NCBI RefSeq assembly: GCF_963675165.1
Contig: NC_087390.1
Location: forward strand, 1,197,501 to 1,261,500
Direction of reading: 5' to 3'
DNA: 64,000 nucleotides
From: Halichondria panicea
Lineage: Eukaryota; Porifera; Demospongiae; Suberitida; Halichondriidae
Numbering within the stretch: position 1 is the stretch's first letter; each line of letters starts with the position of its first letter. The notes below the pieces were generated by a model that saw nothing but the letters and a program-made list of their open reading frames with translations, had not been told where the DNA came from and did no database searches. The position numbers were made by a program, and so were the translations under genes. Positions 1-64,000 of this stretch are shown piece by piece.

Positions 1-37
1 TATTTAACCTCTACCCCCCCCCCCCACACACACACAG

Positions 38-181
38 TCTTCCCAAGCGTCCCTCAAGCCCACCCCCCTCTCCGTGAACCAGGAGAGGCTGGACCAGTTC
101 TATATGACAGACTCCATTAGTCGATCATCGCTCACAATGGCTAAGTGTGTGAGCGCTGTCAAGGCAGACTCAAGCGAGTGA
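38..181 (+). CDS. NDUFS1: NDUFS1, last exon only (complex I 75-kDa subunit)
   Basis: This is the 3' terminal exon of a gene that starts left of the window. After a CA-rich acceptor ending at 36-37 it reads in phase 0 to TGA at 179-181. The C-terminal peptide contains FYMTDSISRSSLTMAKC, which closely matches the remembered C-terminus of animal NDUFS1 (FYMTDSISRASQTMAKC). NDUFS1 is the iron-sulfur core subunit of mitochondrial NADH:ubiquinone oxidoreductase; none of its cluster-binding part lies in this window. The gene is convergent with SLC25A1, about 2.1 kb away. Family assignment is strong although only 47 residues are visible. Confidence 0.85.
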   Translation, partial: SSQASLKPTPLSVNQERLDQFYMTDSISRSSLTMAKCVSAVKADSSE

Positions 182-782
182 CTCATCATCACTGTTGTAC
201 TGTATTAGTGTCCATCTATGTTGTACTGTATGTATGTATGTATGTATGTATGTATGTTAGTTATAATTGTCAGTTGCTTTTGTGCTACACACATTCTTCA
301 ATAATTGTATATTAACATAATTATTATAGCACGACGGCATGACCTCATACGGTTTGGTACAGTTTCTGCCCCCAAAATAGGATTGTATAGGGTCCTTCTA
401 TTCGTAATTAACACATCTTCAAACAGCCATTTTATATTAATGATGTAACAGGTGCATGATGGTCCAATGGAAGTGCCAATAGTTGAACTTTCAGTACCTA
501 GCGCTGCACTAAATCACTTTTAATTACTTCAGCATAAAAATGTGTATAATTATTATACTCTCATTGTTGCACTATATATAAGTAAACAATAATCTACAGT
601 CCAATTGTTAATGATTAGGTAGCCTCGATTCAAGGCGGCCTGGAATCGAGGCTACCTATCAGGCAGCTGTGGGCCGGAGTGGTATAGGGAGGAGTTCGTT
701 CCTCAAAAACATAAAGTCCTACATGAAAGAGAGCAGAACAATATAAGCTCACTGACTTGCATATACATTTATCTATTATAAT
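182..782. other. Intergenic, no gene seen
   Basis: This stretch follows the NDUFS1 stop. It holds a short TGTA microsatellite (about 229-256) and a perfect-looking small hairpin at 615-658, whose arms are TAGGTAGCCTCGATT-like and its complement. That hairpin belongs to a short motif family (TAGCCTCGATTCCAGGCCG) seen elsewhere in the window. I see no coding potential. Confidence 0.6.
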
Positions 783-993
783 TACCGTATAGCGGGTAAT
801 TTTCGTGGGGTAAAATATTCGTTATTTTCGTGGGCAGGCTGACCTCAACGAAATCTTATCGTAGGCGTGGCTTATCTGAACGTAGGAATGCCGTGCAGCC
901 ACGAGACTAAACGAAATTTTTACTCACGAAAACTACCGTTTCTCGAGTTTAACGAATTTTTTTACCCCACGAAACTTACCCGCTATACGGTAT
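783..993. mobile_element. MITE, ACCGTATAGCGGG family, copy 1
   Basis: The ends are inverted: TACCGTATAGCGGGTAA on the left and TTACCCGCTATACGGTA on the right. Subterminal GTGGGGTAAAA and TTTTACCCCAC arms extend the inverted repeat. There is no open frame of note. It is a fold-back, non-autonomous DNA element about 210 bp long, and it recurs in introns and intergenic DNA throughout the window. Confidence 0.8.
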
Positions 994-1014
994 ACCATGT
1001 ACCAGGCGGCATGC

Positions 1015-2127
1015 ATCGATCTTCAGTGCAGCCTGGGATAGAGGCTAAAAATCCCCTTCCTCCTACGTTTTTGAGTTGTTGCAGTTTACCCCAGAGGAGG
1101 TACGACAGGCGCGGTGCAGCTCAAACAATAATATTAGCCTTTGATCTATATCTGTGTACCTTTGCCCTATTTATTTGCATAAACTTGTTTTAAAAAAAAA
1201 ACCACTGTAGCTGGGCCTGTTGCCTATAATGAAAGACATCTCTGCTGTTGTCTAATGAAAGGCAGCATGCAGGAGGCTGCATGTTGTCTAATGAAAGACA
1301 GCAGGAGGCTGTTACCTATAATGAAAGGCAGCAGGAAGCTCAAGCAATTAGCCTTTGATTAATATTAGCTCTATATAAATCTATATAGTTTCTGTGTACC
1401 TTTGCCCTATAAACTTGTTTTAGTAAAAAAAACAAAAAAAAAAACGACCACTGTAGCCGGGGCTGTTGCCTAATGAAAGAAGCTATCTATTCAAGTACCA
1501 TGCATGCATGCATGTACTATATACATGTAATTATTATAATTATTATGCTGTTTCTGCATGTATTATCATATGTTATTATGCCTCGAGCACCTACAGTACT
1601 TCTTTCATTACTGAGCCAGCAGCCCTGTTGTCTTTCATTACGGGTAGCAGCCCTATACTGTCTTTCATTAGGCAGTAGCCCTACTACACTGCACTGGGAT
1701 TAGTAGCACCTAATGTCTTCAGCAGTAGCAATTACGGTTTATTTTTTATAGTATTTAATACTCGAAGTATAAAAAAAAAACTACTGGCCAGTAGCAACTA
1801 AGGAACTACTACCACTGTAGTAGGGCTGCTGACTTTCAAATGAAAGACAGTAGGGCTGCCACCTAATGAAAGGCACCAGGAAGGAGCCTACTGACTGACA
1901 TAAAATGAAAGCCAGTAGGGGCTGCCACCTAATGAAAGGCACCAGGAGCCTACTGACTGACATAAACCAGTAGGACGTGGCCTGGATGACCAGTTTCCCG
2001 ACCACCCACTACAGCTCCGGAGCCCCGGTTTATAACCCACACGCTACATGGGTGAACTGCTACAAGTCAAAAAACGTAGGAGGAAGTGGATCTTTTAGCC
2101 TCGATCTCAGACCGCACTGAAGATGAG
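1015..2127. mobile_element. Fold-back repeat element of about 1.1 kb
   Basis: The outer arms are inverted copies: about 1017-1085 (containing CCTTCCTCCTACGTTTTT) against about 2058-2125 (containing AAAAACGTAGGAGGAAG). The interior is built from many degenerate repeats of a unit like TAATGAAAGGCAGCAGGAGGCTG in both orientations. A GAGGAGGTACGACAGGCGCGG segment at 1093-1113 is shared with the small element at 8909-9044. There is no transposase. It reads as a non-autonomous transposon or nested repeat. Confidence 0.6.
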
Positions 2128-2276
2128 GCCTTGCATGTGTCCCCGGGGTTACAGTCTGCCCATTGATTTACTAGTATTATGAATTTGACACTGAGTATAC
2201 ATAGCACATGTACAAGTTTGTACGCATGTAATAAAATCATACATATAATACGAAGCTATAATAAATAATTATGAAG

Positions 2277-5200
2277 TTATTGCCAGTTTGGAGTGGGGTA
2301 TGCCCAGTCTAGGAGCTTCATAACGTTCTCATACAACGTGAAGACAATGGCCACATCAAAGCACACTCTCCCCAGCCGAGGGGTAGTCCCCTTGTAGAAC
2401 CTGCAGGTGTGTGGAAATAAGTCAATAATAATATGCATTGACAGCATAACACACACACACAAGGCCGTGTAAAGAAAATAGAAAATCTCCCAATAATTGA
2501 TAGACTTCATGCATGGCAATGGCACCGTTTAATGGCAGTTGAAAGAGATTGATGAAACGGAGGTGGTGGTGGGGGTGTAGTTGAACATCTTTCAACAGCC
2601 ATAACTTGAGTACAGTTGACCCAATGTCAAAAATGTTATGATTTTCAATCCAAAATTTAGTCCGGGCCCTAATTTGCCATTTTTCGGCATCGGACCGACC
2701 ATGGCCATGGTATTGCCAAATTGGCAAATGCTTTTATCTCTCAAATATAAACTTTGATGACACCATTTGAAAGGTCTTTTTCCAAGCTTTCAGAAAATCC
2801 TAACTTTGGATCCACAGAATTCAAGTGTTACGGCAGCTAAAAGATATCGATAACTTGAATTTTGTGGATCCAAAGCCAGGATTTTCTGAAAGCTTGGAAA
2901 AATACCTTCCAAATGGTGTTAATCAAAGTTCATGGATTATATATATATAGCCCATGGTCCGAGGCCGAAAAATGACAAATTAGGGCCCGGACGAAATTTT
3001 GGATTGAAACACATCATTTGAAAGGTATTTTTCTGACATTTTTGACATTGGATCAACTGTACTCAAGTTATGGCTGTTGAAAGATGTTCAACTACACCCC
3101 CACCCCCTCCGTTTCTTTCAACTGCCATAACTTGAATTCTGTGGATCCAAAGTCAATTGTTCTTATCGACCTCCCACTACTTAAAGCACAGCCTATCCTT
3201 ACATGTAGATCTATAATTATGGACAAAGCGGCTGCTCCCAAAATAAAAGCAACATCAATTAAGGCTCCGAGGTTCCACCGTAATCACTAGCTGAATTGCA
3301 TGATTTGGAGGTCGGCAACATGCAGTGAAGAATAGAGAAACATTACGAGGCAAATAAACTACCGTATAGCGGGTAATTTTCGGGGGACAAAATATTCGTG
3401 GTTCAGCAATATTGAGACATTTCGTGGGTAATATTTTCGTGGTTTGGAGCTTGCACTGCAGGTAAAGTAGGCAAGGTCACTTCATTCGTGGGTAAAATAT
3501 TCGTGGTCAGACCTCCAACCACGAAATCCACGAATATTTTGCCCCACGAAAATTACACGCTATACGGTATACACTGCTACATGCATGGCTTTAATTGATA
3601 TTGATAATAAGCATTTTCTGAACGTTCTAAAAATGACTTACGCTTTGAACCCTTCGTTTTTGGCTATCTTAGTGATCACATCCCAAGTGTTCTTGTACTT
3701 GTGTGCATCAAGTCCCTATGAAATACAATGACGCATGTAATTACAGTGCAGTGCATATACATACATGTACAATTATACTTCTGTCTATCAGATAACTATT
3801 CGTACAGTCAGTGAAATCTCGGAATAAAGGAATTAAGCCTTACGGTAATAGCATTCCTATCAATGGACTCATTATGCCTCGAGGGTAGCCGCACGTTATG
3901 ATTTTCTGAATACTTACAATGAGCTCGATGATGCCTTAAAATCAAGCCCTACGACTTCCCGTATACTGTGCACACACCCACACACACAACACACACACAC
4001 ACACCTGCATTCTTGTCTTGACGACGTCAATGGGTGTGTTCCCAAACACACTAGTAGCTCCGGCAATTCCACCGATGCAAAATGTTCGTAAATTCCCGAT
4101 ATCGACCGTATTGTCCCCATCCTGGAAGTACTTCTTTAGTGAGGTGTACACAAAGAAACGGATAGCTTGGTTAGAGCCCTGCTTTAGAATGGTGGGGGTG
4201 AGTCCTTGGTAGGTGCCACGGAGTCCTGTGTGTGTGTGGGTGGTGTGATATGTGAAGGGTGTGTATGTGTGGGTGGTGTGGGTGGGGGTGTGTGTGGGGA
4301 TGCAATAATTATAGGCTACATAATTATTTGTGGGTGGATGATACCGTACGCACATGTATACCCTCTAGCCTCCTCCACAGGAATACCAATTAACAAGGAA
4401 AGGAAGTGGGCGTGGTTACGAGGCTATATCAATGCATGCTTCAGTTTGGCATGTGATACATCCAGTGTCATGCATCAGTGCCCCCACATCCTTGTGATCA
4501 AACGTTTACATACCACATGCAATCAAACTTCCACTAAAGGCAAAACAGTGGTATTGTTGATACAGGAAACAGGATATTAATAATGAAACATCTGAACACC
4601 CTCAGGGCCACCATAACACTATCACATGTGCTTGGTAACAAGTTACTATAGCTTTCTGACTGAGATAACCAGATACCTTCATCCACAGTAATATCATCAG
4701 ACACAACTCAGTCCCATTACGGTACGCTCTTGTACACTGACACCATAAACTACCGTTATAGCGGGTCTATTTTGAAGGTATAACATTTTTATGGTTTTCG
4801 CCGATCAAGCATGTACCGCAAACTTTTATACCCACGAATTTAATATCGCATGCATGCATGCTGGAAAAGACTGCTAATTAAACCAGCAAAAACTTTTCTA
4901 ACAGTCTTTCCGCGAAAGTTTACTGACATTAAGTACTCACTTTATACAGTTCACAGCTTGTTAGTTAAGTACTGCACACGTGTAAATGTATAGACTGCTT
5001 TGTAATAGCAATGCGGTAACCAGGACTACACGCCCACTCACCTTCTTGTTTAACGATAGTCTTCACTCCGTGGAAGAAGCCCTTGTACTGCGGCTTGGGT
5101 TGCGTCTGATCGTGAATGAACTTGACCTTGACCGTTTCCATGGGACACACGACTAGTATGGCTTCAGACACTCCGGCCCCCAGGCCAGCCAGAAGCACCT

Positions 5201-6057
5201 GCTTCTTGTTGAGGTTACCGTTCTCGTCGGACATGTTGTTTTTGAGATATTCAAATACTGAAAACCTAGAGAAAAGGGAAGCGATACATTTGTTAATAGG
5301 GACTGTATATACAACATGACTCCATTATACATGTACAATAAACATTGCCTTTTGTACACCGTCTATGTCTATAAATTGTATTCACCCGGTCTCCCTATGA
5401 AAACGCTGAGATAATGGGTCCCAAACATCTCCTTACTGTATGCATGTGTTTGGACCTGTGTTAGCAGGCCACCACATATACACGTATAGCCACTGTTGGT
5501 CTGTCTGCCCAACGGTGACCAAAGAGAATGGCGCAAAAGCCGAGAGTTTTGTGCCCCACCCACCTGACTGATGCCTTGGGTATGGAGCCATAGAGCAGTG
5601 AGCTGAGGCCTCGGTACAGACCCAGTACACCGTGCTCCTTCACTGTCACCTTCACACAGTTTATTGGACCTGAGGAGGGAGAGAGGGAGGGAGGGGTTAG
5701 GAGACTAGCCTCGGTACCAGGCCGATTGTTTTTACTATAACGTTCAATTAGAGAAAAGTCGGGCGGGAACGTGGCTATGGTAACACTAGCCATGTTATAC
5801 TTCCTACCAATGATACTGTAAGCTTAGGTGACCGCTATAATTATATAGTTCTAAAACACTGATGATTTACACGTATTAACAAGAAAATACTGACATGATA
5901 AATCTTTCTACTCATGCAACGTCCTCGAGCATTAACTGTACTACTGAAAATTACGCACCATTGTATTTTGGTTTAGCCGATCTCTCGTCTAGTTGTAGTT
6001 GCGTCTTTACATACTCTGTGGGGAAGGTCATCATGATCTCAAGACCCCCAGCAATGC

Positions 6058-6129
<72 letters not shown>

Positions 6130-6584
6130 AAATAGGGGAATCGGTATCCCAAGAATAGTCATCATTAGCATTAATTTACAGCTGATATAATCAATTGAGT
6201 GGAACTATATCACGAATGCACATCAGGAAGAAATTGTTGTACATTGAACCTCCGATAAAGAATCCTCTACAACCTAAATTAACTACAAGGGGAAAATGCT
6301 TAACCCCAAAATAATACATATAGATCTATATACATAGGTAATTAAACCTCTGAATAAAACGTCAAGACACTAGCGCTATGAATGAATTTATGCTATCTCC
6401 AAAGTGCTCTAGTTTATTCTGAGTGATTGTACGTACCCGCCAGGATAGCTTTGCCCGGATGCTTCCGCCCGGTCTTCTTGGCCGGGGGTGAGGGTGAGGA
6501 AACAGCTGCTGCCGCAGCGAACCTCCTCACAGGGGAGTGGTGGGAGGCCCACTCAGCAGGGGGTCCAAACCGTCGGGGGTCCAT
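2277..6584 (-). CDS. SLC25A1: Mitochondrial tricarboxylate (citrate) carrier, 7 exons
   Basis: This is an inner-mitochondrial-membrane antiporter that exports citrate in exchange for malate and supplies cytosolic acetyl-CoA. Exons on the minus strand are 6584-6437, 6060-5959, 5669-5564, 5265-5042, 4225-4005, 3715-3642 and 2400-2277. Their phases close to 999 bp, or 332 aa, slightly longer than human (311). Three solute-carrier repeats are visible: [15 protein letters not shown] in repeat 1, [20 protein letters not shown] in repeat 2 and [10 protein letters not shown] in repeat 3. Each carries the P-x-(D/E)-x-x-(K/R) signature. The C-terminal exon reads [20 protein letters not shown]. The N-terminus ([12 protein letters not shown]) is Ala/Ser/Pro-rich. 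Acceptors of exons 2 and 5 abut CA repeats. The gene is divergent from PSMC3IP. Confidence is high. Confidence 0.93.
2531..3130. repeat. About 600-bp near-palindrome in the last SLC25A1 intron
   Basis: The whole stretch is an imperfect inverted repeat centred near 2838. The outer arms read AATGGCAGTTGAAAGA and TCTTTCAACTGCCAT. The inner arms share AAGCTTTCAGAAAATCCT and its complement, flanking GGATCCACAGAATTCAAG. Single-arm relatives are seen at about 15,280-15,650, 17,590-17,760 and 63,410-63,590, all with the phrases GGCCATAACTT and AAGCTTTCAGAAAATC. No coding function is seen. Confidence 0.7.
3360..3569. mobile_element. MITE, ACCGTATAGCGGG family, copy 2
   Basis: This is an intronic copy inside SLC25A1 with ends ACCGTATAGCGGGTAA and CACGCTATACGGTAT. 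The interior (GGGGGACAAAATATTCGTGG) is shared with the copies at 39,012 and 44,440, marking a subfamily. A diverged half copy lies at about 4752-4925 in the next intron. Confidence 0.78.
6061..6127. repeat. (TG)n microsatellite abutting a splice acceptor
   Basis: About 66 bases of uninterrupted TG (CA on the coding strand) run directly into the CAG acceptor of SLC25A1 exon 2 at 6061-6063. The CA array takes the place of an ordinary polypyrimidine tract. Confidence 0.9.
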
Positions 6585-7056
6585 TGAAGAGTATTGTTGT
6601 ACACTCGATTGAAGTCCTGTGGTTGATCAAATGGTAATTTATACTATTGCCAGTACAGTATAGTACTAGTCACTATAATATTAAAAGATATGCACTCACA
6701 AAGTATAGCCTAGCTAGAGACTACTAGAAGTAGGACTGCTATTGCTTACAAAATATCTTGTTCTGTTGCTTCTCTTTAGCTCTAGCTCTCTCTTCAGCTA
6801 GCTAGATCAGGTGTTCTGTGTCAGCCGAGGGTGTGTGTTTGCACTAATGAATTAATGAACAATCACCTCAAGCTAGCTGATGATATTCATTGCACTAGGT
6901 GAGCTGCTGCATTACATTCTTTTGCTAACCATAACACATGCATGCATCCTTCTCCATGACCTTTGAGCTATAAATCCACATGGTTGCATACAGTTTAGCT
7001 AGCTAGCTCACAGCCTCTGCACTATACTAGTAGAGCCAAGGATTCAATCAGTAGCA
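6585..7056. promoter_or_regulatory. Divergent promoter region, SLC25A1 / PSMC3IP
   Basis: There are 472 bp between the two outward-facing start codons. The sequence holds several GCTAGCTAG-type short palindromes and no open frame. I infer shared or abutting promoters from the geometry alone and recognise no TATA box or named binding site. Confidence 0.45.
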
Positions 7057-8190
7057 ATGAGCAAGTCAAAAGATAATGATGGTGAATTGACACATGCTCA
7101 CACGTACACACAACAGAATAGTATCATTATTTTTCTTCTTCGGCAGCCTTGGCCAAGACGAAGGTTGTCAAGTACCTCATTGACACTAACCGACCTTACA
7201 GTACAAGTAAGTTGATCAATACTTAATATCGTAAATGCAATTTTTGTAGTTCATCATGCCTGCGGCAATATTTAATTATCGTGAAATTTATATTTAAATC
7301 ATCCATCCGTTTTGCAGTTGACATCACGGCTAATCTGCACAAAGAATTTGGAAAAACGGTTAGTATGAAATATTGAAATAATAGTATTAAATGTCCGCTG
7401 TCTTTGTGCAGTGTGTACAGCGAGCGCTGGACCTCCTGGTGGTGGATGGGAAGGTCACGGAGAAGGTTCACGGGAGACAGAAAGTCTACTTTGCTAACCA
7501 GGTATGATTATTATATCCAAGGCATGTCCATTTAATACTGATACGTTGGTTGATCACAATAAGTTCGTCGTCTCTATACACTTCATGCATTTGTGTTAGG
7601 ACAACTTCCCCGCTGTGAATGAGGCAGAGCTTAAGGAGATGGATCGCAGGATTGCTGAGTTGCACGAGACCGTCAAGAAAACATCTGCAGAGTGCCACAA
7701 GAAGGAAAATAGTAAGTAACACCTTACCTCACTGGAACTCAGCATTATTAATTCTGGCATTCTTAGCTTTGCCACATTGTTGTTGAAGAACGAAAATTAG
7801 CGTTTCAGTACAGTACACGAGGATGCAAACTCAATGCATGTATGCTACGATCATACGCACACTGTTTAATTCATTGTCCAGTACTCTCGTCTCTGACAAG
7901 CTCCCTCACCTCAGAAGATGCCAGCAAGCAACTCAAAGCACTCACTGCACAAGTTAGTATGGCGTGCACATGTAATAGCGTTTATTATGAGTTTATTTCA
8001 TAGAGTTCAACAGCTAAAGCAAGTGCCATTATTAGTGGTCCTGTTTATGTTTGCGGGTGGCTGTATATAATGGCTATCCTCCTATAATATCACATGACAG
8101 AAATTAATGATGTACGCAGATTGCTATTAAATACAAAATCAATTGTCGTATAGAAGGTCGTTAGGAAATACTGTCCTACACATTATAATG

Positions 8191-8240
<50 letters not shown>

Positions 8241-8306
8241 GCGTGTGCGCGTGCGTGCGCGTGTGCGTGCGTGTGTGTGTGTGTGTGCGTGTGCGTGTGC
8301 GTGTGC

Positions 8307-8343
<37 letters not shown>

Positions 8344-9182
8344 CTGAGATGAAGAGTAGACTGTGTGTGTGTGTGTAGATATCTGAGATGAAGAGTAGAC
8401 TGGCTACCATTAAAGCTGGCACGGACTCAGTGACCCCAGAGGAGTCACTGAAGATCCACAAGAATCACGAGCAGTGCTTCAAGCAATGGAGGAAAAGAAA
8501 GAGAATGGTATACAATAGTACAGTAGAAATATTGTATAAGGTATGGAGGCTATTTTTAATTCTTGCTCGGAATTGTTGGTGCATGCATTCCATTCATCCA
8601 ATCACATTGTCTCTGCCTGTACTTCTTGAAGAAACTATCTAATTACTGATTTTTCCCGAAATGTAATTTTGAGCATTCTTGAGTTAGGATTGTATAGGCC
8701 TTTTAAAAGTACTTATCTATAGCTGTGCTAAGTAGATCACTGCATGATCGCTTGATTCTATCAAAGTACTAAGTTTTGTTACTCGTGCAGGCTAACGATA
8801 TGCTGGAGGCCATATTAGAGGGATATCCAAAATCAAAGAAACAGCTTTGTGTAAGTACAGTACATGATGACCTTGTGTGCACTTTACGAGTATCAGTGTG
8901 TATGTACACAGAGGAGGTCCGACAGGCGCGGTGCAGCTCAACAAGTAATTAGCCTCTGATTACTCTCAGCAAAACATACGACGTGGGAGGATAATTATTG
9001 TTGATTGCCTGAGCTGCACCGCGCCTGTCGTACCTCCTCTGGTATGTACAGCACCAATTAATTATTATTAATTAATTAATTAAGAATTAATTATTATGCT
9101 AACACTTGTAATACCATGGTTACAGGAGGAGGTTGGAATCGAGACTGACGAGGAGTCTGGTGTCAAGCTTCCCGGGAAATAG
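7057..9182 (+). CDS. PSMC3IP: HOP2 / PSMC3IP meiotic recombination accessory factor, 9 exons
   Basis: HOP2 works with MND1 to help RAD51 and DMC1 during meiotic strand invasion. Exons are 7057-7081, 7147-7206, 7318-7358, 7412-7501, 7600-7711, 7882-7952, 8379-8507, 8791-8850 and 9126-9182. Their phases close to 645 bp, or 214 aa, against about 217 in human. The N-terminus holds the winged-helix domain (KVVKYLIDTNRPYST, then KTCVQRALDLLVVDGKV and GRQKVYFANQD). A central coiled coil (EMDRRIAELHETVKK) and a C-terminal helical part (HEQCFKQWRKRKRMANDMLE) follow. Odd point: the exon 7 acceptor and the first 24 bases of exon 7 are duplicated just upstream (8331-8363). Using the upstream copy would add a stop after 12 codons, so the downstream AG at 8377-8378 must be used. 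Confidence 0.92.
8192..8376. repeat. GT-rich microsatellite with a duplicated splice acceptor
   Basis: About 145 bases alternate GT with GC variants, followed by a duplicated piece of PSMC3IP exon 7 and another short GT run. Alternating purine-pyrimidine DNA of this length could adopt Z-form; that is inference only. Confidence 0.85.
8909..9044. mobile_element. Small inverted-repeat element in a PSMC3IP intron
   Basis: The arms CAGAGGAGGTCCGACAGGCG and CGCCTGTCGTACCTCCTCTG are inverted and enclose about 95 bp. Each arm continues inward with CGGTGCAGCTCA and its complement. The same end sequence occurs inside the element at 1015-2127. Confidence 0.75.
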
Positions 9183-9586
9183 AGTATCATCTCCTCACAC
9201 ACTCCTCACTCAGACTATTGGCAACAACAGTTCACTATCTCGATCCTCTATCAACAGTTATCTCATGTTCTAATTATTCTATTATTTACGTTTATTCCAT
9301 GATTCTATACATACAATTATATCACCACGAGTTTTATCTTTATGAACTTCTGATATCATGATCATTTATTGAGGCATTTCTCATTATTATACGTCACACG
9401 ATTTTGGTGGTTTACCACTTCAGCCTCATAGTGGACACTCTCTTTTAACCAAAAAATTAATGTGTGTACAGTAACACCATGATACGTATTATAATTATGA
9501 TTGGCATTATGTACACATAATTATAATTATATAGATACAAAAAACAACAATTTAAAATATTAGTGTTCACAGTAGGGAGCTATAGC
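9183..9586. other. Convergent 3' ends, no gene seen
   Basis: This AT-rich spacer lies between the PSMC3IP stop and the stop of the desulfhydrase-like gene on the other strand. It should hold both 3' UTRs. I see no coding potential or clear repeat. Confidence 0.5.
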
Positions 9587-12500
9587 TCAGGGACATAGAT
9601 CACTAGATAGTGTCATTCGGTTACACTCTGGTCTCCTCTGCACTATGGTATCCATACGACCAAACAGTATGTACACTCCACCTGCATGGTGAGAGGGGAG
9701 GGAGGGGAAATACCAGCACTGCAGTGCGGTTTGATTTCAGGTATATATAATACTATTTATTGTCGATTGTCTGAGGATAGTGTACAGTCACAACACATAA
9801 TTCCAGCAGTACAGAATGCGTTTAATCGTCCATAAATTTCAGCCTATATAATTATAATTATGAGATCATCGCTGCATGCACTGTGATCGCTATAGCAGAG
9901 CAGCTATCGACTGGTTCGAAGAATCACAGGCCAGGAAGCCTATACCAAAGTTGGAGAGCAGCACACAATGTTAATTTAATGCTTTGACATTCAGGTCTGT
10001 GCATACATGCAGTACATAGCTGAACAAATACCGTATAGCGGGTAATTTTCGTGGGGTAAAATATTCATTATTTTCGTGGGCAAGCTGGCCTCCACGAAAT
10101 TTTAACGTAAGCGTGGCTTACCGGAACGTATGAATGCAGTGCAGGCAACGAAATTATTACTCACGAAAACCACCGTTTTTCGAGTTGAACTAAGTTTTTA
10201 CCCCACAAAAATTACCCGCTATACGGTATTAGATTCTAGCCAATTAATGCCTACGTATAATTATATATACAAGCTTAGTCTAGAGGACCTGCTCACCTGT
10301 GTGTATGTAGAGCACCCTTCGTCCCTTGAACACAGAGGGGTTCTTGCTCATCTCCCCCACCATGCCTAGGTAACTCTTGACAGTGAACATAGGGTCCATC
10401 ACTATACCAGTAGAGCTCATCACTTCAACTATAGCATCTGCAGATAATTATTATTATTAATAATATTAACAGTGGAAAATGATTGCCGGAGAACAAAGTC
10501 TTGGTTGCTATACAAAGGTGGTCTTTGTTGAGAGGTTGTTTTGTACCTACTGAACAATGTGTACAATTAAACTAGGGACAAGCAAATAATTATCATTAAT
10601 TAATTAGGTATTAGTGAAATCATTAATAATTATTTAGAGCTAATTACTAAACAGGCTGTCATGCAGATTCAGCCAAGGGGAAGAAGTTGGATTGTTATTT
10701 CAAGGACTGCCATTACGGTATCTGGCTGTAGCCTCACCCAACTCTGCATCTGTTGACTGTGAGAGGCCTAGCCCTATATAGTCCATCACTGGATTGACCA
10801 GCTCCTCAGGGCGTACACGACCTGTCAGTCCCATGTCCCTCAGGCACTCCTTCAGGTGGGCGTACAGCCCGGCAGGGTCCGTCCAGTACAGTGACACACA
10901 GTGGATCCTAGGAGGGGCAGAGAGGGTAATTTTTCAATGGTACACATTTTCGTAACATGCACCCCCAGTAAATACACAGTAAAAAATGTATGCCATCATT
11001 TTCATACAACTTTAAAATGTTTCAAATGAATGGCATATACTTATAATATAGTAGAAAATCAACCCATAGATACCAGGGTGTCATACAGGATTTTGAAGTA
11101 GAGGGGGGAAATGAGAAAAATAACTAGAAAATGTTGCTAAAAAAAGGTCAACTATTGTTTCATATCAGCTATGGACACTCAGTCATAATTGAAGGGGGGG
11201 GGGAATTGGAGCTGGGGGGATATCCCCCTCCCCCCCTGTATGACACCCTGCATAATTATACGTACGTGGTTAGCTGTACGTAAGTACAGTGTGCACTACA
11301 TCACGAGTGAACAGTGTATGAATGAATGAATGGGATGATGGATGGTCTCACTTTAGTTTTGAACCGGTGAGGTAGTTAGCAATGGCCAGCCCACACGCTG
11401 TCCCCACTGAACCACCAGCTACGAATATATCGTCAAAATTATCATGAAGACCCTGAAAAATATAATAATACATAAAAAAAATACAACCTCAATTTAGACG
11501 TTCTTTAAATGTACATTATGTTAATAGCAATTTGTGTTGAGTACTATGTGAGATTGCATGACTCTAATAAACTTTCAAAAAACTCTCATATATAATTATA
11601 CACGTGTACCTGTCCCATCATTTCACTGAATACGTCCATCCACGCCCACGCTCCGAGTGTGTTGGAGCCTCCCTTGGGAATCGTGTACACTTTGTGACCT
11701 TCTGACCTACATCACCACGACAACACATACACTGTACAATACAATGTATCGTATAGCTCCAAAAAAAGTAAAATTTAAGATCATTCCAAATAATATGTAC
11801 CGTTTTTTCTTGGCGAATTTTTCCATCTGTCCATGAATTTCGTCTATCTGATCGTCAAATGACATGTCATCTCTCAGGGGATACACAATGAAGTGAGTTC
11901 CTACCAGCCTCATCAAGAGCGCGTTGCCTTGACAACTAACATCTTTAGGTTCCTAGAATCCATGATGATATAACATTACTGTAACGTAAATATCTCTTTA
12001 GTATATTATCGTAGGAAATTCTGGAAATGCAAAGAAAGTTAGATCCGAAATTAAACACAGTTTGTTGGATTACGTACCCTCACAGAATTATCAAAGTCCA
12101 GTATAAAGACGTACGGCTCCAGCCCCACCTCTCTGGCAGCCATGGCAGTTGCTCGAGCATGGTTGGAATCAAACCCACCAAACGTGATCACCATGTCACA
12201 GCCTTGCTCCAGAGCATCCGCAAACAGAAACTCAAGCTTCCTCACCTGAAGCATAAATAAGATCCCAAGTGTATGGCAAGTGTACTTTACCCCACTCTTC
12301 CATTACTATCCCCCAGTTCATCTCTGATGTACGGACACACAATGTGAAACATAGAACTCACAAAGAGCTTCTTTTATGAGATAGACGCAATTTATGGGAT
12401 GGCAAAGATAGCTAACAAAATTGGTAGACTAATGCACCTGTCAATTGATATGTATCAATTGACATCGAGGCTGCCCCCAGATGCGTGGTGCAGTTAAATT

Positions 12501-13028
12501 ATGCAAATCCCCACCTATGCCCGTACTGGGGGAGGTGGGGCTTGCCATTGATAGGTGCATAAGTGTGTCCAATCAATCCACTTCGATACTAGATCTAGTC
12601 TACTGTAACACAGAAACGCGGCAGTATTTTGCACACCCAATAATCAGACCTTATTTCCAGAGAGGGTGCATCCGGACAAGTCCTCCCTCTTGATACCAAC
12701 CTCAAAGCCGTCGGGAACACCCGGAGGAGACCACTTGTGAATGGGGGTGGGGCTCATACTAAGCTGTGGACAAAGTTAAGAGCTCATAGCGATTATGTTG
12801 TGAATATCTCTTAAGTATAATACGGAAATATTGATACTAGATGTACTAGATGTTCGGTCAACGCTTCGGTAAGATATACCAGTGGTGTAAATATGCACAG
12901 CACTCTGTTGCTGCTATTCTCACCTTGACATAGTTCTTGGGGACCAGCTTGAGGTCCTTGGCCCAGTCAGGTGGGTTGTAGGGATGTGTGCCCCCATATT
13001 GCACAGCAGACATGTGAGGACTGGCCAT
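9587..13028 (-). CDS. D-cysteine desulfhydrase / ACC deaminase-like PLP enzyme, 9 exons
   Basis: This is a fold-type II PLP enzyme of the D-cysteine desulfhydrase / ACC deaminase family; members degrade D-cysteine or ACC. The substrate cannot be decided from sequence. Exons (minus): 13028-12924, 12763-12650, 12245-12078, 11952-11801, 11706-11610, 11452-11352, 10907-10717, 10437-10297 and 9681-9587. They sum to 1164 bp, 387 aa. Key motifs: IKREDLSGCTLSGNK then VRKLEFLFADAL, whose Lys73 is the expected PLP lysine; TFGGFDSNHARATA; IPKGGSNTLGAW; FVAGGSVGTACGLAI, the likely phosphate-binding loop; and STGIVMDPMFTVKS near the C-terminus. The family is common in bacteria and plants and patchy in animals. 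Eight introns show it is an established nuclear gene, not contamination. The ninth exon boundary and the Y-H junction between exons 7 and 8 are the least certain. Confidence 0.85.
10029..10228. mobile_element. MITE, ACCGTATAGCGGG family, copy 3
   Basis: This copy lies in the last intron of the desulfhydrase-like gene. Its ends TACCGTATAGCGGGTAA and TTACCCGCTATACGGTA are inverted. The interior closely resembles copy 1 at 783-993. Confidence 0.8.
11073..11253. mobile_element. Small inverted-repeat element
   Basis: The ends CAGGGTGTCATACAGG and CCTGTATGACACCCTG are perfect inverted copies. They enclose G-rich and C-rich runs (GAGGGGGGAAA and ATATCCCCCTCCCCCC). It is intronic in the desulfhydrase-like gene and carries no open frame. 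Confidence 0.75.
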
Positions 13029-13251
13029 GTTGCTGTGTATATTATAGTCTAGTCACAGTCATATATATATTGCATGCTAGGTCTGGCCAGGGGTACGGAT
13101 CGCCGCAGTTAAATCTATCAGTAATGAATTCATTCCAAAATTGCACTACAAATAATTTTTTTTTATGTACACAAAAAAATACAAATCCTCTTTACTCTAC
13201 ATGCATAAACTTCTACCTAGATCATAGATCTGTATTTACAGTAGTTGTTTG

Positions 13252-16200
13252 TTAAACTTTATAGTTCCCTGCACTCAGTTCTTGATGCAACTCTTCAGTC
13301 AGTGGCACGTACGACTGCCCTCGCAACAGGAAGAGTGGGTCAGACACTCGACTAGCATCGAATCCCTCGTTCCTCAGCTTGACCTTCTGGAGTTTAAACG
13401 TCCCCGTAACATCTGCACATTTGATGAGCCTCACAAAGAGAGGAACAGCATAGGCAGGGAGAGAACGACGCAACAGTGAGGGTAGCGTAGAGAGATCGAT
13501 TGTATCAGTGGTCCCAGCAATGGCAGCCATTCCAGCTCTGCCTTCAACCCCAGGGATTTCGACACCATACACGACAACATCGGTCATCTCCAGCACAGTA
13601 CCAATGTGACACTCCACTTCCGCCGTAGATACATTCTCACCCTTCCAGCGAAAAGTATCTCCAAAACGATCGCAAAAGTACACCCATCCGTATTCATCGA
13701 TCTTCAAAATGTCGCCAGTCTTGTAGAATAAGTCGCCTTTCTTAAATACATCTGTGAGTATTTTTTTCTGAGAGTTGTCATCACTTCGATAGCCTGGGAA
13801 CGGAGCCGTCTTTGTTATTTCACAAACCAATTCCCCTGGTTCATTGAAATCGCAATCCACGCAGAAACCTTTATCGTCACGGATATAATCCATTGTATCT
13901 TTGTGAAGTTTGAGAAAGTGAGGATTTAAACTGGAGGGAGTAATTGGAGAAATGCAGCCCACGGATCCTGGTTTACCTCCCACGTTAACTAACGCTATAT
14001 TTCCTTCAGTGGACGCATACAACTCAAGAATAAGAGGCACTTTAAAACGACGCTGAAACTCGATCCAAATCTCCTTTCTTAGACCGACTGAGAAGTTGAC
14101 TCGAACTTTGTGTTGTTCATCTGTCGGCTTTGGTGGCTGGGCAACGAGGTAGCGACACAGCTCGCCAATACTACACACCATCTGTATAGTGAGGGAAGGT
14201 AAAGTAACGTAGGATATAATCTCATCTAGTACTCGTACCGTATTACTAGAATATTTTGCGAATGAAAAACCTTTGCGAATGAGCCCAAATCAGCAGAAAA
14301 TTTGACCTTTTGTGATCTAACTATTGTATTCTGGCAAGGATCGTGTGTATTTACTAGACTAGTACATATTTAGGTTTTGCGATTTTATTCCGGAATTGCC
14401 AGTAGATTTTGAAGCAAAGTGAATGCCATGGTAGACAGCTAGGCACCACCAGTACTTATAACTGTACAGTTACTTGCACAATAGGAAGCTAACACAAGGG
14501 TTAGTGGTCAGAGAGGGAACTTACTGTGCAGTTGTATTTGGCACAGTCAGTCCAAAAGTTTTTGGCAGAAAATTTCCTCCTAATGACGAGAGTACAGCCA
14601 GCGCTCATCATGACTCCGCCACAGTGGAAGAGGCCGTGGGAATGATAGAGTGGCAGGATGGAGTACATGACGTCCCTCTGGGTCACCTTGGCAGCATATA
14701 TGAAGTATATTGAAGATGGATAAAGCCTGGGAGAGCATAATAATGGTATAGTAATTATCAGTTAATTCCGCATGCAGAAATTTAAACTGCAAAATACAAA
14801 AACCTCCAAGTCTTTAATTGGTACAACCTGAGGTCTATATACTGCATTGAAAATGACCTTGCTGCTAATTAACTTCAATCAAGTTACAGTAATTTCACAT
14901 AGGGCTAGGGCATAAAGTAGCCTCGAACCAGGTCACTATATAAAGGTCGTTTTTTCCCCTTCTTACGAGCCTGGGTTCAAGGCTAGGCAAACGGAACAAA
15001 AGGTCATTCTTTATATATGCAAACAGTACTCCCCTGGCCAATGAATATACAAACATTATCATGCAGTTACTCCCACAATTGTCATCTCAAGCCATAATTA
15101 TTATATATGCAATCACCTATTGTCTGGTACTTTGCATGCCTTGGGTAGACCAGTAGTACCAGACGTGTATATGTACGCCGCCGTATCTGCACAGAGAAAT
15201 GGTAGCCTATGATAATTATAATACAGTCCATGCACTTGATAAGTCATTTGTACACTGAGGGAAGGTTGTGTACTATTCAGAATGGCCAAAGTGAAGCATC
15301 TTTAAACGGCCATAACTTTAGTTCCGTAGGTCCAATCACTAAAATCAAAAGACTTAGTTCATTTTGGGCCTGCTTTTTACTTTTAGTTTTGTTGGTCCAA
15401 TGACGTTATTTTTAGGATTTTCTGAAAGCTTAGATTGAACTCGTTTAGATGGTATCTTAAAATCAAAAGTATAAATTTGGCCTGTTTTTGATAAAATACC
15501 ATGGCCCATGTCATGCATGGTATTCTTCCAAAAATGGGAAATTATCACCCGTTCCAAATTTGAAATATGAGCAGCTCCTTCTAAGCTTTCAAAATCATAA
15601 AATCATTGAATTTTGATCTCCAGAACTCTAACTACAGAGCCAACTCAAGTACTCTAAATGTCCAGGGAGGAGAATCAAGTGTAAATGATAATTTGTGCCA
15701 AGTTCTCGATTATTATAGGGGATGGCAAAGTAAAGAATAGTATTACAAGATTGGCTATACCTTTACCACTCTTGTCCTTCCTCAATGGTGGTGGGTCTTT
15801 AGATACACCCTCCAAAACACTCGCCAGGTTCTTGCACTCACTGAAACAACTCTCGCCACAGACACTGTAACACATCGTCTTCACTTTAGGGTCCACTTCA
15901 TCAAGTACTTCTTCAACAGCTTGCGACAGCGATGCAGTAAATATGACACCAACGGCTTCGACCACATTGACACAGTGTGTGAGTGATGCTCCACGCAGGT
16001 TATTATTGAGCAGTGCTGAGATAACTCCAATCTTCTCCAAGCCAAGATACACTGCAAAAGACTCGGCAGAATTCTCCAGAAATAGAGCAATGCAATCACC
16101 TTTTTTGAGACCAAGTGAGCGAAAATAATTTGCAATTTGATTAATGTACTCCTCAAGCTCCTTGAAGGTCAAACTTCGATCTGGTTTACCGTCCAGCCCG

Positions 16201-16643
16201 ATCTCAATTATGGCTGGTTTGTTTGGGTACTTTCCAGCAGTCTCGGTCAAAATGTTGTATGTCATTTTATTTTCAGCGGCGATTCGTTTTCTGTCAGCAG
16301 TCATCTTGATGCCATAGCTCAGAAGCCTATAAAATCACGTCAATGGAGATATAAGGGTTATTATTAAGCAAGAGATCTACCGATAGTCAAAACGTAACAA
16401 AATTGATGATCGCACAAAAGCTGTCTCCCTTTTGCCTGCATACCTAAGATCCCTGGGCAGTGTGTGGTATGCCAGTATGCAGTACTGGAGTCCACCCATG
16501 AACAGGAACTGGCCAACTGCCACCAGGAGTGAGCTCCATACTGAGAGCCCACCAAACCAGCAGAGCACAATAGCAAGAGCCACTGACAGCAGGAACGCTG
16601 TGCGAGGAAACTTCACTCCTTTCTTCTGAAAGAAAGTTGCCAT
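13252..16643 (-). CDS. SLC27A: Long/very-long-chain acyl-CoA synthetase, fatty acid transport protein, 5 exons
   Basis: This enzyme activates long or very long fatty acids to acyl-CoA at membranes, aiding their uptake. Exons (minus) are 16643-16444, 16326-15761, 15186-15117, 14726-14525 and 14181-13252, closing to 1968 bp, 655 aa (human SLC27A4 has 643). The start ATG at 16643 follows an in-frame stop upstream. A hydrophobic N-terminal segment (AFLLSVALAIVLCWFGG, then LLVAVGQFLFMGGL) is the expected membrane anchor. The AMP-binding signature IYTSGTTGLPKA falls in exon 3. Further family motifs are LPLYHSHGLFHCGG, LELYASTEGN, GDLFYKTGD and FCDRFGDTFRWKGENVSTAE. Which SLC27A paralogue it matches best cannot be decided by eye; A1/A4-like is likely. 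It lies 223 bp downstream of the desulfhydrase-like start, on the same strand. Confidence 0.9.
14237..14395. repeat. Repeat paired with 22,250-22,440
   Basis: The sequence from TACCGTATTACTAGAATATT through GCGAATGAGCCC and the CAGCAGAAAATTTGACC phrase occurs again in reverse orientation at about 22,345-22,440. A shared TGTATTTACTAG-type far end lies at about 14,346 and 22,308. It is probably a short non-autonomous element. Confidence 0.55.
15280..15650. repeat. Interspersed repeat related to the palindrome at 2531-3130
   Basis: It shares GGCCATAACTTTAGTTCCGT, TTTGGGCCTGTTTTT and TTTTCTGAAAGCTTAG phrases with the copies at about 17,590-17,760 and 63,410-63,590. It lies in an SLC27A intron. 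It is non-coding and its family is unknown. Confidence 0.6.
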
Positions 16644-16964
16644 TCTCACAAGAAGACTGTGTGAGTCCTGGAGTGTTGACACATTGACCTTAGCTATGAA
16701 TTAATGCGTGGGTGGTTTGTTGTTTCGAGATTTATATTAGCCTCGATTCCAGGCCGCGAATCGAGGCTAGATTTATATACTGGCAGCACCATGCACATTC
16801 AACATATCAAAGTGACTTAAATTCATGTATTAATAATTATTTATATGCACTGCACATAGAGAAATTGAATAAGAGCTGGAACAGACATATCTGATATAAT
16901 TATATAATAGTTAGAGTCCTAAATAATGCTTTATATTGGTGATTTCACTTTGGGGTGACCGCTC
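16644..16964. other. Spacer between SLC27A start and MSL1 stop
   Basis: This spacer of about 320 bp should hold the SLC27A promoter. At about 16,739-16,771 it contains a short hairpin of the TAGCCTCGATTCCAGGCCG family. I see no open frame. Confidence 0.5.
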
Positions 16965-19900
16965 TCAGAGCTCATCAGCTGTGAGGAGAAGAGGGACAAG
17001 GTCATGAGCATAATTACAAGCAATCGATAAATGTGCAATAAAAATTTATAATGATAAGCACATATTCACACACCAATGTAGAAGAAAAAAGTTTCCAATG
17101 TAGGAAAAAAAGGCTTAATCTTTTTGGTAAATTTACCATAATAATTATTTTGTGCAAAACAAGCACATTGACACTCCTAATGTAAGCAAAAATTGCGTTT
17201 ATTAAACTTTTTATTGTATCGACCTTTACCACAATGCATGCACAATAATGGTAAGCGTATCCTGTACTAGTGACTCCAGTGCGTGCGTACCTGACCCGCC
17301 CACTGAGGCTCTGTGGGTTTTCGTCCTACTCCTTGTGGTTCGCACCGTCTCCTTAGCCTCTCGAACGTCAATGTCGAACCAGGGCAGCTCAAACTCACTG
17401 CATGCAGTCAATGACAAATAATTATAACAGAGGAGGGTGACATTTCAGGAATGAGCAGCTACAGTACAGTACATGTGTATGTATGCATCTCTATGCTAAA
17501 TGTGAAGCGCTTGGGAGTATGGTAGATCTTAATCTTTGGTAGATCTTACTGTAATGAAACAAAGAAACTGAAAATAGGACACCACCTCAATAACCTTTTA
17601 TCTATTCAGACTTTTAATGAAGCATCTTTGAACAACCAGTTCTGTTGGTCCAATACATTTTGGGCCTGGTTTTGACAAAATATCATGGGCTAATCGCTAT
17701 ATATAGTTCATGGTCTTTTTCGAGAAATTACAGACCATTGAGATTTGAGCATAGATAGAACAGACCCACTCACTCACCTTGGTTTGATGACTGGTAATGG
17801 CCTTCCAAACGCACTCACAGTCACAGTGTCCATCACTTCAATGGTGTCAACTAAAGAGAGAGAAATAAACAACCAACAAACAGTGAAGCAATGACAAGGA
17901 ATATTGAATCCTAGTATTCAAGCCACTAATTGTCAGCATTTTTTTACTTATTGATAATTAATCCCAAAACTATAGTCTAAGCCATAGATGTGTTATTATC
18001 ACAGGCACTTGTGTACACTTTCATACACTTGTGTGAGCCTAATCTACCCGAGGTCTAACCAATCAAGCACCAACCTTGAGGTCTAACCAATCAAGCACCA
18101 ACCTACGCCATGTTACTACTACCAATACCACATACAGTATTTAGTGGGTAATTTTCGTTGGTGAAAAGGTTCATACAAACCAATTCATTGGGATGCAGAA
18201 CTTATAATTTCGCAGATTTAATTTTCGAATTAATGCTCTAATACGAAAAATTAGACTCTACGAAAATAACCCGTTCTTTGGTAAATGTAGAAAATGACTC
18301 CATTCCATAATCATGGACTCACTCTCAGAGAAATGTGGGATGAAGGTTGCCAGAGGTTTCTCTTTCTTGTCTGTCCCCTTTTCTCCACTCTTCATGTTGT
18401 ATTTCCGCAAGAGGTCGTTGTGCTCGCGTAAAGTTCGTGCCCTCTGCATGTCCCATCTGGAGGGAGTATGAAATCCATAATAAATATTGTATCAGATTAA
18501 TTATCAAAATAAATACCTTTTCCTTCTTTTCTCCTCCTCTTCAGGTTTTTTGTGTCGTCTGTTGAACAACTCATCTGACAAATCCTACAGCCGATTGGAA
18601 AAAAAAATTCAATACATATTTACGTAAAAAGAGCACGTAAAGAAATGTACAAGGCTAGTACTAATGCCGAAAATAGGTACTAAGGAAAACCAAAGCAAGT
18701 CTATAGCTTAAAACAAAGTAACACAAGCATAAGCATTAACTATCTCTAAGCAAAGCACAAAATACAGTATAGCGGGTAACTTTCGTGAGGTAAAATTCGT
18801 CTGAAATTTTACCCACCGAAAACGTTTTACCGGAAAGCGTGCAAAAGAAATTTTTTACTCACGAAAATCACTGCTGTTTAAGTTTAACGAATTTTTTTAC
18901 CCCACAAAAATTACCCGCTATATGGTATACAATTAATTCCTCACCTCACAATCGGCAGTTGTTTCTGGCATAGACTCTGCCACAGTACATGACCTCCACA
19001 GTGGTGTTTGAATCGGTTGAGCATCCATCAGCTCTCTCTCATTCAGCGACACGTCACATTCACTCATCGGTGTTTCAGGCTCATGGTTGGGAAGGGGGGA
19101 GTGCTCAGAACGGGATCCATTCCGCTGTTTCGGAACGGACAATTCAAGACCTTGGTACTCGAAATCAGTTCGTAGCTCACGTAAATGTTTTGCCCGTTTG
19201 CGAGGAGATTTCTCGTCTTTGTCCGTCTCTTTTAACTTTCTCTTGTGAGAGCGTTTTGCTGAGCTGTCATTGCAGGGAGAGCCAGCCCTGGACGACGGTC
19301 TCGATCTACTGCGACTGCCGGCAGGCTCGACGGAAGAACTGCGACTTTGCCCTCCCAATTCCGTGGCAATAATCGATTCTCGTCTCGTTAGATGTGCTCT
19401 GGTAGGAGTAGAGAGAGAGTTAGGAGCAGCAAGGGTGGTTGGGGAAGTGAGGGGGGAGTCAGCGTCTCCTTGTTTTAACCGAGAGTGCTTTTGAAGGATA
19501 GCAAGTCTTCGCTCCATTCGTTCTAGACGTGCTTCAAGCTGCACGAAAAAAAAACAATATTCATGAAAGAACATGATATCCAGCTCTAGTGTAAACACTC
19601 TTGTAAATACATGGAAGGGGAAACCCCACATGAATATTAAATTGTGTAAAGCGAACGTATAAAATGCAAGACACTGAGTTCACCTAGTTACCTGCTCTTT
19701 TTCTTTCTTGACAGCGTTCATATCTTTGTCCTTCTCGTGAAGCTGCTCTTGTTGATCTCGGATTAGAGCGACTTGAAGTCCCACCACTCGGCGGAGATGA
19801 CCCACAACCGACGGTTCACTCCTCTCCTTTCCTATACTCTCCCTGAGCCGTAATAAATCAGACCTTGCATTGAGTAAAGTGTTAGTGTCTTCATCCTGAC

Positions 19901-20198
19901 TGCTCAAGTTTATTGCATGAATGTTAGAAAGCTGTAACACTTCTGGTCGATCCGGTGCTCGTGCGTAGCTGTGTTCTTTGATAACTAGCATCGTTTTCTC
20001 AAACTCGAGTACTGCTGGTATTAGCTCTTGCCGTCTAAGAAGGCCCAGCATACACGTAGGTGAGTAACAACGCTTCAGGCTCACAGAGCATGGTTTTAGG
20101 CTTACTGTGACTTCTTGTTTAGCCTTTGAAGCTTCCTCAGTAAGCTTTTCAGGTGTCGTAGTCGTCTTTTCTTCATTTTCCGAGCCTGTCATTGACAT
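16965..20198 (-). CDS. MSL1: MSL1 homologue with PEHE domain, 7 exons
   Basis: MSL1 scaffolds the male-specific-lethal complex, linking MSL2 (through a coiled coil) to MSL3 and the MOF acetyltransferase (through the PEHE region) for H4K16 acetylation. Exons (minus): 20198-19692, 19538-18945, 18584-18517, 18456-18323, 17850-17778, 17397-17291 and 16978-16965; total 1497 bp, 498 aa. A predicted coiled coil is seen around LRRVVGLQVALIRDQQEQLH, continuing at LEARLERMERRLAILQ. A Ser/Arg-rich disordered middle follows (SRSRSRPSSRAGS, KRSHKRKLKETDKDEK). The PEHE part is clear: ELFNRRHKKPEEEEKRRKRW, DMQRARTLREHNDLLRKYN, FGRPLPVIKP and FELPWFD. The last exon is only 14 bp (residues ADEL), so the 3' end is the weakest part. 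The start is the first ATG after splice-free upstream sequence; a further 5' exon cannot be excluded. Confidence 0.85.
17590..17760. repeat. Interspersed repeat, same family as 15,280-15,650
   Basis: The phrases GAAGCATCTTTGAACAACC, TTTTGGGCCTGGTTTTGACA and ATCATGGGC are shared with the copies at about 15,280 and 63,410. This one is intronic in MSL1. Confidence 0.55.
18132..18283. mobile_element. Diverged MITE, ACCGTATAGCGGG-like
   Basis: The weak inverted ends CAGTATTTAGTGGGTAATTT and AAAATAACCCGTTCTTTGG match the MITE family imperfectly. It lies in an MSL1 intron. Confidence 0.45.
18761..18929. mobile_element. MITE, ACCGTATAGCGGG family, copy 4
   Basis: The ends are ACAGTATAGCGGGTAA and TTACCCGCTATATGGTA. 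It lies in the MSL1 intron next to the exon ending at 18945, about 16 bp from the donor. Confidence 0.75.
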
Positions 20199-20382
20199 TT
20201 CTTGAGTAGAGAAGGCTATGAGAGCACCAAACAAAGGCTTCTCTAGCTTTCTTTATCAACAGTGCCACATGTTAGAGTCACGTGTGTACATAGTACAGGT
20301 GAACCACCTATTTTAATTAAATGATCTTTCATTTTGATCTCAGGAACCTAGTGTACTGTAGTACACTGTACAGTACACGTGT
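20199..20382. promoter_or_regulatory. Short bidirectional promoter, MSL1 / METTL6
   Basis: Only 184 bp separate the two divergent start codons. The stretch contains a TGACTCTAACA-type region, CACGTG at 20279-20284 (an E-box-like palindrome) and a run of CAGTACAC. The bidirectional arrangement is inferred from geometry. Confidence 0.5.
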
Positions 20383-22127
20383 ATGGCTGAAGGCAGTGAA
20401 GCACTGGGCCATCATGCAAGGCTACTTACAAAGACGGAAGAGGAACACTTGAAAAGAGACAGCCAAACTATTACAGACTTCAAACGTAACAAACTCGAAC
20501 AGGAAGCAAAGAAAAACTGGGATTTATTTTATAAGCGAAATGCGACGAATTTCTTCAAAGATCGTCACTGGATAACGAGAGAGTTTCCAGAACTTGTACA
20601 GCAGTCATGTGATCAGTCATGTGATGGGTCTTCGAGGAAATGTGTCCTGCTTGAGACTGGGTGTGGTGTGGGGAATACTGTGTTCCCCCTATTGGAGGAG
20701 AACCCTCACTTGTTTGTGTATGCCTGTGACTTCTCCCCGAGAGCTATTGAGTTTGTTAAGGTACACAATTACCTTAACAATAATTACCGCATTTTACACA
20801 TAGCAATGTGTCTGTAATGGTATTAATTTGCATATTCTAGCGTTTGTTAACGAGGTTATTATACAACTATTAGAGTTGCTCCATGGGTCTCTTAGTTGTC
20901 GCATGAATAACATTAATTTTAAACGCCCATGAATTATTTATAAAGTATACCTGTCCTCACAGATACGTCGATTCTCTGTGAGGTATACGTTTACTTCTTC
21001 AACTTATAAATAAAACTAAATCATAAAATTAAAAAATATCATTATATTATGTACTCCCTCCCCATGCATAGGCACACCATGGTTACAATGGAGACAGCTG
21101 CACAGCATTCGTGTGTGATCTAACCAAGGACAGTCTAGAGGAGACTGTTCCTAGAGACAGTGTGGATGTGGTCAGCATGTTCTTTGTGCTCTCGGCAATC
21201 TCACCAGAGAAGATGACAACGGTGCTGCAGAATATACTAGCAGTGAGTGTGGTCACATGTTTCTACATTTGTGGCAGGCTATTGTATATTGTAAACATTG
21301 GGGCAGAAACTGTTTGCCTCTTATAATGGCCACCCTGAAGAAAGGTCAACTGTGATATTATAAACGCCAGGCATCCAGGTCCCAAATGAACAATTTGTGT
21401 ACAAAACAGCCCTCAACAAAGAAAGACCACCTCTGTATGATGGCCAACACTTTATTGTCCAAAAGTTCCCATTAACTATTCGTATACATTTAGATTGTGT
21501 TGATTTTCAATGTGAAAGTTGTGCTTGTACTCATTTCAGTTTTACATCTTGATGGACATACCCTATTTTATCGTGTAGGTGATGAAGCCTGGAGGGTGCC
21601 TATTGTTCCGCGACTATGGCCTCTACGATCATGCCATGCTCAGATTTGCCAGAGGGCATAAGATTTCCGATAACTTCTACGTCCGTCAAGACGGGACTAG
21701 GGCTTACTATTTCTCTGAAGGTAAAGTAGTTTATGACATACAATTCATGTTATGTAGCATTAATAGACTAGTTGCACTGTAAACAAAATACTTATATAAT
21801 GCCTGCATTATTAGCTTTCTGCAAATTTATGGACCGATACTGCTTATCCTTTCATTGAATGTCAGATAACTAACTGCTAACTGCTAGCTGAATGTACGTA
21901 CGTGCATATTCCGTAGTTACCTGTGTTAGAGTCATGTAATTGACTCACTGGTTGTTTTTGTCCATGCAGAAATGCTCTCTGCTGTGATGACAGAGGCTGG
22001 CTTCATTATTCAAGAGAGACGATATGTACAGAAAGAAACAGTGAACTTTAAGGAGGACATTTGTGTACCACGAATATTCCTTCAGGGTAGATTTGTCAAA
22101 CCAATTATTTGTGATGCAGAAAGTTGA
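20383..22127 (+). CDS. METTL6: tRNA m3C methyltransferase METTL6, 4 exons
   Basis: METTL6 methylates C32 of serine tRNAs using S-adenosylmethionine. Exons 20383-20760, 21072-21242, 21579-21720 and 21970-22127 close to 849 bp, 282 aa, against 284 in human. SAM-binding motif I is LLETGCGVGNTVFPLLEE; the following ACDFSPRAIEFVK fits the acidic-loop motif. VDVVSMFFVLSAI and the strongly conserved LLFRDYGLYDHAMLRFARG plus NFYVRQDGTRAYYFSE place it in the METTL2/6/8 group. ETVNFKEDICVPRIFLQGRF closes the protein as in METTL6. It lacks the longer N-terminus of METTL2/8. The gene is divergent from MSL1. Confidence 0.93.
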
Positions 22128-22572
22128 CGATACAATTATTATCATGTCTAATTATTGTGTGCACGTGAACCTCTGACCATTAACATAATTTTATATTGCA
22201 TAGAACGAGCGTCAATTAGAATGTATAGTGATGTGATGTGAATGCGAGCATCAAACATTTGCGAATTTTGATTAATTCGCATCAATAAATTAAAACCCTA
22301 CACGTACTAGTAAATACACCGATCCTTGCCATACATAATATTATAGATCGTAAAGGGTCAAATTTTCTGCTGCATGCTTTGCAATTGTTGGCTCATTCGC
22401 GAAGGTTTTTCATCAGCAAAATATTCTAGTAATACGGTATATATATAGATCAAACCAATGAAAATTCCACAAAGACATGTACAATCAAAATAGATCAAAC
22501 AGACAATCTTATCACTATAGCAACACACACACACTACATCCACACAAGAACGAAACAGAGTTAGTTAGATAG
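22128..22572. repeat. Convergent spacer with a repeat copy
   Basis: This spacer lies between the METTL6 stop and the EHD stop. About 22,250-22,440 is the reverse-orientation partner of the repeat at 14,237-14,395 and ends in CTAGTAATACGGTAT. No coding sequence is seen. Confidence 0.5.
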
Positions 22573-23546
22573 TTAGTTCACAAAGTTCCCTAGCCCCCCT
22601 TCATACTGATCAGGATCGTACGCCTCCATAGATCGACCACCACGACCTTGATAACTCTGACTGCTACTCGTCACAGTGCGGTCCACTGCATGGGTGGGAG
22701 AGAGAGAGGGGTGAAACTATAGCCTGAGGCAACAGTGTAGAGCTTTGATACACGTACACATGCATACTAATAAAACAAAATACATAAAATTTAAGTTATT
22801 GGGAGAATTACACATATGCAGTAGGTGTGGCGGTGAGATTAACTTAAGGCAAGTCGAAGCCTCTATTATCTATAGTGTTACATGCATGGGGCTGTGGGTG
22901 GGAAACACACATTATTCACAGTTAAAAAGCAGCTCTATGAATGAATGAAGTTGGAGTGCATTTGAAGGGGGCGGAATTTTAAAGAACATGCGCGCCCACA
23001 TTGAAGATAACATGCTGAAAGGGGTGGTATATATACAGCATAAAGTTGTGGTCGTTTTGACACTAATTCTGAGAAGCCCAACACGATATTAATAATAAAT
23101 GCTCTTAGAGTACACACTGCAATGAAGGTCATTACCTCCTGGGTCTTCTCTCCTGTAACTGTAACTGTCTCCACCAGAGCCAGACTCCTCCCCCCGGCCA
23201 CTATAACTAGCAGCTGGGTCCTCTCGCCTTCCCCCGTAACTAGCACTCGACTCCTGCCCACCACCGCCACTGCCACCACTCGGGTAATGGTCCCTTCTGA
23301 AGTCCATCCGTTTGGAGGGTGGGATCAAACGCTCCGGTAGTGACTCGGGGATGTCATTTCCGGACAGTTTGTGGTCGATTAGGAACATGGCCACAGCAAA
23401 TTCGTCTCTGTCTAGTAGTCCATCTTTATCGATGTCGGAGAGGGCCCAGATTCGACGGAGGACGGAGTTAGGTAGTTTGGATTTCATCATTTCTTGACGA
23501 GCAATGTTCCCTGCGTGCGTGTGTGTGTGTGGGTGGTGGTAGTAAT

Positions 23547-23577
<31 letters not shown>

Positions 23578-25508
23578 GTGATGAGTGTGTGTGTGGGTGG
23601 TGGTGTGGATGGTAACGAGTGTGTGTGTGGGTGGTGGTGTGGGTGGCAATGAGTGTGAGTGTATGTGTGTGGGGGAGGGAGGAGTGAAAGTGATGGCTCG
23701 TGTGTACATATACAATGTAGCCTAATACTCATGCTTGCACAATAACAATTAAGCCCTACAGTAATTGGGCACGTGGTTACAACACTAAATAAACAAATAG
23801 AGCCATTAAAAGAAGATTATCGAATACACATAATCTACGTAAGGCCTCCTACTGTACAGTACATGTAGGTAACATTTGCATATACATAGCTGCAGTACAC
23901 ACGCAAGCAAACTCACACAAAAAAAAACCAACTCACCTGCCACCTTTCCTTGGAAGTCTGGTCTCAACTTCTCAAACACAGAATCGTAACGGGCGGAATC
24001 TTGAGCAACAATCCAGCCTTCTTCAGTAGCAGGGTGATCTTCTTTCGTGAGATCTCTCTTAGTGGAGAAAGGATCGTTGTCGGTTTGTCCAAACACGCCA
24101 CCACGAATTCGTTTGTCTTTAATCATGTCTTCTTCTTTTGGTAGCATCTTCATGATATGGGAGATATCGACTGCCAGCATTTGGTCGACAATTTCAAGCA
24201 AATGTGGTTGTAGTTTCGGAAATCGTGTGAAATCATATTCTCCAAGTTTTTCTCTCATGACTTTCACGGAGGGGAAATCCCCAACAGGGATATTACGAGA
24301 CTTGTGTATGGCGTTGAACACTTGGTCGAGGCTTTCAATGAGGGCATCTTTCTTGGATTGTTTTCCAAACAGAGAAGGCATTTCCCCTTTCAAGTGAGAG
24401 AGGATGAACGCTTGAACTTTCGCTAGTCGTGCTCGCTTGATCATTTCGTTGAGTTTCCGCACAGCATTTGTACGAGGAAGGCTCTGAATGTCGGCAAAAA
24501 GATCGAGTTGTTCGTCTTCGAAAAGCTTTCGGTTTTCGTCGTGATGAAGGGGCTGGTCCCAGAAAGAGCCGATGTAGACTCTAGTGACTTCCGGTGTGCC
24601 CAATACCTTTCCCAGCGACCACATTAGAGCACCGTACACACGCATGAGCTGTTGGGTTGTGATCATATCCGCTTTGTTGAGGACAATACGAATCTTGGTT
24701 TGGTTCTTCTTGATGATATTGATGACTCTTCGAAATTCATCAGAGATATCTAACTTGTGTGCATCAAAGAGGAGAATAATCATATCAGCCCGATCTGCAA
24801 ACCAGCCCAGCACACCCTCAAAATCATACCCACGATGTAATCGTTGCTTCTCTCCCGATAATATTCCCGGGGTGTCAATGAGGGTTATACTCTCGAGGAC
24901 TGGATTCGGCAAAAATGAAGCCTCGAATCGGCTCAAGAAAGCGTTTCCAAATGACTGCAAGGCACCAAACTGTCGTGTTGGGTCGACAGCTAAAGCATTT
25001 CCAGGAGTGACTTGCTCATTAGGGCCGTGCATGATGGCCATGAAGCGGTCGGTGGTGGGTTCAGGTCCAATCCTAATACCGGGGAAATCCTTTTCTAGTA
25101 GGTAACGAATAAAAGTGGTTTTTCCAGTGGAATATTGACCGATTAGTAGTACCATTGGTTTGGCATTGAAGTCGCCATCGTTCATGTATGGTGAGTGGAA
25201 ATCTCCAAAGAGGTACGTTCGCTCTAGTGGGAGGAGCTTCTTTCGGTATGTTTGCTTGAGGCCATCGATGACATTGTTGTAGACGTCTGCCACATCACGT
25301 TGTTTCTTGTTGCCTGATAGCCAGGAGAACATGGTTGCCTACTATACTGGGAGGGTCCTGTAGGGGGTACCAATAAAGCTTTAGAGTGCTGCAACCATAA
25401 TTATAATATCTCAAGAAACTGAACTAAAACTAGAAGTGTATGCACAACTACAGTACGATATGCTTGTACTTTAATACCTTCTGATAGAAACACAGCACCA
25501 AGGTTCAT
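22573..25508 (-). CDS. EHD: EH-domain ATPase (EHD family), 3 coding exons plus leader exon
   Basis: EHD proteins are dynamin-like ATPases that remodel endosomal and caveolar membranes. Coding exons are 25332-23937, 23510-23136 and 22685-22573: 1884 bp, 627 aa (vertebrate EHDs have about 535). The P-loop is GQYSTGKTTF, switch motif DTPGILSGEKQR and NKAD motif RIVLNKADMI. The C-terminal EH domain has the calcium loop DIDKDGLLDRDEF. A Gly/Ser/Tyr/Arg-rich tail after the EH domain makes it longer than usual. A leader exon ends at the donor 25476-25477. It contains an ATG at 25506-25508 opening MNLGAVFLSE. If spliced to the acceptor at 25358-25359, that frame overlaps but does not match the EHD frame, so it would act as an upstream ORF. 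Pieces of this gene are copied into the death-gene array to the right. Confidence 0.92.
23512..23690. repeat. CA/GT-rich tract before an EHD splice acceptor
   Basis: Interrupted GT repeats on the plus strand (CA on the coding strand) run up to the acceptor of EHD exon 2 at 23511-23512. Again the CA repeat stands where a polypyrimidine tract is expected. Confidence 0.8.
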
Positions 25509-25754
25509 GAAGGCTAAAGCTTGGTAGAGAAGCATGCAGTGGTGACCTTTTCGTACTTGTAGGAGTCACATGATTAACTTTGCTGCCTCAGCAATAATTT
25601 GTTATATAATTATACAAAGGGATACAAAACGAAAAAATACATTTTTTATAAGCCACTAGAGATGTACAGTTATAAACCACTAGATTTTATAAGCCACTAG
25701 ATAGATGTACATGTATAGGTTCAGTCACATCATGGTTACACATTTATACTTATA

Positions 25755-28498
25755 CTATTTTTTTTGAAAATATTCTTCAATTCTGGTGGCTGTGTCCTCT
25801 TTTCCCAGACCGCGGACAATAGCTAGAAGTGCTTGAACAGTTGCTTCTTTTTGTTTCTTTTGTTTCCAGTATTTCAAGCATACTTGCACTGCAACCCGTA
25901 TGCCTTCACTGACTTCTGCTTTCTTTACATTACCTTCTTCATAAGGTTCTAGTGACATTGCGGCAACAAGAAGTGCAGAACTATCAAAATAAGCAGCCAA
26001 ATAAATCAGATCTTCATTTTTTATCACTGTATCTCGCATTGAAGCTCCCAAGCTTTCTGTGGGTCCAGCACCACCTAATGAAAAAACATATTTCTGTATC
26101 ACAAAATGACAGTATCACAAAATAATAATGTAAGTTTGATCGCTATATTAATTATATAATAATAATAATAATGCAAGTTACGTTCCTGATCAGGGTGTGG
26201 TCAGTGGACTATATTCATACCTGTACATAGCTCCTCAATAGCCGTAGCCACATCATTCCGCTGAACTGTTGATGCTCTAAGACTCCGACATATATCAGAA
26301 TAGGTGAGAGGAGGGCCAGTCTTCAAGCGAGCACCTATCATTTCACGCAGACAATCCCTGTTCCTGTGATTGTCATCTTTTATATTTTGGAGGGTGCCAG
26401 GATGTAATCCCAGATCAAGTCCCAGGTCGAACCAGTTTCCAGCGGCATTTATCAAGTTCTTGTAAACAGAATTCAAATCATCACCGAGAGTCAGAATTGA
26501 GGCTACAAAATTACAAGCAAATGATAAGCACAATGTCATATACATGGTTCGTGCATGTTCTATGAAATAGCTGATGAGCAACTTGTATATTATCAGTCTA
26601 CACTAAGACTCCCGGAAGTGTGTATTATACAGTTCATTTGTCAATTTATATGGCCCCTTATGGGAGTTAATGATATTCATAGTTCGCGGTAGTAACAAAA
26701 ACAGTAGCACTCCTTTTGTCAAGGATAACTTTTCATCAGAAGGTGCCTATAACACTAATAATGTTGAATAAATAAGCTACTAAATGTTATAAAAATGAAA
26801 GCACCACGGGTGCTGGACTCAACATTAATATTTTTTGCAATCATTATTTTGCATGCAATCTCAAAGAGTGGGTAATAATCGACCATGATTGTTGTTAAAA
26901 ACGATTGATGCCAAAAGTTCAAGTCTAAAATTAATGGCTGCATCAGGAAAGCCTAGCAGCTCTCTTCTCACTCTTGCAGGTACCAATAGCTATAGCGTTC
27001 TAGTGCAAAGCTAACTACTAAGTAGAGTAGCAACACTCAGTGAACAAGTATTGCTACGGACTCTTCTGAAAAGGCTACAATGGCATTCCAAGTAAGCAAA
27101 ACTAGGCATAACTTGAGAACAAAGCTTTATTTTGCAAATCCACAAATACCAATCCAAGAAAACATGACTAGAAGCCTATAGAAACTCTTACTTGCACTTC
27201 ATTGATCCTTGAGCAGTTGTAACAGTACGTCTACACACACACACACACAGACACAGACACAGACACAGACACACAAACCGTATACCTCGCTTGCGCATGC
27301 ACACCGAGGCATAATAAAGTGGTAAGAAGGAACTGAATAGTTACATTGAATGAAAGAAAACTGGTGATATTAATTTTTTCTGTGACTTTGATTTCTGGGC
27401 AAATCAGTACTGGGGATGCTGGACAGATACAGATAGGCCTAGACTATATAGACAACACTGGTAACTACAAGTAGACCACTAATGACCCAGGTTTGACTAA
27501 GATACTGTGTTTTGCAAGTTGCTTGTCATTGTGCACAGATGGGCGGTGCCTTTTAGTGCACTTCTATAACTAAAACAACTGCCATACTTGCTCAAATCAA
27601 CAGACTGCAAGTCAACAGAGTACTGCATGTGCATATACACTAACATGCAGCTTAGCTAGATCTAACTAATATAAGTTAGCAAATTAAATTTTGTTTGCTG
27701 AATAGACACATTCACTTTACTACAGACTCAGTAGTACTATAGACAACGCCCATTTACTGTGCACAATGGCAAGCAACTTGCAAAACACATGTACAACAAA
27801 GTAAACATTGACAAAAGTGAGTAAGTTTAGCTTTTGCCTACTTGCCACTTGAGTGTCCAGAGTTTCTTGAAACTGCCTAGATAGCTAATAGAATGCTAGA
27901 AGTTAGTCTTTGCAAAGAAATAAACAGCATCGCTTTGCCAATATTTTTTTTATAGAAGGTCTTGTGTACTAACATTGGCTAAATTATTGGATATATCCTG
28001 TTTGGACTTGGGCAAATTAGTACTCCCCAGCCTGTGGCAAGTTCATGAATACTATAGCTACTAGTACTGTGACTCTGGAACCTGGCTTGCACTTCAGGAC
28101 CTGGGTATAGATGCTGGAAAAACTGAAAAAAGTTGTTTCTGTTAGTAAACAATGACGTAACAGAAGTTATAATTAAATTTACAGAGAATTACTGTTACAG
28201 TAGTATTTACAAGCCACAAACAGAATTGTTGTGCGCAAGGAAATTTACTCACTATGATGCATAGCCACAAGTACATATCTGAAGCCAAATTTGGAGTCTT
28301 ACTGTAGACTGTTATATGCATACATAAACTTACTAAGCGTTGGTCCAGGGTTTGCTTCAATATCTCCTGACTGTAACAGTAAGCGGAACTTCAGTAACAG
28401 TATACACAGACTGAGAGTGGGGCCGGGGGGCAACATCAGTCGATTAGTGCTCTGAACTCTCACTTGGAACTTGGTTGGCTTTTCTTGAGTCTCAAAAA
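25755..28498 (-). CDS. Death-gene unit 1: 2A leader, death domain, death-like C-terminus (type A)
   Basis: This is a small death-fold gene. The exons are a 2A exon at 28498-28334, a death-domain exon at 26502-26221 and a C-terminal exon at 26074-25755, all phase 1. From the ATG at 28436 they give 234 aa. The 2A exon encodes a Leu-rich stretch (LSLCILLLKFRLLL) then QSGDIEANPGP; it is the only copy with Ile before the Glu. The death domain starts ASILTLGDDLNSVYKNLIN and has the usual W-x-x-L-G-x-x-LG pattern. No linker exon is seen, but the phases allow death to C-terminal splicing directly. No EHD-type leader exon was found upstream; only about 50 bp of EHD remain (28,515-28,566). Function is unknown; death folds normally mediate homotypic signalling assembly. 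Confidence 0.75.
26940..27325. repeat. Interspersed repeat R-CA, copy 1
   Basis: The phrases CTAGTGCAAAGCTAACT, GCATAACTTGAGAACAAAGC, CTAGAAGCCTATAGAA, a CA microsatellite and GAGGCATAATAA appear in order. Better-matched copies lie at about 47,195-47,550 and 60,150-60,530. It is intronic in death-gene unit 1. The family is unknown and no open frame is seen. Confidence 0.65.
27505..27790. mobile_element. Short inverted-repeat element in unit 1 intron
   Basis: TGTTTTGCAAGTTGCTTG at about 27,510 and CAAGCAACTTGCAAAACA at about 27,769 are inverted. Each continues inward with TGTGCACAGATGGGCG and CGCCCATTTACTGTGCACA. The enclosed DNA is non-coding. Confidence 0.65.
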
Positions 28499-28514
28499 CT
28501 AAAAAGTTAGAGTA

Positions 28515-28566
28515 TCCTCGATGTAACGTTGCTTCTCTCCAGATAATATTCTTGGAGTGTCAATGT
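28515..28566 (-). pseudogene. EHD exon remnant of about 50 bp
   Basis: This short stretch matches the EHD segment coding around DTPGILSGEKQRLH, just upstream of the unit 1 2A exon. It is the smallest EHD fragment in the array and sits at the same place as the longer ones in units 2, 3 and the giant gene. It is not expected to code. Confidence 0.6.
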
Positions 28567-29145
28567 CATAGGAAACTCCTACGTAAATATCCGCCCACTC
28601 CGAGTTGCGCGTTACCCTTGGTGATACATCGTGATAAGCGAAATAACAACTTTGAAGCCATAGCTGCAGTTGCACAGTAGCTAATAGACGTACTTATAGA
28701 CATGGCCAGGTACATCCTTCAAAGTGATACTACTCCTTTGAGTGGGAAAAAAGCACCGTAGACTGAGTAATCCCTCTAGTATGCTCAGTTATTGCTGTTG
28801 CGTGCAAAAGGTAAGTTTTTGTGTTAGGTTATCTTCCAAACTATTGTCATAAAAGTTGCTCTTTTGTAATTGCTGAGTTAATAATGGTTGGATGCATAAG
28901 GCTATTGTTTATTTAAAGTATAAAACATTCTAATTTCCTTGTTTTTAACCACTTTAGTACATTTATATTAGGTAATCTTTGTGTTAGGTTGTCTTCTTTT
29001 TATTGTCGTTTAAAGCTTAACTATGAGCAATAATAAGTGTTACACGAGGCTTTTAAGTATTTTACTTGTGAGATACTACACTGGACTCTTATACCATATT
29101 TTATTGTCCATTTAATTGTACAGATAATTTTACTTGTACTTGTAG
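28567..29145. other. Spacer, no gene recognised
   Basis: This AT-rich stretch contains a direct repeat of GTGTTAGGTT(A/G)TCTTC at about 28,821 and 28,980. I see no coding sequence and no EHD-type leader for unit 1. Confidence 0.4.
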
Positions 29146-29149
29146 TATA

Positions 29150-29945
29150 ATGCCGAAGATTAGAGCTGGCCGACGTCACCATCTCTATAAAAGCAAAAAT
29201 TCCGAATGAAAGCGTCAAACACTTCAGACAATCACCAACACCATTGATAATCGGGATGCCATTGATCTATTTGAAGGTCTGAAACAAGAATTGTCGTCAT
29301 CGCTGTTAAGTGGCTGGCATGTATTTGCTAACTCTGACACAATACAGATGTCTTCGGTTTCTAATTCGCCACCAGAACCTAGTGTTGTTCGCATAATTCT
29401 AACTGTGCACAAACATTTTAAATGGGCTGTACATGTGTACGGAAAGGTTGTACCCTCGAACAGTGGCTTTGTAAAAAAATTTCCAACATGCTTTAAAAAC
29501 CAAAGAAGAAGTACACCACATTTGTATAAGCCTACAGGGAGCTGCTTTATGCGAAGGAAACAATGATGACTGCTTTATTGAGTTGGTAGTGAAGAGAGGT
29601 GCATGGAGTTGTCAAGAATCGTGCAGCAACAACTGTTTTACAGCTTTCTTGGATGAAAAAAATCACACTGTTCGTCACCAGAAGAACTGTGAGATTATTC
29701 TAGCCGAAAAGGGCCAATGTAGTGCCTGTCATAATTACAGGCCAACACTCTGTGCTATGTACTCCAAAAAGGAATCCTCTCAATCAAGCAAGACATCAAG
29801 CAGTAGTCATGCTAATTATCGGTATCTACAACGCAGTGAGCTTACAGACACACATGCAGAGAAAAAAGACGTGCTGATTTATCAGAAAACCGTGCTAAAC
29901 AAATTAATGTCTCCAGTTTTAGCACGTTTACACATGTGCTAAACA
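29150..29945 (+). pseudogene. Fragmented ORFs, probably of a repeat-associated protein
   Basis: Open segments in neighbouring frames (about 29,150-29,210, 29,291-29,566 and 29,583-29,942) look like one former coding region with frame breaks. Visible features include a basic start (PKIRAGRRHHLYKSKNSE), a Cys/His-rich stretch (CSACHNYRP) and a Ser-rich linker. I do not recognise the family with certainty; the Cys-pair pattern followed by NYRYL resembles proteins carried by sponge transposons. No terminal repeats were identified. It lies upstream of unit 1 on the opposite strand. Confidence 0.35.
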
Positions 29946-30841
29946 ACCTGATGTGCTAAACAACCTGATGTGCTGAATTCTAATGTGCTGAAACAGTTGT
30001 GCTGATTGTATTGTGCTAATTAAATCACATTAGAAAAACAATACATCAATACAGTATTAAAATTATATTAAACAAACGATGAGGATATAAAAGTGAAATG
30101 TTTTTTTAAACATAGTTAGTTAACCATAGCAAGTCTGCACTCAGTTCACTGCAACTGTAAGATACTGCCTTTGACTTCTCAGCATCACCTGCATGCGTGA
30201 AGTAGAAAAATATGTCACATAAAGCCAGTACAATTATAACCAAGGGTGTATATACGCCCTTGTTATAACCAAGTATAAAGTGCGTATAGATTAGGTACAT
30301 AACATCAGTCATAGCATGAACAAAGTAAGATTGTTCCACTGATAGCATTCACTAGTCTGTTGACAGGAGGTGGGGTTATTCACAGCATTGCAATGAAACT
30401 TATAATGGGGCGAAATAAGAAAAGCCTTTGCTGCGATCCATGACAAATGCCGAGTGCATAAAAAAGTACATGAGCCAAAAGCAAAGAATTGTAGCTACAT
30501 GCAGAAGAGTCATATAACACAGATAGGACCAAGAGGAAGAGTACGCTACTCCAATAGACGAGGCAAACTCACTATTGCATGTAACCACAGCCATGCACTT
30601 GAGATACAACAATAACAATAACAATTCTGATAAGAAAAGCAATTAGTGGTAATCATCACTAACGTTTATTCATCCATTCATCGCAGATTAATTTTAAAAT
30701 TTTACAGTTTATACAACAACATGTGGTTGTGATGTATAGGTTAGACAGAATGCTTACTACGGTTAGTGGGAGTTGCATACTCTTCCTAATGAACTCTCAT
30801 TATAGTCGTTTTTACACACAATTAAGTTTGCGAGACTATAT
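29946..30841. other. Spacer, no gene recognised
   Basis: The sequence begins with short repeats of CCTGATGTGCT(A/G)AA (29,940-30,000). The remainder has only short open frames with no recognisable protein. Confidence 0.4.
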
Positions 30842-31632
30842 AATAGTTAGACACTGTTTAGGAAGTTTCTACATGATTTAGAAGCCCAAAGGGCTGGTTG
30901 TAGTATCCTGAACGCAGTGAGGGTTCTACTAGCCCTGAGGACTTCTAAATTATGTGGAAACTTCCTAAACAGTGTCTAAGCATTTTAGATCATAGCAACC
31001 ATGAGTATTTAGCCAATCAGATTTAAATGTTCTTATCTAATCTTTGCTACATGATTTTCTAAGTGAAGTACATGATTTTCTATTGAAGTACATGATTTTC
31101 TAAATTGGATAGAACATTTCCTCTAACCAATCAGATTGCAGTATTTATGACAAACATGATCTAAATAATAGTTAGACACTGTTTAGGAAGTTTCTACATG
31201 ATTTAGAAGCCCAAAGGGCTGGTTGTAGTATCCCGAACGCAGTGAGGGTTCTACTAGCCCTGAGGACTTCTAAATCATGTGGAAACTTCCTAAACAGTGT
31301 CTAAGCATTTTAGATCATAGCAACCATGAGTATTTAGCCAATCAGATTTGAATGTTCTTATCTAATCTTTGCTACATGATTTTCTAAGTGAAGTACATGA
31401 TTTTCTAAATTGGATAGAACATTTCCTCTAACCAATCAGATTGCAGTATTTATGACAAACATGATCTAAGAGTATTTAGCCAATCAGATTTGAATGTTCT
31501 TATCTAATCTTTGCTACATGATTTTCTATTGAAGTACATGATTTTCTATTGAAGTACATGATTTTCTAAATTGGATAGAACATTTCCTCTAACCAATCAG
31601 ATTGCAGTATTTATGACAAACATGATCTAAAA
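30842..31632. repeat. Tandem array, 2.5 units of about 300-325 bp with internal hairpin
   Basis: Units begin at about 30,842 and 31,166, with a 5'-truncated third unit from about 31,469. Each full unit starts with a hairpin: TTAGACACTGTTTAGGAAGT and AACTTCCTAAACAGTGTCTAA flank a loop rich in AGCCCAAAGGGCT. Short inner repeats of TACATGATTTTCTA(AG/TT)GAAG follow, with differing copy number between units. A fragment of the hairpin end occurs at about 42,606. Non-coding; satellite-like or a MITE-derived tandem. Confidence 0.85.
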
Positions 31633-32875
31633 TAATACAAATGAGTTCTTGTTATGCTATTATAGAGCAGCATCAATATTTGGGCCCATCAATTATCTCG
31701 TATAGAGAGCAGATTGAGAAGTTGTCTTCCGCCGACAATAATCGTTGTAAGGGCTAAACAACAAAGCTTAATACGAAAGTTTAATTTAACAATGTGTGTA
31801 TAAAAGCTAGCTATGTAGCTTTATGTTATGTAGCTTTGGCACCTCTACCGAGGCATCAGCACCTGTGGTGCTTTCATTATTGTATATTTACAATGATGTC
31901 ATTGCACAAATCCTAGCAAAATAACACCGATACGGTATTTCATTATTGGTGACACCACATAATATAATATAGTAGATAGTCTTGATTTCCAGAGGACGTG
32001 GCCAGACTACATGTATTCTAGATGAATAAAAACATTAATAACAAAAATAGATGCATGTCTACTGCACAAAAAAATTTAAACTAAGAAAGTAATCTAGTTA
32101 TGTATGCAGTCACATTTCAATGGTTTTCACGAAAGTACCTTTCAATGTTTCTAACTATGTCCCCTCTTTTCAGCTTGCGGACAATATCTAAAAGTGCTTG
32201 AAACGTTGCTTTTTCAGGCTCTCTTTTCTTCCAGCATGACAAACAGTAAAGTACTGCCTTTTGTGCATGTACTGGTATTGTCTTTTTTCGCTGCATCAGA
32301 TTTTTCGGCGGGGGTAAGTTCTAGTAAGTCAACAAGAAAGTCAACACAGTCAAAAAAATCAGCCAAATGAACGAGATCAGATGATGGTATCTCCATGCTA
32401 TGAGAGTTGACTGCTAGACCTGAGCTTCTCTTTGTTGAGCTCTCTTGAATTCCGTCAAGTTCACCTACAGAACAATGATGTGAAAGCCTCAAACCTTATC
32501 AATTATTGTACAGTGACACATACAGCCAGGAGTGCATGAATAGCCTATAAATAAAAAGTATGCTATTATTGTGTATTTAGGTACATACAGCTGTTTGCAC
32601 AGACCTTGCAAAATACTAAATCATTCACTGCATTACCACAAACCACTATACAATGTTGCTATGCAAACAATTAGATATAGAGTGGAAATCTCCAAAGAGG
32701 TACGTTTGCTCTAGTGGGAGGAGCTTCTTTCGATACGTTTGCTTGAGGCCATCGATGACATTGTTAATTGTAGACGTCTGCCACATCACGTTGTTTCTTG
32801 TTGCCTGAGAGCCAGGAGAACATGGTTGCCTACTGGGAGGGTCCTGCAGGGGATACAAATAAAGCTTTAGCCTCG

Positions 32876-33937
32876 ATTCCAAGCCGCTGAGAAAGACGGC
32901 CTGGTATACACTGTTTACGCATGCGCCAGAATTACCCAGAATCTGGGTAATCGTAAATTGCAGTATATTTATCAGTATTCTTATTCCGCATTAGTTTGTA
33001 AAACATTGATATCCGTTTCATTTATAATGATGTCATTGAAAAAAGAAATCTAGTCCAAGTTGTGTAATGGCTGCTGCCTTCTCTTCTGCTCTCGCGTACG
33101 CGTTATCCTGTGTTGGAAAACCAGGTCTAGTCTTGAGAGACAAGCAGTTGGAGGCGTTGAAGTGTCTGTACGCTGGTGTTTATGTGGGTACCGTACAGAC
33201 CGGCTATGGCAAGTCCCAGAGCAAGTCCATCTGCTTTCCAGACACTCTCTTTCTTGATTGATGTGAAGCTTGACAGGACCAGTGCACCTCTCTCTGAAAG
33301 AAGTGTTGTGATGGTGATTTCTCCTCTTGTTTCTCTGAGTGAAGCCATCTTCAAAGTGTTGGTGTGTCTGTTCGACGTCCAGTGCCATTCTCTCTGGAAG
33401 GAAGTATTGTTGTGACATTTGCCGAAAATTGGTCACAGAGTAAGTACGTGGTATCTGATCCGATCGAGAACTGTGTGGCCTGAATGTGTTTACAATCCGA
33501 GGGACTTATGTGTATCCGATCCGAGGGACTTGTTGCTTGAGTGTGTATTAATGGATAGTGCTTTCAATGGTAAATCTATTGTGTAAATCAATAAGTAGTC
33601 CTCACATTATGTTACGTCACAGCCACTGTACTTATCCACATTTATTTTTTACCCACAGGTTTAACTAATTTCTTATGAGATTAACTTGTCGCCTGAGTGT
33701 GTATCCGATCCGAGCCTCAAGTTAATGAATAAATCTACAGACCTGATGTTTTACTTAGCTGTCTCTGTCTACAGTATATACAGAGAGGTAGCCTCTTCTT
33801 TTTCTTTTTACTGTTCTTTATCACAATAACTGTTTTAAGGTTCAATGAGATAAAATACGGTAAATAATAAATTAATTGTCCACCCACGCGCCAACAGTAA
33901 ATACCAGGCCCACTATTCAAGGGGCTGGAGTCGAGGC
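32876..33937. mobile_element. About 1.06-kb insertion with AATAAAGCTTTAG target duplication
   Basis: The element sits between two copies of AATAAAGCTTTAG (about 32,863-32,875 and 33,939-33,951). That sequence occurs once at the matching place in EHD (about 25,371) and in other units. Ends are CCTCGATTCCAAGCCGCTG and GGGGCTGGAGTCGAGGCTA. A 60-bp version with the same two ends joined lies at about 43,388-43,450, probably an internally deleted relative. It encloses a RecQ-like fragment on the plus strand. Confidence 0.7.
33067..33261 (+). CDS. RecQ-helicase-like N-terminal fragment inside the mobile element
   Basis: A 64-residue open frame, MAAAFSSALAYALSCV then LRDKQLEALKCLYAG then VQTGYGKSQSKS. 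The Q-motif-like KQLEAL and the Walker A-like TGYGKS, at RecQ-like spacing, suggest the start of a RecQ/DEAD-type helicase. Helicase motifs II-VI are absent, and a Q follows the GYGKS where a hydrophobic residue is expected. It is more likely a captured or decayed fragment than a working enzyme. Confidence 0.5.
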   Translation: MAAAFSSALAYALSCVGKPGLVLRDKQLEALKCLYAGVYVGTVQTGYGKSQSKSICFPDTLFLD

Positions 33938-34259
33938 TAATAAAGCTTTAGAATTAAGATGCTGCAACCATAATAATTTAAGAAACTGAACTAAAACTAG
34001 ATGTATATACGTGTATGCACAACTACAGTACGATATGCATGCTTTAATACCTTCTGATAGGAACACAGCACCAAGGTTCATGAAGGTTTCTAAAGCTTGT
34101 AGAGAAGCGCAGCGTTCTTGACCTTTTCGTATTAGGAGTCACATGATTAACTTCGCTGCCTCAGCAATAATTATTTTGTTTATAAAACAAAAAGTGAAGA
34201 TATACAAAATGAAAAAATACAATGCAGATGTAAGCCACTAGATACATGTATGGGTTGAG

Positions 34260-36102
34260 TCACATCATGGTTGGACATGTATACTGTTTTTCAAAATATA
34301 AATGAATTTTGTCGGCTGTGTACTTTTGTCCCAGACCGCGGACAATAGTTAGAAGTGCTTGAACAGTTGCTTCTTTGGGTTTCCTTCTTTTCCAGTATTT
34401 CAAGCATAGATGTACTGCAATCCGTGTGCCTTGACTGAACTCTGCTCTCCTTACATCACCGTCTTCATGAGGGTCTAGTGGTATTGCGGCAGCAAGAAGT
34501 GCAGCACTATCAAAATAAGCAGCCAAATAAATCAGATCTTCATCTTTTATCACCGTATCTAGCAATGAATTTCCCAAGCTCTCTGTGAGTCCAGCACCAC
34601 CTAATGAACAATATTATTATTATATTTACAGAGTCACTATAATTGTATATTGTGCTGTTGTACTACAGGCACATAATTAATTTATAAGTGATATAGGATG
34701 GAACATTCAATAATGACTCTAACCCTCCAAACTAAGTAAAAAGTGAGACATACAGTACCTCTCCAAATAAAGCTGTGCTTCTTCTATTCAGATTCTTATT
34801 TGAAAAATTTTACAGCGATCTTTCAAAGATGCGTCCTTTACTTTATCACCACTCACACAAACTACCGATTAGCTAACTCACTGGTTGGTCCAGGAGTCGT
34901 TGTGGATAATGTTTGCCTCATAGATGGCCCTAGTGAAGTATCGTCCTCTGAGTAATTGGATGCTATTGTATTTAAGCACATAATTATTATGTAAGCTACG
35001 TTCCTGGTTAATTAACTATATACCCATTCACATACCTTGACTATACTCATAGAAATGCTTTTAGCGTGGTCGTAAGTTAGCCTCATGACTATTCATACCT
35101 TTACATGCCTCCTCTATAGCCTCAGCGACATCATTCCGATCAACTGTTGGTGCTCTGAGACTCCGACATATGTCAGAATAGGTGAGAGGGCCAGTCTTCA
35201 AGCGAGCAGCTATCATTTCACGTAGACAGTCCTTGTTCCTGTGATAGTCATCTTTTATATCATCGAGGGTGCCATTACCTAATCCCAGATCAAGTCCCAG
35301 GTCCTTCCAGTTTCCAGCGGCTTTTATCAGGTTCTTGTAAACAGAATTCAAATCACCGAGAGTCAGAATTGAGGCTACAAAAATTACAAGCAAATTATAA
35401 GTACACAATGTCATACACATGGCTCGTGCATGTTCTGTGAATAGCAAGTTGTATTAATAGCATACATAAAGAGACTGCTTACCAAGCGTTGGTCCAGGGT
35501 TTGCTTCAACATCTCCTGACTGTAACAGTAAGCGGAATATCAGTAACAGTATACACAGACTGAGAGTGGGGGGCAACATCAGTCGATTAGTGCTCTGAAC
35601 TCTCATTTGGAACTTGGTAGGCTTCTCTTGAGTATCAACAACTAGAAAGCAAGAGTATCCTCGATGTAATCGTTGCTTCTCTCCCAATAATATTCCCGGA
35701 GTGTCGATGAGGGTTATACTCTCGAGGACTGGACTCGGCAAAAACGAAGCCTCGAATCGGCTCAAGAAAGTGTTTCCAAACGACTGCAAGGCACCAAACT
35801 GTCGTGTTGGGTCGACAGCTAAAGCATTTCCAGGAGTGACTTGCTCATTAGGGCCATGCATGATGGCCATGAAGCGATCGGTGGTGGGTTCAGGTCCAAT
35901 CCTAATACCAGGGAAAGGTTTTAGAAAGCACTAGTAGTCTACATCACAGCATAAAAAAAATGTAATGACTAGAACTAGATAGTCTGATGTGTATGTGTAT
36001 GCATAACTAGTAGTTAGCTATACATACGATATCGATATGTGTGCATATTGTGTTTTTCATAATACCTTCTGATAGGGAGCTCGAGTGGAGTTCTTCAAAC
36101 AT
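34260..36102 (-). CDS. Death-gene unit 2: leader, 2A, death domain, linker, type A C-terminus
   Basis: Five phase-1 exons: leader 36102-36066 (MFEELHSSSLSE), 2A exon 35641-35483, death domain 35374-35099, linker 34947-34882 and C-terminus 34600-34260. They sum to 879 bp, 292 aa. The 2A exon reads KPTKFQMRVQSTNR, then the hydrophobic MLPPTLSLCILLLIFRLLL, then QSGDVEANPGP, with skipping expected between the last G and P. The death domain begins ASILTLGDLNSVYKNLIKA and includes LTYSDICRSLRAPTVDRND. The linker is Ser/Thr/Pro-rich (LSTTTPGPT). The C-terminal domain (DLIYLAAYFDSAALLAAAI, KYWKRRKPKEATVQALLTIV) is death-like. An EHD fragment (35,656-35,915) lies between leader and 2A exon; the frame can also be read through from it into the 2A exon. 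Function unknown; an innate-immune adaptor is an inference. Confidence 0.78.
35656..35915 (-). pseudogene. EHD GTPase fragment in unit 2
   Basis: It matches the EHD exon from about PGIRIGPEPTTDRF to GEKQRLHRGY; the P-loop and everything before it are missing. The upstream junction is the same as in unit 3 and the giant gene, so the three share one deletion event. The frame is open and continuous with the 2A exon. It could be intronic (if the leader splices to the 2A acceptor) or translated from the internal ATG of MAIMHGPNEQ. Confidence 0.75.
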
Positions 36103-36277
36103 TGACATTGACATCAACAATAAAATTATAATAATTGTCATTGTCAATGTTTATAGAAGTCACATGATTCACTCTGCTGTCTCAGCAATAAAATAATACA
36201 TTTTCACAAAAATAGTATGACAACATTTTATATAGACTAGACCAGTCGCACATATTATATATATATACATTTACACA

Positions 36278-38063
36278 TCATGGTAGCGAATTGCAAAAAT
36301 TTTCAATGCTAATGGCTGTGTCCTCTTTTCCCAGCCTGCGTACAATAGTTAGAAGTGCTTGATATGTTGCTTCTTTGGGTTTTCTTCTTTTCCAGCATTT
36401 TAGGCATACTTGTACTGCAATCCTTGTGTTCTCTGCTCTCCTTACATCACCTTCTTCATGAGGGTCTAGTGATATTGAGGCAGCAAGAAGTGTAGCACTA
36501 TCAAAATAACGGGCCAAATGAATCAGATCTTCATCTTTTATCACCGTATCTAGCTTTGAAATTCCAAAGCCTTCTGTGAGTCCAGCACCACCTAATGAAC
36601 AATATTATATTCACAGAGTATGTATCACAATGTAATAATTATACATATAAACATTCGCATTTATTTCAGCAACGGTTGGCGCTTCTCTAAAAAATTATGC
36701 TGATGCTGACGTGGCGCTGTAATTACATCATCAATTACGGTAATTATAATGATATAAACCAAGTAAATTAATACAGTGCATGCAATAATGGCCCCTCCAA
36801 ACTAAGTAAAAGTGAGACATACAGTACCTCTCCAAATAAAGCTGTGCTTCTTCTATTCAGATTCTTATTGTATAGCGATCTTTCAAAGATGCGTCCTTTA
36901 CTTTATCACCACTCACACAAACTACCGATTAGCTAACTCACTGGTTGGTCCAGGAGTCGTTGTGGATAATGTTTGCCTCATAGATGGCCCTAGTGAAGTA
37001 TCGTCCTCTGAGTAATTGGATGTTAAACAATTTTGTATTATTATGTAAGTTACGCTCCTGGGTTAACTATATACCCATTCACATACCTTGACTATACTCA
37101 TAGAAATGCTCGTAGTGTGTGGGCGAGGTTAGCCTCACGACTATTCATACCTGTACATTCCTTCTCTATAGTCGCAGCGAGAACATCTCGATCAACTGTT
37201 GGTGATCTGAGACTCTGACATATTTTAGAATAAGTGAGAGGAGGGCTAGTCTTCAAGCGAGCAGCTAGCATTTCACATAGATAGTCCTTGTTCCCGTGAT
37301 AGTCATCTCTTATATCTTTGAGGGTTCCATGACGTAATCCCAGGGCAAGTCCCAGGTAGAACCAGTCTGCAGCGACTTGTATCAGTTTCTCGTTAACAGA
37401 ATTCAAATCATCGATAGTCAGAATGGAGCCTACAAAAAAACGAAAAAATATACATGGTTTATACAAGTTTTATGTGCATACATAAAGAGACACTGCTTAC
37501 CAAGCGTTGGTCCAGGGTTTGCTTCAACATCTCCTGACTGTAACAGTAAGCGGAATATCAGTAACAGTATACACAGACTGAGAGTGGGGGGCAACATCAG
37601 TCGATTAGTGCTCTGAACTCTCACTTGGAACTTGGTCGGCTTTTCTTGAGTATCAAACACTAGAAAGTAAGAGTATCCTCGATGTAAACGTTGCTTCTCT
37701 CCCAATAATACTCCCTGAGTGTCGATGAGGGTTATACTCTCGAGGACTGGACTTGAAGCCTCGAATCGGCTCAAGAAAGCGTTTCCAAACGACTGCAAGG
37801 CACCGAACTGTAGTGTTTGGTCGACAGCTAAAGCATTTCCAGGAGTGACTTGCTCATTAGGCCCATGCATGATGGCCATGAAGCGATCAGTGGTGGGTTC
37901 AGGTCCAATCCTAATACCGGGAAAGCTTTAGAATGCTGCTAGACTAACTTATTAAAATAGATCACAGAATAAGAAACACTAGAACTAGATGTGTATGCAT
38001 AACTACAGTACGATATGCATGCTTTATAATACCTTCTGATAGGAACACAGCACCAAGGTTCAT
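36278..38063 (-). CDS. Death-gene unit 3: leader, 2A, death domain, linker, type A C-terminus
   Basis: Exons are leader 38063-38033 (MNLGAVFLSE), 2A exon 37659-37501, death domain 37429-37151, linker 37007-36942 and C-terminus 36591-36278: 849 bp, 282 aa, all phase 1. The 2A motif is intact (QSGDVEANPGP). The death domain starts GSILTIDDLNSVNEKLIQV, closer to the giant-gene death domains than to unit 2. The linker and flanking intron (about 36,795-37,020) are almost identical to unit 2 (about 34,735-34,955), showing recent duplication or conversion. The C-terminal exon ends NFCNSLP, a different tail from units 1 and 2. An EHD fragment lies between leader and 2A exon. Confidence 0.78.
37675..37924 (-). 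pseudogene. EHD GTPase fragment in unit 3
   Basis: The same EHD segment as in unit 2, missing about four residues near RFEASSPVLES, with DTQG in place of the EHD switch DTPG. The frame is open into the 2A exon. It has the same left junction as units 2 and 5. Confidence 0.75.
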
Positions 38064-38169
38064 GAAGCAGTGAGTTTCTACACTATCTATATCTATGGTT
38101 TCACTGTGGAGGTTCGAACTTGACCTGTCACATGATTTGTCTCTGACTGGGTGAGGATCTTTACCACTT

Positions 38170-38335
38170 TACCATGCACCTAACCGAGGATCGTCAGGAG
38201 AAAAGGTCTTAATTGCTTCTGAGGACTTTACCATTCATCTACTCTTCCATTAGTATCTCCAATTCACAAGTGGAATTCCTCCGAAGCAGCTTTATTAAGA
38301 CCTTTTGACCCTGACAATCCTCCTCTGAGCCCTAT
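38170..38335. repeat. Imperfect inverted repeat in the spacer of units 3 and 4
   Basis: AGGATCGTCAGGAGAAAAGG and TTTTGACCCTGACAATCCTC, plus inner TCTTAATTGCTTCTGAGGA against TCCGAAGCAGCTTTATTAAGA, form a fold-back. Non-coding. Confidence 0.5.
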
Positions 38336-38544
38336 TCGACTTGCAAGCCGTTACTGTTGCACGTGAGTCTACCTAACCATTGTGTACGGTACTTCATAAT
38401 TTTACTGGTGACACCACATGTACAATCATGTACATGTATATAGGAACAGGATAACAAAAATAGATATAAAAATAGATCTACTGCATGTGCACAAAAAAAG
38501 TTTACTAAGAAAGGAATCTAGTCATGCATGCATGCAGTCACATT

Positions 38545-40077
38545 TCAATAGTTTTTATGAAAGTACCTTTCAATGTTTCTAACTATGTCCCCTCTTTTCA
38601 GCTTGCGGACAATATCTAAAAGTGCTTGAAACGTTGCTTTTTCAGGCTCTCTTTTCTTCCAGCATGACAAACAGTAAAGTACTGCCTTTTGTGCACTGGT
38701 ATTGTCTTTTTTCATTGCATCAGATTTTTCGGCGGGGGTTAGTTCTAGTAAGTCAACAAGAAAGTCAACACAGTCGAAAAAAGAAGCCAAATGAACGAGA
38801 TCAGATGATGGTATCTCCATGCTGTAAGAGTTGACTGCTAGACCTGAGCTTCTCTTTGTTGAACTTTCTTGGATCCCGTCAAGTTCACCTACAGAACAAT
38901 GATAAAAGCCTTAAACCTTATCAGGAAATCAAACAATGTTCCATTGTACAGTGACACTATAATTATAGCCAGGAGTGCACGAATAGCATACAATTGTAAT
39001 AAGTATAATAATACCGTATAGCAGGTAATTTCACGAATGAAGCGTCGACCTTGCCTACCTTTACCTACAGTGCAACCAGCAACCACGAAAATATTACCCC
39101 CAAAATGTCTCAATATTGCTGAACCACGAATATTTTGTCCCCCGAAAATTACCTATTATACATAATGATTGCAAGTTACGTTCCTGATCAGGATGTGGTC
39201 AACTATATCTATTCACACATACCTAACTAAGTACTGATGTTTATCCATTAGAAATAACATTGTAAGTGTGGGTCAAAGCTATCACTATCAGTGCATACCT
39301 GTACATGCCTCCTCTATAGCCTCAGCGAGGACATCTTGTTTAACTGATGGTGCTCTGAGACTCTGACATATTTCAGAATAGGTGAGAGGGCCAGTCTTCA
39401 GGCGAACAGCTATCATGTCACGTAGACAGGTTTGATTGTCTCGATGTTTATCACTGATATTATTGAGGATGTCAAATGCTAATCCCAGATCAAGTCCCAG
39501 GTCGAACCAGTTTCCAGCGGCTTTTATCAAGTTCTTATAAACAGAATTCAAATCATCGAGAGTCAGAATTGAGGCTACAAAAATTACAAGCAAATGATGA
39601 GTACAATGTCGTACACATGGTTCGTGCATGTTTTATAAAATAGCTGATGAGCAACTTGCATATTATATACGCATACATAAGGAGACACTGCTTACCAAGC
39701 GTTGGTCCAGGGTTTGCTTCAACATCTCCTGACTGTAACAGTAAGCGGAATATCAGTAACAGTATACACAGACTGAGAGTGGGGGGCAACATCAGTCGAT
39801 TAGTGTTCTGAACTCTCACTTGGAACTTGGTAGGCTTTTCAAAAACTAAAACGTAAGAGTACTTTAAAGCAGTTGAATATTGACCAATTAGTAGTACCAT
39901 TGGTTTCGCATTGAAGTCGCCATTGTTCATGTATGGTGAGTGGAAATCTCCAAAGAGGTATGTTTGCTCTAGTGGGAGGAGCCTCTTTCGATACGTTTGC
40001 TTGAGGCCATCGATGACATTGTTGTAGACGTCTGCTACATCACATTGTTTCTTGTTGCCTGATAGCCAAGAAAACAT
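38545..40077 (-). CDS. Death-gene unit 4: EHD N-terminus fused to 2A, death domain, type B C-terminus
   Basis: One continuous open exon (40077-39696) begins with the EHD start MFSWLSGNKKQCD. It runs 68 EHD residues to GQYST, then leaves EHD just before the P-loop GKTT and continues in frame through KPTKFQVRVQNTNR, the hydrophobic stretch and QSGDVEANPGP. Death domain 39574-39299 and C-terminus 38888-38545 follow: 1002 bp, 333 aa. The acceptor for EHD (CCTACAG then GACCC) is kept at about 40,110. The C-terminal exon is type B (DLVHLASFFDCVDFLVDLLE, CWKKREPEKATFQALLDIVR) and matches the giant gene's last exon. Translation could yield an EHD fragment and a separate death protein through 2A skipping. 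The leader copy at about 40,293 lacks an ATG. Confidence 0.72.
39012..39163. mobile_element. MITE, ACCGTATAGCGGG family, copy 5 (shortened)
   Basis: The left end TACCGTATAGCAGGTAATTT and a degenerate right end CCCGAAAATTACCTATTATA enclose the GTCTCAATATTGCTGAACCA interior of the subfamily seen at 3360 and 44,440. It is intronic in unit 4. Confidence 0.65.
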
Positions 40078-40373
40078 GGTCGCCTACTAGTATATACTGG
40101 GAGGGTCCTGTAGGGGAATACGAATAAAGCATTAGAATACCCGAACCATAGATTATAAAACATATACATGTATAAATTGTACATGACTGTACGCCACGCC
40201 CTTGACTGTACTACATACACAAAAAAAAAGGAACAATTAGATCTATGTGCATGCATTATCACAATACGTTATGTGTGCATTTAATACAATACCTTAGTTT
40301 CTGATAGGCACAGCAGCAAGGATTAGCCCTCTAACTATATATCTATGGATTAGCTAGCTAGCTACATATAGAC

Positions 40374-41148
40374 AGAGATACAAAAGAAAGGGGATTGGAA
40401 ACGAAATTTTTACGAAATTTTTGCGTGAAGCATTCCGCGTTATAGGGCGTGGCTAAAACTACAAAGGATTATATTTATAGTCAGCATGCTCATTACCTGT
40501 CTTGACTGCTCTACAATGTGCTGTACATAGAAACAGTGAAATTGATCATTTTTAATGTTGATTTTTCTAAAAAGTAAAGAGAATTTAGCTCTAAAAAATC
40601 GACTAAGCAACGCAGCCACTATTACTAGACAAATAAATGCTATGCAAGAAGAAATAGCCTTTACTATGAAGTCGTAGGAGGGACAGGCCCGTGGTGTGTC
40701 TAAAAGTATACTAAAGCAGTTTAAAGGACTATACTGCAAACGTTTATGAACAGTACAGCTTATTTATAGCATGAAGCCATTCTATGTAGCACTTAGATAC
40801 ATAATAACCAAGTCAAGCAATGTCCTTTGCTGTTTTGACTTCACAGGAGGGACAGAGAAAAGTTGACATAGAGTAATTCAAGCTAAACTCAAAAAAATTG
40901 GAAACAGAGTAAAGACAACAGACTTAGAGCTTGTCAGTGGTATAAGCTTACTTCTCTCAAGTATCTCCCAGGCCCTGAGTGATCTCTAGTGGATAGGAGA
41001 GCTAGAAACCAGGGATACAAAACCGTAGCGCAGTCCTCCATGCAATTATTTGCGAGCACAATAATTACACGGAGTGCTTCACCGGATGTCAGTCCTTTTA
41101 CATAGGGCGTGGGCGGTCGTTTCCAATCCCCTTTCTTTTGTATCTCTG
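40374..41148. mobile_element. Inverted-repeat DNA element, about 775 bp
   Basis: The termini AGATACAAAAGAAAGGGGAT and ATCCCCTTTCTTTTGTATCT are perfect inverted copies. They continue inward with TGGAAACGA and TCGTTTCCA, about 30 bp in all. GCTAGCTAGCTA runs lie just outside both ends. The interior has no transposase-like frame. It is a non-autonomous element upstream of unit 4. Confidence 0.8.
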
Positions 41149-41488
41149 GTATCTCTGATATAGATATGTACGTACGTACGTACGTAGCTAGCTAGCTGTG
41201 AATAATTTTCTGTGCGCACTATACTATAGGGTCAAAGTTTGAACAACACAGTCACATGATTAATTTTTTGTCTCTGAACTATGAATACTGTACCAGAGGG
41301 CGACATAGGTTGACCTTTTGCTAATCGGTCGCTAATCCCGCTAGTAGCCCAGAATCCAGCAATCTGATTGGTCAGTACAGGGTTTATATTTCCCATATTA
41401 ACCTGTAAAAACCTGTAATTTTCATGTTCACAACAACCATTCATTATTAATTTTTGTGTTTTTCAAACATGTTTTTTGTAGATTGTAT

Positions 41489-41889
41489 TACCGTATATCT
41501 TCTAATTTATCGGACAGTAAAAAATAATTATTTTGGAAATTGTCCGGGTATAATTGGAACAGATTTTTATAGAGCATGCGAAGTGTCCGGAATAATTAGA
41601 ACAAGCAAGCAGCTGCATGCGAGCTAGCTAAGTTTAATAGAACAGGGTACGACTGAATAGATGCACTAACTATCTAAAACTAGCTACTCAAAGCTATCTA
41701 ACTGCAGCACTCCAAGTCTTACTTGCCGTCTGTGAATGTAAACTCTACTTTTCAAAGTATTGTCCAGATATTTAGAACAAATGTAATATTAAAGCACTGG
41801 AGTGTCCGTTGTATTAGAACAACAAATATTGCCCAAAAGAGTGTCCGGGGTAATTAGAAGTGTCCGATAAATTAGAAGATATACGGTAT
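41489..41889. mobile_element. Inverted-repeat MITE, about 400 bp
   Basis: The ends ACCGTATATCTTCTAATTTA and TAAATTAGAAGATATACGGT are inverted copies, extended inward by TCGGACA and TGTCCGA. The interior repeats TGTCCGG plus AATTAGAACA phrases. It differs from the ACCGTATAGCGGG family beyond the first seven bases. Confidence 0.8.
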
Positions 41890-43865
41890 AAAAAACAATG
41901 AGAAGTAACTGTTCTGTTTTTGGTAATGACAAAAAATTATAATGTTCAGTCGCTGTCTAGTAGCAGCAGTTGCACGGAGTATGTATTAGAGGTTCAGCCT
42001 TCTTTTGTGACCCTAGTCCAGCTCTCTGCAAGCGCTTCATTTCGGAGTCGAGGCACACTCGAAAGTCAGCAAAACAAGCATCTTTGAACAAGTCAATCCC
42101 GGGATTTCCATTCTAATTATTCACCTTATGCAGATATCACTATCCAAACTGTACACTGCACCTGCCGTGATAAGAGGCTTGCAGACATTTTGCTTCATTC
42201 GCTTTGAGAAGATTGTGCAGGTTCTGTTGGCTCGTCCAGCTCCTCCTCCTTTCTTTGTCTGTAGAGAGAGTAGCCAGCTCCGCCTCCACATTAATGTCAT
42301 AGAGGGCGGGGTCTATGGGCTCGGTCATTATTATGCCGAGTACCTTATTCAGAAAAGAGCTTGTCTAGGCCTAGGTCTTCGCTAGCCTCGATCCCAGGCC
42401 GAGTTTTCGCTTTTATAACGGTTAGGCGAACAACCAGTTGTTCGCCTAACTGTTATAAAAGCGAAGTTGTTCGCCTAACCGTTATAAAAGCGAAGTTGTT
42501 CGTCTGACCGTTATAAAAGCGAAAACTCGGCCTGGGATCGAGGCTAGGTCTTCGCCCGCGTCCATTAGTTTTTGAAATGAACCTAGCAACTAATTCCCAT
42601 AGATGGTACCTCCTAAACAGTATCTAACTATTATATGTAACGCGCACATTTACCTAGTCTAGGTAAATGTGGGCGTTACATCCTGTCTCTAGGCTAGAGG
42701 AAGGTTGTGGCTCTGCGTCATAGTTTATCATCAAGTTTCACGCAGAGGAATTATGTAAGGGGTTATGTAAGTGTACGGAGAAAGAAGAGAATATACGGAA
42801 GCACAACACCAAAACTTGCTCTCCTAGCCTGTAGCTAGCTAAAAGACTACCAACGATCACAGTACTCCACAGTAGTTATAAATAATGCCTAGCTATAATT
42901 ATCCCGTGACATAAGAGCATAGTCATAGTTGAAGAAATGGGCTAATAGTAATCACTTCCTATAAACTTACTAGTCTCGAATACCCGCCTCAACCTGGTAT
43001 TCGAGACTATAAACTTACAGTGTAAGAATTGTTGCGCTTTCTATGGCTCCTGTCTTAATGTAACACTTACAGTAGATTTCTAATGATACTAAGATTGATA
43101 GACTAGCAGAAGATGCCTCTTGGAAGAGACTTCCAGATCGAGGAAAAGACAATAAAATAGCGCTGACAGTGCATAAAATACCTGCTGAGTCACCACAAAA
43201 ATTATGTGGGCGTGGACATCTTGTCATGAATGCGTAACACAACAACTAAACTGTATGCCCCCCCCCCCCTCTTATCTTTTGGTCTGTTGCTTTTGTACAT
43301 TTGTATTGTTTTGATAATTATTACAAAACAAAAAAACAAAAACAAAAAATTAGCTAATTAACAAAAGCAACCTATGTACCTCCTCTGCTAGCCTCGATTC
43401 CAAGCCGCTGAGAAAGGCCAACTATTCAAGGGGCTGGAGTCGAGGCTACCTCCTCTGCATGAATACCTGGCATGAATATCAGTATATGAATATGGCCCAT
43501 TAATTATCACAATAATAATTATAATATAATGTTACTATTATAGACAGTATAGTAATTTTAACGTTTTCAGATTTTTCTCTGTTTCTAGGGTACTAATTTT
43601 AGCTGATTTGAAGCAAATTCATTACCACAATAATAGTAAAAGATGTACAAGTAGTATGAGTTTTAAGGTTGAATGGAAAGTTTGGAGTCAGATACAGATG
43701 AAAAAATGGCTAGCTTGCTTAACACTAGAGATACTGGTGACACCACAATGCCGTACATGTAGATGGGTAACAAAATTAATAACAAAAATAGATGTGGGCA
43801 CACAACAACATTTAAGCTAAGAAAGGAATATAGATCTAGTGCTAAGTCATGCATGCAGTCACACT
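41890..43865. other. Spacer downstream of the giant gene; repeats only
   Basis: No protein is recognised. It contains a fold-back repeat (42,382-42,548), a short palindrome at about 42,647-42,676 (TTTACCTAGTC and GACTAGGTAAA), and a 60-bp copy of the insertion-element ends at about 43,388-43,450. Short open frames have no family resemblance. Confidence 0.5.
42382..42548. repeat. Fold-back with tandem TTGTTCGCCTAACCGTTATA units
   Basis: The outer arms TAGCCTCGATCCCAGGCCGA and TCGGCCTGGGATCGAGGCTA are inverted. Inside are several copies of CGTTATAAAAGCGAA with TTCGCCTAAC in both orientations. The left half recurs at about 57,647-57,690 in a giant-gene intron. Confidence 0.8.
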
Positions 43866-46687
43866 TCAATAGTTTTCATCAAAGTACCTTTTAATGTTTC
43901 TAAATATGTCTCCTCTTTTCAGCTTGCGGACAATATCTAAAAGTGCTTGAAACGTTGCCTTTTCAGGCTCTCTTTTTTTCCAGCATGACAAACAGAAATG
44001 TACTGCAGTTTGTGTAGTGCATTTTTTGGCTGCATCAGATTTTTCGGCGGGGGTCAGTTCTAGTAAGTCAACAAGAAAGTCAACACAGTCGAAAAAATCA
44101 GCCAAATAAACCAGATCATGTGATGGTATCTCCATGCTGTAAGAGTTGACTGCTAGACCTGAGCTTCTCTTTGTTGAGCTTTCTTGGATCCCGTCAAGTT
44201 CACCTACAGAACAATGACCTTATCAGGAGATCATACATAGCAGGTTATTTTCAAGTCACAAAATTTTCGAGGTTTTTGATATCTCGAACATTATTCTTTT
44301 TAGTGCCTCGAAAATTGGTTTACTTCCGGCTACACAGTGGTCATTTGAACCTCTATCCTCGAAAATAAATGCTTAGTTGATCAATCTGCGAAAATATCCC
44401 GCCTTATGCTCCCTAAACAAACTGAGAAGTGTTTGTATATACCGTATAGCGGGTAATTTTCGGGGGACAAAATATTCGTGGTTCAGCAATATTGAGACAT
44501 TTCGTGGGTAATATTTTCGTGGTTGCTGCTTGCACTGCAGGTAAAGGTAGGCAAGGTTGGGTAAAATATTCGTTGTCAGACCTCCAACCACGAAAACCAC
44601 GAATATTTTGCCCCACGAAAATTACACGCTATATACGGTATGAACCTACTTGCAATGCTTTGATGAGCATTGCCAAGTGGATTTGACAGACCTCTACCAC
44701 CAACTTCAAATAAAATAGGGTCAGCTCCAATCGGTGTTGAAATACTTTCAGCTGAAAAATTATAGCAATTGAAACCTATGAGTGTATACCAGGTTGTTTT
44801 ATATACTACCACATAATAATTTGTCACGCAATACTCACCTGCTGTGTCCTTGTTTTCTTGTAATGATGAGTCATCACTCTTGATGTACACGTCCTCAATC
44901 ATAGCAGCAATGTCAGGACGATTAATGTCTGGTGACCTCAGGGTTTCAACCAGCTCAGACCAGGTGGGGTTGGGTGAGGACTGGAGCCATACTTTAAGCA
45001 TTGCAGTGAAGCAATCTCCCGGGGTTTTGTTAATACCCTGTACAGTGAAAACTCATTATATCAATAACTTTTCCAGTTGGTACAATTAATGTACTTGGTA
45101 TAAATAATTAACCATTGTCTTTATATAATTATACCTCTAATTACCGTACATGCAGTGCGAAAATTGTGAGAAATTTAAATTTCGTAAATGGCCTCTAAAA
45201 GCATTTCGTAGACTAAATTTCGTCAGTTGACTGCTTACCGGAAGCATTCCCAGGCCTTGCCTTAAATCTTTGCGCTAGCTATTTAGCAGATAAAGAGCAA
45301 CGTTTGCATAGGATTGCTAACCAAACAAAACGGCCCAAAATCATCGTTTTCGACTTGAACGAATTTTTACCCCACGAAAATTACCCGCTATACGGCATAC
45401 AGTGCTCTTATAACGACCGGACAACGTCAGATACGCATGCTCGGTAAAATGTTCCTGCATGCTACATGCATGGTGAACACAGTAAGCAGCTGCAATTAAT
45501 GAAGAGAGTGCACAGTGCCAGTCATGATATAGCTAGCTCTATACTATACTGATAGTAGCTGCAGTGAATCTAGACCTAAACAAAGACTGTTAATAAGTGG
45601 ATCGAAACTTTGAACACTTCAATTTAGTTAGAGTATGAAGCAGAGGATAGATACCAAGTGGCGACGCTAAGATGCAAGGTGTGTGTGCTCTTTGAAGACA
45701 AAATTGAAGGCAAGCTCAAGGGGATGAGGAACCTTAGCCAAGCTAATTAATATATCAAAAGGTTTTCTAACCTAAGAACTACGTACTCTACAGACCATGT
45801 CAAGACAGAGATGCACGAAAAAAGAAAGGATCTCAGCTGATATTGCCACTAGCACTAAGAAATTTACTTTATATAATTTATGATTGGGACACATGGCAGA
45901 TTAAACTTATTTGTAAACTTATGGTTTGTCCTTACGACAACGACAGTCATTTGTTTGTCCTCTCAAACACACCCAGGACGTACATTTTGTATGTTATATG
46001 AAAAGTTAGTAAGAGCACTATTCAGAGCACTGTAGATGATATCATAGTACGTATATACATGCATTATAAAGATCATAATTAGAAATACAGTACTATACAT
46101 TACAGAGAGTGCTAGGAAACTGTATGCCTTCAATCACCTGTAGTGTTTCGTCTGGTAGACCCAACGCAACGCCCAGCTCAAACCATTTAGCACAGACTCT
46201 CTGCAAGACAGTGCGTATCACTGTTAGCGTGACAGACCTTGGAAGCAAACTTAAAATAAATTCCTTCTCGATAACGTCGGCTAGGTCTCCCCTCTTCACA
46301 CTGGGGCCTCTCAAAGCCTCCACCATGACCGACCAGCTCGGAGATCCCTTCCTGAACCAGGCCTCCAGCATTGCAACAAAGCACTCATCCACACGACCAT
46401 TGTGGGACCTTTCTATGTTCTGCACATAAAAAACAATTAAGAGATAGCGAAAAAAATACATGTTAACAATAATGTAGAACTTGATTTCCCCCATGGATCA
46501 TTATAGTACCAACTAGACAAAGCTTGCACCAATACAGGCTAACCTTGACAGTAACCAATACTCACTTTAATAGTTTCACTGTCTACATTCAAGTTAATAG
46601 CCAGGTGGTCCCACTTTGCACGAGCATCCCTAGTAGCATCTTTGACAGTCTTGAGAGTTATGTCACCACTTGTAGCTGTGGCCTCAC
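43866..46687 (-). CDS. Giant gene: C-terminal death folds
   Basis: Exons 46687-46566, 46419-46138, 45037-44839, 44751-44650 and 44203-43866. The first death domain is split after SETIK by a phase-0 intron. The next exon ends it (MLEAWFRKGSPSWSVMVEAL) and starts another (AKWFELGVALGLPDETLQ), again cut by a phase-0 intron at the same place. That domain finishes with MLKVWLQSSPNPTWSELVET. After a 34-residue linker the type B death-like exon runs to TGA at 43866-43868, ending KRYFDENY. Confidence 0.75.
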
Positions 46688-49600
46688 CTGGACAAAGGGA
46701 GAACATGGTTTGGTAATGAAGCAAAATAATTTGCAAAATACAAATTAGGGAGTACTTAAAGTGTACAACTGTTGTTAAAACAAGTGTGGCTAGGTACGTA
46801 CGTATCTTGTAGCATTTGGCACACGACCTTGAGGTTAAGTACATTGTAAGTAACGAGCACAACGAGTGTTGCAAGCGTGCGCTTGCTAATGCCTCTCGCC
46901 ATGTTATGCTTTCACTCAAAAAGTATTAGTGTTATAGTAGTTTCTATAATGAAGTTATATAAACTCACTGAGAAGAAACAACTTATTTACATGCATCTAT
47001 TCTGTTATCTATTGTATTATGTGGCTACCAGGACCTCAAGAAAGAAGATCTTCCAGGATCTTGAGTTCAGTGTATATAATATCTATCATAACTGAGAATT
47101 AAGAAAAGACTTGTGTACATGCATATTGTTATCTATAATTATTGGGTGTGTCCAAAGAGACTTCATACTTAAAATGGCTACTAGCTAGCTAGCTGTTTTA
47201 ACAGATCTTTTCTGACTGTTGCAGCTAACAAAAAGCTAGCGCTTTAGTGCAAGGCTAACTCATAATTATGTTGAATAGAAAGTCTGTGCAAACAGATGAT
47301 GCTATGAAAGATTCTAAAGAGATTGCAACAGCCTTCAATGTGAGTCAAATTAGCCATAACTCGAGAAAGAAGCTTTAGTTTGCTAATCCACGAATCAAAA
47401 TCCAAGAGAACGTGGCTAAAAGCCTATAGAAGCTGTTAGTTTTTGTCGCAATGCAACCGTTGAGCAGTTACAGCTGGAATAGACACACAGACACACACAC
47501 ACAGTCAGCTTTACCGTATCCCTTGTGCGGCTACGCCTCGAGGCATAATAATTATGTACATCTATAGAAAACATACTTCACACATGCAGCAATACTTACT
47601 GATTCTCAAGCAGTGGTACACTTTGAAGCAGAGCTGCTTGTTCTTGGATACTTCACAAGTGTAGAACCCGTCGCAATGATCCCTCGTCACTTTGTCCACA
47701 GTGAGCTCGTTATCTGATCCACCCCCCACCTTCTTGCCTTTCCTGGTCCACTTGAAGGAGAGGTCATCAGGGTCAGCAAATGGCAGGGCTTCAAGAACAG
47801 CTTTCTCATCCAGCTTAACTTCCTAGATGATAATTAACATGTGCATGTACATATATACATGGGCATACATGACAAATAATTAAACACAGTTAAATGCTCC
47901 CACAACATACCTTTGCTGGACTATAGCATTAAACCATGATGTATACATGTACGTACATTGATTACGTACCTGTGCAAACCAGCACTCCTGATGAAGCGGT
48001 AGACTGTGAACACGGCCGTGCTCACATCGAAACGAGGGGGGGTTGCGTCCTCCCAGCTTGCACAGACACACGTCTTCCACTTTTGAATGTTTTGCGCACC
48101 GACAATTGAATGCAATAATCGGCTCAATCTTCTTGCTAATTTTGCTCATCACATACAGGACGATAGTCAGCACATAGGAGCAGAGATCATGCATGTCGCA
48201 ATCTTCACGTCTTGTGAGTCGAATCTCGTAACAGTCGGCGTGGGCTACCAGCGTGATGTGGTGTTTGGCACTATCGACTTCAAAAGATACCAGATTTCTC
48301 TTGACACGAGATTCTCGTAGATTCCATTCCATCCCAAAAGGTTTTTTTTGTCCCTCGGAAACCAACTTGCTGATCAGGGCACAGAAGAGGCCAATGGGCA
48401 CATAGCCGGACTTGAAGGTAATCTTGATTGGAGAGGGTGTGTTGGAGTCGATGGCTGGAGCATTTAAGAGCTCTTCCTTTGAGGCACACTCGAGGACAGC
48501 TGGCATGAAATAGACTGGTGGCTCCTGGAGACCTTTACCAACTATGGGTGCAAGGAGACTGACATGCTCAAGCAACTTCACAAGCTTGTCGACCGGGATC
48601 AATTCACCTTCATTTACTTTTGCCTTGTTTGACTTGGAACAGCAGCGTTTAATCGTAGCAATCGAGAATTGCCCCAGTTTTTGCCACTTCTTGATCTCGG
48701 CGTTAGTGAATTGAGACGTCCAATCACATGAGTGTAGAGATAGAAGAGATTCGACAACCAGGAGACTGATACTGTTGAAAACAACATTAGGGCTGCAGAT
48801 GACACGGTTTTTGAAGTAAGACTCCTTGTCCTCTATGTCAGGGTAGTAGAGAAGGGTCCCCACACACTGGTGCAAATACCAAATGGTGAACTTCACCTCC
48901 TCTTCATCCATCTTCAATGCTTTGCCAATCTGAATACACTCTTCCATCGTCGCAATTTCAAACTCTTTTCTCAGAATGACACCAAAGAGGAGCTGTACTG
49001 GGCGAATCCGGAGATTGGCATCTTCGAAAAATGAGTCAAACACTGTTTTAAGATGTTCACGAATTGGATCAATGTCAGCATCTGTGCCACTGAAGTTATC
49101 CACAGAGAAGAAATGACTGTTATCTGGGTGGTTGATGACATCTTCAAAATGTGAGGTAATGGTGGATAAGGCTTCGTGCTTCTCTTGGAGTTTTGCTTGC
49201 AAGCGCTTTTCAGTTTCGGCTTGAATGGTAGAATCTATGCTCAACAGTTGAACAACTGCACTTGCTAGCTTGGAGAGGGATTGCTTCATTTGTAGCAAAA
49301 GTTGAACAGCTTTGGGTGTGCTCCGTTTTAATCTGTTTTTGATTTCAGGAGATAGAGTTTTCACAAGAACTTCCACTTTGCTTTGCAATTTGGTATCCTC
49401 TTGTGGTGTCGTTGGTTTCTGCTGTTTTTCAGTGGAGGCCTTCGCTTTTGCTTTTTGTTCCACATGTTCCACCAGGTTTTTTGAAAAGGAATCCAATTCA
49501 AGCTGCTTGCCAACCTCTGCCTCGAGTTTGGAAAAAGTTTCCTCCACCTTCTGCTCAGATTCGCTTTCTTGCTGCACCTCCAGAATCAGCAGTATTGCAG

Positions 49601-52600
49601 TTCCCAGGATGTTTGCGTCAAGACCGGGGTAATCTCCCTTGAGCTTTGCCTGAACAACTTCTGCGTTGGCTTGAATTTCCAACTTGTCTTGGTAAGTGCC
49701 CACTAGACTCACGACAGCTTGAAGACATCGGAAATGTTCAACTTTATCGGAAATCTTGGAATAATCAAGATCCGAATCAGTGACGTGATGGCTAATGGCT
49801 GAAAGAATTTGGGAGAGGGTCTCTCGAATTGTATACTTTGCTTGGTACGGGGTGATTTTGTCTTGGTCACGTTCGTAGGAAACTTCATAGAGCTCATCGA
49901 GATCTTTATCGAGAGGGAAGAAAGCGAGAAACATCCCTGGGCCTTTGCTCAAAAATGGAAGCATCTCCATGAAGCCAGGCTGTCCACCTATGTCAATGAT
50001 GTTGAGCAAAACTGTGCCTACCAACTGTTCCCTGTAATTGCCGCTCTTGACAATATCTCGAAGGTTTTCAATGATCTTGTCGACTTTGGTTTCTGAAGCC
50101 TTTGGTTTGGCTGGCTTGCTTGATCCTTCCTGGGGAACTTGCTTTGTGCTTACATCTGAGGGCTGAGCTTCGTTCGTGTCGACATTGGTTTCTAGAGCCT
50201 GTGATTTGGGTTGTTTGCTTACTTGCTTTTTGCTTGAATCAACTTCATCTGTAGGATAAGTTTCATAATCTTCTTCAACGCGATCATCTTTGTGTCCTTG
50301 CTTTTTGCCTGGATCCACTTCATCTGTGGGATGAATATCAGAATCTTCTTTTGGCTTTGAATCATCTTCAATGGGATCATTTGTTGGATCAGCAGATTTG
50401 ACTACAGTTTTGGAAATGGCGACTTTTCCAATTTGCTGAAGGCCAATCATGTAAGTGAAAATCAGTTGTGCTTCATTGTCAATATCTGTGGAGGCTTTGA
50501 GAATCAATTTGGAGTCACTTGACAACACAGCCAGAACTTGATTACACTCGGCAAGAAGAGTGCTGCAGCGTTTTCTGTCTTGTGGTGGGATTGATACCAG
50601 GTTAAGTAGGTGACCCAGGAGACGTTTTTGGAAGGTGGTTTTGCCGAGCCCTGAAAGGCCGATTAGGTACAGTTTGAGGTAGCGGAGGTTGATGGTGTTC
50701 TCTGTGTCTCTCAACAACTCGTTCAGCTTGTGTACGTACTTCAACTGCTCTTGAACAGAGGCTGAAAATGAAAGGTACATGCATATTATAAATTTAAAGG
50801 TTTGATTTATTGAAAGCATCGCGGGTGCTGATGTCTCGGTGGAGGCGCCAAAGCTTTATGGTAAATAAAGCTACAGTACTAGTACTAGCATTAAATACTG
50901 TATACCGGGTAATTTTCAGGGGGCAAAACATTCGTGGTTGAGCAATTTAGTCACTTTGTGGATAAAATACTTTTGTGGTTGTTGCTTGCACTGCAGGTAG
51001 CTAAAGGTAGGCAAAGTCGCTTCATTTGGGTGTCTATATTATAGAGTTGTCTCTGTTATAATGTTTGTGCAGTTATATTGTGTTACTAAGATATGTTGCT
51101 ATGCCCTCGGGATATAAACTAGTTGTAACACGAGCACAAGGGATGTATGGTATACATATTGCACTGAAGCACGAGCGTAACATACCCCTATAACCTATAA
51201 ATTCTTTCAGACAACGAACGGCCTGGTCTCAAGGCTAGGGCCTTTAGGCCCGAGATCATTAGCTCTAGATTCATTCTTCAGGCTTGTATCATTATCAACT
51301 CATTAACGGGCGTCACCGCTCTCCCTGAAAGAGGATAGGACCCAAACTTATCTACAGTTTTGTTCTGCCAGTGGAATTCCACCGGCTCCAATTAGATTTC
51401 AGTATTTGATCACACCCACTTAACTTTACCACGTGTGAATTTGCACACACTAGATTGACTGAAAGGCGTGGCCAACACAAGTGATATTCATCGCTATTGG
51501 CAAACACTCACTTAAAAATAAATGAGATTCATAATGCTATTGCGTAACAGCCAGAACAATGTTGATAGGCTTGGTTCCCGTCTAATCAACTCACTGCATG
51601 CACTGGATAGCACGTACGTAGCTACGGTTACATTATCATGGCCACACCCAGTTTATTACTGAGCATGAACAATTATTGATGAGTCATGCAGGAAACACAT
51701 TGTGCTTGAAAAACAGATGACCTTTTTTTCAGTAAAATATTTTTAGCTCCCCCCTATCAAGAATCCTGGATCCGCCCCTGGACTCTGGAAACACATGTAA
51801 ATAGAGGACAATGTAAAAGGTGTGGTTTGAAATCAAGGTAAACCACAATCTAAACATGGGGGTGTGCCCATCGGATCCAATCAGATGCACAAATTAGGGC
51901 AAAAGTATCATGGTAATAATCATGCATGCATTGATTAGTGAGAAAGAAACTTTTAAATACACTGTCTGTCATCTATCGTATAGCGGGTATATTCGAGGGT
52001 ACAAACTTTCGCAGAAAGACCGTTTGAGAGGATTTCGCAGATTTAATTGTGAACTTTCAACCTTTGGTGCTTGCATGAACGTAATATTAAACATTCGTGG
52101 GTACATGTATATACATGAATGTTCGCAATCCCATGCATGCACTCACCAGGCTTCTTGATTGATGAATCCTCTTCATGTGTCCTTTTTTTACCCACAGGAT
52201 ACAGGGAGCCACTAAGTTTTCTATTGGCATCTACAAGTGCTTGGCATGCATTCTCCAATTTCGTGACGTCTTTCTTGGATATTTGAAGATCTTGCTCTGC
52301 TGCTTCTAGCTCGTTCTTCTTCAATTTAATTGGCTCTTTTAATAGCTGCTGCAGTTCACACCAAAGTGTTTGAGATAACTTGCTAGCTTGAAGATCTTGC
52401 TCTGCTGCTTCTAGCTCGTTCTTCTTCAATTTAATTGGCTCTTTTAATAGCTGCTGCAGTTCACACCAAAGTGCTTGAGATAACTTGCTAGCTACATCTT
52501 TCAAGATCTTCAGCAGAGAATTCTGAACATGACTTGAACAAAATAAAGCAAGCTCTTTAAGTGCTGTATTAAGGCTTTCATAATCTATTTCGAACACCTT

Positions 52601-55600
52601 TTGTTTGTGATCAACCACCACATCATATTTAATTGTCTCAGAAAAGAGGATGTGATACCGGAATTCTTTGCTCGCTGTCATGTTTTTCTGCCTTATCCTC
52701 GTGGAAAATCTGATAGCAGGTTTAATAACTTCATCACTGACAGCTGTGGATTCTACAAAGTCTGGTTGCTCGACAGATGGAAATGCAAGGGTCTCTAGTA
52801 GTTTGCTCGGATCCACACGACTAAAGTCGAGGAGGTCAGTGAGCTGGTCATGGCGTAATTTCTGCTTGAGATCATTTAGTGTCTGTTTTAAATTTATGGA
52901 TAAGGTTTTTTTGATTTGTGCAACACCAACATTCCAAGTTTCAGCAACCTTGCCTTTCGCGGTTTCAAGCATGGTTTGGTGGGTAGCCAGTATACACTGC
53001 AATTCATCATCGTACTTTTTTTTGATATTTACCACTTTGAATAAACATTGTATACTGATGTCATTCTCAAGTTTTAAAGTAACTACTTTCAGTTGAAGAG
53101 AAAAAGATTGAGCTAATATTTCTGGGAAAGAGGTTTTAAACTCGCAAGTTTCTTGAAAGAATTGATCGAATTTTTCCACCTGAGCGTTTTGTTTCTCTAC
53201 ACTATTCTCCTTCCCCTGTATATCAAGTTCTTGTACTTTCTGAGTAATGGAATCTTCCATCTTTGACATTTCCCCACGACAATCGTCCACAGCACTCTCC
53301 AAAATAATTTCAGGACTATTAACACAGAGTGCCCACAGAAGCTTTGTTTTAACTTCTGGAAATCGACTAAATTTCTCAAGAACCTCAGCTAGTTTCTTTA
53401 CATTCTTTGGGGTGTAGTTTTTCAAAGAACCAATGGAATCCTTTGCAGGTGTTGATTGTAAATAATAATAGTTATAATAATACATGTCTTTGGTTACAGC
53501 AGAAGGATCTCGTAGCCATTGTTGTGCTTTTTGTGCAAATATAGCGCTAAAGCATACCGTTTGCTCTATTGATATTCCAATTTGCTCAGCCATTTCCATT
53601 TGAAGTTTTTCGGGAGTCCAGGAACATTTATTCCCATCATAGCACAGGTCGTATTTGTTGATGAGCACTAGTATTCTGTTTTGTTTTTCCATCAGGCCAG
53701 GATGCAATGTTTTTATACTCTCAACAAGCTCAGTCACTGTACCCTTAGGTACGTCATTGGCACTGACAACAAGTATGATGGCTGCTAGGCTTTTTAAAGC
53801 TGTTTTTGCAGCAGTAGTTGTTTTTTGGCTAGTAAATATATCACAGGTGCCAGGCATATCAAGAATTTCAGGAGCAAAAGTTTGTCCAATCTCTGACAAA
53901 ATAGCAACAGATGCATGGAGAATGAGTTCAGTGTACTGAATCTCACTTCTGCGATCCTCGGTATTCAGTTTCACAAGAAATGATTTAACAGATTTACCGC
54001 CTGATGCAAGATGAACTAAGCCATCACTATATTTTTTTCTTCCAAAAAGTTCTCCATTCGGAGATGCTGGATCGTGTACAATTCGGATTGAGCTGACCGT
54101 CTGCCTTTGAAACGATGATGGGAGAAAAGGCGAGCCTATAAAGGAATTAGCAGTTGTACTTTTGCCAGCATTAGTTAAGCCAACAAGTCCTATTTGGACT
54201 TTGCCACATAGTAACGCTGAATGGATTCTTTCGAGCTCTTGAGAATGAGTGGACATTTCGAGCTCCTTAGCTATCGATACAACTGTTTCAATTGCTTTGC
54301 TGGTATTCTCGACTTTTTCTCGTACTGACTCATTGCCTGCTCATGATAATGACATTAATTTTTCAGTTTTTAATAAAATATAAACTTACAAATTTTGAGG
54401 TGAGTATTTCGGAGAGCTGTTAAGAGATCACTGTGGAGGATCTTGTTTTTTTCTAGCACAGAAATAAACTCCAAATACTTATTTCGATAGGCTTTAACAC
54501 ATTGTAATATAGCTGTATACAGTCTGATTCCCTTTTCCATTTTTTTTGTGCCAGGTAGTGTACGTACTTCTTCCATAAGTGCTGTAGAAATAAACCCTTT
54601 GCTGTGAAGAGATTGAGCGATGTTCAATGGGTCGCTGGAGAGTCCTCCACACACTTTGTTGCAGCACTCCACCAGAGTGGTATAACCGTGGTTAAAACCT
54701 TTTGGAAAAAACACAATTAATTATTTTAACGGAAATCAAAGAGCATGCACTAAGATACCTTGGCTAGTACTCCTGATAGGCCTGTGCCAAAATAATATTC
54801 CGGAATAATTAATAGGCAGTCTTTTTTACAATTTGAATAATAGGCACTGTGAAAACAGTTTAATGATTTCATTGAGTTGCACATGCGCAGTAGCTCAGAA
54901 CACGCCCACATTTTACATGGCAGTAAACCTGATGTTAGTCCAATCAATGTTGAGACCATAAAGTTTGTTATTTCGCTGCTGAAATTTTTTTGTGCTATAT
55001 ATTTTATAGGTGTTTTATTTCGCTGCGATATAATTATGTTAAATAATTTGAATAATAGCAATTAATAGGGTGATGAAGTTGAATAATAGGCTGATCAAGT
55101 GTGAATAAATAATAGGTGAATATTTGGCACAGGCCTATAACTCTAGCCTCGAATCCAGGCCGATTAAAATACGGCCTGGTCTCTATTGCATGTGTAATTA
55201 ATCATAGGCGTGGTCCATACATGCCCACGTACTATCTAATATGTGCCTAGCTAGCTAGCTGTGGCACTCTATGGTGTTGTCGAGAAGGCTTGCACTCTAG
55301 TCTGAAGCCAAAAGAAGCTCTCATTTGTACAGAAACCAAGTTCAAAACATCACGATTATTGTACGTGGTCTCCTAGGACCATTTATAAAAAAAAAAAGTT
55401 AACTCTCTACAATCAAACATGTTATAGTTAGAATTAACATGGGCATAAGCTATGTGTTTTAGTGTCCCAAAGCTCGAGGGATGAGGGACACTATAATCAT
55501 AGATACTGAATGCACATGTTCTAACTGATTTAGATCCCAAAACCTATTGGCTACTAGAAATGCACTATAGCTTAGGCCACTCCAAATGAGACTGTAGTTA

Positions 55601-58600
55601 CTAGATCTATAATCTTATCAATTGTTCCTGGTACGGATCACTTCAGCTGCAACTCTAGTACAAGGCCACGTGTAGCTAGTTATATAGCTGCTTCAAGCTT
55701 CTTAGCTTTTACTCGACAATGAAGCTTTAACATCAAAATCTGCCACTATTTAAATCAAGATATTGTTGTGTGAAGGCTATCCATGCTGTAAACGCAGTGC
55801 TCTGGCATCCAGGTGAGTAGAAAAGCCAATCACAAACAAACAAACCAACCGACTACTATACCCGTGGCCGCCCACGCGCGCCTCGGGTAATGACAATACA
55901 ATGTATAATGCCCAGAGCAATCTATATAGTACTGGTATTATAGCTCATAGTTCCCTGCTAAATACACTCAAATGCATGGGATCTATAATGTAGAAAAAAG
56001 TTTACAAACAAGTACAAAAAACATTTTGTGAAAAAATGGGGAAGAGTATAGGGTTGGAAGAGCATGCGCACTGAAGTAACGAAAACAAGATTGTGGGTTG
56101 GTATAGTCTTCGCATGCTCAACTGGTTGAGGGGCTCAATCTTTGCGATCTTTAACAGTTGGGTCCAGCACTATACTTCAAGTTTTGGTGGGCAGGGCTTA
56201 TCTGTAGCTGTATATATAATTATCTATAATTATAGTCTCAAATTTTAATTGCATATCAAATTAATGTTTCAGTGCTGGTCCCTGGAAAAATGAAAAGCTC
56301 GAAAACCTCATTCGAATGCGTCATTCTTATATTATACAAACACATGCAGGTTGATAGTCAAGTAGAGAATTAAACATCTCGTATAAAGAAAGAGGTGTAA
56401 CGAGAAGTAGTGCTGGACCCAACTGTTAAAGATCGCAAAGATTGAGCCCCTCAACTAGTTGGAGCATGCAAAGACTATACCAACCCACAATGTTACTTCA
56501 GTGCGCATGCTCATCCAACCCTACTCTTCCTCATTTTTCACAAAATGTTTTTTGCACTTGTACATACTATAGGGATTTATGGCAGTAAACCCACTAAGCC
56601 CTAGGGCGAAGTGGTTACGCAATGTATTATGCACGCATGCTAAGCTGGACAGTAGCGAATTGAAGATGTTCAATTGAAGGTTTCTAGCCCATCTGATAGC
56701 TAGCTATATACTCTATAGCCTGCTATAATATTATATGCTAACAAAGGACTCACATGCAGCCTGCAACAGTGTGGATGACAATCATCTGAATTAACAAAGT
56801 AAAAGCTGACACTATATATAGATTACAGGCCACACACATCTAATACTAGATGAAAGTCTAAATGTCAAAGTTGCAACAATTAAACCTATTATACAGCTAG
56901 CTATAATATATCTATAATCATAGCTCTGCATATGTATGACTTTAATATAATAATAATCTTTGCATTCAGAATATTTAGTTTTACAACAACATTTACGGGT
57001 AATTTTGCACATGCACAAACAGGCCTCCTTTTCTTCATTCGAGGCCTGTGGAAGGAGGCTACATCCACACAAACTAAACTGATTAGCTAATTAAGGTGAT
57101 TTACTCACTGCTTGGTCCAGGAATTGTTGTTGTGGACAATTTTTGCCTCTTAGATGGTCCAGGAAAAATATCGTCATCTGAAAGTAAGTAATTGGATGCT
57201 GTTATTGTGTATTTAAGTACGTAATATGTAAGTTACGTTTCTGATCAGGTTGTAAACTATGTACTCATTCACATACTTAAGCTGATGTCATAGAAATACT
57301 CATCTCACTATTCATACCTGTACATGCCTCCTCTATAGCCTCAGCGAGGGCATCTAGTCTAACTATTGGTGCTCTGAGACTCTGACATATCTCAGAATAG
57401 GTGAGAGTGGCAGTATTCAAGCGAGCAATTATCGTTTCACGTAGACGGGTTTCATTATCTTGATATTCATCACGAATATTAATGAGGGTGTCATGGCCCA
57501 CTTTCAGCTTAAGTCCCAGGTTGAACCACTTTCCAGCGGCTTTTATCAGTTTCTCGTAAACAGAATTCAAATCATCGATAGTCAGAATGGAGCCTACAAA
57601 AATTAAAAATAAATGGTGGTTTACACACACGCATGTTCAATATTAGCTTCGATCCCAGGCCGAGTTTTCACTTTTATAACGGTTAGGCGAACAACTAGGC
57701 CTGGTACTAGTTGTCTGCGCATGCGTCAGTCGTTCGTCAGATTCTGACGAATAGATATTCTCGTTCACTTTCGTGACATTTTTATTCGTGTACTATCGTT
57801 TTCAAAACTAAAAAACAAAACTAAAAAACATTGCAATGTGAACGTTGCTAGGATTGCCAGGAAAAGAAAAGCGCGAAAAAGCGAAGAAACAAGAAATTCG
57901 GCGAGTGCATAACTCCAATCCGTTACAACGTCATTCACATGTACTGTTTCATAATTATTATTTTTGTTTTGGTACTTTTCCTGGCCAATCCTTTCACATT
58001 GCAAGTAGTGATGTTAATTATGTGCATTTTTTGCAGGCTATAGTTATTTTTTTATAACCCCTTACAGTGTTGAGCAAACACGCAAGTGTTGGATGTGTGG
58101 GTGGAAGTATTCCAAGTTATTCATGACCAGCAGATAAAGACCAATGACTGCGTATTTACCCAACCTGCATGTATTTCGATTTTAAAATTCCTTATCAACA
58201 GTAGGCCACTCGACTGTACATGTTCATGACGTTGTAACGGATTGGAGTTATGCACTCGCCGAATTTTTTGTTTCTTCGCTTTTTCGCGCTTTTCTTTTCC
58301 TGGCAATCCTAGCAACGTTCACATTGCAAATGTTTTTTAGTTTTGATTCCCTTTCTTTTTTCATACAGTAGTACATTAATGATAAGATAAAATTAATGTG
58401 ACGTTGATTAATTTGTCATCGTCCTGTAATCTTGTTGAAGATAATATATAAGTGATCGTTGGACAGAATTATATTATACTCCTCAATAGTCTCGATCCCA
58501 GGCCGCACTTCACTCAGGGAATTGAGGAGTTAGCCTCCTTCACCGGCCTTCTTTTCTCAATAATGAAAGTGAAATACCTATGAGGAACATCAAGAAGCAA

Positions 58601-60451
58601 GAGAAGTTCAAGAAGAGAAGACAGGACTGGTTATTCAGTATTTTATTCAGTCATTTATCTATGATAAAAATAATGGCAGCCATGTATATACTGTAGATGT
58701 ACTTCCAAGTGCAAAAGCATGGAGGCCTATGGTAGATCCAGTCAGTGCATACGTAAATAACATACCTGAAGTGAGAGAATGGAGAGCTGAGCTGAAGAAA
58801 GGAGGTTTTGTGTTTATCGATGTCACAGCCACGCCCACCTCATAAGTTGCCATGTGCGTTGCTGTGGCAGTCATTTAAAGATGGCGGAATTGCGTAGGTA
58901 AGAAAAGTGGAGCCTGAGAGGTCATCTGCCTCTTGGAAGCGAACGCAATTCTGAGAAAAACGCCCATGGTCCGGGTTCTAGTCGACTAGAGGCTGTATCT
59001 AGAATCTTCTGAACATGTCTGTACAAGGAGGAAATGCTTTCCAAGAAAGTTACTAACTTACTTAGTCAGTCAGACGAAAAGCGGTGAAATATGAAAATAG
59101 TGCAATTTTTCAAATATCAATAGTAATGCATGTGTATATTCATTGACTATAATTTCACACATTTAGACAGCTATCTGTCAACTCAGTTTCTTGCTGTGGC
59201 CTTTCCCTGTAGAAATAGAGCAGTCTAAACACGAGTCAAATTTTGTGCAATAATTGAAAACACACACAACTGCACTGTCAATCCTATGTACAACCTACTG
59301 GTTGTACTAAATAATTATATAGATTACAGGCCACACACATCTAATACTAGATGAAAGTCTAAATGTCAAAGTTGCAACAATTAAACCTATTATAGCTATA
59401 TATCTATAATCATAGCTCTGCATATGTATGACTTTAATATAATAATAATCTTTGCATTCAGAATATTTAGTTTTACAACAACATTTACGGGTAATTTTGC
59501 ACATGCACAAACAGGCCTCCTTTTCTTCATTCGAGGCCTGTGGAAGGAGGCTACATCCACACAAACTAAACTGATTAGCTAATTAAGGTGATTTACTCAC
59601 TGCTTGGTCCAGGAATTGTTGTTGTGGACAATTTTTGCCTCTTAGATGGTCCAGGAAAAATATCGTCATCTGAAAGTAAGTAATTGGATGCTGTTATTGT
59701 GTATTTAAGTACGTAATATGTAAGTTACGTTTCTGATCAGGTTGTAAACTATGTACTCATTCACATACTTAAGCTGATGTCATAGAACTACTCATCTCAC
59801 TATTTATATACCTGTACATGCCTCCTCTATAGCCTCAGCAACATCATTCCGATCAACTGATGGTGCTCTGAGACTCTCACATATTTCAGAATAGGTGAGA
59901 GTGGCAGTATTCAAGTGAGCAATTAGCATTTCACGTAGACAGGTTTCATTATCTCGATGTTTATCACTGATATTAATGAGGGTGTTGGGGCTCACTTTCA
60001 GAGCAAGTCCCAAGTTAAACCATTTTCCAGCGGCTTTTATCAGTTTCTCGTAAACAGAATTCAAATCATCGAGATTCAGAATGGAGCCTACAAAAATTAA
60101 AAACAAATGAAGAAATAGTTTATAGCCACACCTGCTTCACAATCATTAAGTTCACAAATGGCTACTGCTTTAACAGCTTTTTTCTGACTCTTGTAGCTAA
60201 CAAAAAACTAGCGCTTTAGTGCAAGGCTAACTTATAAGTTGAATAAAAACTTTGTGCAAACAGAATCTGATGATGCTACGAAAGATTCTGAAGAGACTGC
60301 AACAGCCTTCAATGTGAGTCTAACTAGCCATAACTCGAGAAAGAAGCTTTAGTTTGCTAATCCAAAATCCAATTGCAAGAGAACGTGGCTAGAAGCCTGT
60401 AGAAGCTGTTAGTTTTCGTCGCATTGCAACCGTTGAGCACTTGTAGCTGGA

Positions 60452-60491
<40 letters not shown>

Positions 60492-61930
60492 TACCGTCCG
60501 TATCCCTCATGCAGCTCCGAGGTATAATAAAATAGTTGCTGCATAAAACCTACAGCTCTGTGACTGTCTCTATAGCTATAGCTATTATAGCTCGATCTGT
60601 GTATTACTATATTCTTTGTCTATAATTATTATACTCACTCAAGATATTTTTCTGACAGAAATTTAACCTAATAATTTTGTGCAAACTAGCAGGCCTCCTT
60701 TTCTTCATTGAGGCCGGCTACATCCACACAAACTAAACTGATTAGCTGATTTACTCACTGGTTGGTCCAGGAGTCGTTGTGGACAATTTCTGCTTCTTAG
60801 ATGGTCCAGGTGAAGTATCATCATTGGGTGCTATACAATTGTGTAATATGTAAGTTACGCTCCTAATCAACTATACCTACAGGTATAGAAATGCTCATAA
60901 TAGTGTGGTCGTAAGTTAGCCTCATACCTGTACATGCCTCCTCTACAGCCTTAGCGACATCATTCCGTTCAACTGTTGGTGCTCTGAGACTCTGACATAT
61001 TTTAGAGTAAGTGAGAGAGGAAGTTTTCAAGTGAGAAGCTAGCATTTCACGTAGACAGGTTTGATTGTCTCCATGCTTATCAATGATATTACGGAGGGTG
61101 TGATGTCTCATTCCCAGGGAAAGTCCCAGGTTAAACCAGTCTCCAGCGGCTTTTATCAGTTTCTCGTAAACAGAATTCAAATCATCGTGAGACAGAATGG
61201 AATCTACAGTAAGTTCAATGACATAAACACGGTTATGTGTGTATATACAATTTTTATACTCTAAAAATAAAGTGCACTGAGCACACTAAAATGTTGCGTA
61301 AAAAGTGTGCTATACTGCTAACAGCAAATGCACACAAGGAGACGCCGCTTACCAAGCGTTGGTCCAGGGTTTGCTTCAACATCTCCTGACTGTAACAGTA
61401 AGTGGAATATCAGTAACAGTATACACAGACTGAGAGTGGGGGGCAACATCAGTCGATTAGTGCTCTGAACTCTCACTTGGAACTTGGTCGGCTTTTCTTG
61501 AGTCTCAAACACTAGAAAATAAGAGTATCCTCGATGTAAACGTTGCTTCTCTCCCGATAATATTCCCTGAGTGTCGATGAGGGTTATACTCTCGAGGACT
61601 GGACTAGGCAAAAACGAAGCCTCGAATCGGCTAAAGAAAGCGTTTCCAAACGACCGTAAGGCACCAAACTGTCGTGTTGGGTCGACAGCTAAAGCATTTC
61701 CAGGAGTGACTTGCTCATTAGGCCCATGCATGATGGCCATGAAGCGGTCGGTGGTGGGTTCAGGTCCAATCCTATACCAGGGAAAGCTTTAGAATGCTGC
61801 AACTACTATTCAATAGCTAGATCACAGCATGGCATATACATAAGAAATAGAAGAAGTGTATGCACAACTATACAGTACGATATGCTTGTACTTTAATACC
61901 TTCTGATATGCACACAGCACCAAGGTTCAT
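43866..61930 (-). CDS. Giant death-gene unit 5: 2A, 3 death domains, CARD-like, dynamin-like GTPase, ROCO-like GTPase, Ig-like, 3 death folds
   Basis: Gene model inferred from compatible phases. Exons (minus): 61930-61900, 61511-61353, 61203-60928, 60830-60759, 60087-59812, 59669-59601, 57593-57318, 57177-57109, 54698-54390, 54336-52147, 50761-47970, 47822-47600, 46687-46566, 46419-46138, 45037-44839, 44751-44650 and 44203-43866. They sum to 7785 bp with no internal stop: 2594 aa. Order: leader MNLGAVCISE; 2A ending near residue 60; death domains at about 64-409; CARD-like 410-512; dynamin-like 513-1242; ROCO-like 1243-2173; Ig-like 2173-2247; death folds to the end. No stop-bearing exon follows the first three death domains before the CARD-like exon, and the CARD-like exon has no ATG, which supports one gene. 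A two-gene model stays possible, with the cut between 57,109 and 54,698. Expected role: cytosolic sensor or signalling scaffold (inference). Confidence 0.6.
44440..44640. mobile_element. MITE, ACCGTATAGCGGG family, copy 6
   Basis: The ends ACCGTATAGCGGGTAATTTT and ATTACACGCTATATACGGTA are inverted, with the GGGGGACAAAATATTCGTGG interior. It lies in the giant-gene intron about 10 bp from the linker-exon donor at 44,649. Confidence 0.78.
45142..45400. mobile_element. MITE, ACCGTATAGCGGG family, copy 7 (diverged)
   Basis: The left end is worn (TTACCGTACATGCAGTGCG). The right end is good (TTTTTACCCCACGAAAATTA then CCCGCTATACGG). It is intronic in the giant gene. Confidence 0.6.
47195..47550. repeat. 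Interspersed repeat R-CA, copy 2
   Basis: It closely matches the copy at 60,150-60,530: GCGCTTTAGTGCAAGGCTAA, AGCCATAACTCGAGAAAGAA, GAGAACGTGGCTA, a CA run and GAGG(C/T)ATAATAA. It lies in the intron between the Ig-like and death exons. Confidence 0.75.
47600..47822 (-). CDS. Giant gene: Ig-like exon
   Basis: A 223-bp exon. FKWTRKGKKVGGG supplies the core Trp, and DHCDGFYTCEVSK gives the D-x-G-x-Y-x-C pattern of an immunoglobulin F strand. The first cysteine of the disulfide is not evident, so it is an I-set-like fold at best. It joins the death exons in phase. An Ig domain between a GTPase and death domains in a presumably cytosolic chain is unusual. Confidence 0.65.
47970..50761 (-). CDS. 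Giant gene: ROCO-like (Roc-COR) GTPase exon
   Basis: One 2792-bp exon. Walker A is YLIGLSGLGKTTF. The G3-like motif is NIIDIGGQPGFMEMLPFL, typical of Roc-like GTPases of multidomain signalling proteins. Between them sits an acidic/basic low-complexity insert with two copies of a PTDEVD-x-x-KKQ repeat. The second half (GTLLYYPDIEDKESYF, NRVICSPNVVFNSISLLV, then GYVPIGLFCALISKLV) fits a COR domain: low-load linker, strand, and winged-helix-like parts. It ends with Cys-rich CRCAKHSKVEDVCLCKLGG and phase 0. No kinase or LRR is seen. Confidence 0.75.
50896..51040. mobile_element. MITE, ACCGTATAGCGGG family, half copy
   Basis: The left part ACTGTATACCGGGTAATTTT with GGGGGCAAAACATTCGTGG and GCTTGCACTGCAGGTA is kept; no right end was found. 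It lies in the intron between the two GTPase exons. Confidence 0.6.
51978..52110. mobile_element. Diverged ACCGTATAGCGGG-like fragment
   Basis: ATCGTATAGCGGGTATATTC followed by GGGTACAAACTTTCGCAG and, later, ATTCGTGGGTACATG. It is only loosely related to the MITE family and shows no clear right end. Confidence 0.4.
52147..54336 (-). CDS. Giant gene: dynamin-superfamily GTPase exon
   Basis: One 2190-bp exon. G1 is VGLTNAGKSTTANSFIG, G3 is LDMPGTCDIF and G4 is LVLINKYDLC. QTVSSIRIVHD, shortly after G1, holds the likely G2 threonine. After the G domain comes a long helical, coiled-coil-rich stalk-like region. Near its end a 105-bp (35-residue) tandem duplication repeats SKLSQ(A/T)LWCELQQLLKEP and KLKKNELEAAEQDLQ. 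A basic KKRTHEEDSSIKKP tail leads to the ROCO-like exon. Dynamin-like proteins remodel membranes or self-assemble; here, beside death folds, it may drive assembly (inference). Confidence 0.8.
54390..54698 (-). CDS. Giant gene: CARD-like death-fold exon
   Basis: A 309-bp phase-1 exon, helical throughout, with SSDPLNIAQSLHSKGFIS and the later KYLEFISVLEKN. This pattern (an I-x-x-x-L-x-(S/E)-x-G-(F/L)-(I/L) turn, then a YxxFxxVL helix) fits a CARD or a related death fold. It has no ATG at its start and joins in phase to the dynamin-like exon. Assignment to CARD rather than a plain death domain is tentative. Confidence 0.55.
54776..55138. mobile_element. Inverted-repeat element, about 360 bp
   Basis: The ends ATAGGCCTGTGCCAAA and TTTGGCACAGGCCTAT are perfect inverted copies. 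The interior is AT-rich with repeated GAATAATAGG. It sits in the long intron upstream of the CARD-like exon. Confidence 0.8.
56009..56563. mobile_element. Long fold-back element, about 555 bp
   Basis: Arms of roughly 150-170 bp are inverted: left (AGTACAAAAAACATTTTGTG, TGGGTTGGTATAGTCTT, AACAGTTGGGTCCAGCAC), right the complement. The loop of about 230 bp is non-coding. It lies in the giant-gene intron between 54,698 and 57,109. Confidence 0.8.
56812..57305. repeat. Segmental duplication, copy A (pairs with 59,318-59,800)
   Basis: Nearly identical to 59,318-59,800, including the linker exon, its acceptor and flanking intron. The main visible difference is a small deletion near 59,395. It marks duplication of a death-linker cassette within the giant gene. 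Confidence 0.85.
57109..61203 (-). CDS. Giant gene: three death domains with linkers
   Basis: Three 276-bp death exons (61203-60928, 60087-59812, 57593-57318), each followed by a 69-72-bp linker (60830-60759, 59669-59601, 57177-57109), all phase 1. The domains share LNSVYEKLIKAAG(D/K)WFNLGL, then a loop with TL-x-NI, then LTYS(K/E)IC(Q/E)SLRAP and end EEACTG. The WFNLG motif and the C-terminal LRAP helix fit a death domain. Linkers are PGPSK(K/R)QKLSTTT, with no regular fold expected. The second and third death-linker pairs share recently duplicated flanks. Confidence 0.85.
57818..58348. mobile_element. Fold-back element, about 530 bp
   Basis: Arms of about 120 bp are inverted: left GAACGTTGCTAGGATTGCCA and GCATAACTCCAATCCGTTAC, right the complement. 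Both arms give the same basic open frame (MLGLPGKEKREKAKKQ), which I take to be an artefact of the repeat. A TCGATCCCAGGCCG motif lies outside each end (about 57,650 and 58,492). Confidence 0.75.
59318..59800. repeat. Segmental duplication, copy B
   Basis: The partner of 56,812-57,305; it covers the linker exon 59,669-59,601 and its surroundings. A third, older relative of the linker end is at about 60,690-60,840. Confidence 0.85.
60150..60530. repeat. Interspersed repeat R-CA, copy 3
   Basis: It matches 47,195-47,550 along most of its length and carries a longer CA array (about 60,450-60,490). It lies in the intron between the first and second death domains of the giant gene. Confidence 0.75.
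61353..61511 (-). CDS. Giant gene: 2A exon
   Basis: After the acceptor TTTCTAG the exon reads FETQEKPTKFQVRVQSTNR, then MLPPTLSLCILLLIFHLLL, then QSGDVEANPGP and TLG. This matches the 2A consensus D-(V/I)-E-x-N-P-G-P preceded by a Leu-rich helix. 2A peptides make the ribosome skip the Gly-Pro bond. The hydrophobic stretch right before it resembles the signal/2A arrangement reported for sea urchin NLR-like proteins. An ATG at 61449 could start a form in which the hydrophobic stretch is N-terminal. Confidence 0.88.
61527..61786 (-). pseudogene. EHD GTPase fragment in the giant gene
   Basis: The same EHD segment as in units 2 and 3 (MAIMHGPNEQ to RLHRGY), open and in frame with the 2A exon, with DTQG in place of DTPG. 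It lies between the leader at 61,900-61,930 and the 2A exon. It shares the deletion junction next to CTTTAGAATGCTGC with units 2 and 3. Confidence 0.75.
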
Positions 61931-62210
61931 GAAGCAGTGAGTTCCAGTGAGGATTTTTGACTTCGGTTCTTGACCTTTTAATAGGAGTCACAGTAGATCT
62001 GTCAAAACTACTACTATACTTGAGTTCGAGTCTGGATTCATTGCACTCGTACTCCCTAGCGACAGTGAAAGTAAACAAACGAGAAGACATGATGTTTGTG
62101 GAGGAGGTAGAGTGGGGAGGGGCTCCTTTTGCATGCATAATGTTTCTAGATCTAATGATCTTTTCCAACCCATTGTGTGCTTTGAAAAGTATTGCTGCAA
62201 GAGCTTGAGG
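61931..62210. promoter_or_regulatory. Head-to-head spacer, giant death gene / gamma-tubulin
   Basis: 280 bp separate the inferred giant-gene leader ATG (61,930) and the gamma-tubulin ATG (62,211). A divergent promoter is inferred from geometry. The sequence has no recognised motif. Confidence 0.4.
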
Positions 62211-63905
62211 ATGCCTCGAGAGATCATCACAATACAGCTGGGACAATGTGGGAACCAGAGTAAGTCTTGTCTGTTCTAATAGCTATGGAATTTATATTAT
62301 GTGTTTTCTCCTTCAGTTGGAATGGAGTTCTGGAAGCAGCTGTGTGCTGAGCATGCCATCAGTCCAGGTAAGGTAGTTCAAAGATCAGCCAACACTCCCA
62401 TACTACTACTACTGTAGGATGCACGTAATAATAGTAAACCTGTTTTGTCACAGAGGGTATACTCCAGGACTATGCAGTGGAGGGTATCGACAGAAAAGAT
62501 GTCTTCTTCTATCAGGTATAAACTTGTAGAATAGTTCTTACAAGTTTCCAGCCTACATAGTCTACGTTCGTGTAAGCAACAAGAATAGACTTTTCTGAAG
62601 TATGATAATCACCCACCCCATACAGACGTGTAATGTATATATCAGACTATAGTCTACTGACATTTATTACTTTTGAGTGCTTCCACCTCCTATACTTACA
62701 CTTCTCACACACCCACACCACACTTCTCACACACTCACACAGGCGGACGACGAACACTACATCCCACGAGCGGTACTGTTGGACCTAGAGCCTCGAGTGA
62801 TCCACGGTATCCTCACCTCCCCCTATGCTAAACTCTACAATCAGGAGAACATCTACACCTCGTCACACGGGGGCGGGGCTGGCAATAACTGGGCCAGTGG
62901 ACACTCTCAAGTGAGCACAATTTTATTGGTGTATAAGTATCTACAGTCCTTCTACTATCTCTCTGTACAATCTGATGCTCTAAATCCAACTCTTTCCATC
63001 GAAGCGCCTCATCCAAACTTTCGCTATTACCTTATTTTTCCTAATTGAGCAATCTTTGAGAGACGTTTTTCTTGATACTACATTTTACTGCTTCAAGTTT
63101 CTAACGCACATTACTCAGGTGTGAAACTAGGTATGTGAACACTAAGCATATCATTGTGTAGGCAATGCTCTGTTAATTCTATCGCTTGGTACACTAATCA
63201 CCAAAATTTTAGCCTGCTCCAAATGTCTGGTTTTCCCAGAGCCTGTCACAATAATTATACTATCTGTGATTTCTGTAATGTTTCATTTTCAGTATAAGGC
63301 CACGTACCATACGTACGTACATATAGCTCATGATATTTTACTGAAAGCTAAATAGCTGAACATTTTGTTTTGAGCATACCATCTGACTAAATGCAGGAAC
63401 AGTAAATTCGTATTTGAACGGCTATAACTTCAGTTCCGTTGACCCAGTTTGAAGTCTGTTTTGGGCCTGTTTTTAACAAAAGTTATTTTCCGAAAATGAG
63501 AAATTATGGCCTGTTCCAAATATGAGAGTTGAGCATATCATCTGAAAGAGCTCCATCTAAGCTTTCAGAAAATCACCAAAGCAAAAGCACTGGGCCAACA
63601 AACTTATGTCATGGCCACTACAGTGATATAGTGTGTTACTAACCCCTCCCCTTCACGCAGGCTGGGCGTCTCCATGAGGAGATATTCGACATCCTTGATC
63701 GAGAGGCTGATAACAGTGACAGTCTGGAGGGCTTCGTGCTCTCTCACTCCATAGCAGGTGGCACTGGGTCCGGGATGGGATCTTACCTCCTGGAGCATCT
63801 CAATGACAGGTGGCCGTGATAATTATAATTATTGTTCTTGATGTTGTTATTATTTCCAGATACCCGAAGAAGCTCATTCAAACCTACTCTGTGTTTCCCA
63901 ACCTG
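62211..63905 (+). CDS. TUBG1: Gamma-tubulin, 5' part (runs off the window)
   Basis: Gamma-tubulin nucleates microtubules at centrosomes. Exons seen: 62211-62259, 62317-62367, 62454-62515, 62743-62910, 63661-63809 and 63860-63905. The phases agree and give about 175 residues, the N-terminal part of a protein of about 450. The start is [36 protein letters not shown] and [15 protein letters not shown] are gamma-specific. The tubulin GTP signature GGTGSGMG is in exon 5, and [15 protein letters not shown] ends the visible part. The next exon lies beyond 64,000. The exon 4 acceptor follows a CA-rich tract. Confidence 0.93.
63410..63600. repeat. Interspersed repeat, GGCTATAACTTCAGTTCCGT family
   Basis: Shares TTTGGGCCTGTTTTTAACAA, AATGAGAAATTATGGCC and AAGCTTTCAGAAAATC with the copies at about 15,280 and 17,590 and with the palindrome at 2531. 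It lies in a gamma-tubulin intron. Confidence 0.6.
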
Positions 63906-64000
63906 GTGAGATTTGTGTGTGTATGCTGCACTGTACAGTGTGTATAATTGAGAGCCACTACAGGCTTGCAGTAAATGCATCCAATACATACAGTGAGTCT

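Follow-up and report, generated by a model that had tools for sequence, protein, structure and literature searches.

A host-encoded StopGo/2A motif ahead of a tandem family of death-domain genes in the sponge Halichondria panicea

Analysis of a 64,000-nucleotide stretch of the 131-Mb Halichondria panicea genome (C14:1197501-1261500; hereafter the window, within which positions are counted from its first base) revealed five exons that encode a StopGo/2A motif in splice frame with death-domain exons. The window is one corner of a larger array, its five exons being five of the 47 found. We consider it likely that the array consists of host innate-immune genes of one tandem, exon-shuffled family, with StopGo/2A separating an N-terminal leader from death-domain proteins. 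Judged from sequence, the 2A motif is host-encoded, under selection and part of a large family, and the best reading is that two proteins are probably made from one message.

A six-frame scan of the whole window found five NPGP motifs and no others, all on the minus strand, with the D codons beginning at 28364 (DIEANPGP) and at 35513, 37531, 39726 and 61383 (DVEANPGP). The exons that carry them, copies 1 to 5 (28334-28498, 35483-35641, 37501-37659, 39696-39845 and 61353-61511), finish in ACG-CTT-(G/A)/GTAAG, a phase-1 donor (CTTA/GTAAG in copy 1; exon ends are marked by a slash), with last bases at 28334, 35483, 37501, 39696 and 61353. Copies 3 and 4 were placed by the motif scan and a splice model and copy 5 by the scan and its splice sites, and copy 2 is part of a predicted NCBI model (P0050, LOC135347346 isoform X2). 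Downstream of each lies a minus-strand death-domain exon, DD1, with a phase-1 TGTAG acceptor: 26221-26502 in copy 1 (TTTTGTAG acceptor, phase 1-1), 35099-35374 in copy 2 (splice model and protein match), 37151-37429 and 39299-39574 in copies 3 and 4 (splice model) and 60929-61210 in copy 5. Because donor and acceptor are both phase 1, the 2A motif and the death domain can join in frame in all five copies. Both the five GDVEANPGP exons (GDIEANPGP in one) and their frame with a death domain, claimed in the preliminary description, were thus confirmed.

The DD1 donor is also phase 1, and in copies 1 to 4 it joins a second minus-strand death-domain exon, DD2, which carries the stop codon (25755-26074, 34260-34600, 36278-36591 and 38545-38888). 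The DD2 exon of copy 2 matches residues 245-356 of P0050 at 100%, that of copy 3 follows from the splice model, and that of copy 4 is of a divergent type. Starting from the nearest stop upstream in the 2A frame, the spliced copies comprise 275, 354, 339 and 335 codons, the figure for copy 2 coming from a splice model without the short DD1-DD2 linker EDDTSLGPSMRQTLSTTTPGPTS of P0050; the stretch that contains this linker is an exact match at 34880-34966 (minus strand, approximate ends). Both DD2 exons scanned exceeded the PF00531 cut-off of 22.6 bits (copy 1, 28.2 bits; copy 4, 33.7 bits). The scanned DD1 exons fell below the Pfam Death cut-off, and DD1 is a divergent death domain; among the matches listed, DD1 relatives elsewhere exceed that cut-off, for example at C14:4904192. 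A structure model of DD1 was weak (pLDDT 57.7), its top five PDB matches being death domains with E values of 0.7-1.6; it counted against our preferred explanation and was set aside as fold evidence. Copies 1 to 4 of the window are genes of two death domains only.

Copy 5 has a different arrangement on the minus strand: three DD1-type exons (60929-61210, 59813-60091 and 57319-57597, with ends taken from the protein matches) come first, and after them a death-fold-like exon (54388-54702) and then a dynamin-like GTPase (52145-54334; PF00350, 33 bits; 68% identity to P0049). The death-fold-like exon had no Pfam match, is 76% identical to P0049 and, in its frame, 33-37% identical to the exon that follows 2A in a sister family on C2. 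By analogy with LOC135347354 (P0049), an NCBI model whose EHD-type head leads into DD1, a death-fold-like stretch and a dynamin-like GTPase, copy 5 probably runs on as a single gene through the death-fold-like exon and ends in the GTPase.

Elsewhere in the window, a 991-codon minus-strand frame at 47883-50855 contains a P-loop-like GLSGLGKTT and shows weak Roc similarity, and by eye an Ig-like exon may occupy 47565-47822. Minus-strand exons at 3945-5823 resemble a mitochondrial carrier by eye, and plus-strand exons at about 61950-63100 resemble what we take to be tubulin.

Across the genome, a degenerate 2A DNA pattern occurred 97 times and, read backwards as a control, not once, which excludes chance; 97 is a lower bound, as the pattern omits GTG for Val and missed the C2 family. 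With two copies in which the first core residue is N and at least two sites in the C2 family, the total is about 100 2A sites. Used as a protein query, the 2A exon gave 51 rows, corresponding to 47 copies of the C14 type (two pieces of a C6 copy being merged) and three matches on C2. Of these 47 copies, 43 are on C14, all but one of them between 0.50 and 1.63 Mb. For every one of the 47, a same-strand DD1 exon follows 63-1838 nt downstream, in a tally that used 69 of at least 150 DD1 matches and omitted most of those on C1 and other distant ones. A membrane exon lies upstream in 40 of the 47 (the three C2 2A matches were set apart, and 40 of 47 exon-1 matches were entered, seven on C2 being left out); the seven copies that lack it are the five window copies, C14:1314051 and C13:6488347. 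The earlier view that 2A heads an array of death-fold genes thus holds for the link to DD1, but the array includes full NLR genes and not small death-fold genes alone.

One such gene could be read completely, on the minus strand at C14:544422-551484 (L077 and L100; copy 549660). It has 1460 open codons in six exons joined at phase 1 throughout: exon 0 (193 nt), exon 1 (189 nt), the 2A exon (150 nt), DD1 (276 nt), DD2 (414 nt) and a last exon of 3161 nt. A hydropathy scan found one hydrophobic segment encoded in each of exons 0 and 1, and the last exon has a NACHT match of 61 bits followed by a tail that is LRR-like by eye only. From its sequence, the fully read array gene is an NLR in which two predicted membrane segments come before 2A, a pair of death domains, NACHT and an LRR-like tail. 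The leader, 2A, DD1 and DD2 of predicted NCBI LOC135347261 isoform X3 (P0024) agree with this model; P0024 has an extra DD1-DD2 linker and a different C-terminus. The structure model of P0024 was poor beyond two long helices and was dropped as fold evidence. The membrane segments rest on the hydropathy scan and this low-confidence model, a point counted against the favoured explanation.

The leader and 2A are common to NCBI models with different downstream parts, preceding NACHT in P0018 and P0019, a Roc-like region below the Pfam cut-off in P0042 and P0047, and a far-downstream Death domain in P0044; downstream modules likewise vary among predicted models P0018, P0042, P0047, P0049 and P0050. 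A ZU5-like part of P0044, seen by eye, was absent from the domain-scan listing and was discarded. As a symmetric cassette (phase 1-1), the 2A exon can precede differing downstream modules with the frame intact. Of the ten NCBI proteins fetched that contain 2A, nine start two exons further up, and the tenth (P0049) has an EHD head. Together, the separate membrane exons and the upstream NCBI starts suggest that, in the usual case, a predicted membrane protein of about 174 residues would be made from the part upstream of 2A. Weighing against this explanation, P0029 and P0043, among the 12 NCBI proteins fetched, have neither leader nor 2A.

By their sequence, the window genes are an odd subclass in which a fragment of an EHD (EH-domain) GTPase gene replaces the membrane exons. 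Just upstream of four of the five window 2A exons, minus-strand EHD fragments identified by protein match are open in frame into 2A (35652-35921 for copy 2, 37667-37927 for copy 3, 39868-40080 for copy 4 and 61519-61788 for copy 5); the fragment in copy 4 is an EHD N-terminus that retains the EHD start codon. The EHD remnant of the remaining copy, copy 1, is frameshifted, which we counted against the explanation. The presumed source is an EHD open frame on the same strand at 23809-25338, which has no 2A and in which EHD_N, Dynamin_N and DUF5600 all exceed their cut-offs. The 5' flank of EHD is also partly duplicated, with matches at 61852-61934, 37922-38067 and other places. A second copy of the 5' portion of the adjacent EHD gene, joined in frame, has probably taken the place of the membrane exons. 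In copy 5 a donor (AGAAG/GTATTA) and an acceptor (GTATAG/GATTGG) flank the step into IGPEPTT, as in P0049, and the predicted model of copy 2 (P0050) starts in the EHD fragment and continues through 2A, DD1 and the short linker to DD2. Among five EHD fragments chosen because both ends read in one frame, a choice that partly accounts for their whole-codon gaps, pN was lower than pS in all ten pairs (e.g. 0.027 versus 0.085), so the upstream EHD codons look constrained.

These upstream sequences bear on whether 2A instead acts as an N-terminal signal of the sea urchin type, with translation starting at MLPPTLSL and the unskipped product entering the secretory pathway and the skipped one staying cytosolic. 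The window copies do have an ATG 22 codons ahead of D (24 in copy 1) followed by a hydrophobic run, and a 26-residue sea urchin NLR 2A sequence has both activities according to the passages of PMC4981915 compared. Against such a start, 21 of the 47 copies have no Met within the 40 codons that precede the motif, the great majority have the upstream membrane exon, the 2A-bearing predicted NCBI models start upstream (that of window copy 2 included) and the EHD codons appear constrained. If translated from AUG, 20 of the Met-less copies must start upstream, placing 2A internally; the twenty-first, L031, is the one copy of the 47 with in-frame stops upstream of the hydrophobic stretch and counts against our explanation. 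We therefore consider this alternative unlikely and reject it as the general case, and the suggestion that 2A is a signal-like N-terminal sequence is not supported for most copies; an MLPP start is possible for the seven copies without a membrane exon.

Conservation of the motif favours a leader separated by 2A. The 47 copies, most of which first came to light through a pattern that requires the motif (a motif-free protein search added only two copies with N to the C14 type), all keep (D/N)(V/I)ExNPGP; E, N, P, G and P and the G before D are invariant amid synonymous changes at several core codons. Variation in the core is limited to D to N in two copies, V to I in four and V at x in two, the natural GNVEANPGP copies being L091 and L092 (C14:1031493 and C14:3451354). 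Within the array, with L031 and L075 left out of the 47 and the upstream segment readable in 42 of 45, pN/pS was 0.62 upstream, 0.51 in the hydrophobic run and 0.40 in the core. In this comparison of core and flanking codons, which had been proposed earlier, the ratio drops only from 0.62 to 0.40 over few sites; we counted it against the explanation and dropped it as the main proof of selection, using a comparison with the C2 family instead.

This sister family (L089 and L090, C2:7.74-7.84 Mb; two of its three 2A matches were read) has homologous leader exons, then DVESNPGP and a death-fold-like exon. That exon had no Pfam match, and a CARD assignment for it and for window 54388-54702, made by eye only, was rejected. 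When a single C14 copy was compared with two from C2 (only one of these for exon 0 and the core), dS was 1.1-1.2 and dN 0.22 in leader exon 1, and pS was 0.81 and dN 0.24 in exon 0. The last 14 codons up to NPGP differed by eight synonymous and three nonsynonymous changes, none in GDVE or NPGP. Near synonymous saturation, the C2 family yet has both leader and motif, which points to purifying selection and upholds the earlier claim that the motif is selected.

The same data speak to a reading in which the hydrophobic stretch is a membrane anchor only and NPGP an inherited or chance tail without recoding. Recent duplication does keep the copies alike, there being 42 distinct 171-nt stretches among the 47; set against this are the empty reversed control, the persistence of the motif through near-saturating divergence, its recurrence in families with other leaders, and the fit of every copy to the published expanded consensus (D/G/C/N)(V/I)ExNPGP, N variants included, in the passages of PMC12846837 compared. 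This reading appears quite improbable to us.

At 39 further 2A loci, a death-domain exon was present in the fetched downstream stretch of 27 (two of these, L031 and L035, being C14-type) and was not found in that of the other 12 (L009, L010, L011, L012, L013, L014, L015, L032, L034, L036 and two C2 loci); among the matches listed, a NACHT match lies beside L009 at C1:10205304. Many further loci open with M..VELWRARIGL(F/Y) or a sequence like it, and hydrophobic segments and 2A come next. A query of this type, to which P0001 is identical, gave 17 database matches (P0001-P0017), and the 15 that reach the motif (all except P0012 and P0013) keep D(V/I)ELNPGP. We also observed that this initiator-proximal sequence, or near variants of it, is common to otherwise unlike leaders (L017-L029, L033, L094 and L097-L099). 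At L032 (C6:3064858), 2A (LLIMCGDVELNPGP) lies within a 494-codon frame in which no death domain was found. At L011, L012, L014 and L015, retrotransposon-like frames show 2A and then a PHD-like cysteine motif, as judged by eye.

2A is reportedly found in non-LTR retrotransposons, and in those of the APE type it is said to lie within an element that has endonuclease and reverse transcriptase parts. The 2A exons could accordingly be remnants of such elements, which also bear 2A in H. panicea, as the four loci with the PHD-like motif suggest. The scanned pieces of array gene L077 and the full-length NCBI protein P0018 gave no reverse transcriptase or PHD match, the array genes do not lead from 2A into PHD, endonuclease or reverse transcriptase, DD1 follows all 47 exons, and the core codons are unlike those of the retrotransposons. 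We rejected a retrotransposon origin of the living genes as highly improbable; an ancient capture of 2A from a retrotransposon is possible.

In the mechanism that we propose for the common form, if the genes are expressed as modelled, the two leader exons would supply two predicted membrane segments, and a third hydrophobic stretch would come from the 2A exon, with LLLQSG-D(V/I)EANPG/P at its end. Most ribosomes would release the leader of about 174 residues at Gly and resume at Pro, so that the expected products are a leader with NPG as its last residues and a free cytosolic death-domain protein with P as its first; this protein may be an NLR, a Roc-like protein, a dynamin-like GTPase or a protein of two death domains only. 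Ribosomes that form the bond would yield a fusion tethered to the membrane, which may itself be of physiological use. Because the hydrophobic stretch should still be in the exit tunnel while NPGP is decoded, it is likelier to work once the leader has been released, or as part of the unskipped fusion, than as a signal at an earlier stage. The earlier proposal of either two products or a switch between secretory and cytosolic fates keeps its first part as the best reading; for the second, we infer that a free versus a membrane-held signalling protein suits the anatomy better.

That the sponge elements skip is expected by analogy. The LLLQSG hexamer upstream of the motif fits, by comparison, the LLLLSG-like class of PMC12846837; in the passages of that source compared, motif 6, said to resemble this class, is one of four that proved active when tested, in its case in lysate, and variants with N as the first core residue reached about 90% or more in vitro. 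This class fit, the active relatives and the sea urchin NLR 2A all point in the same direction. Tentatively, and with more doubt than conviction, we suggest a repertoire-wide StopGo switch, in which a mobile, symmetric module of membrane leader and 2A stands ahead of many effectors (NACHT-LRR, Roc-like, dynamin-like GTPase, DD-DD and death-fold-like), the efficiency of skipping determines how much death-domain protein is membrane-held relative to free, the cell could read its translation state from that ratio, and new leaders such as the EHD fragment can be swapped in. If skipping efficiency does place the death-domain protein, it would be a translational control point in animal immunity.

Among the papers listed by the literature search, none dealt with 2A in sponge NLRs; Rao et al. 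2025 (a eukaryotic 2A survey, Cell Reports) or Odon 2013 (on 2A in APE-type non-LTR retrotransposons) may already list sponge cases. In the passages compared, PMC5009743 concerns frameshifting, and a 2026 survey calls cellular use of StopGo rare (PMC12846837); here, one animal genome has about 100 2A sites, the largest groups being tied to death-domain genes. Its natural series of leaders, effectors and core variants (GNVEANPGP) should be useful for probing the role of host 2A.

Compared with the viral LLLLSG-like class of StopGo/2A, the sponge elements are alike in LLLQSG and D(V/I)EANPGP and differ in lying in intron-containing host genes with a leader. APE-type non-LTR retrotransposons have the same core motif and such elements appear to be present in this genome, whereas the sponge 2A considered here lies in spliced host genes. 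The NLR repertoire of another sponge, Dysidea avara, includes Death/CARD-NACHT-LRR genes with membrane segments (PMC12909245, passages compared). In this respect it resembles the array, but a 2A between the membrane part and the NLR goes unmentioned there, neither NPGP nor "skipping" occurring in the main text of PMC12909245; the present genes offer an explanation for sponge NLR genes that bear membrane segments.

The closest precedent, as had been anticipated, is SpNLR2A of the sea urchin Strongylocentrotus purpuratus, where NLR 2A combines skipping with signal activity and dual targeting was proposed and shown with reporters (Roulston 2016; passages of PMC4981915 compared). In both systems an expanded family of death-domain NLR genes begins with a hydrophobic run rich in Leu and then D(V/I)ExNPGP, and the sea urchin order of death domain, NACHT and LRR is found in copy 549660 (LRR by eye) and not in the window DD-DD genes. 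In those passages, the sea urchin signal tested was N-terminal and 26 residues long and others were said to lie within the N-terminal region, whereas in 40 of the 47 sponge copies 2A is not a signal peptide at the very N-terminus; it usually lies behind a two-segment membrane leader, at about residue 170, in a symmetric exon common to non-NLR genes, and the window leader is an EHD fragment. Among the literature passages compared, none describes a 2A placed internally after a membrane leader, a symmetric cassette, its sharing across effectors or the EHD subclass. In sum, the kind is known from the sea urchin NLR 2A, of which the sponge array is a larger, modular variant.
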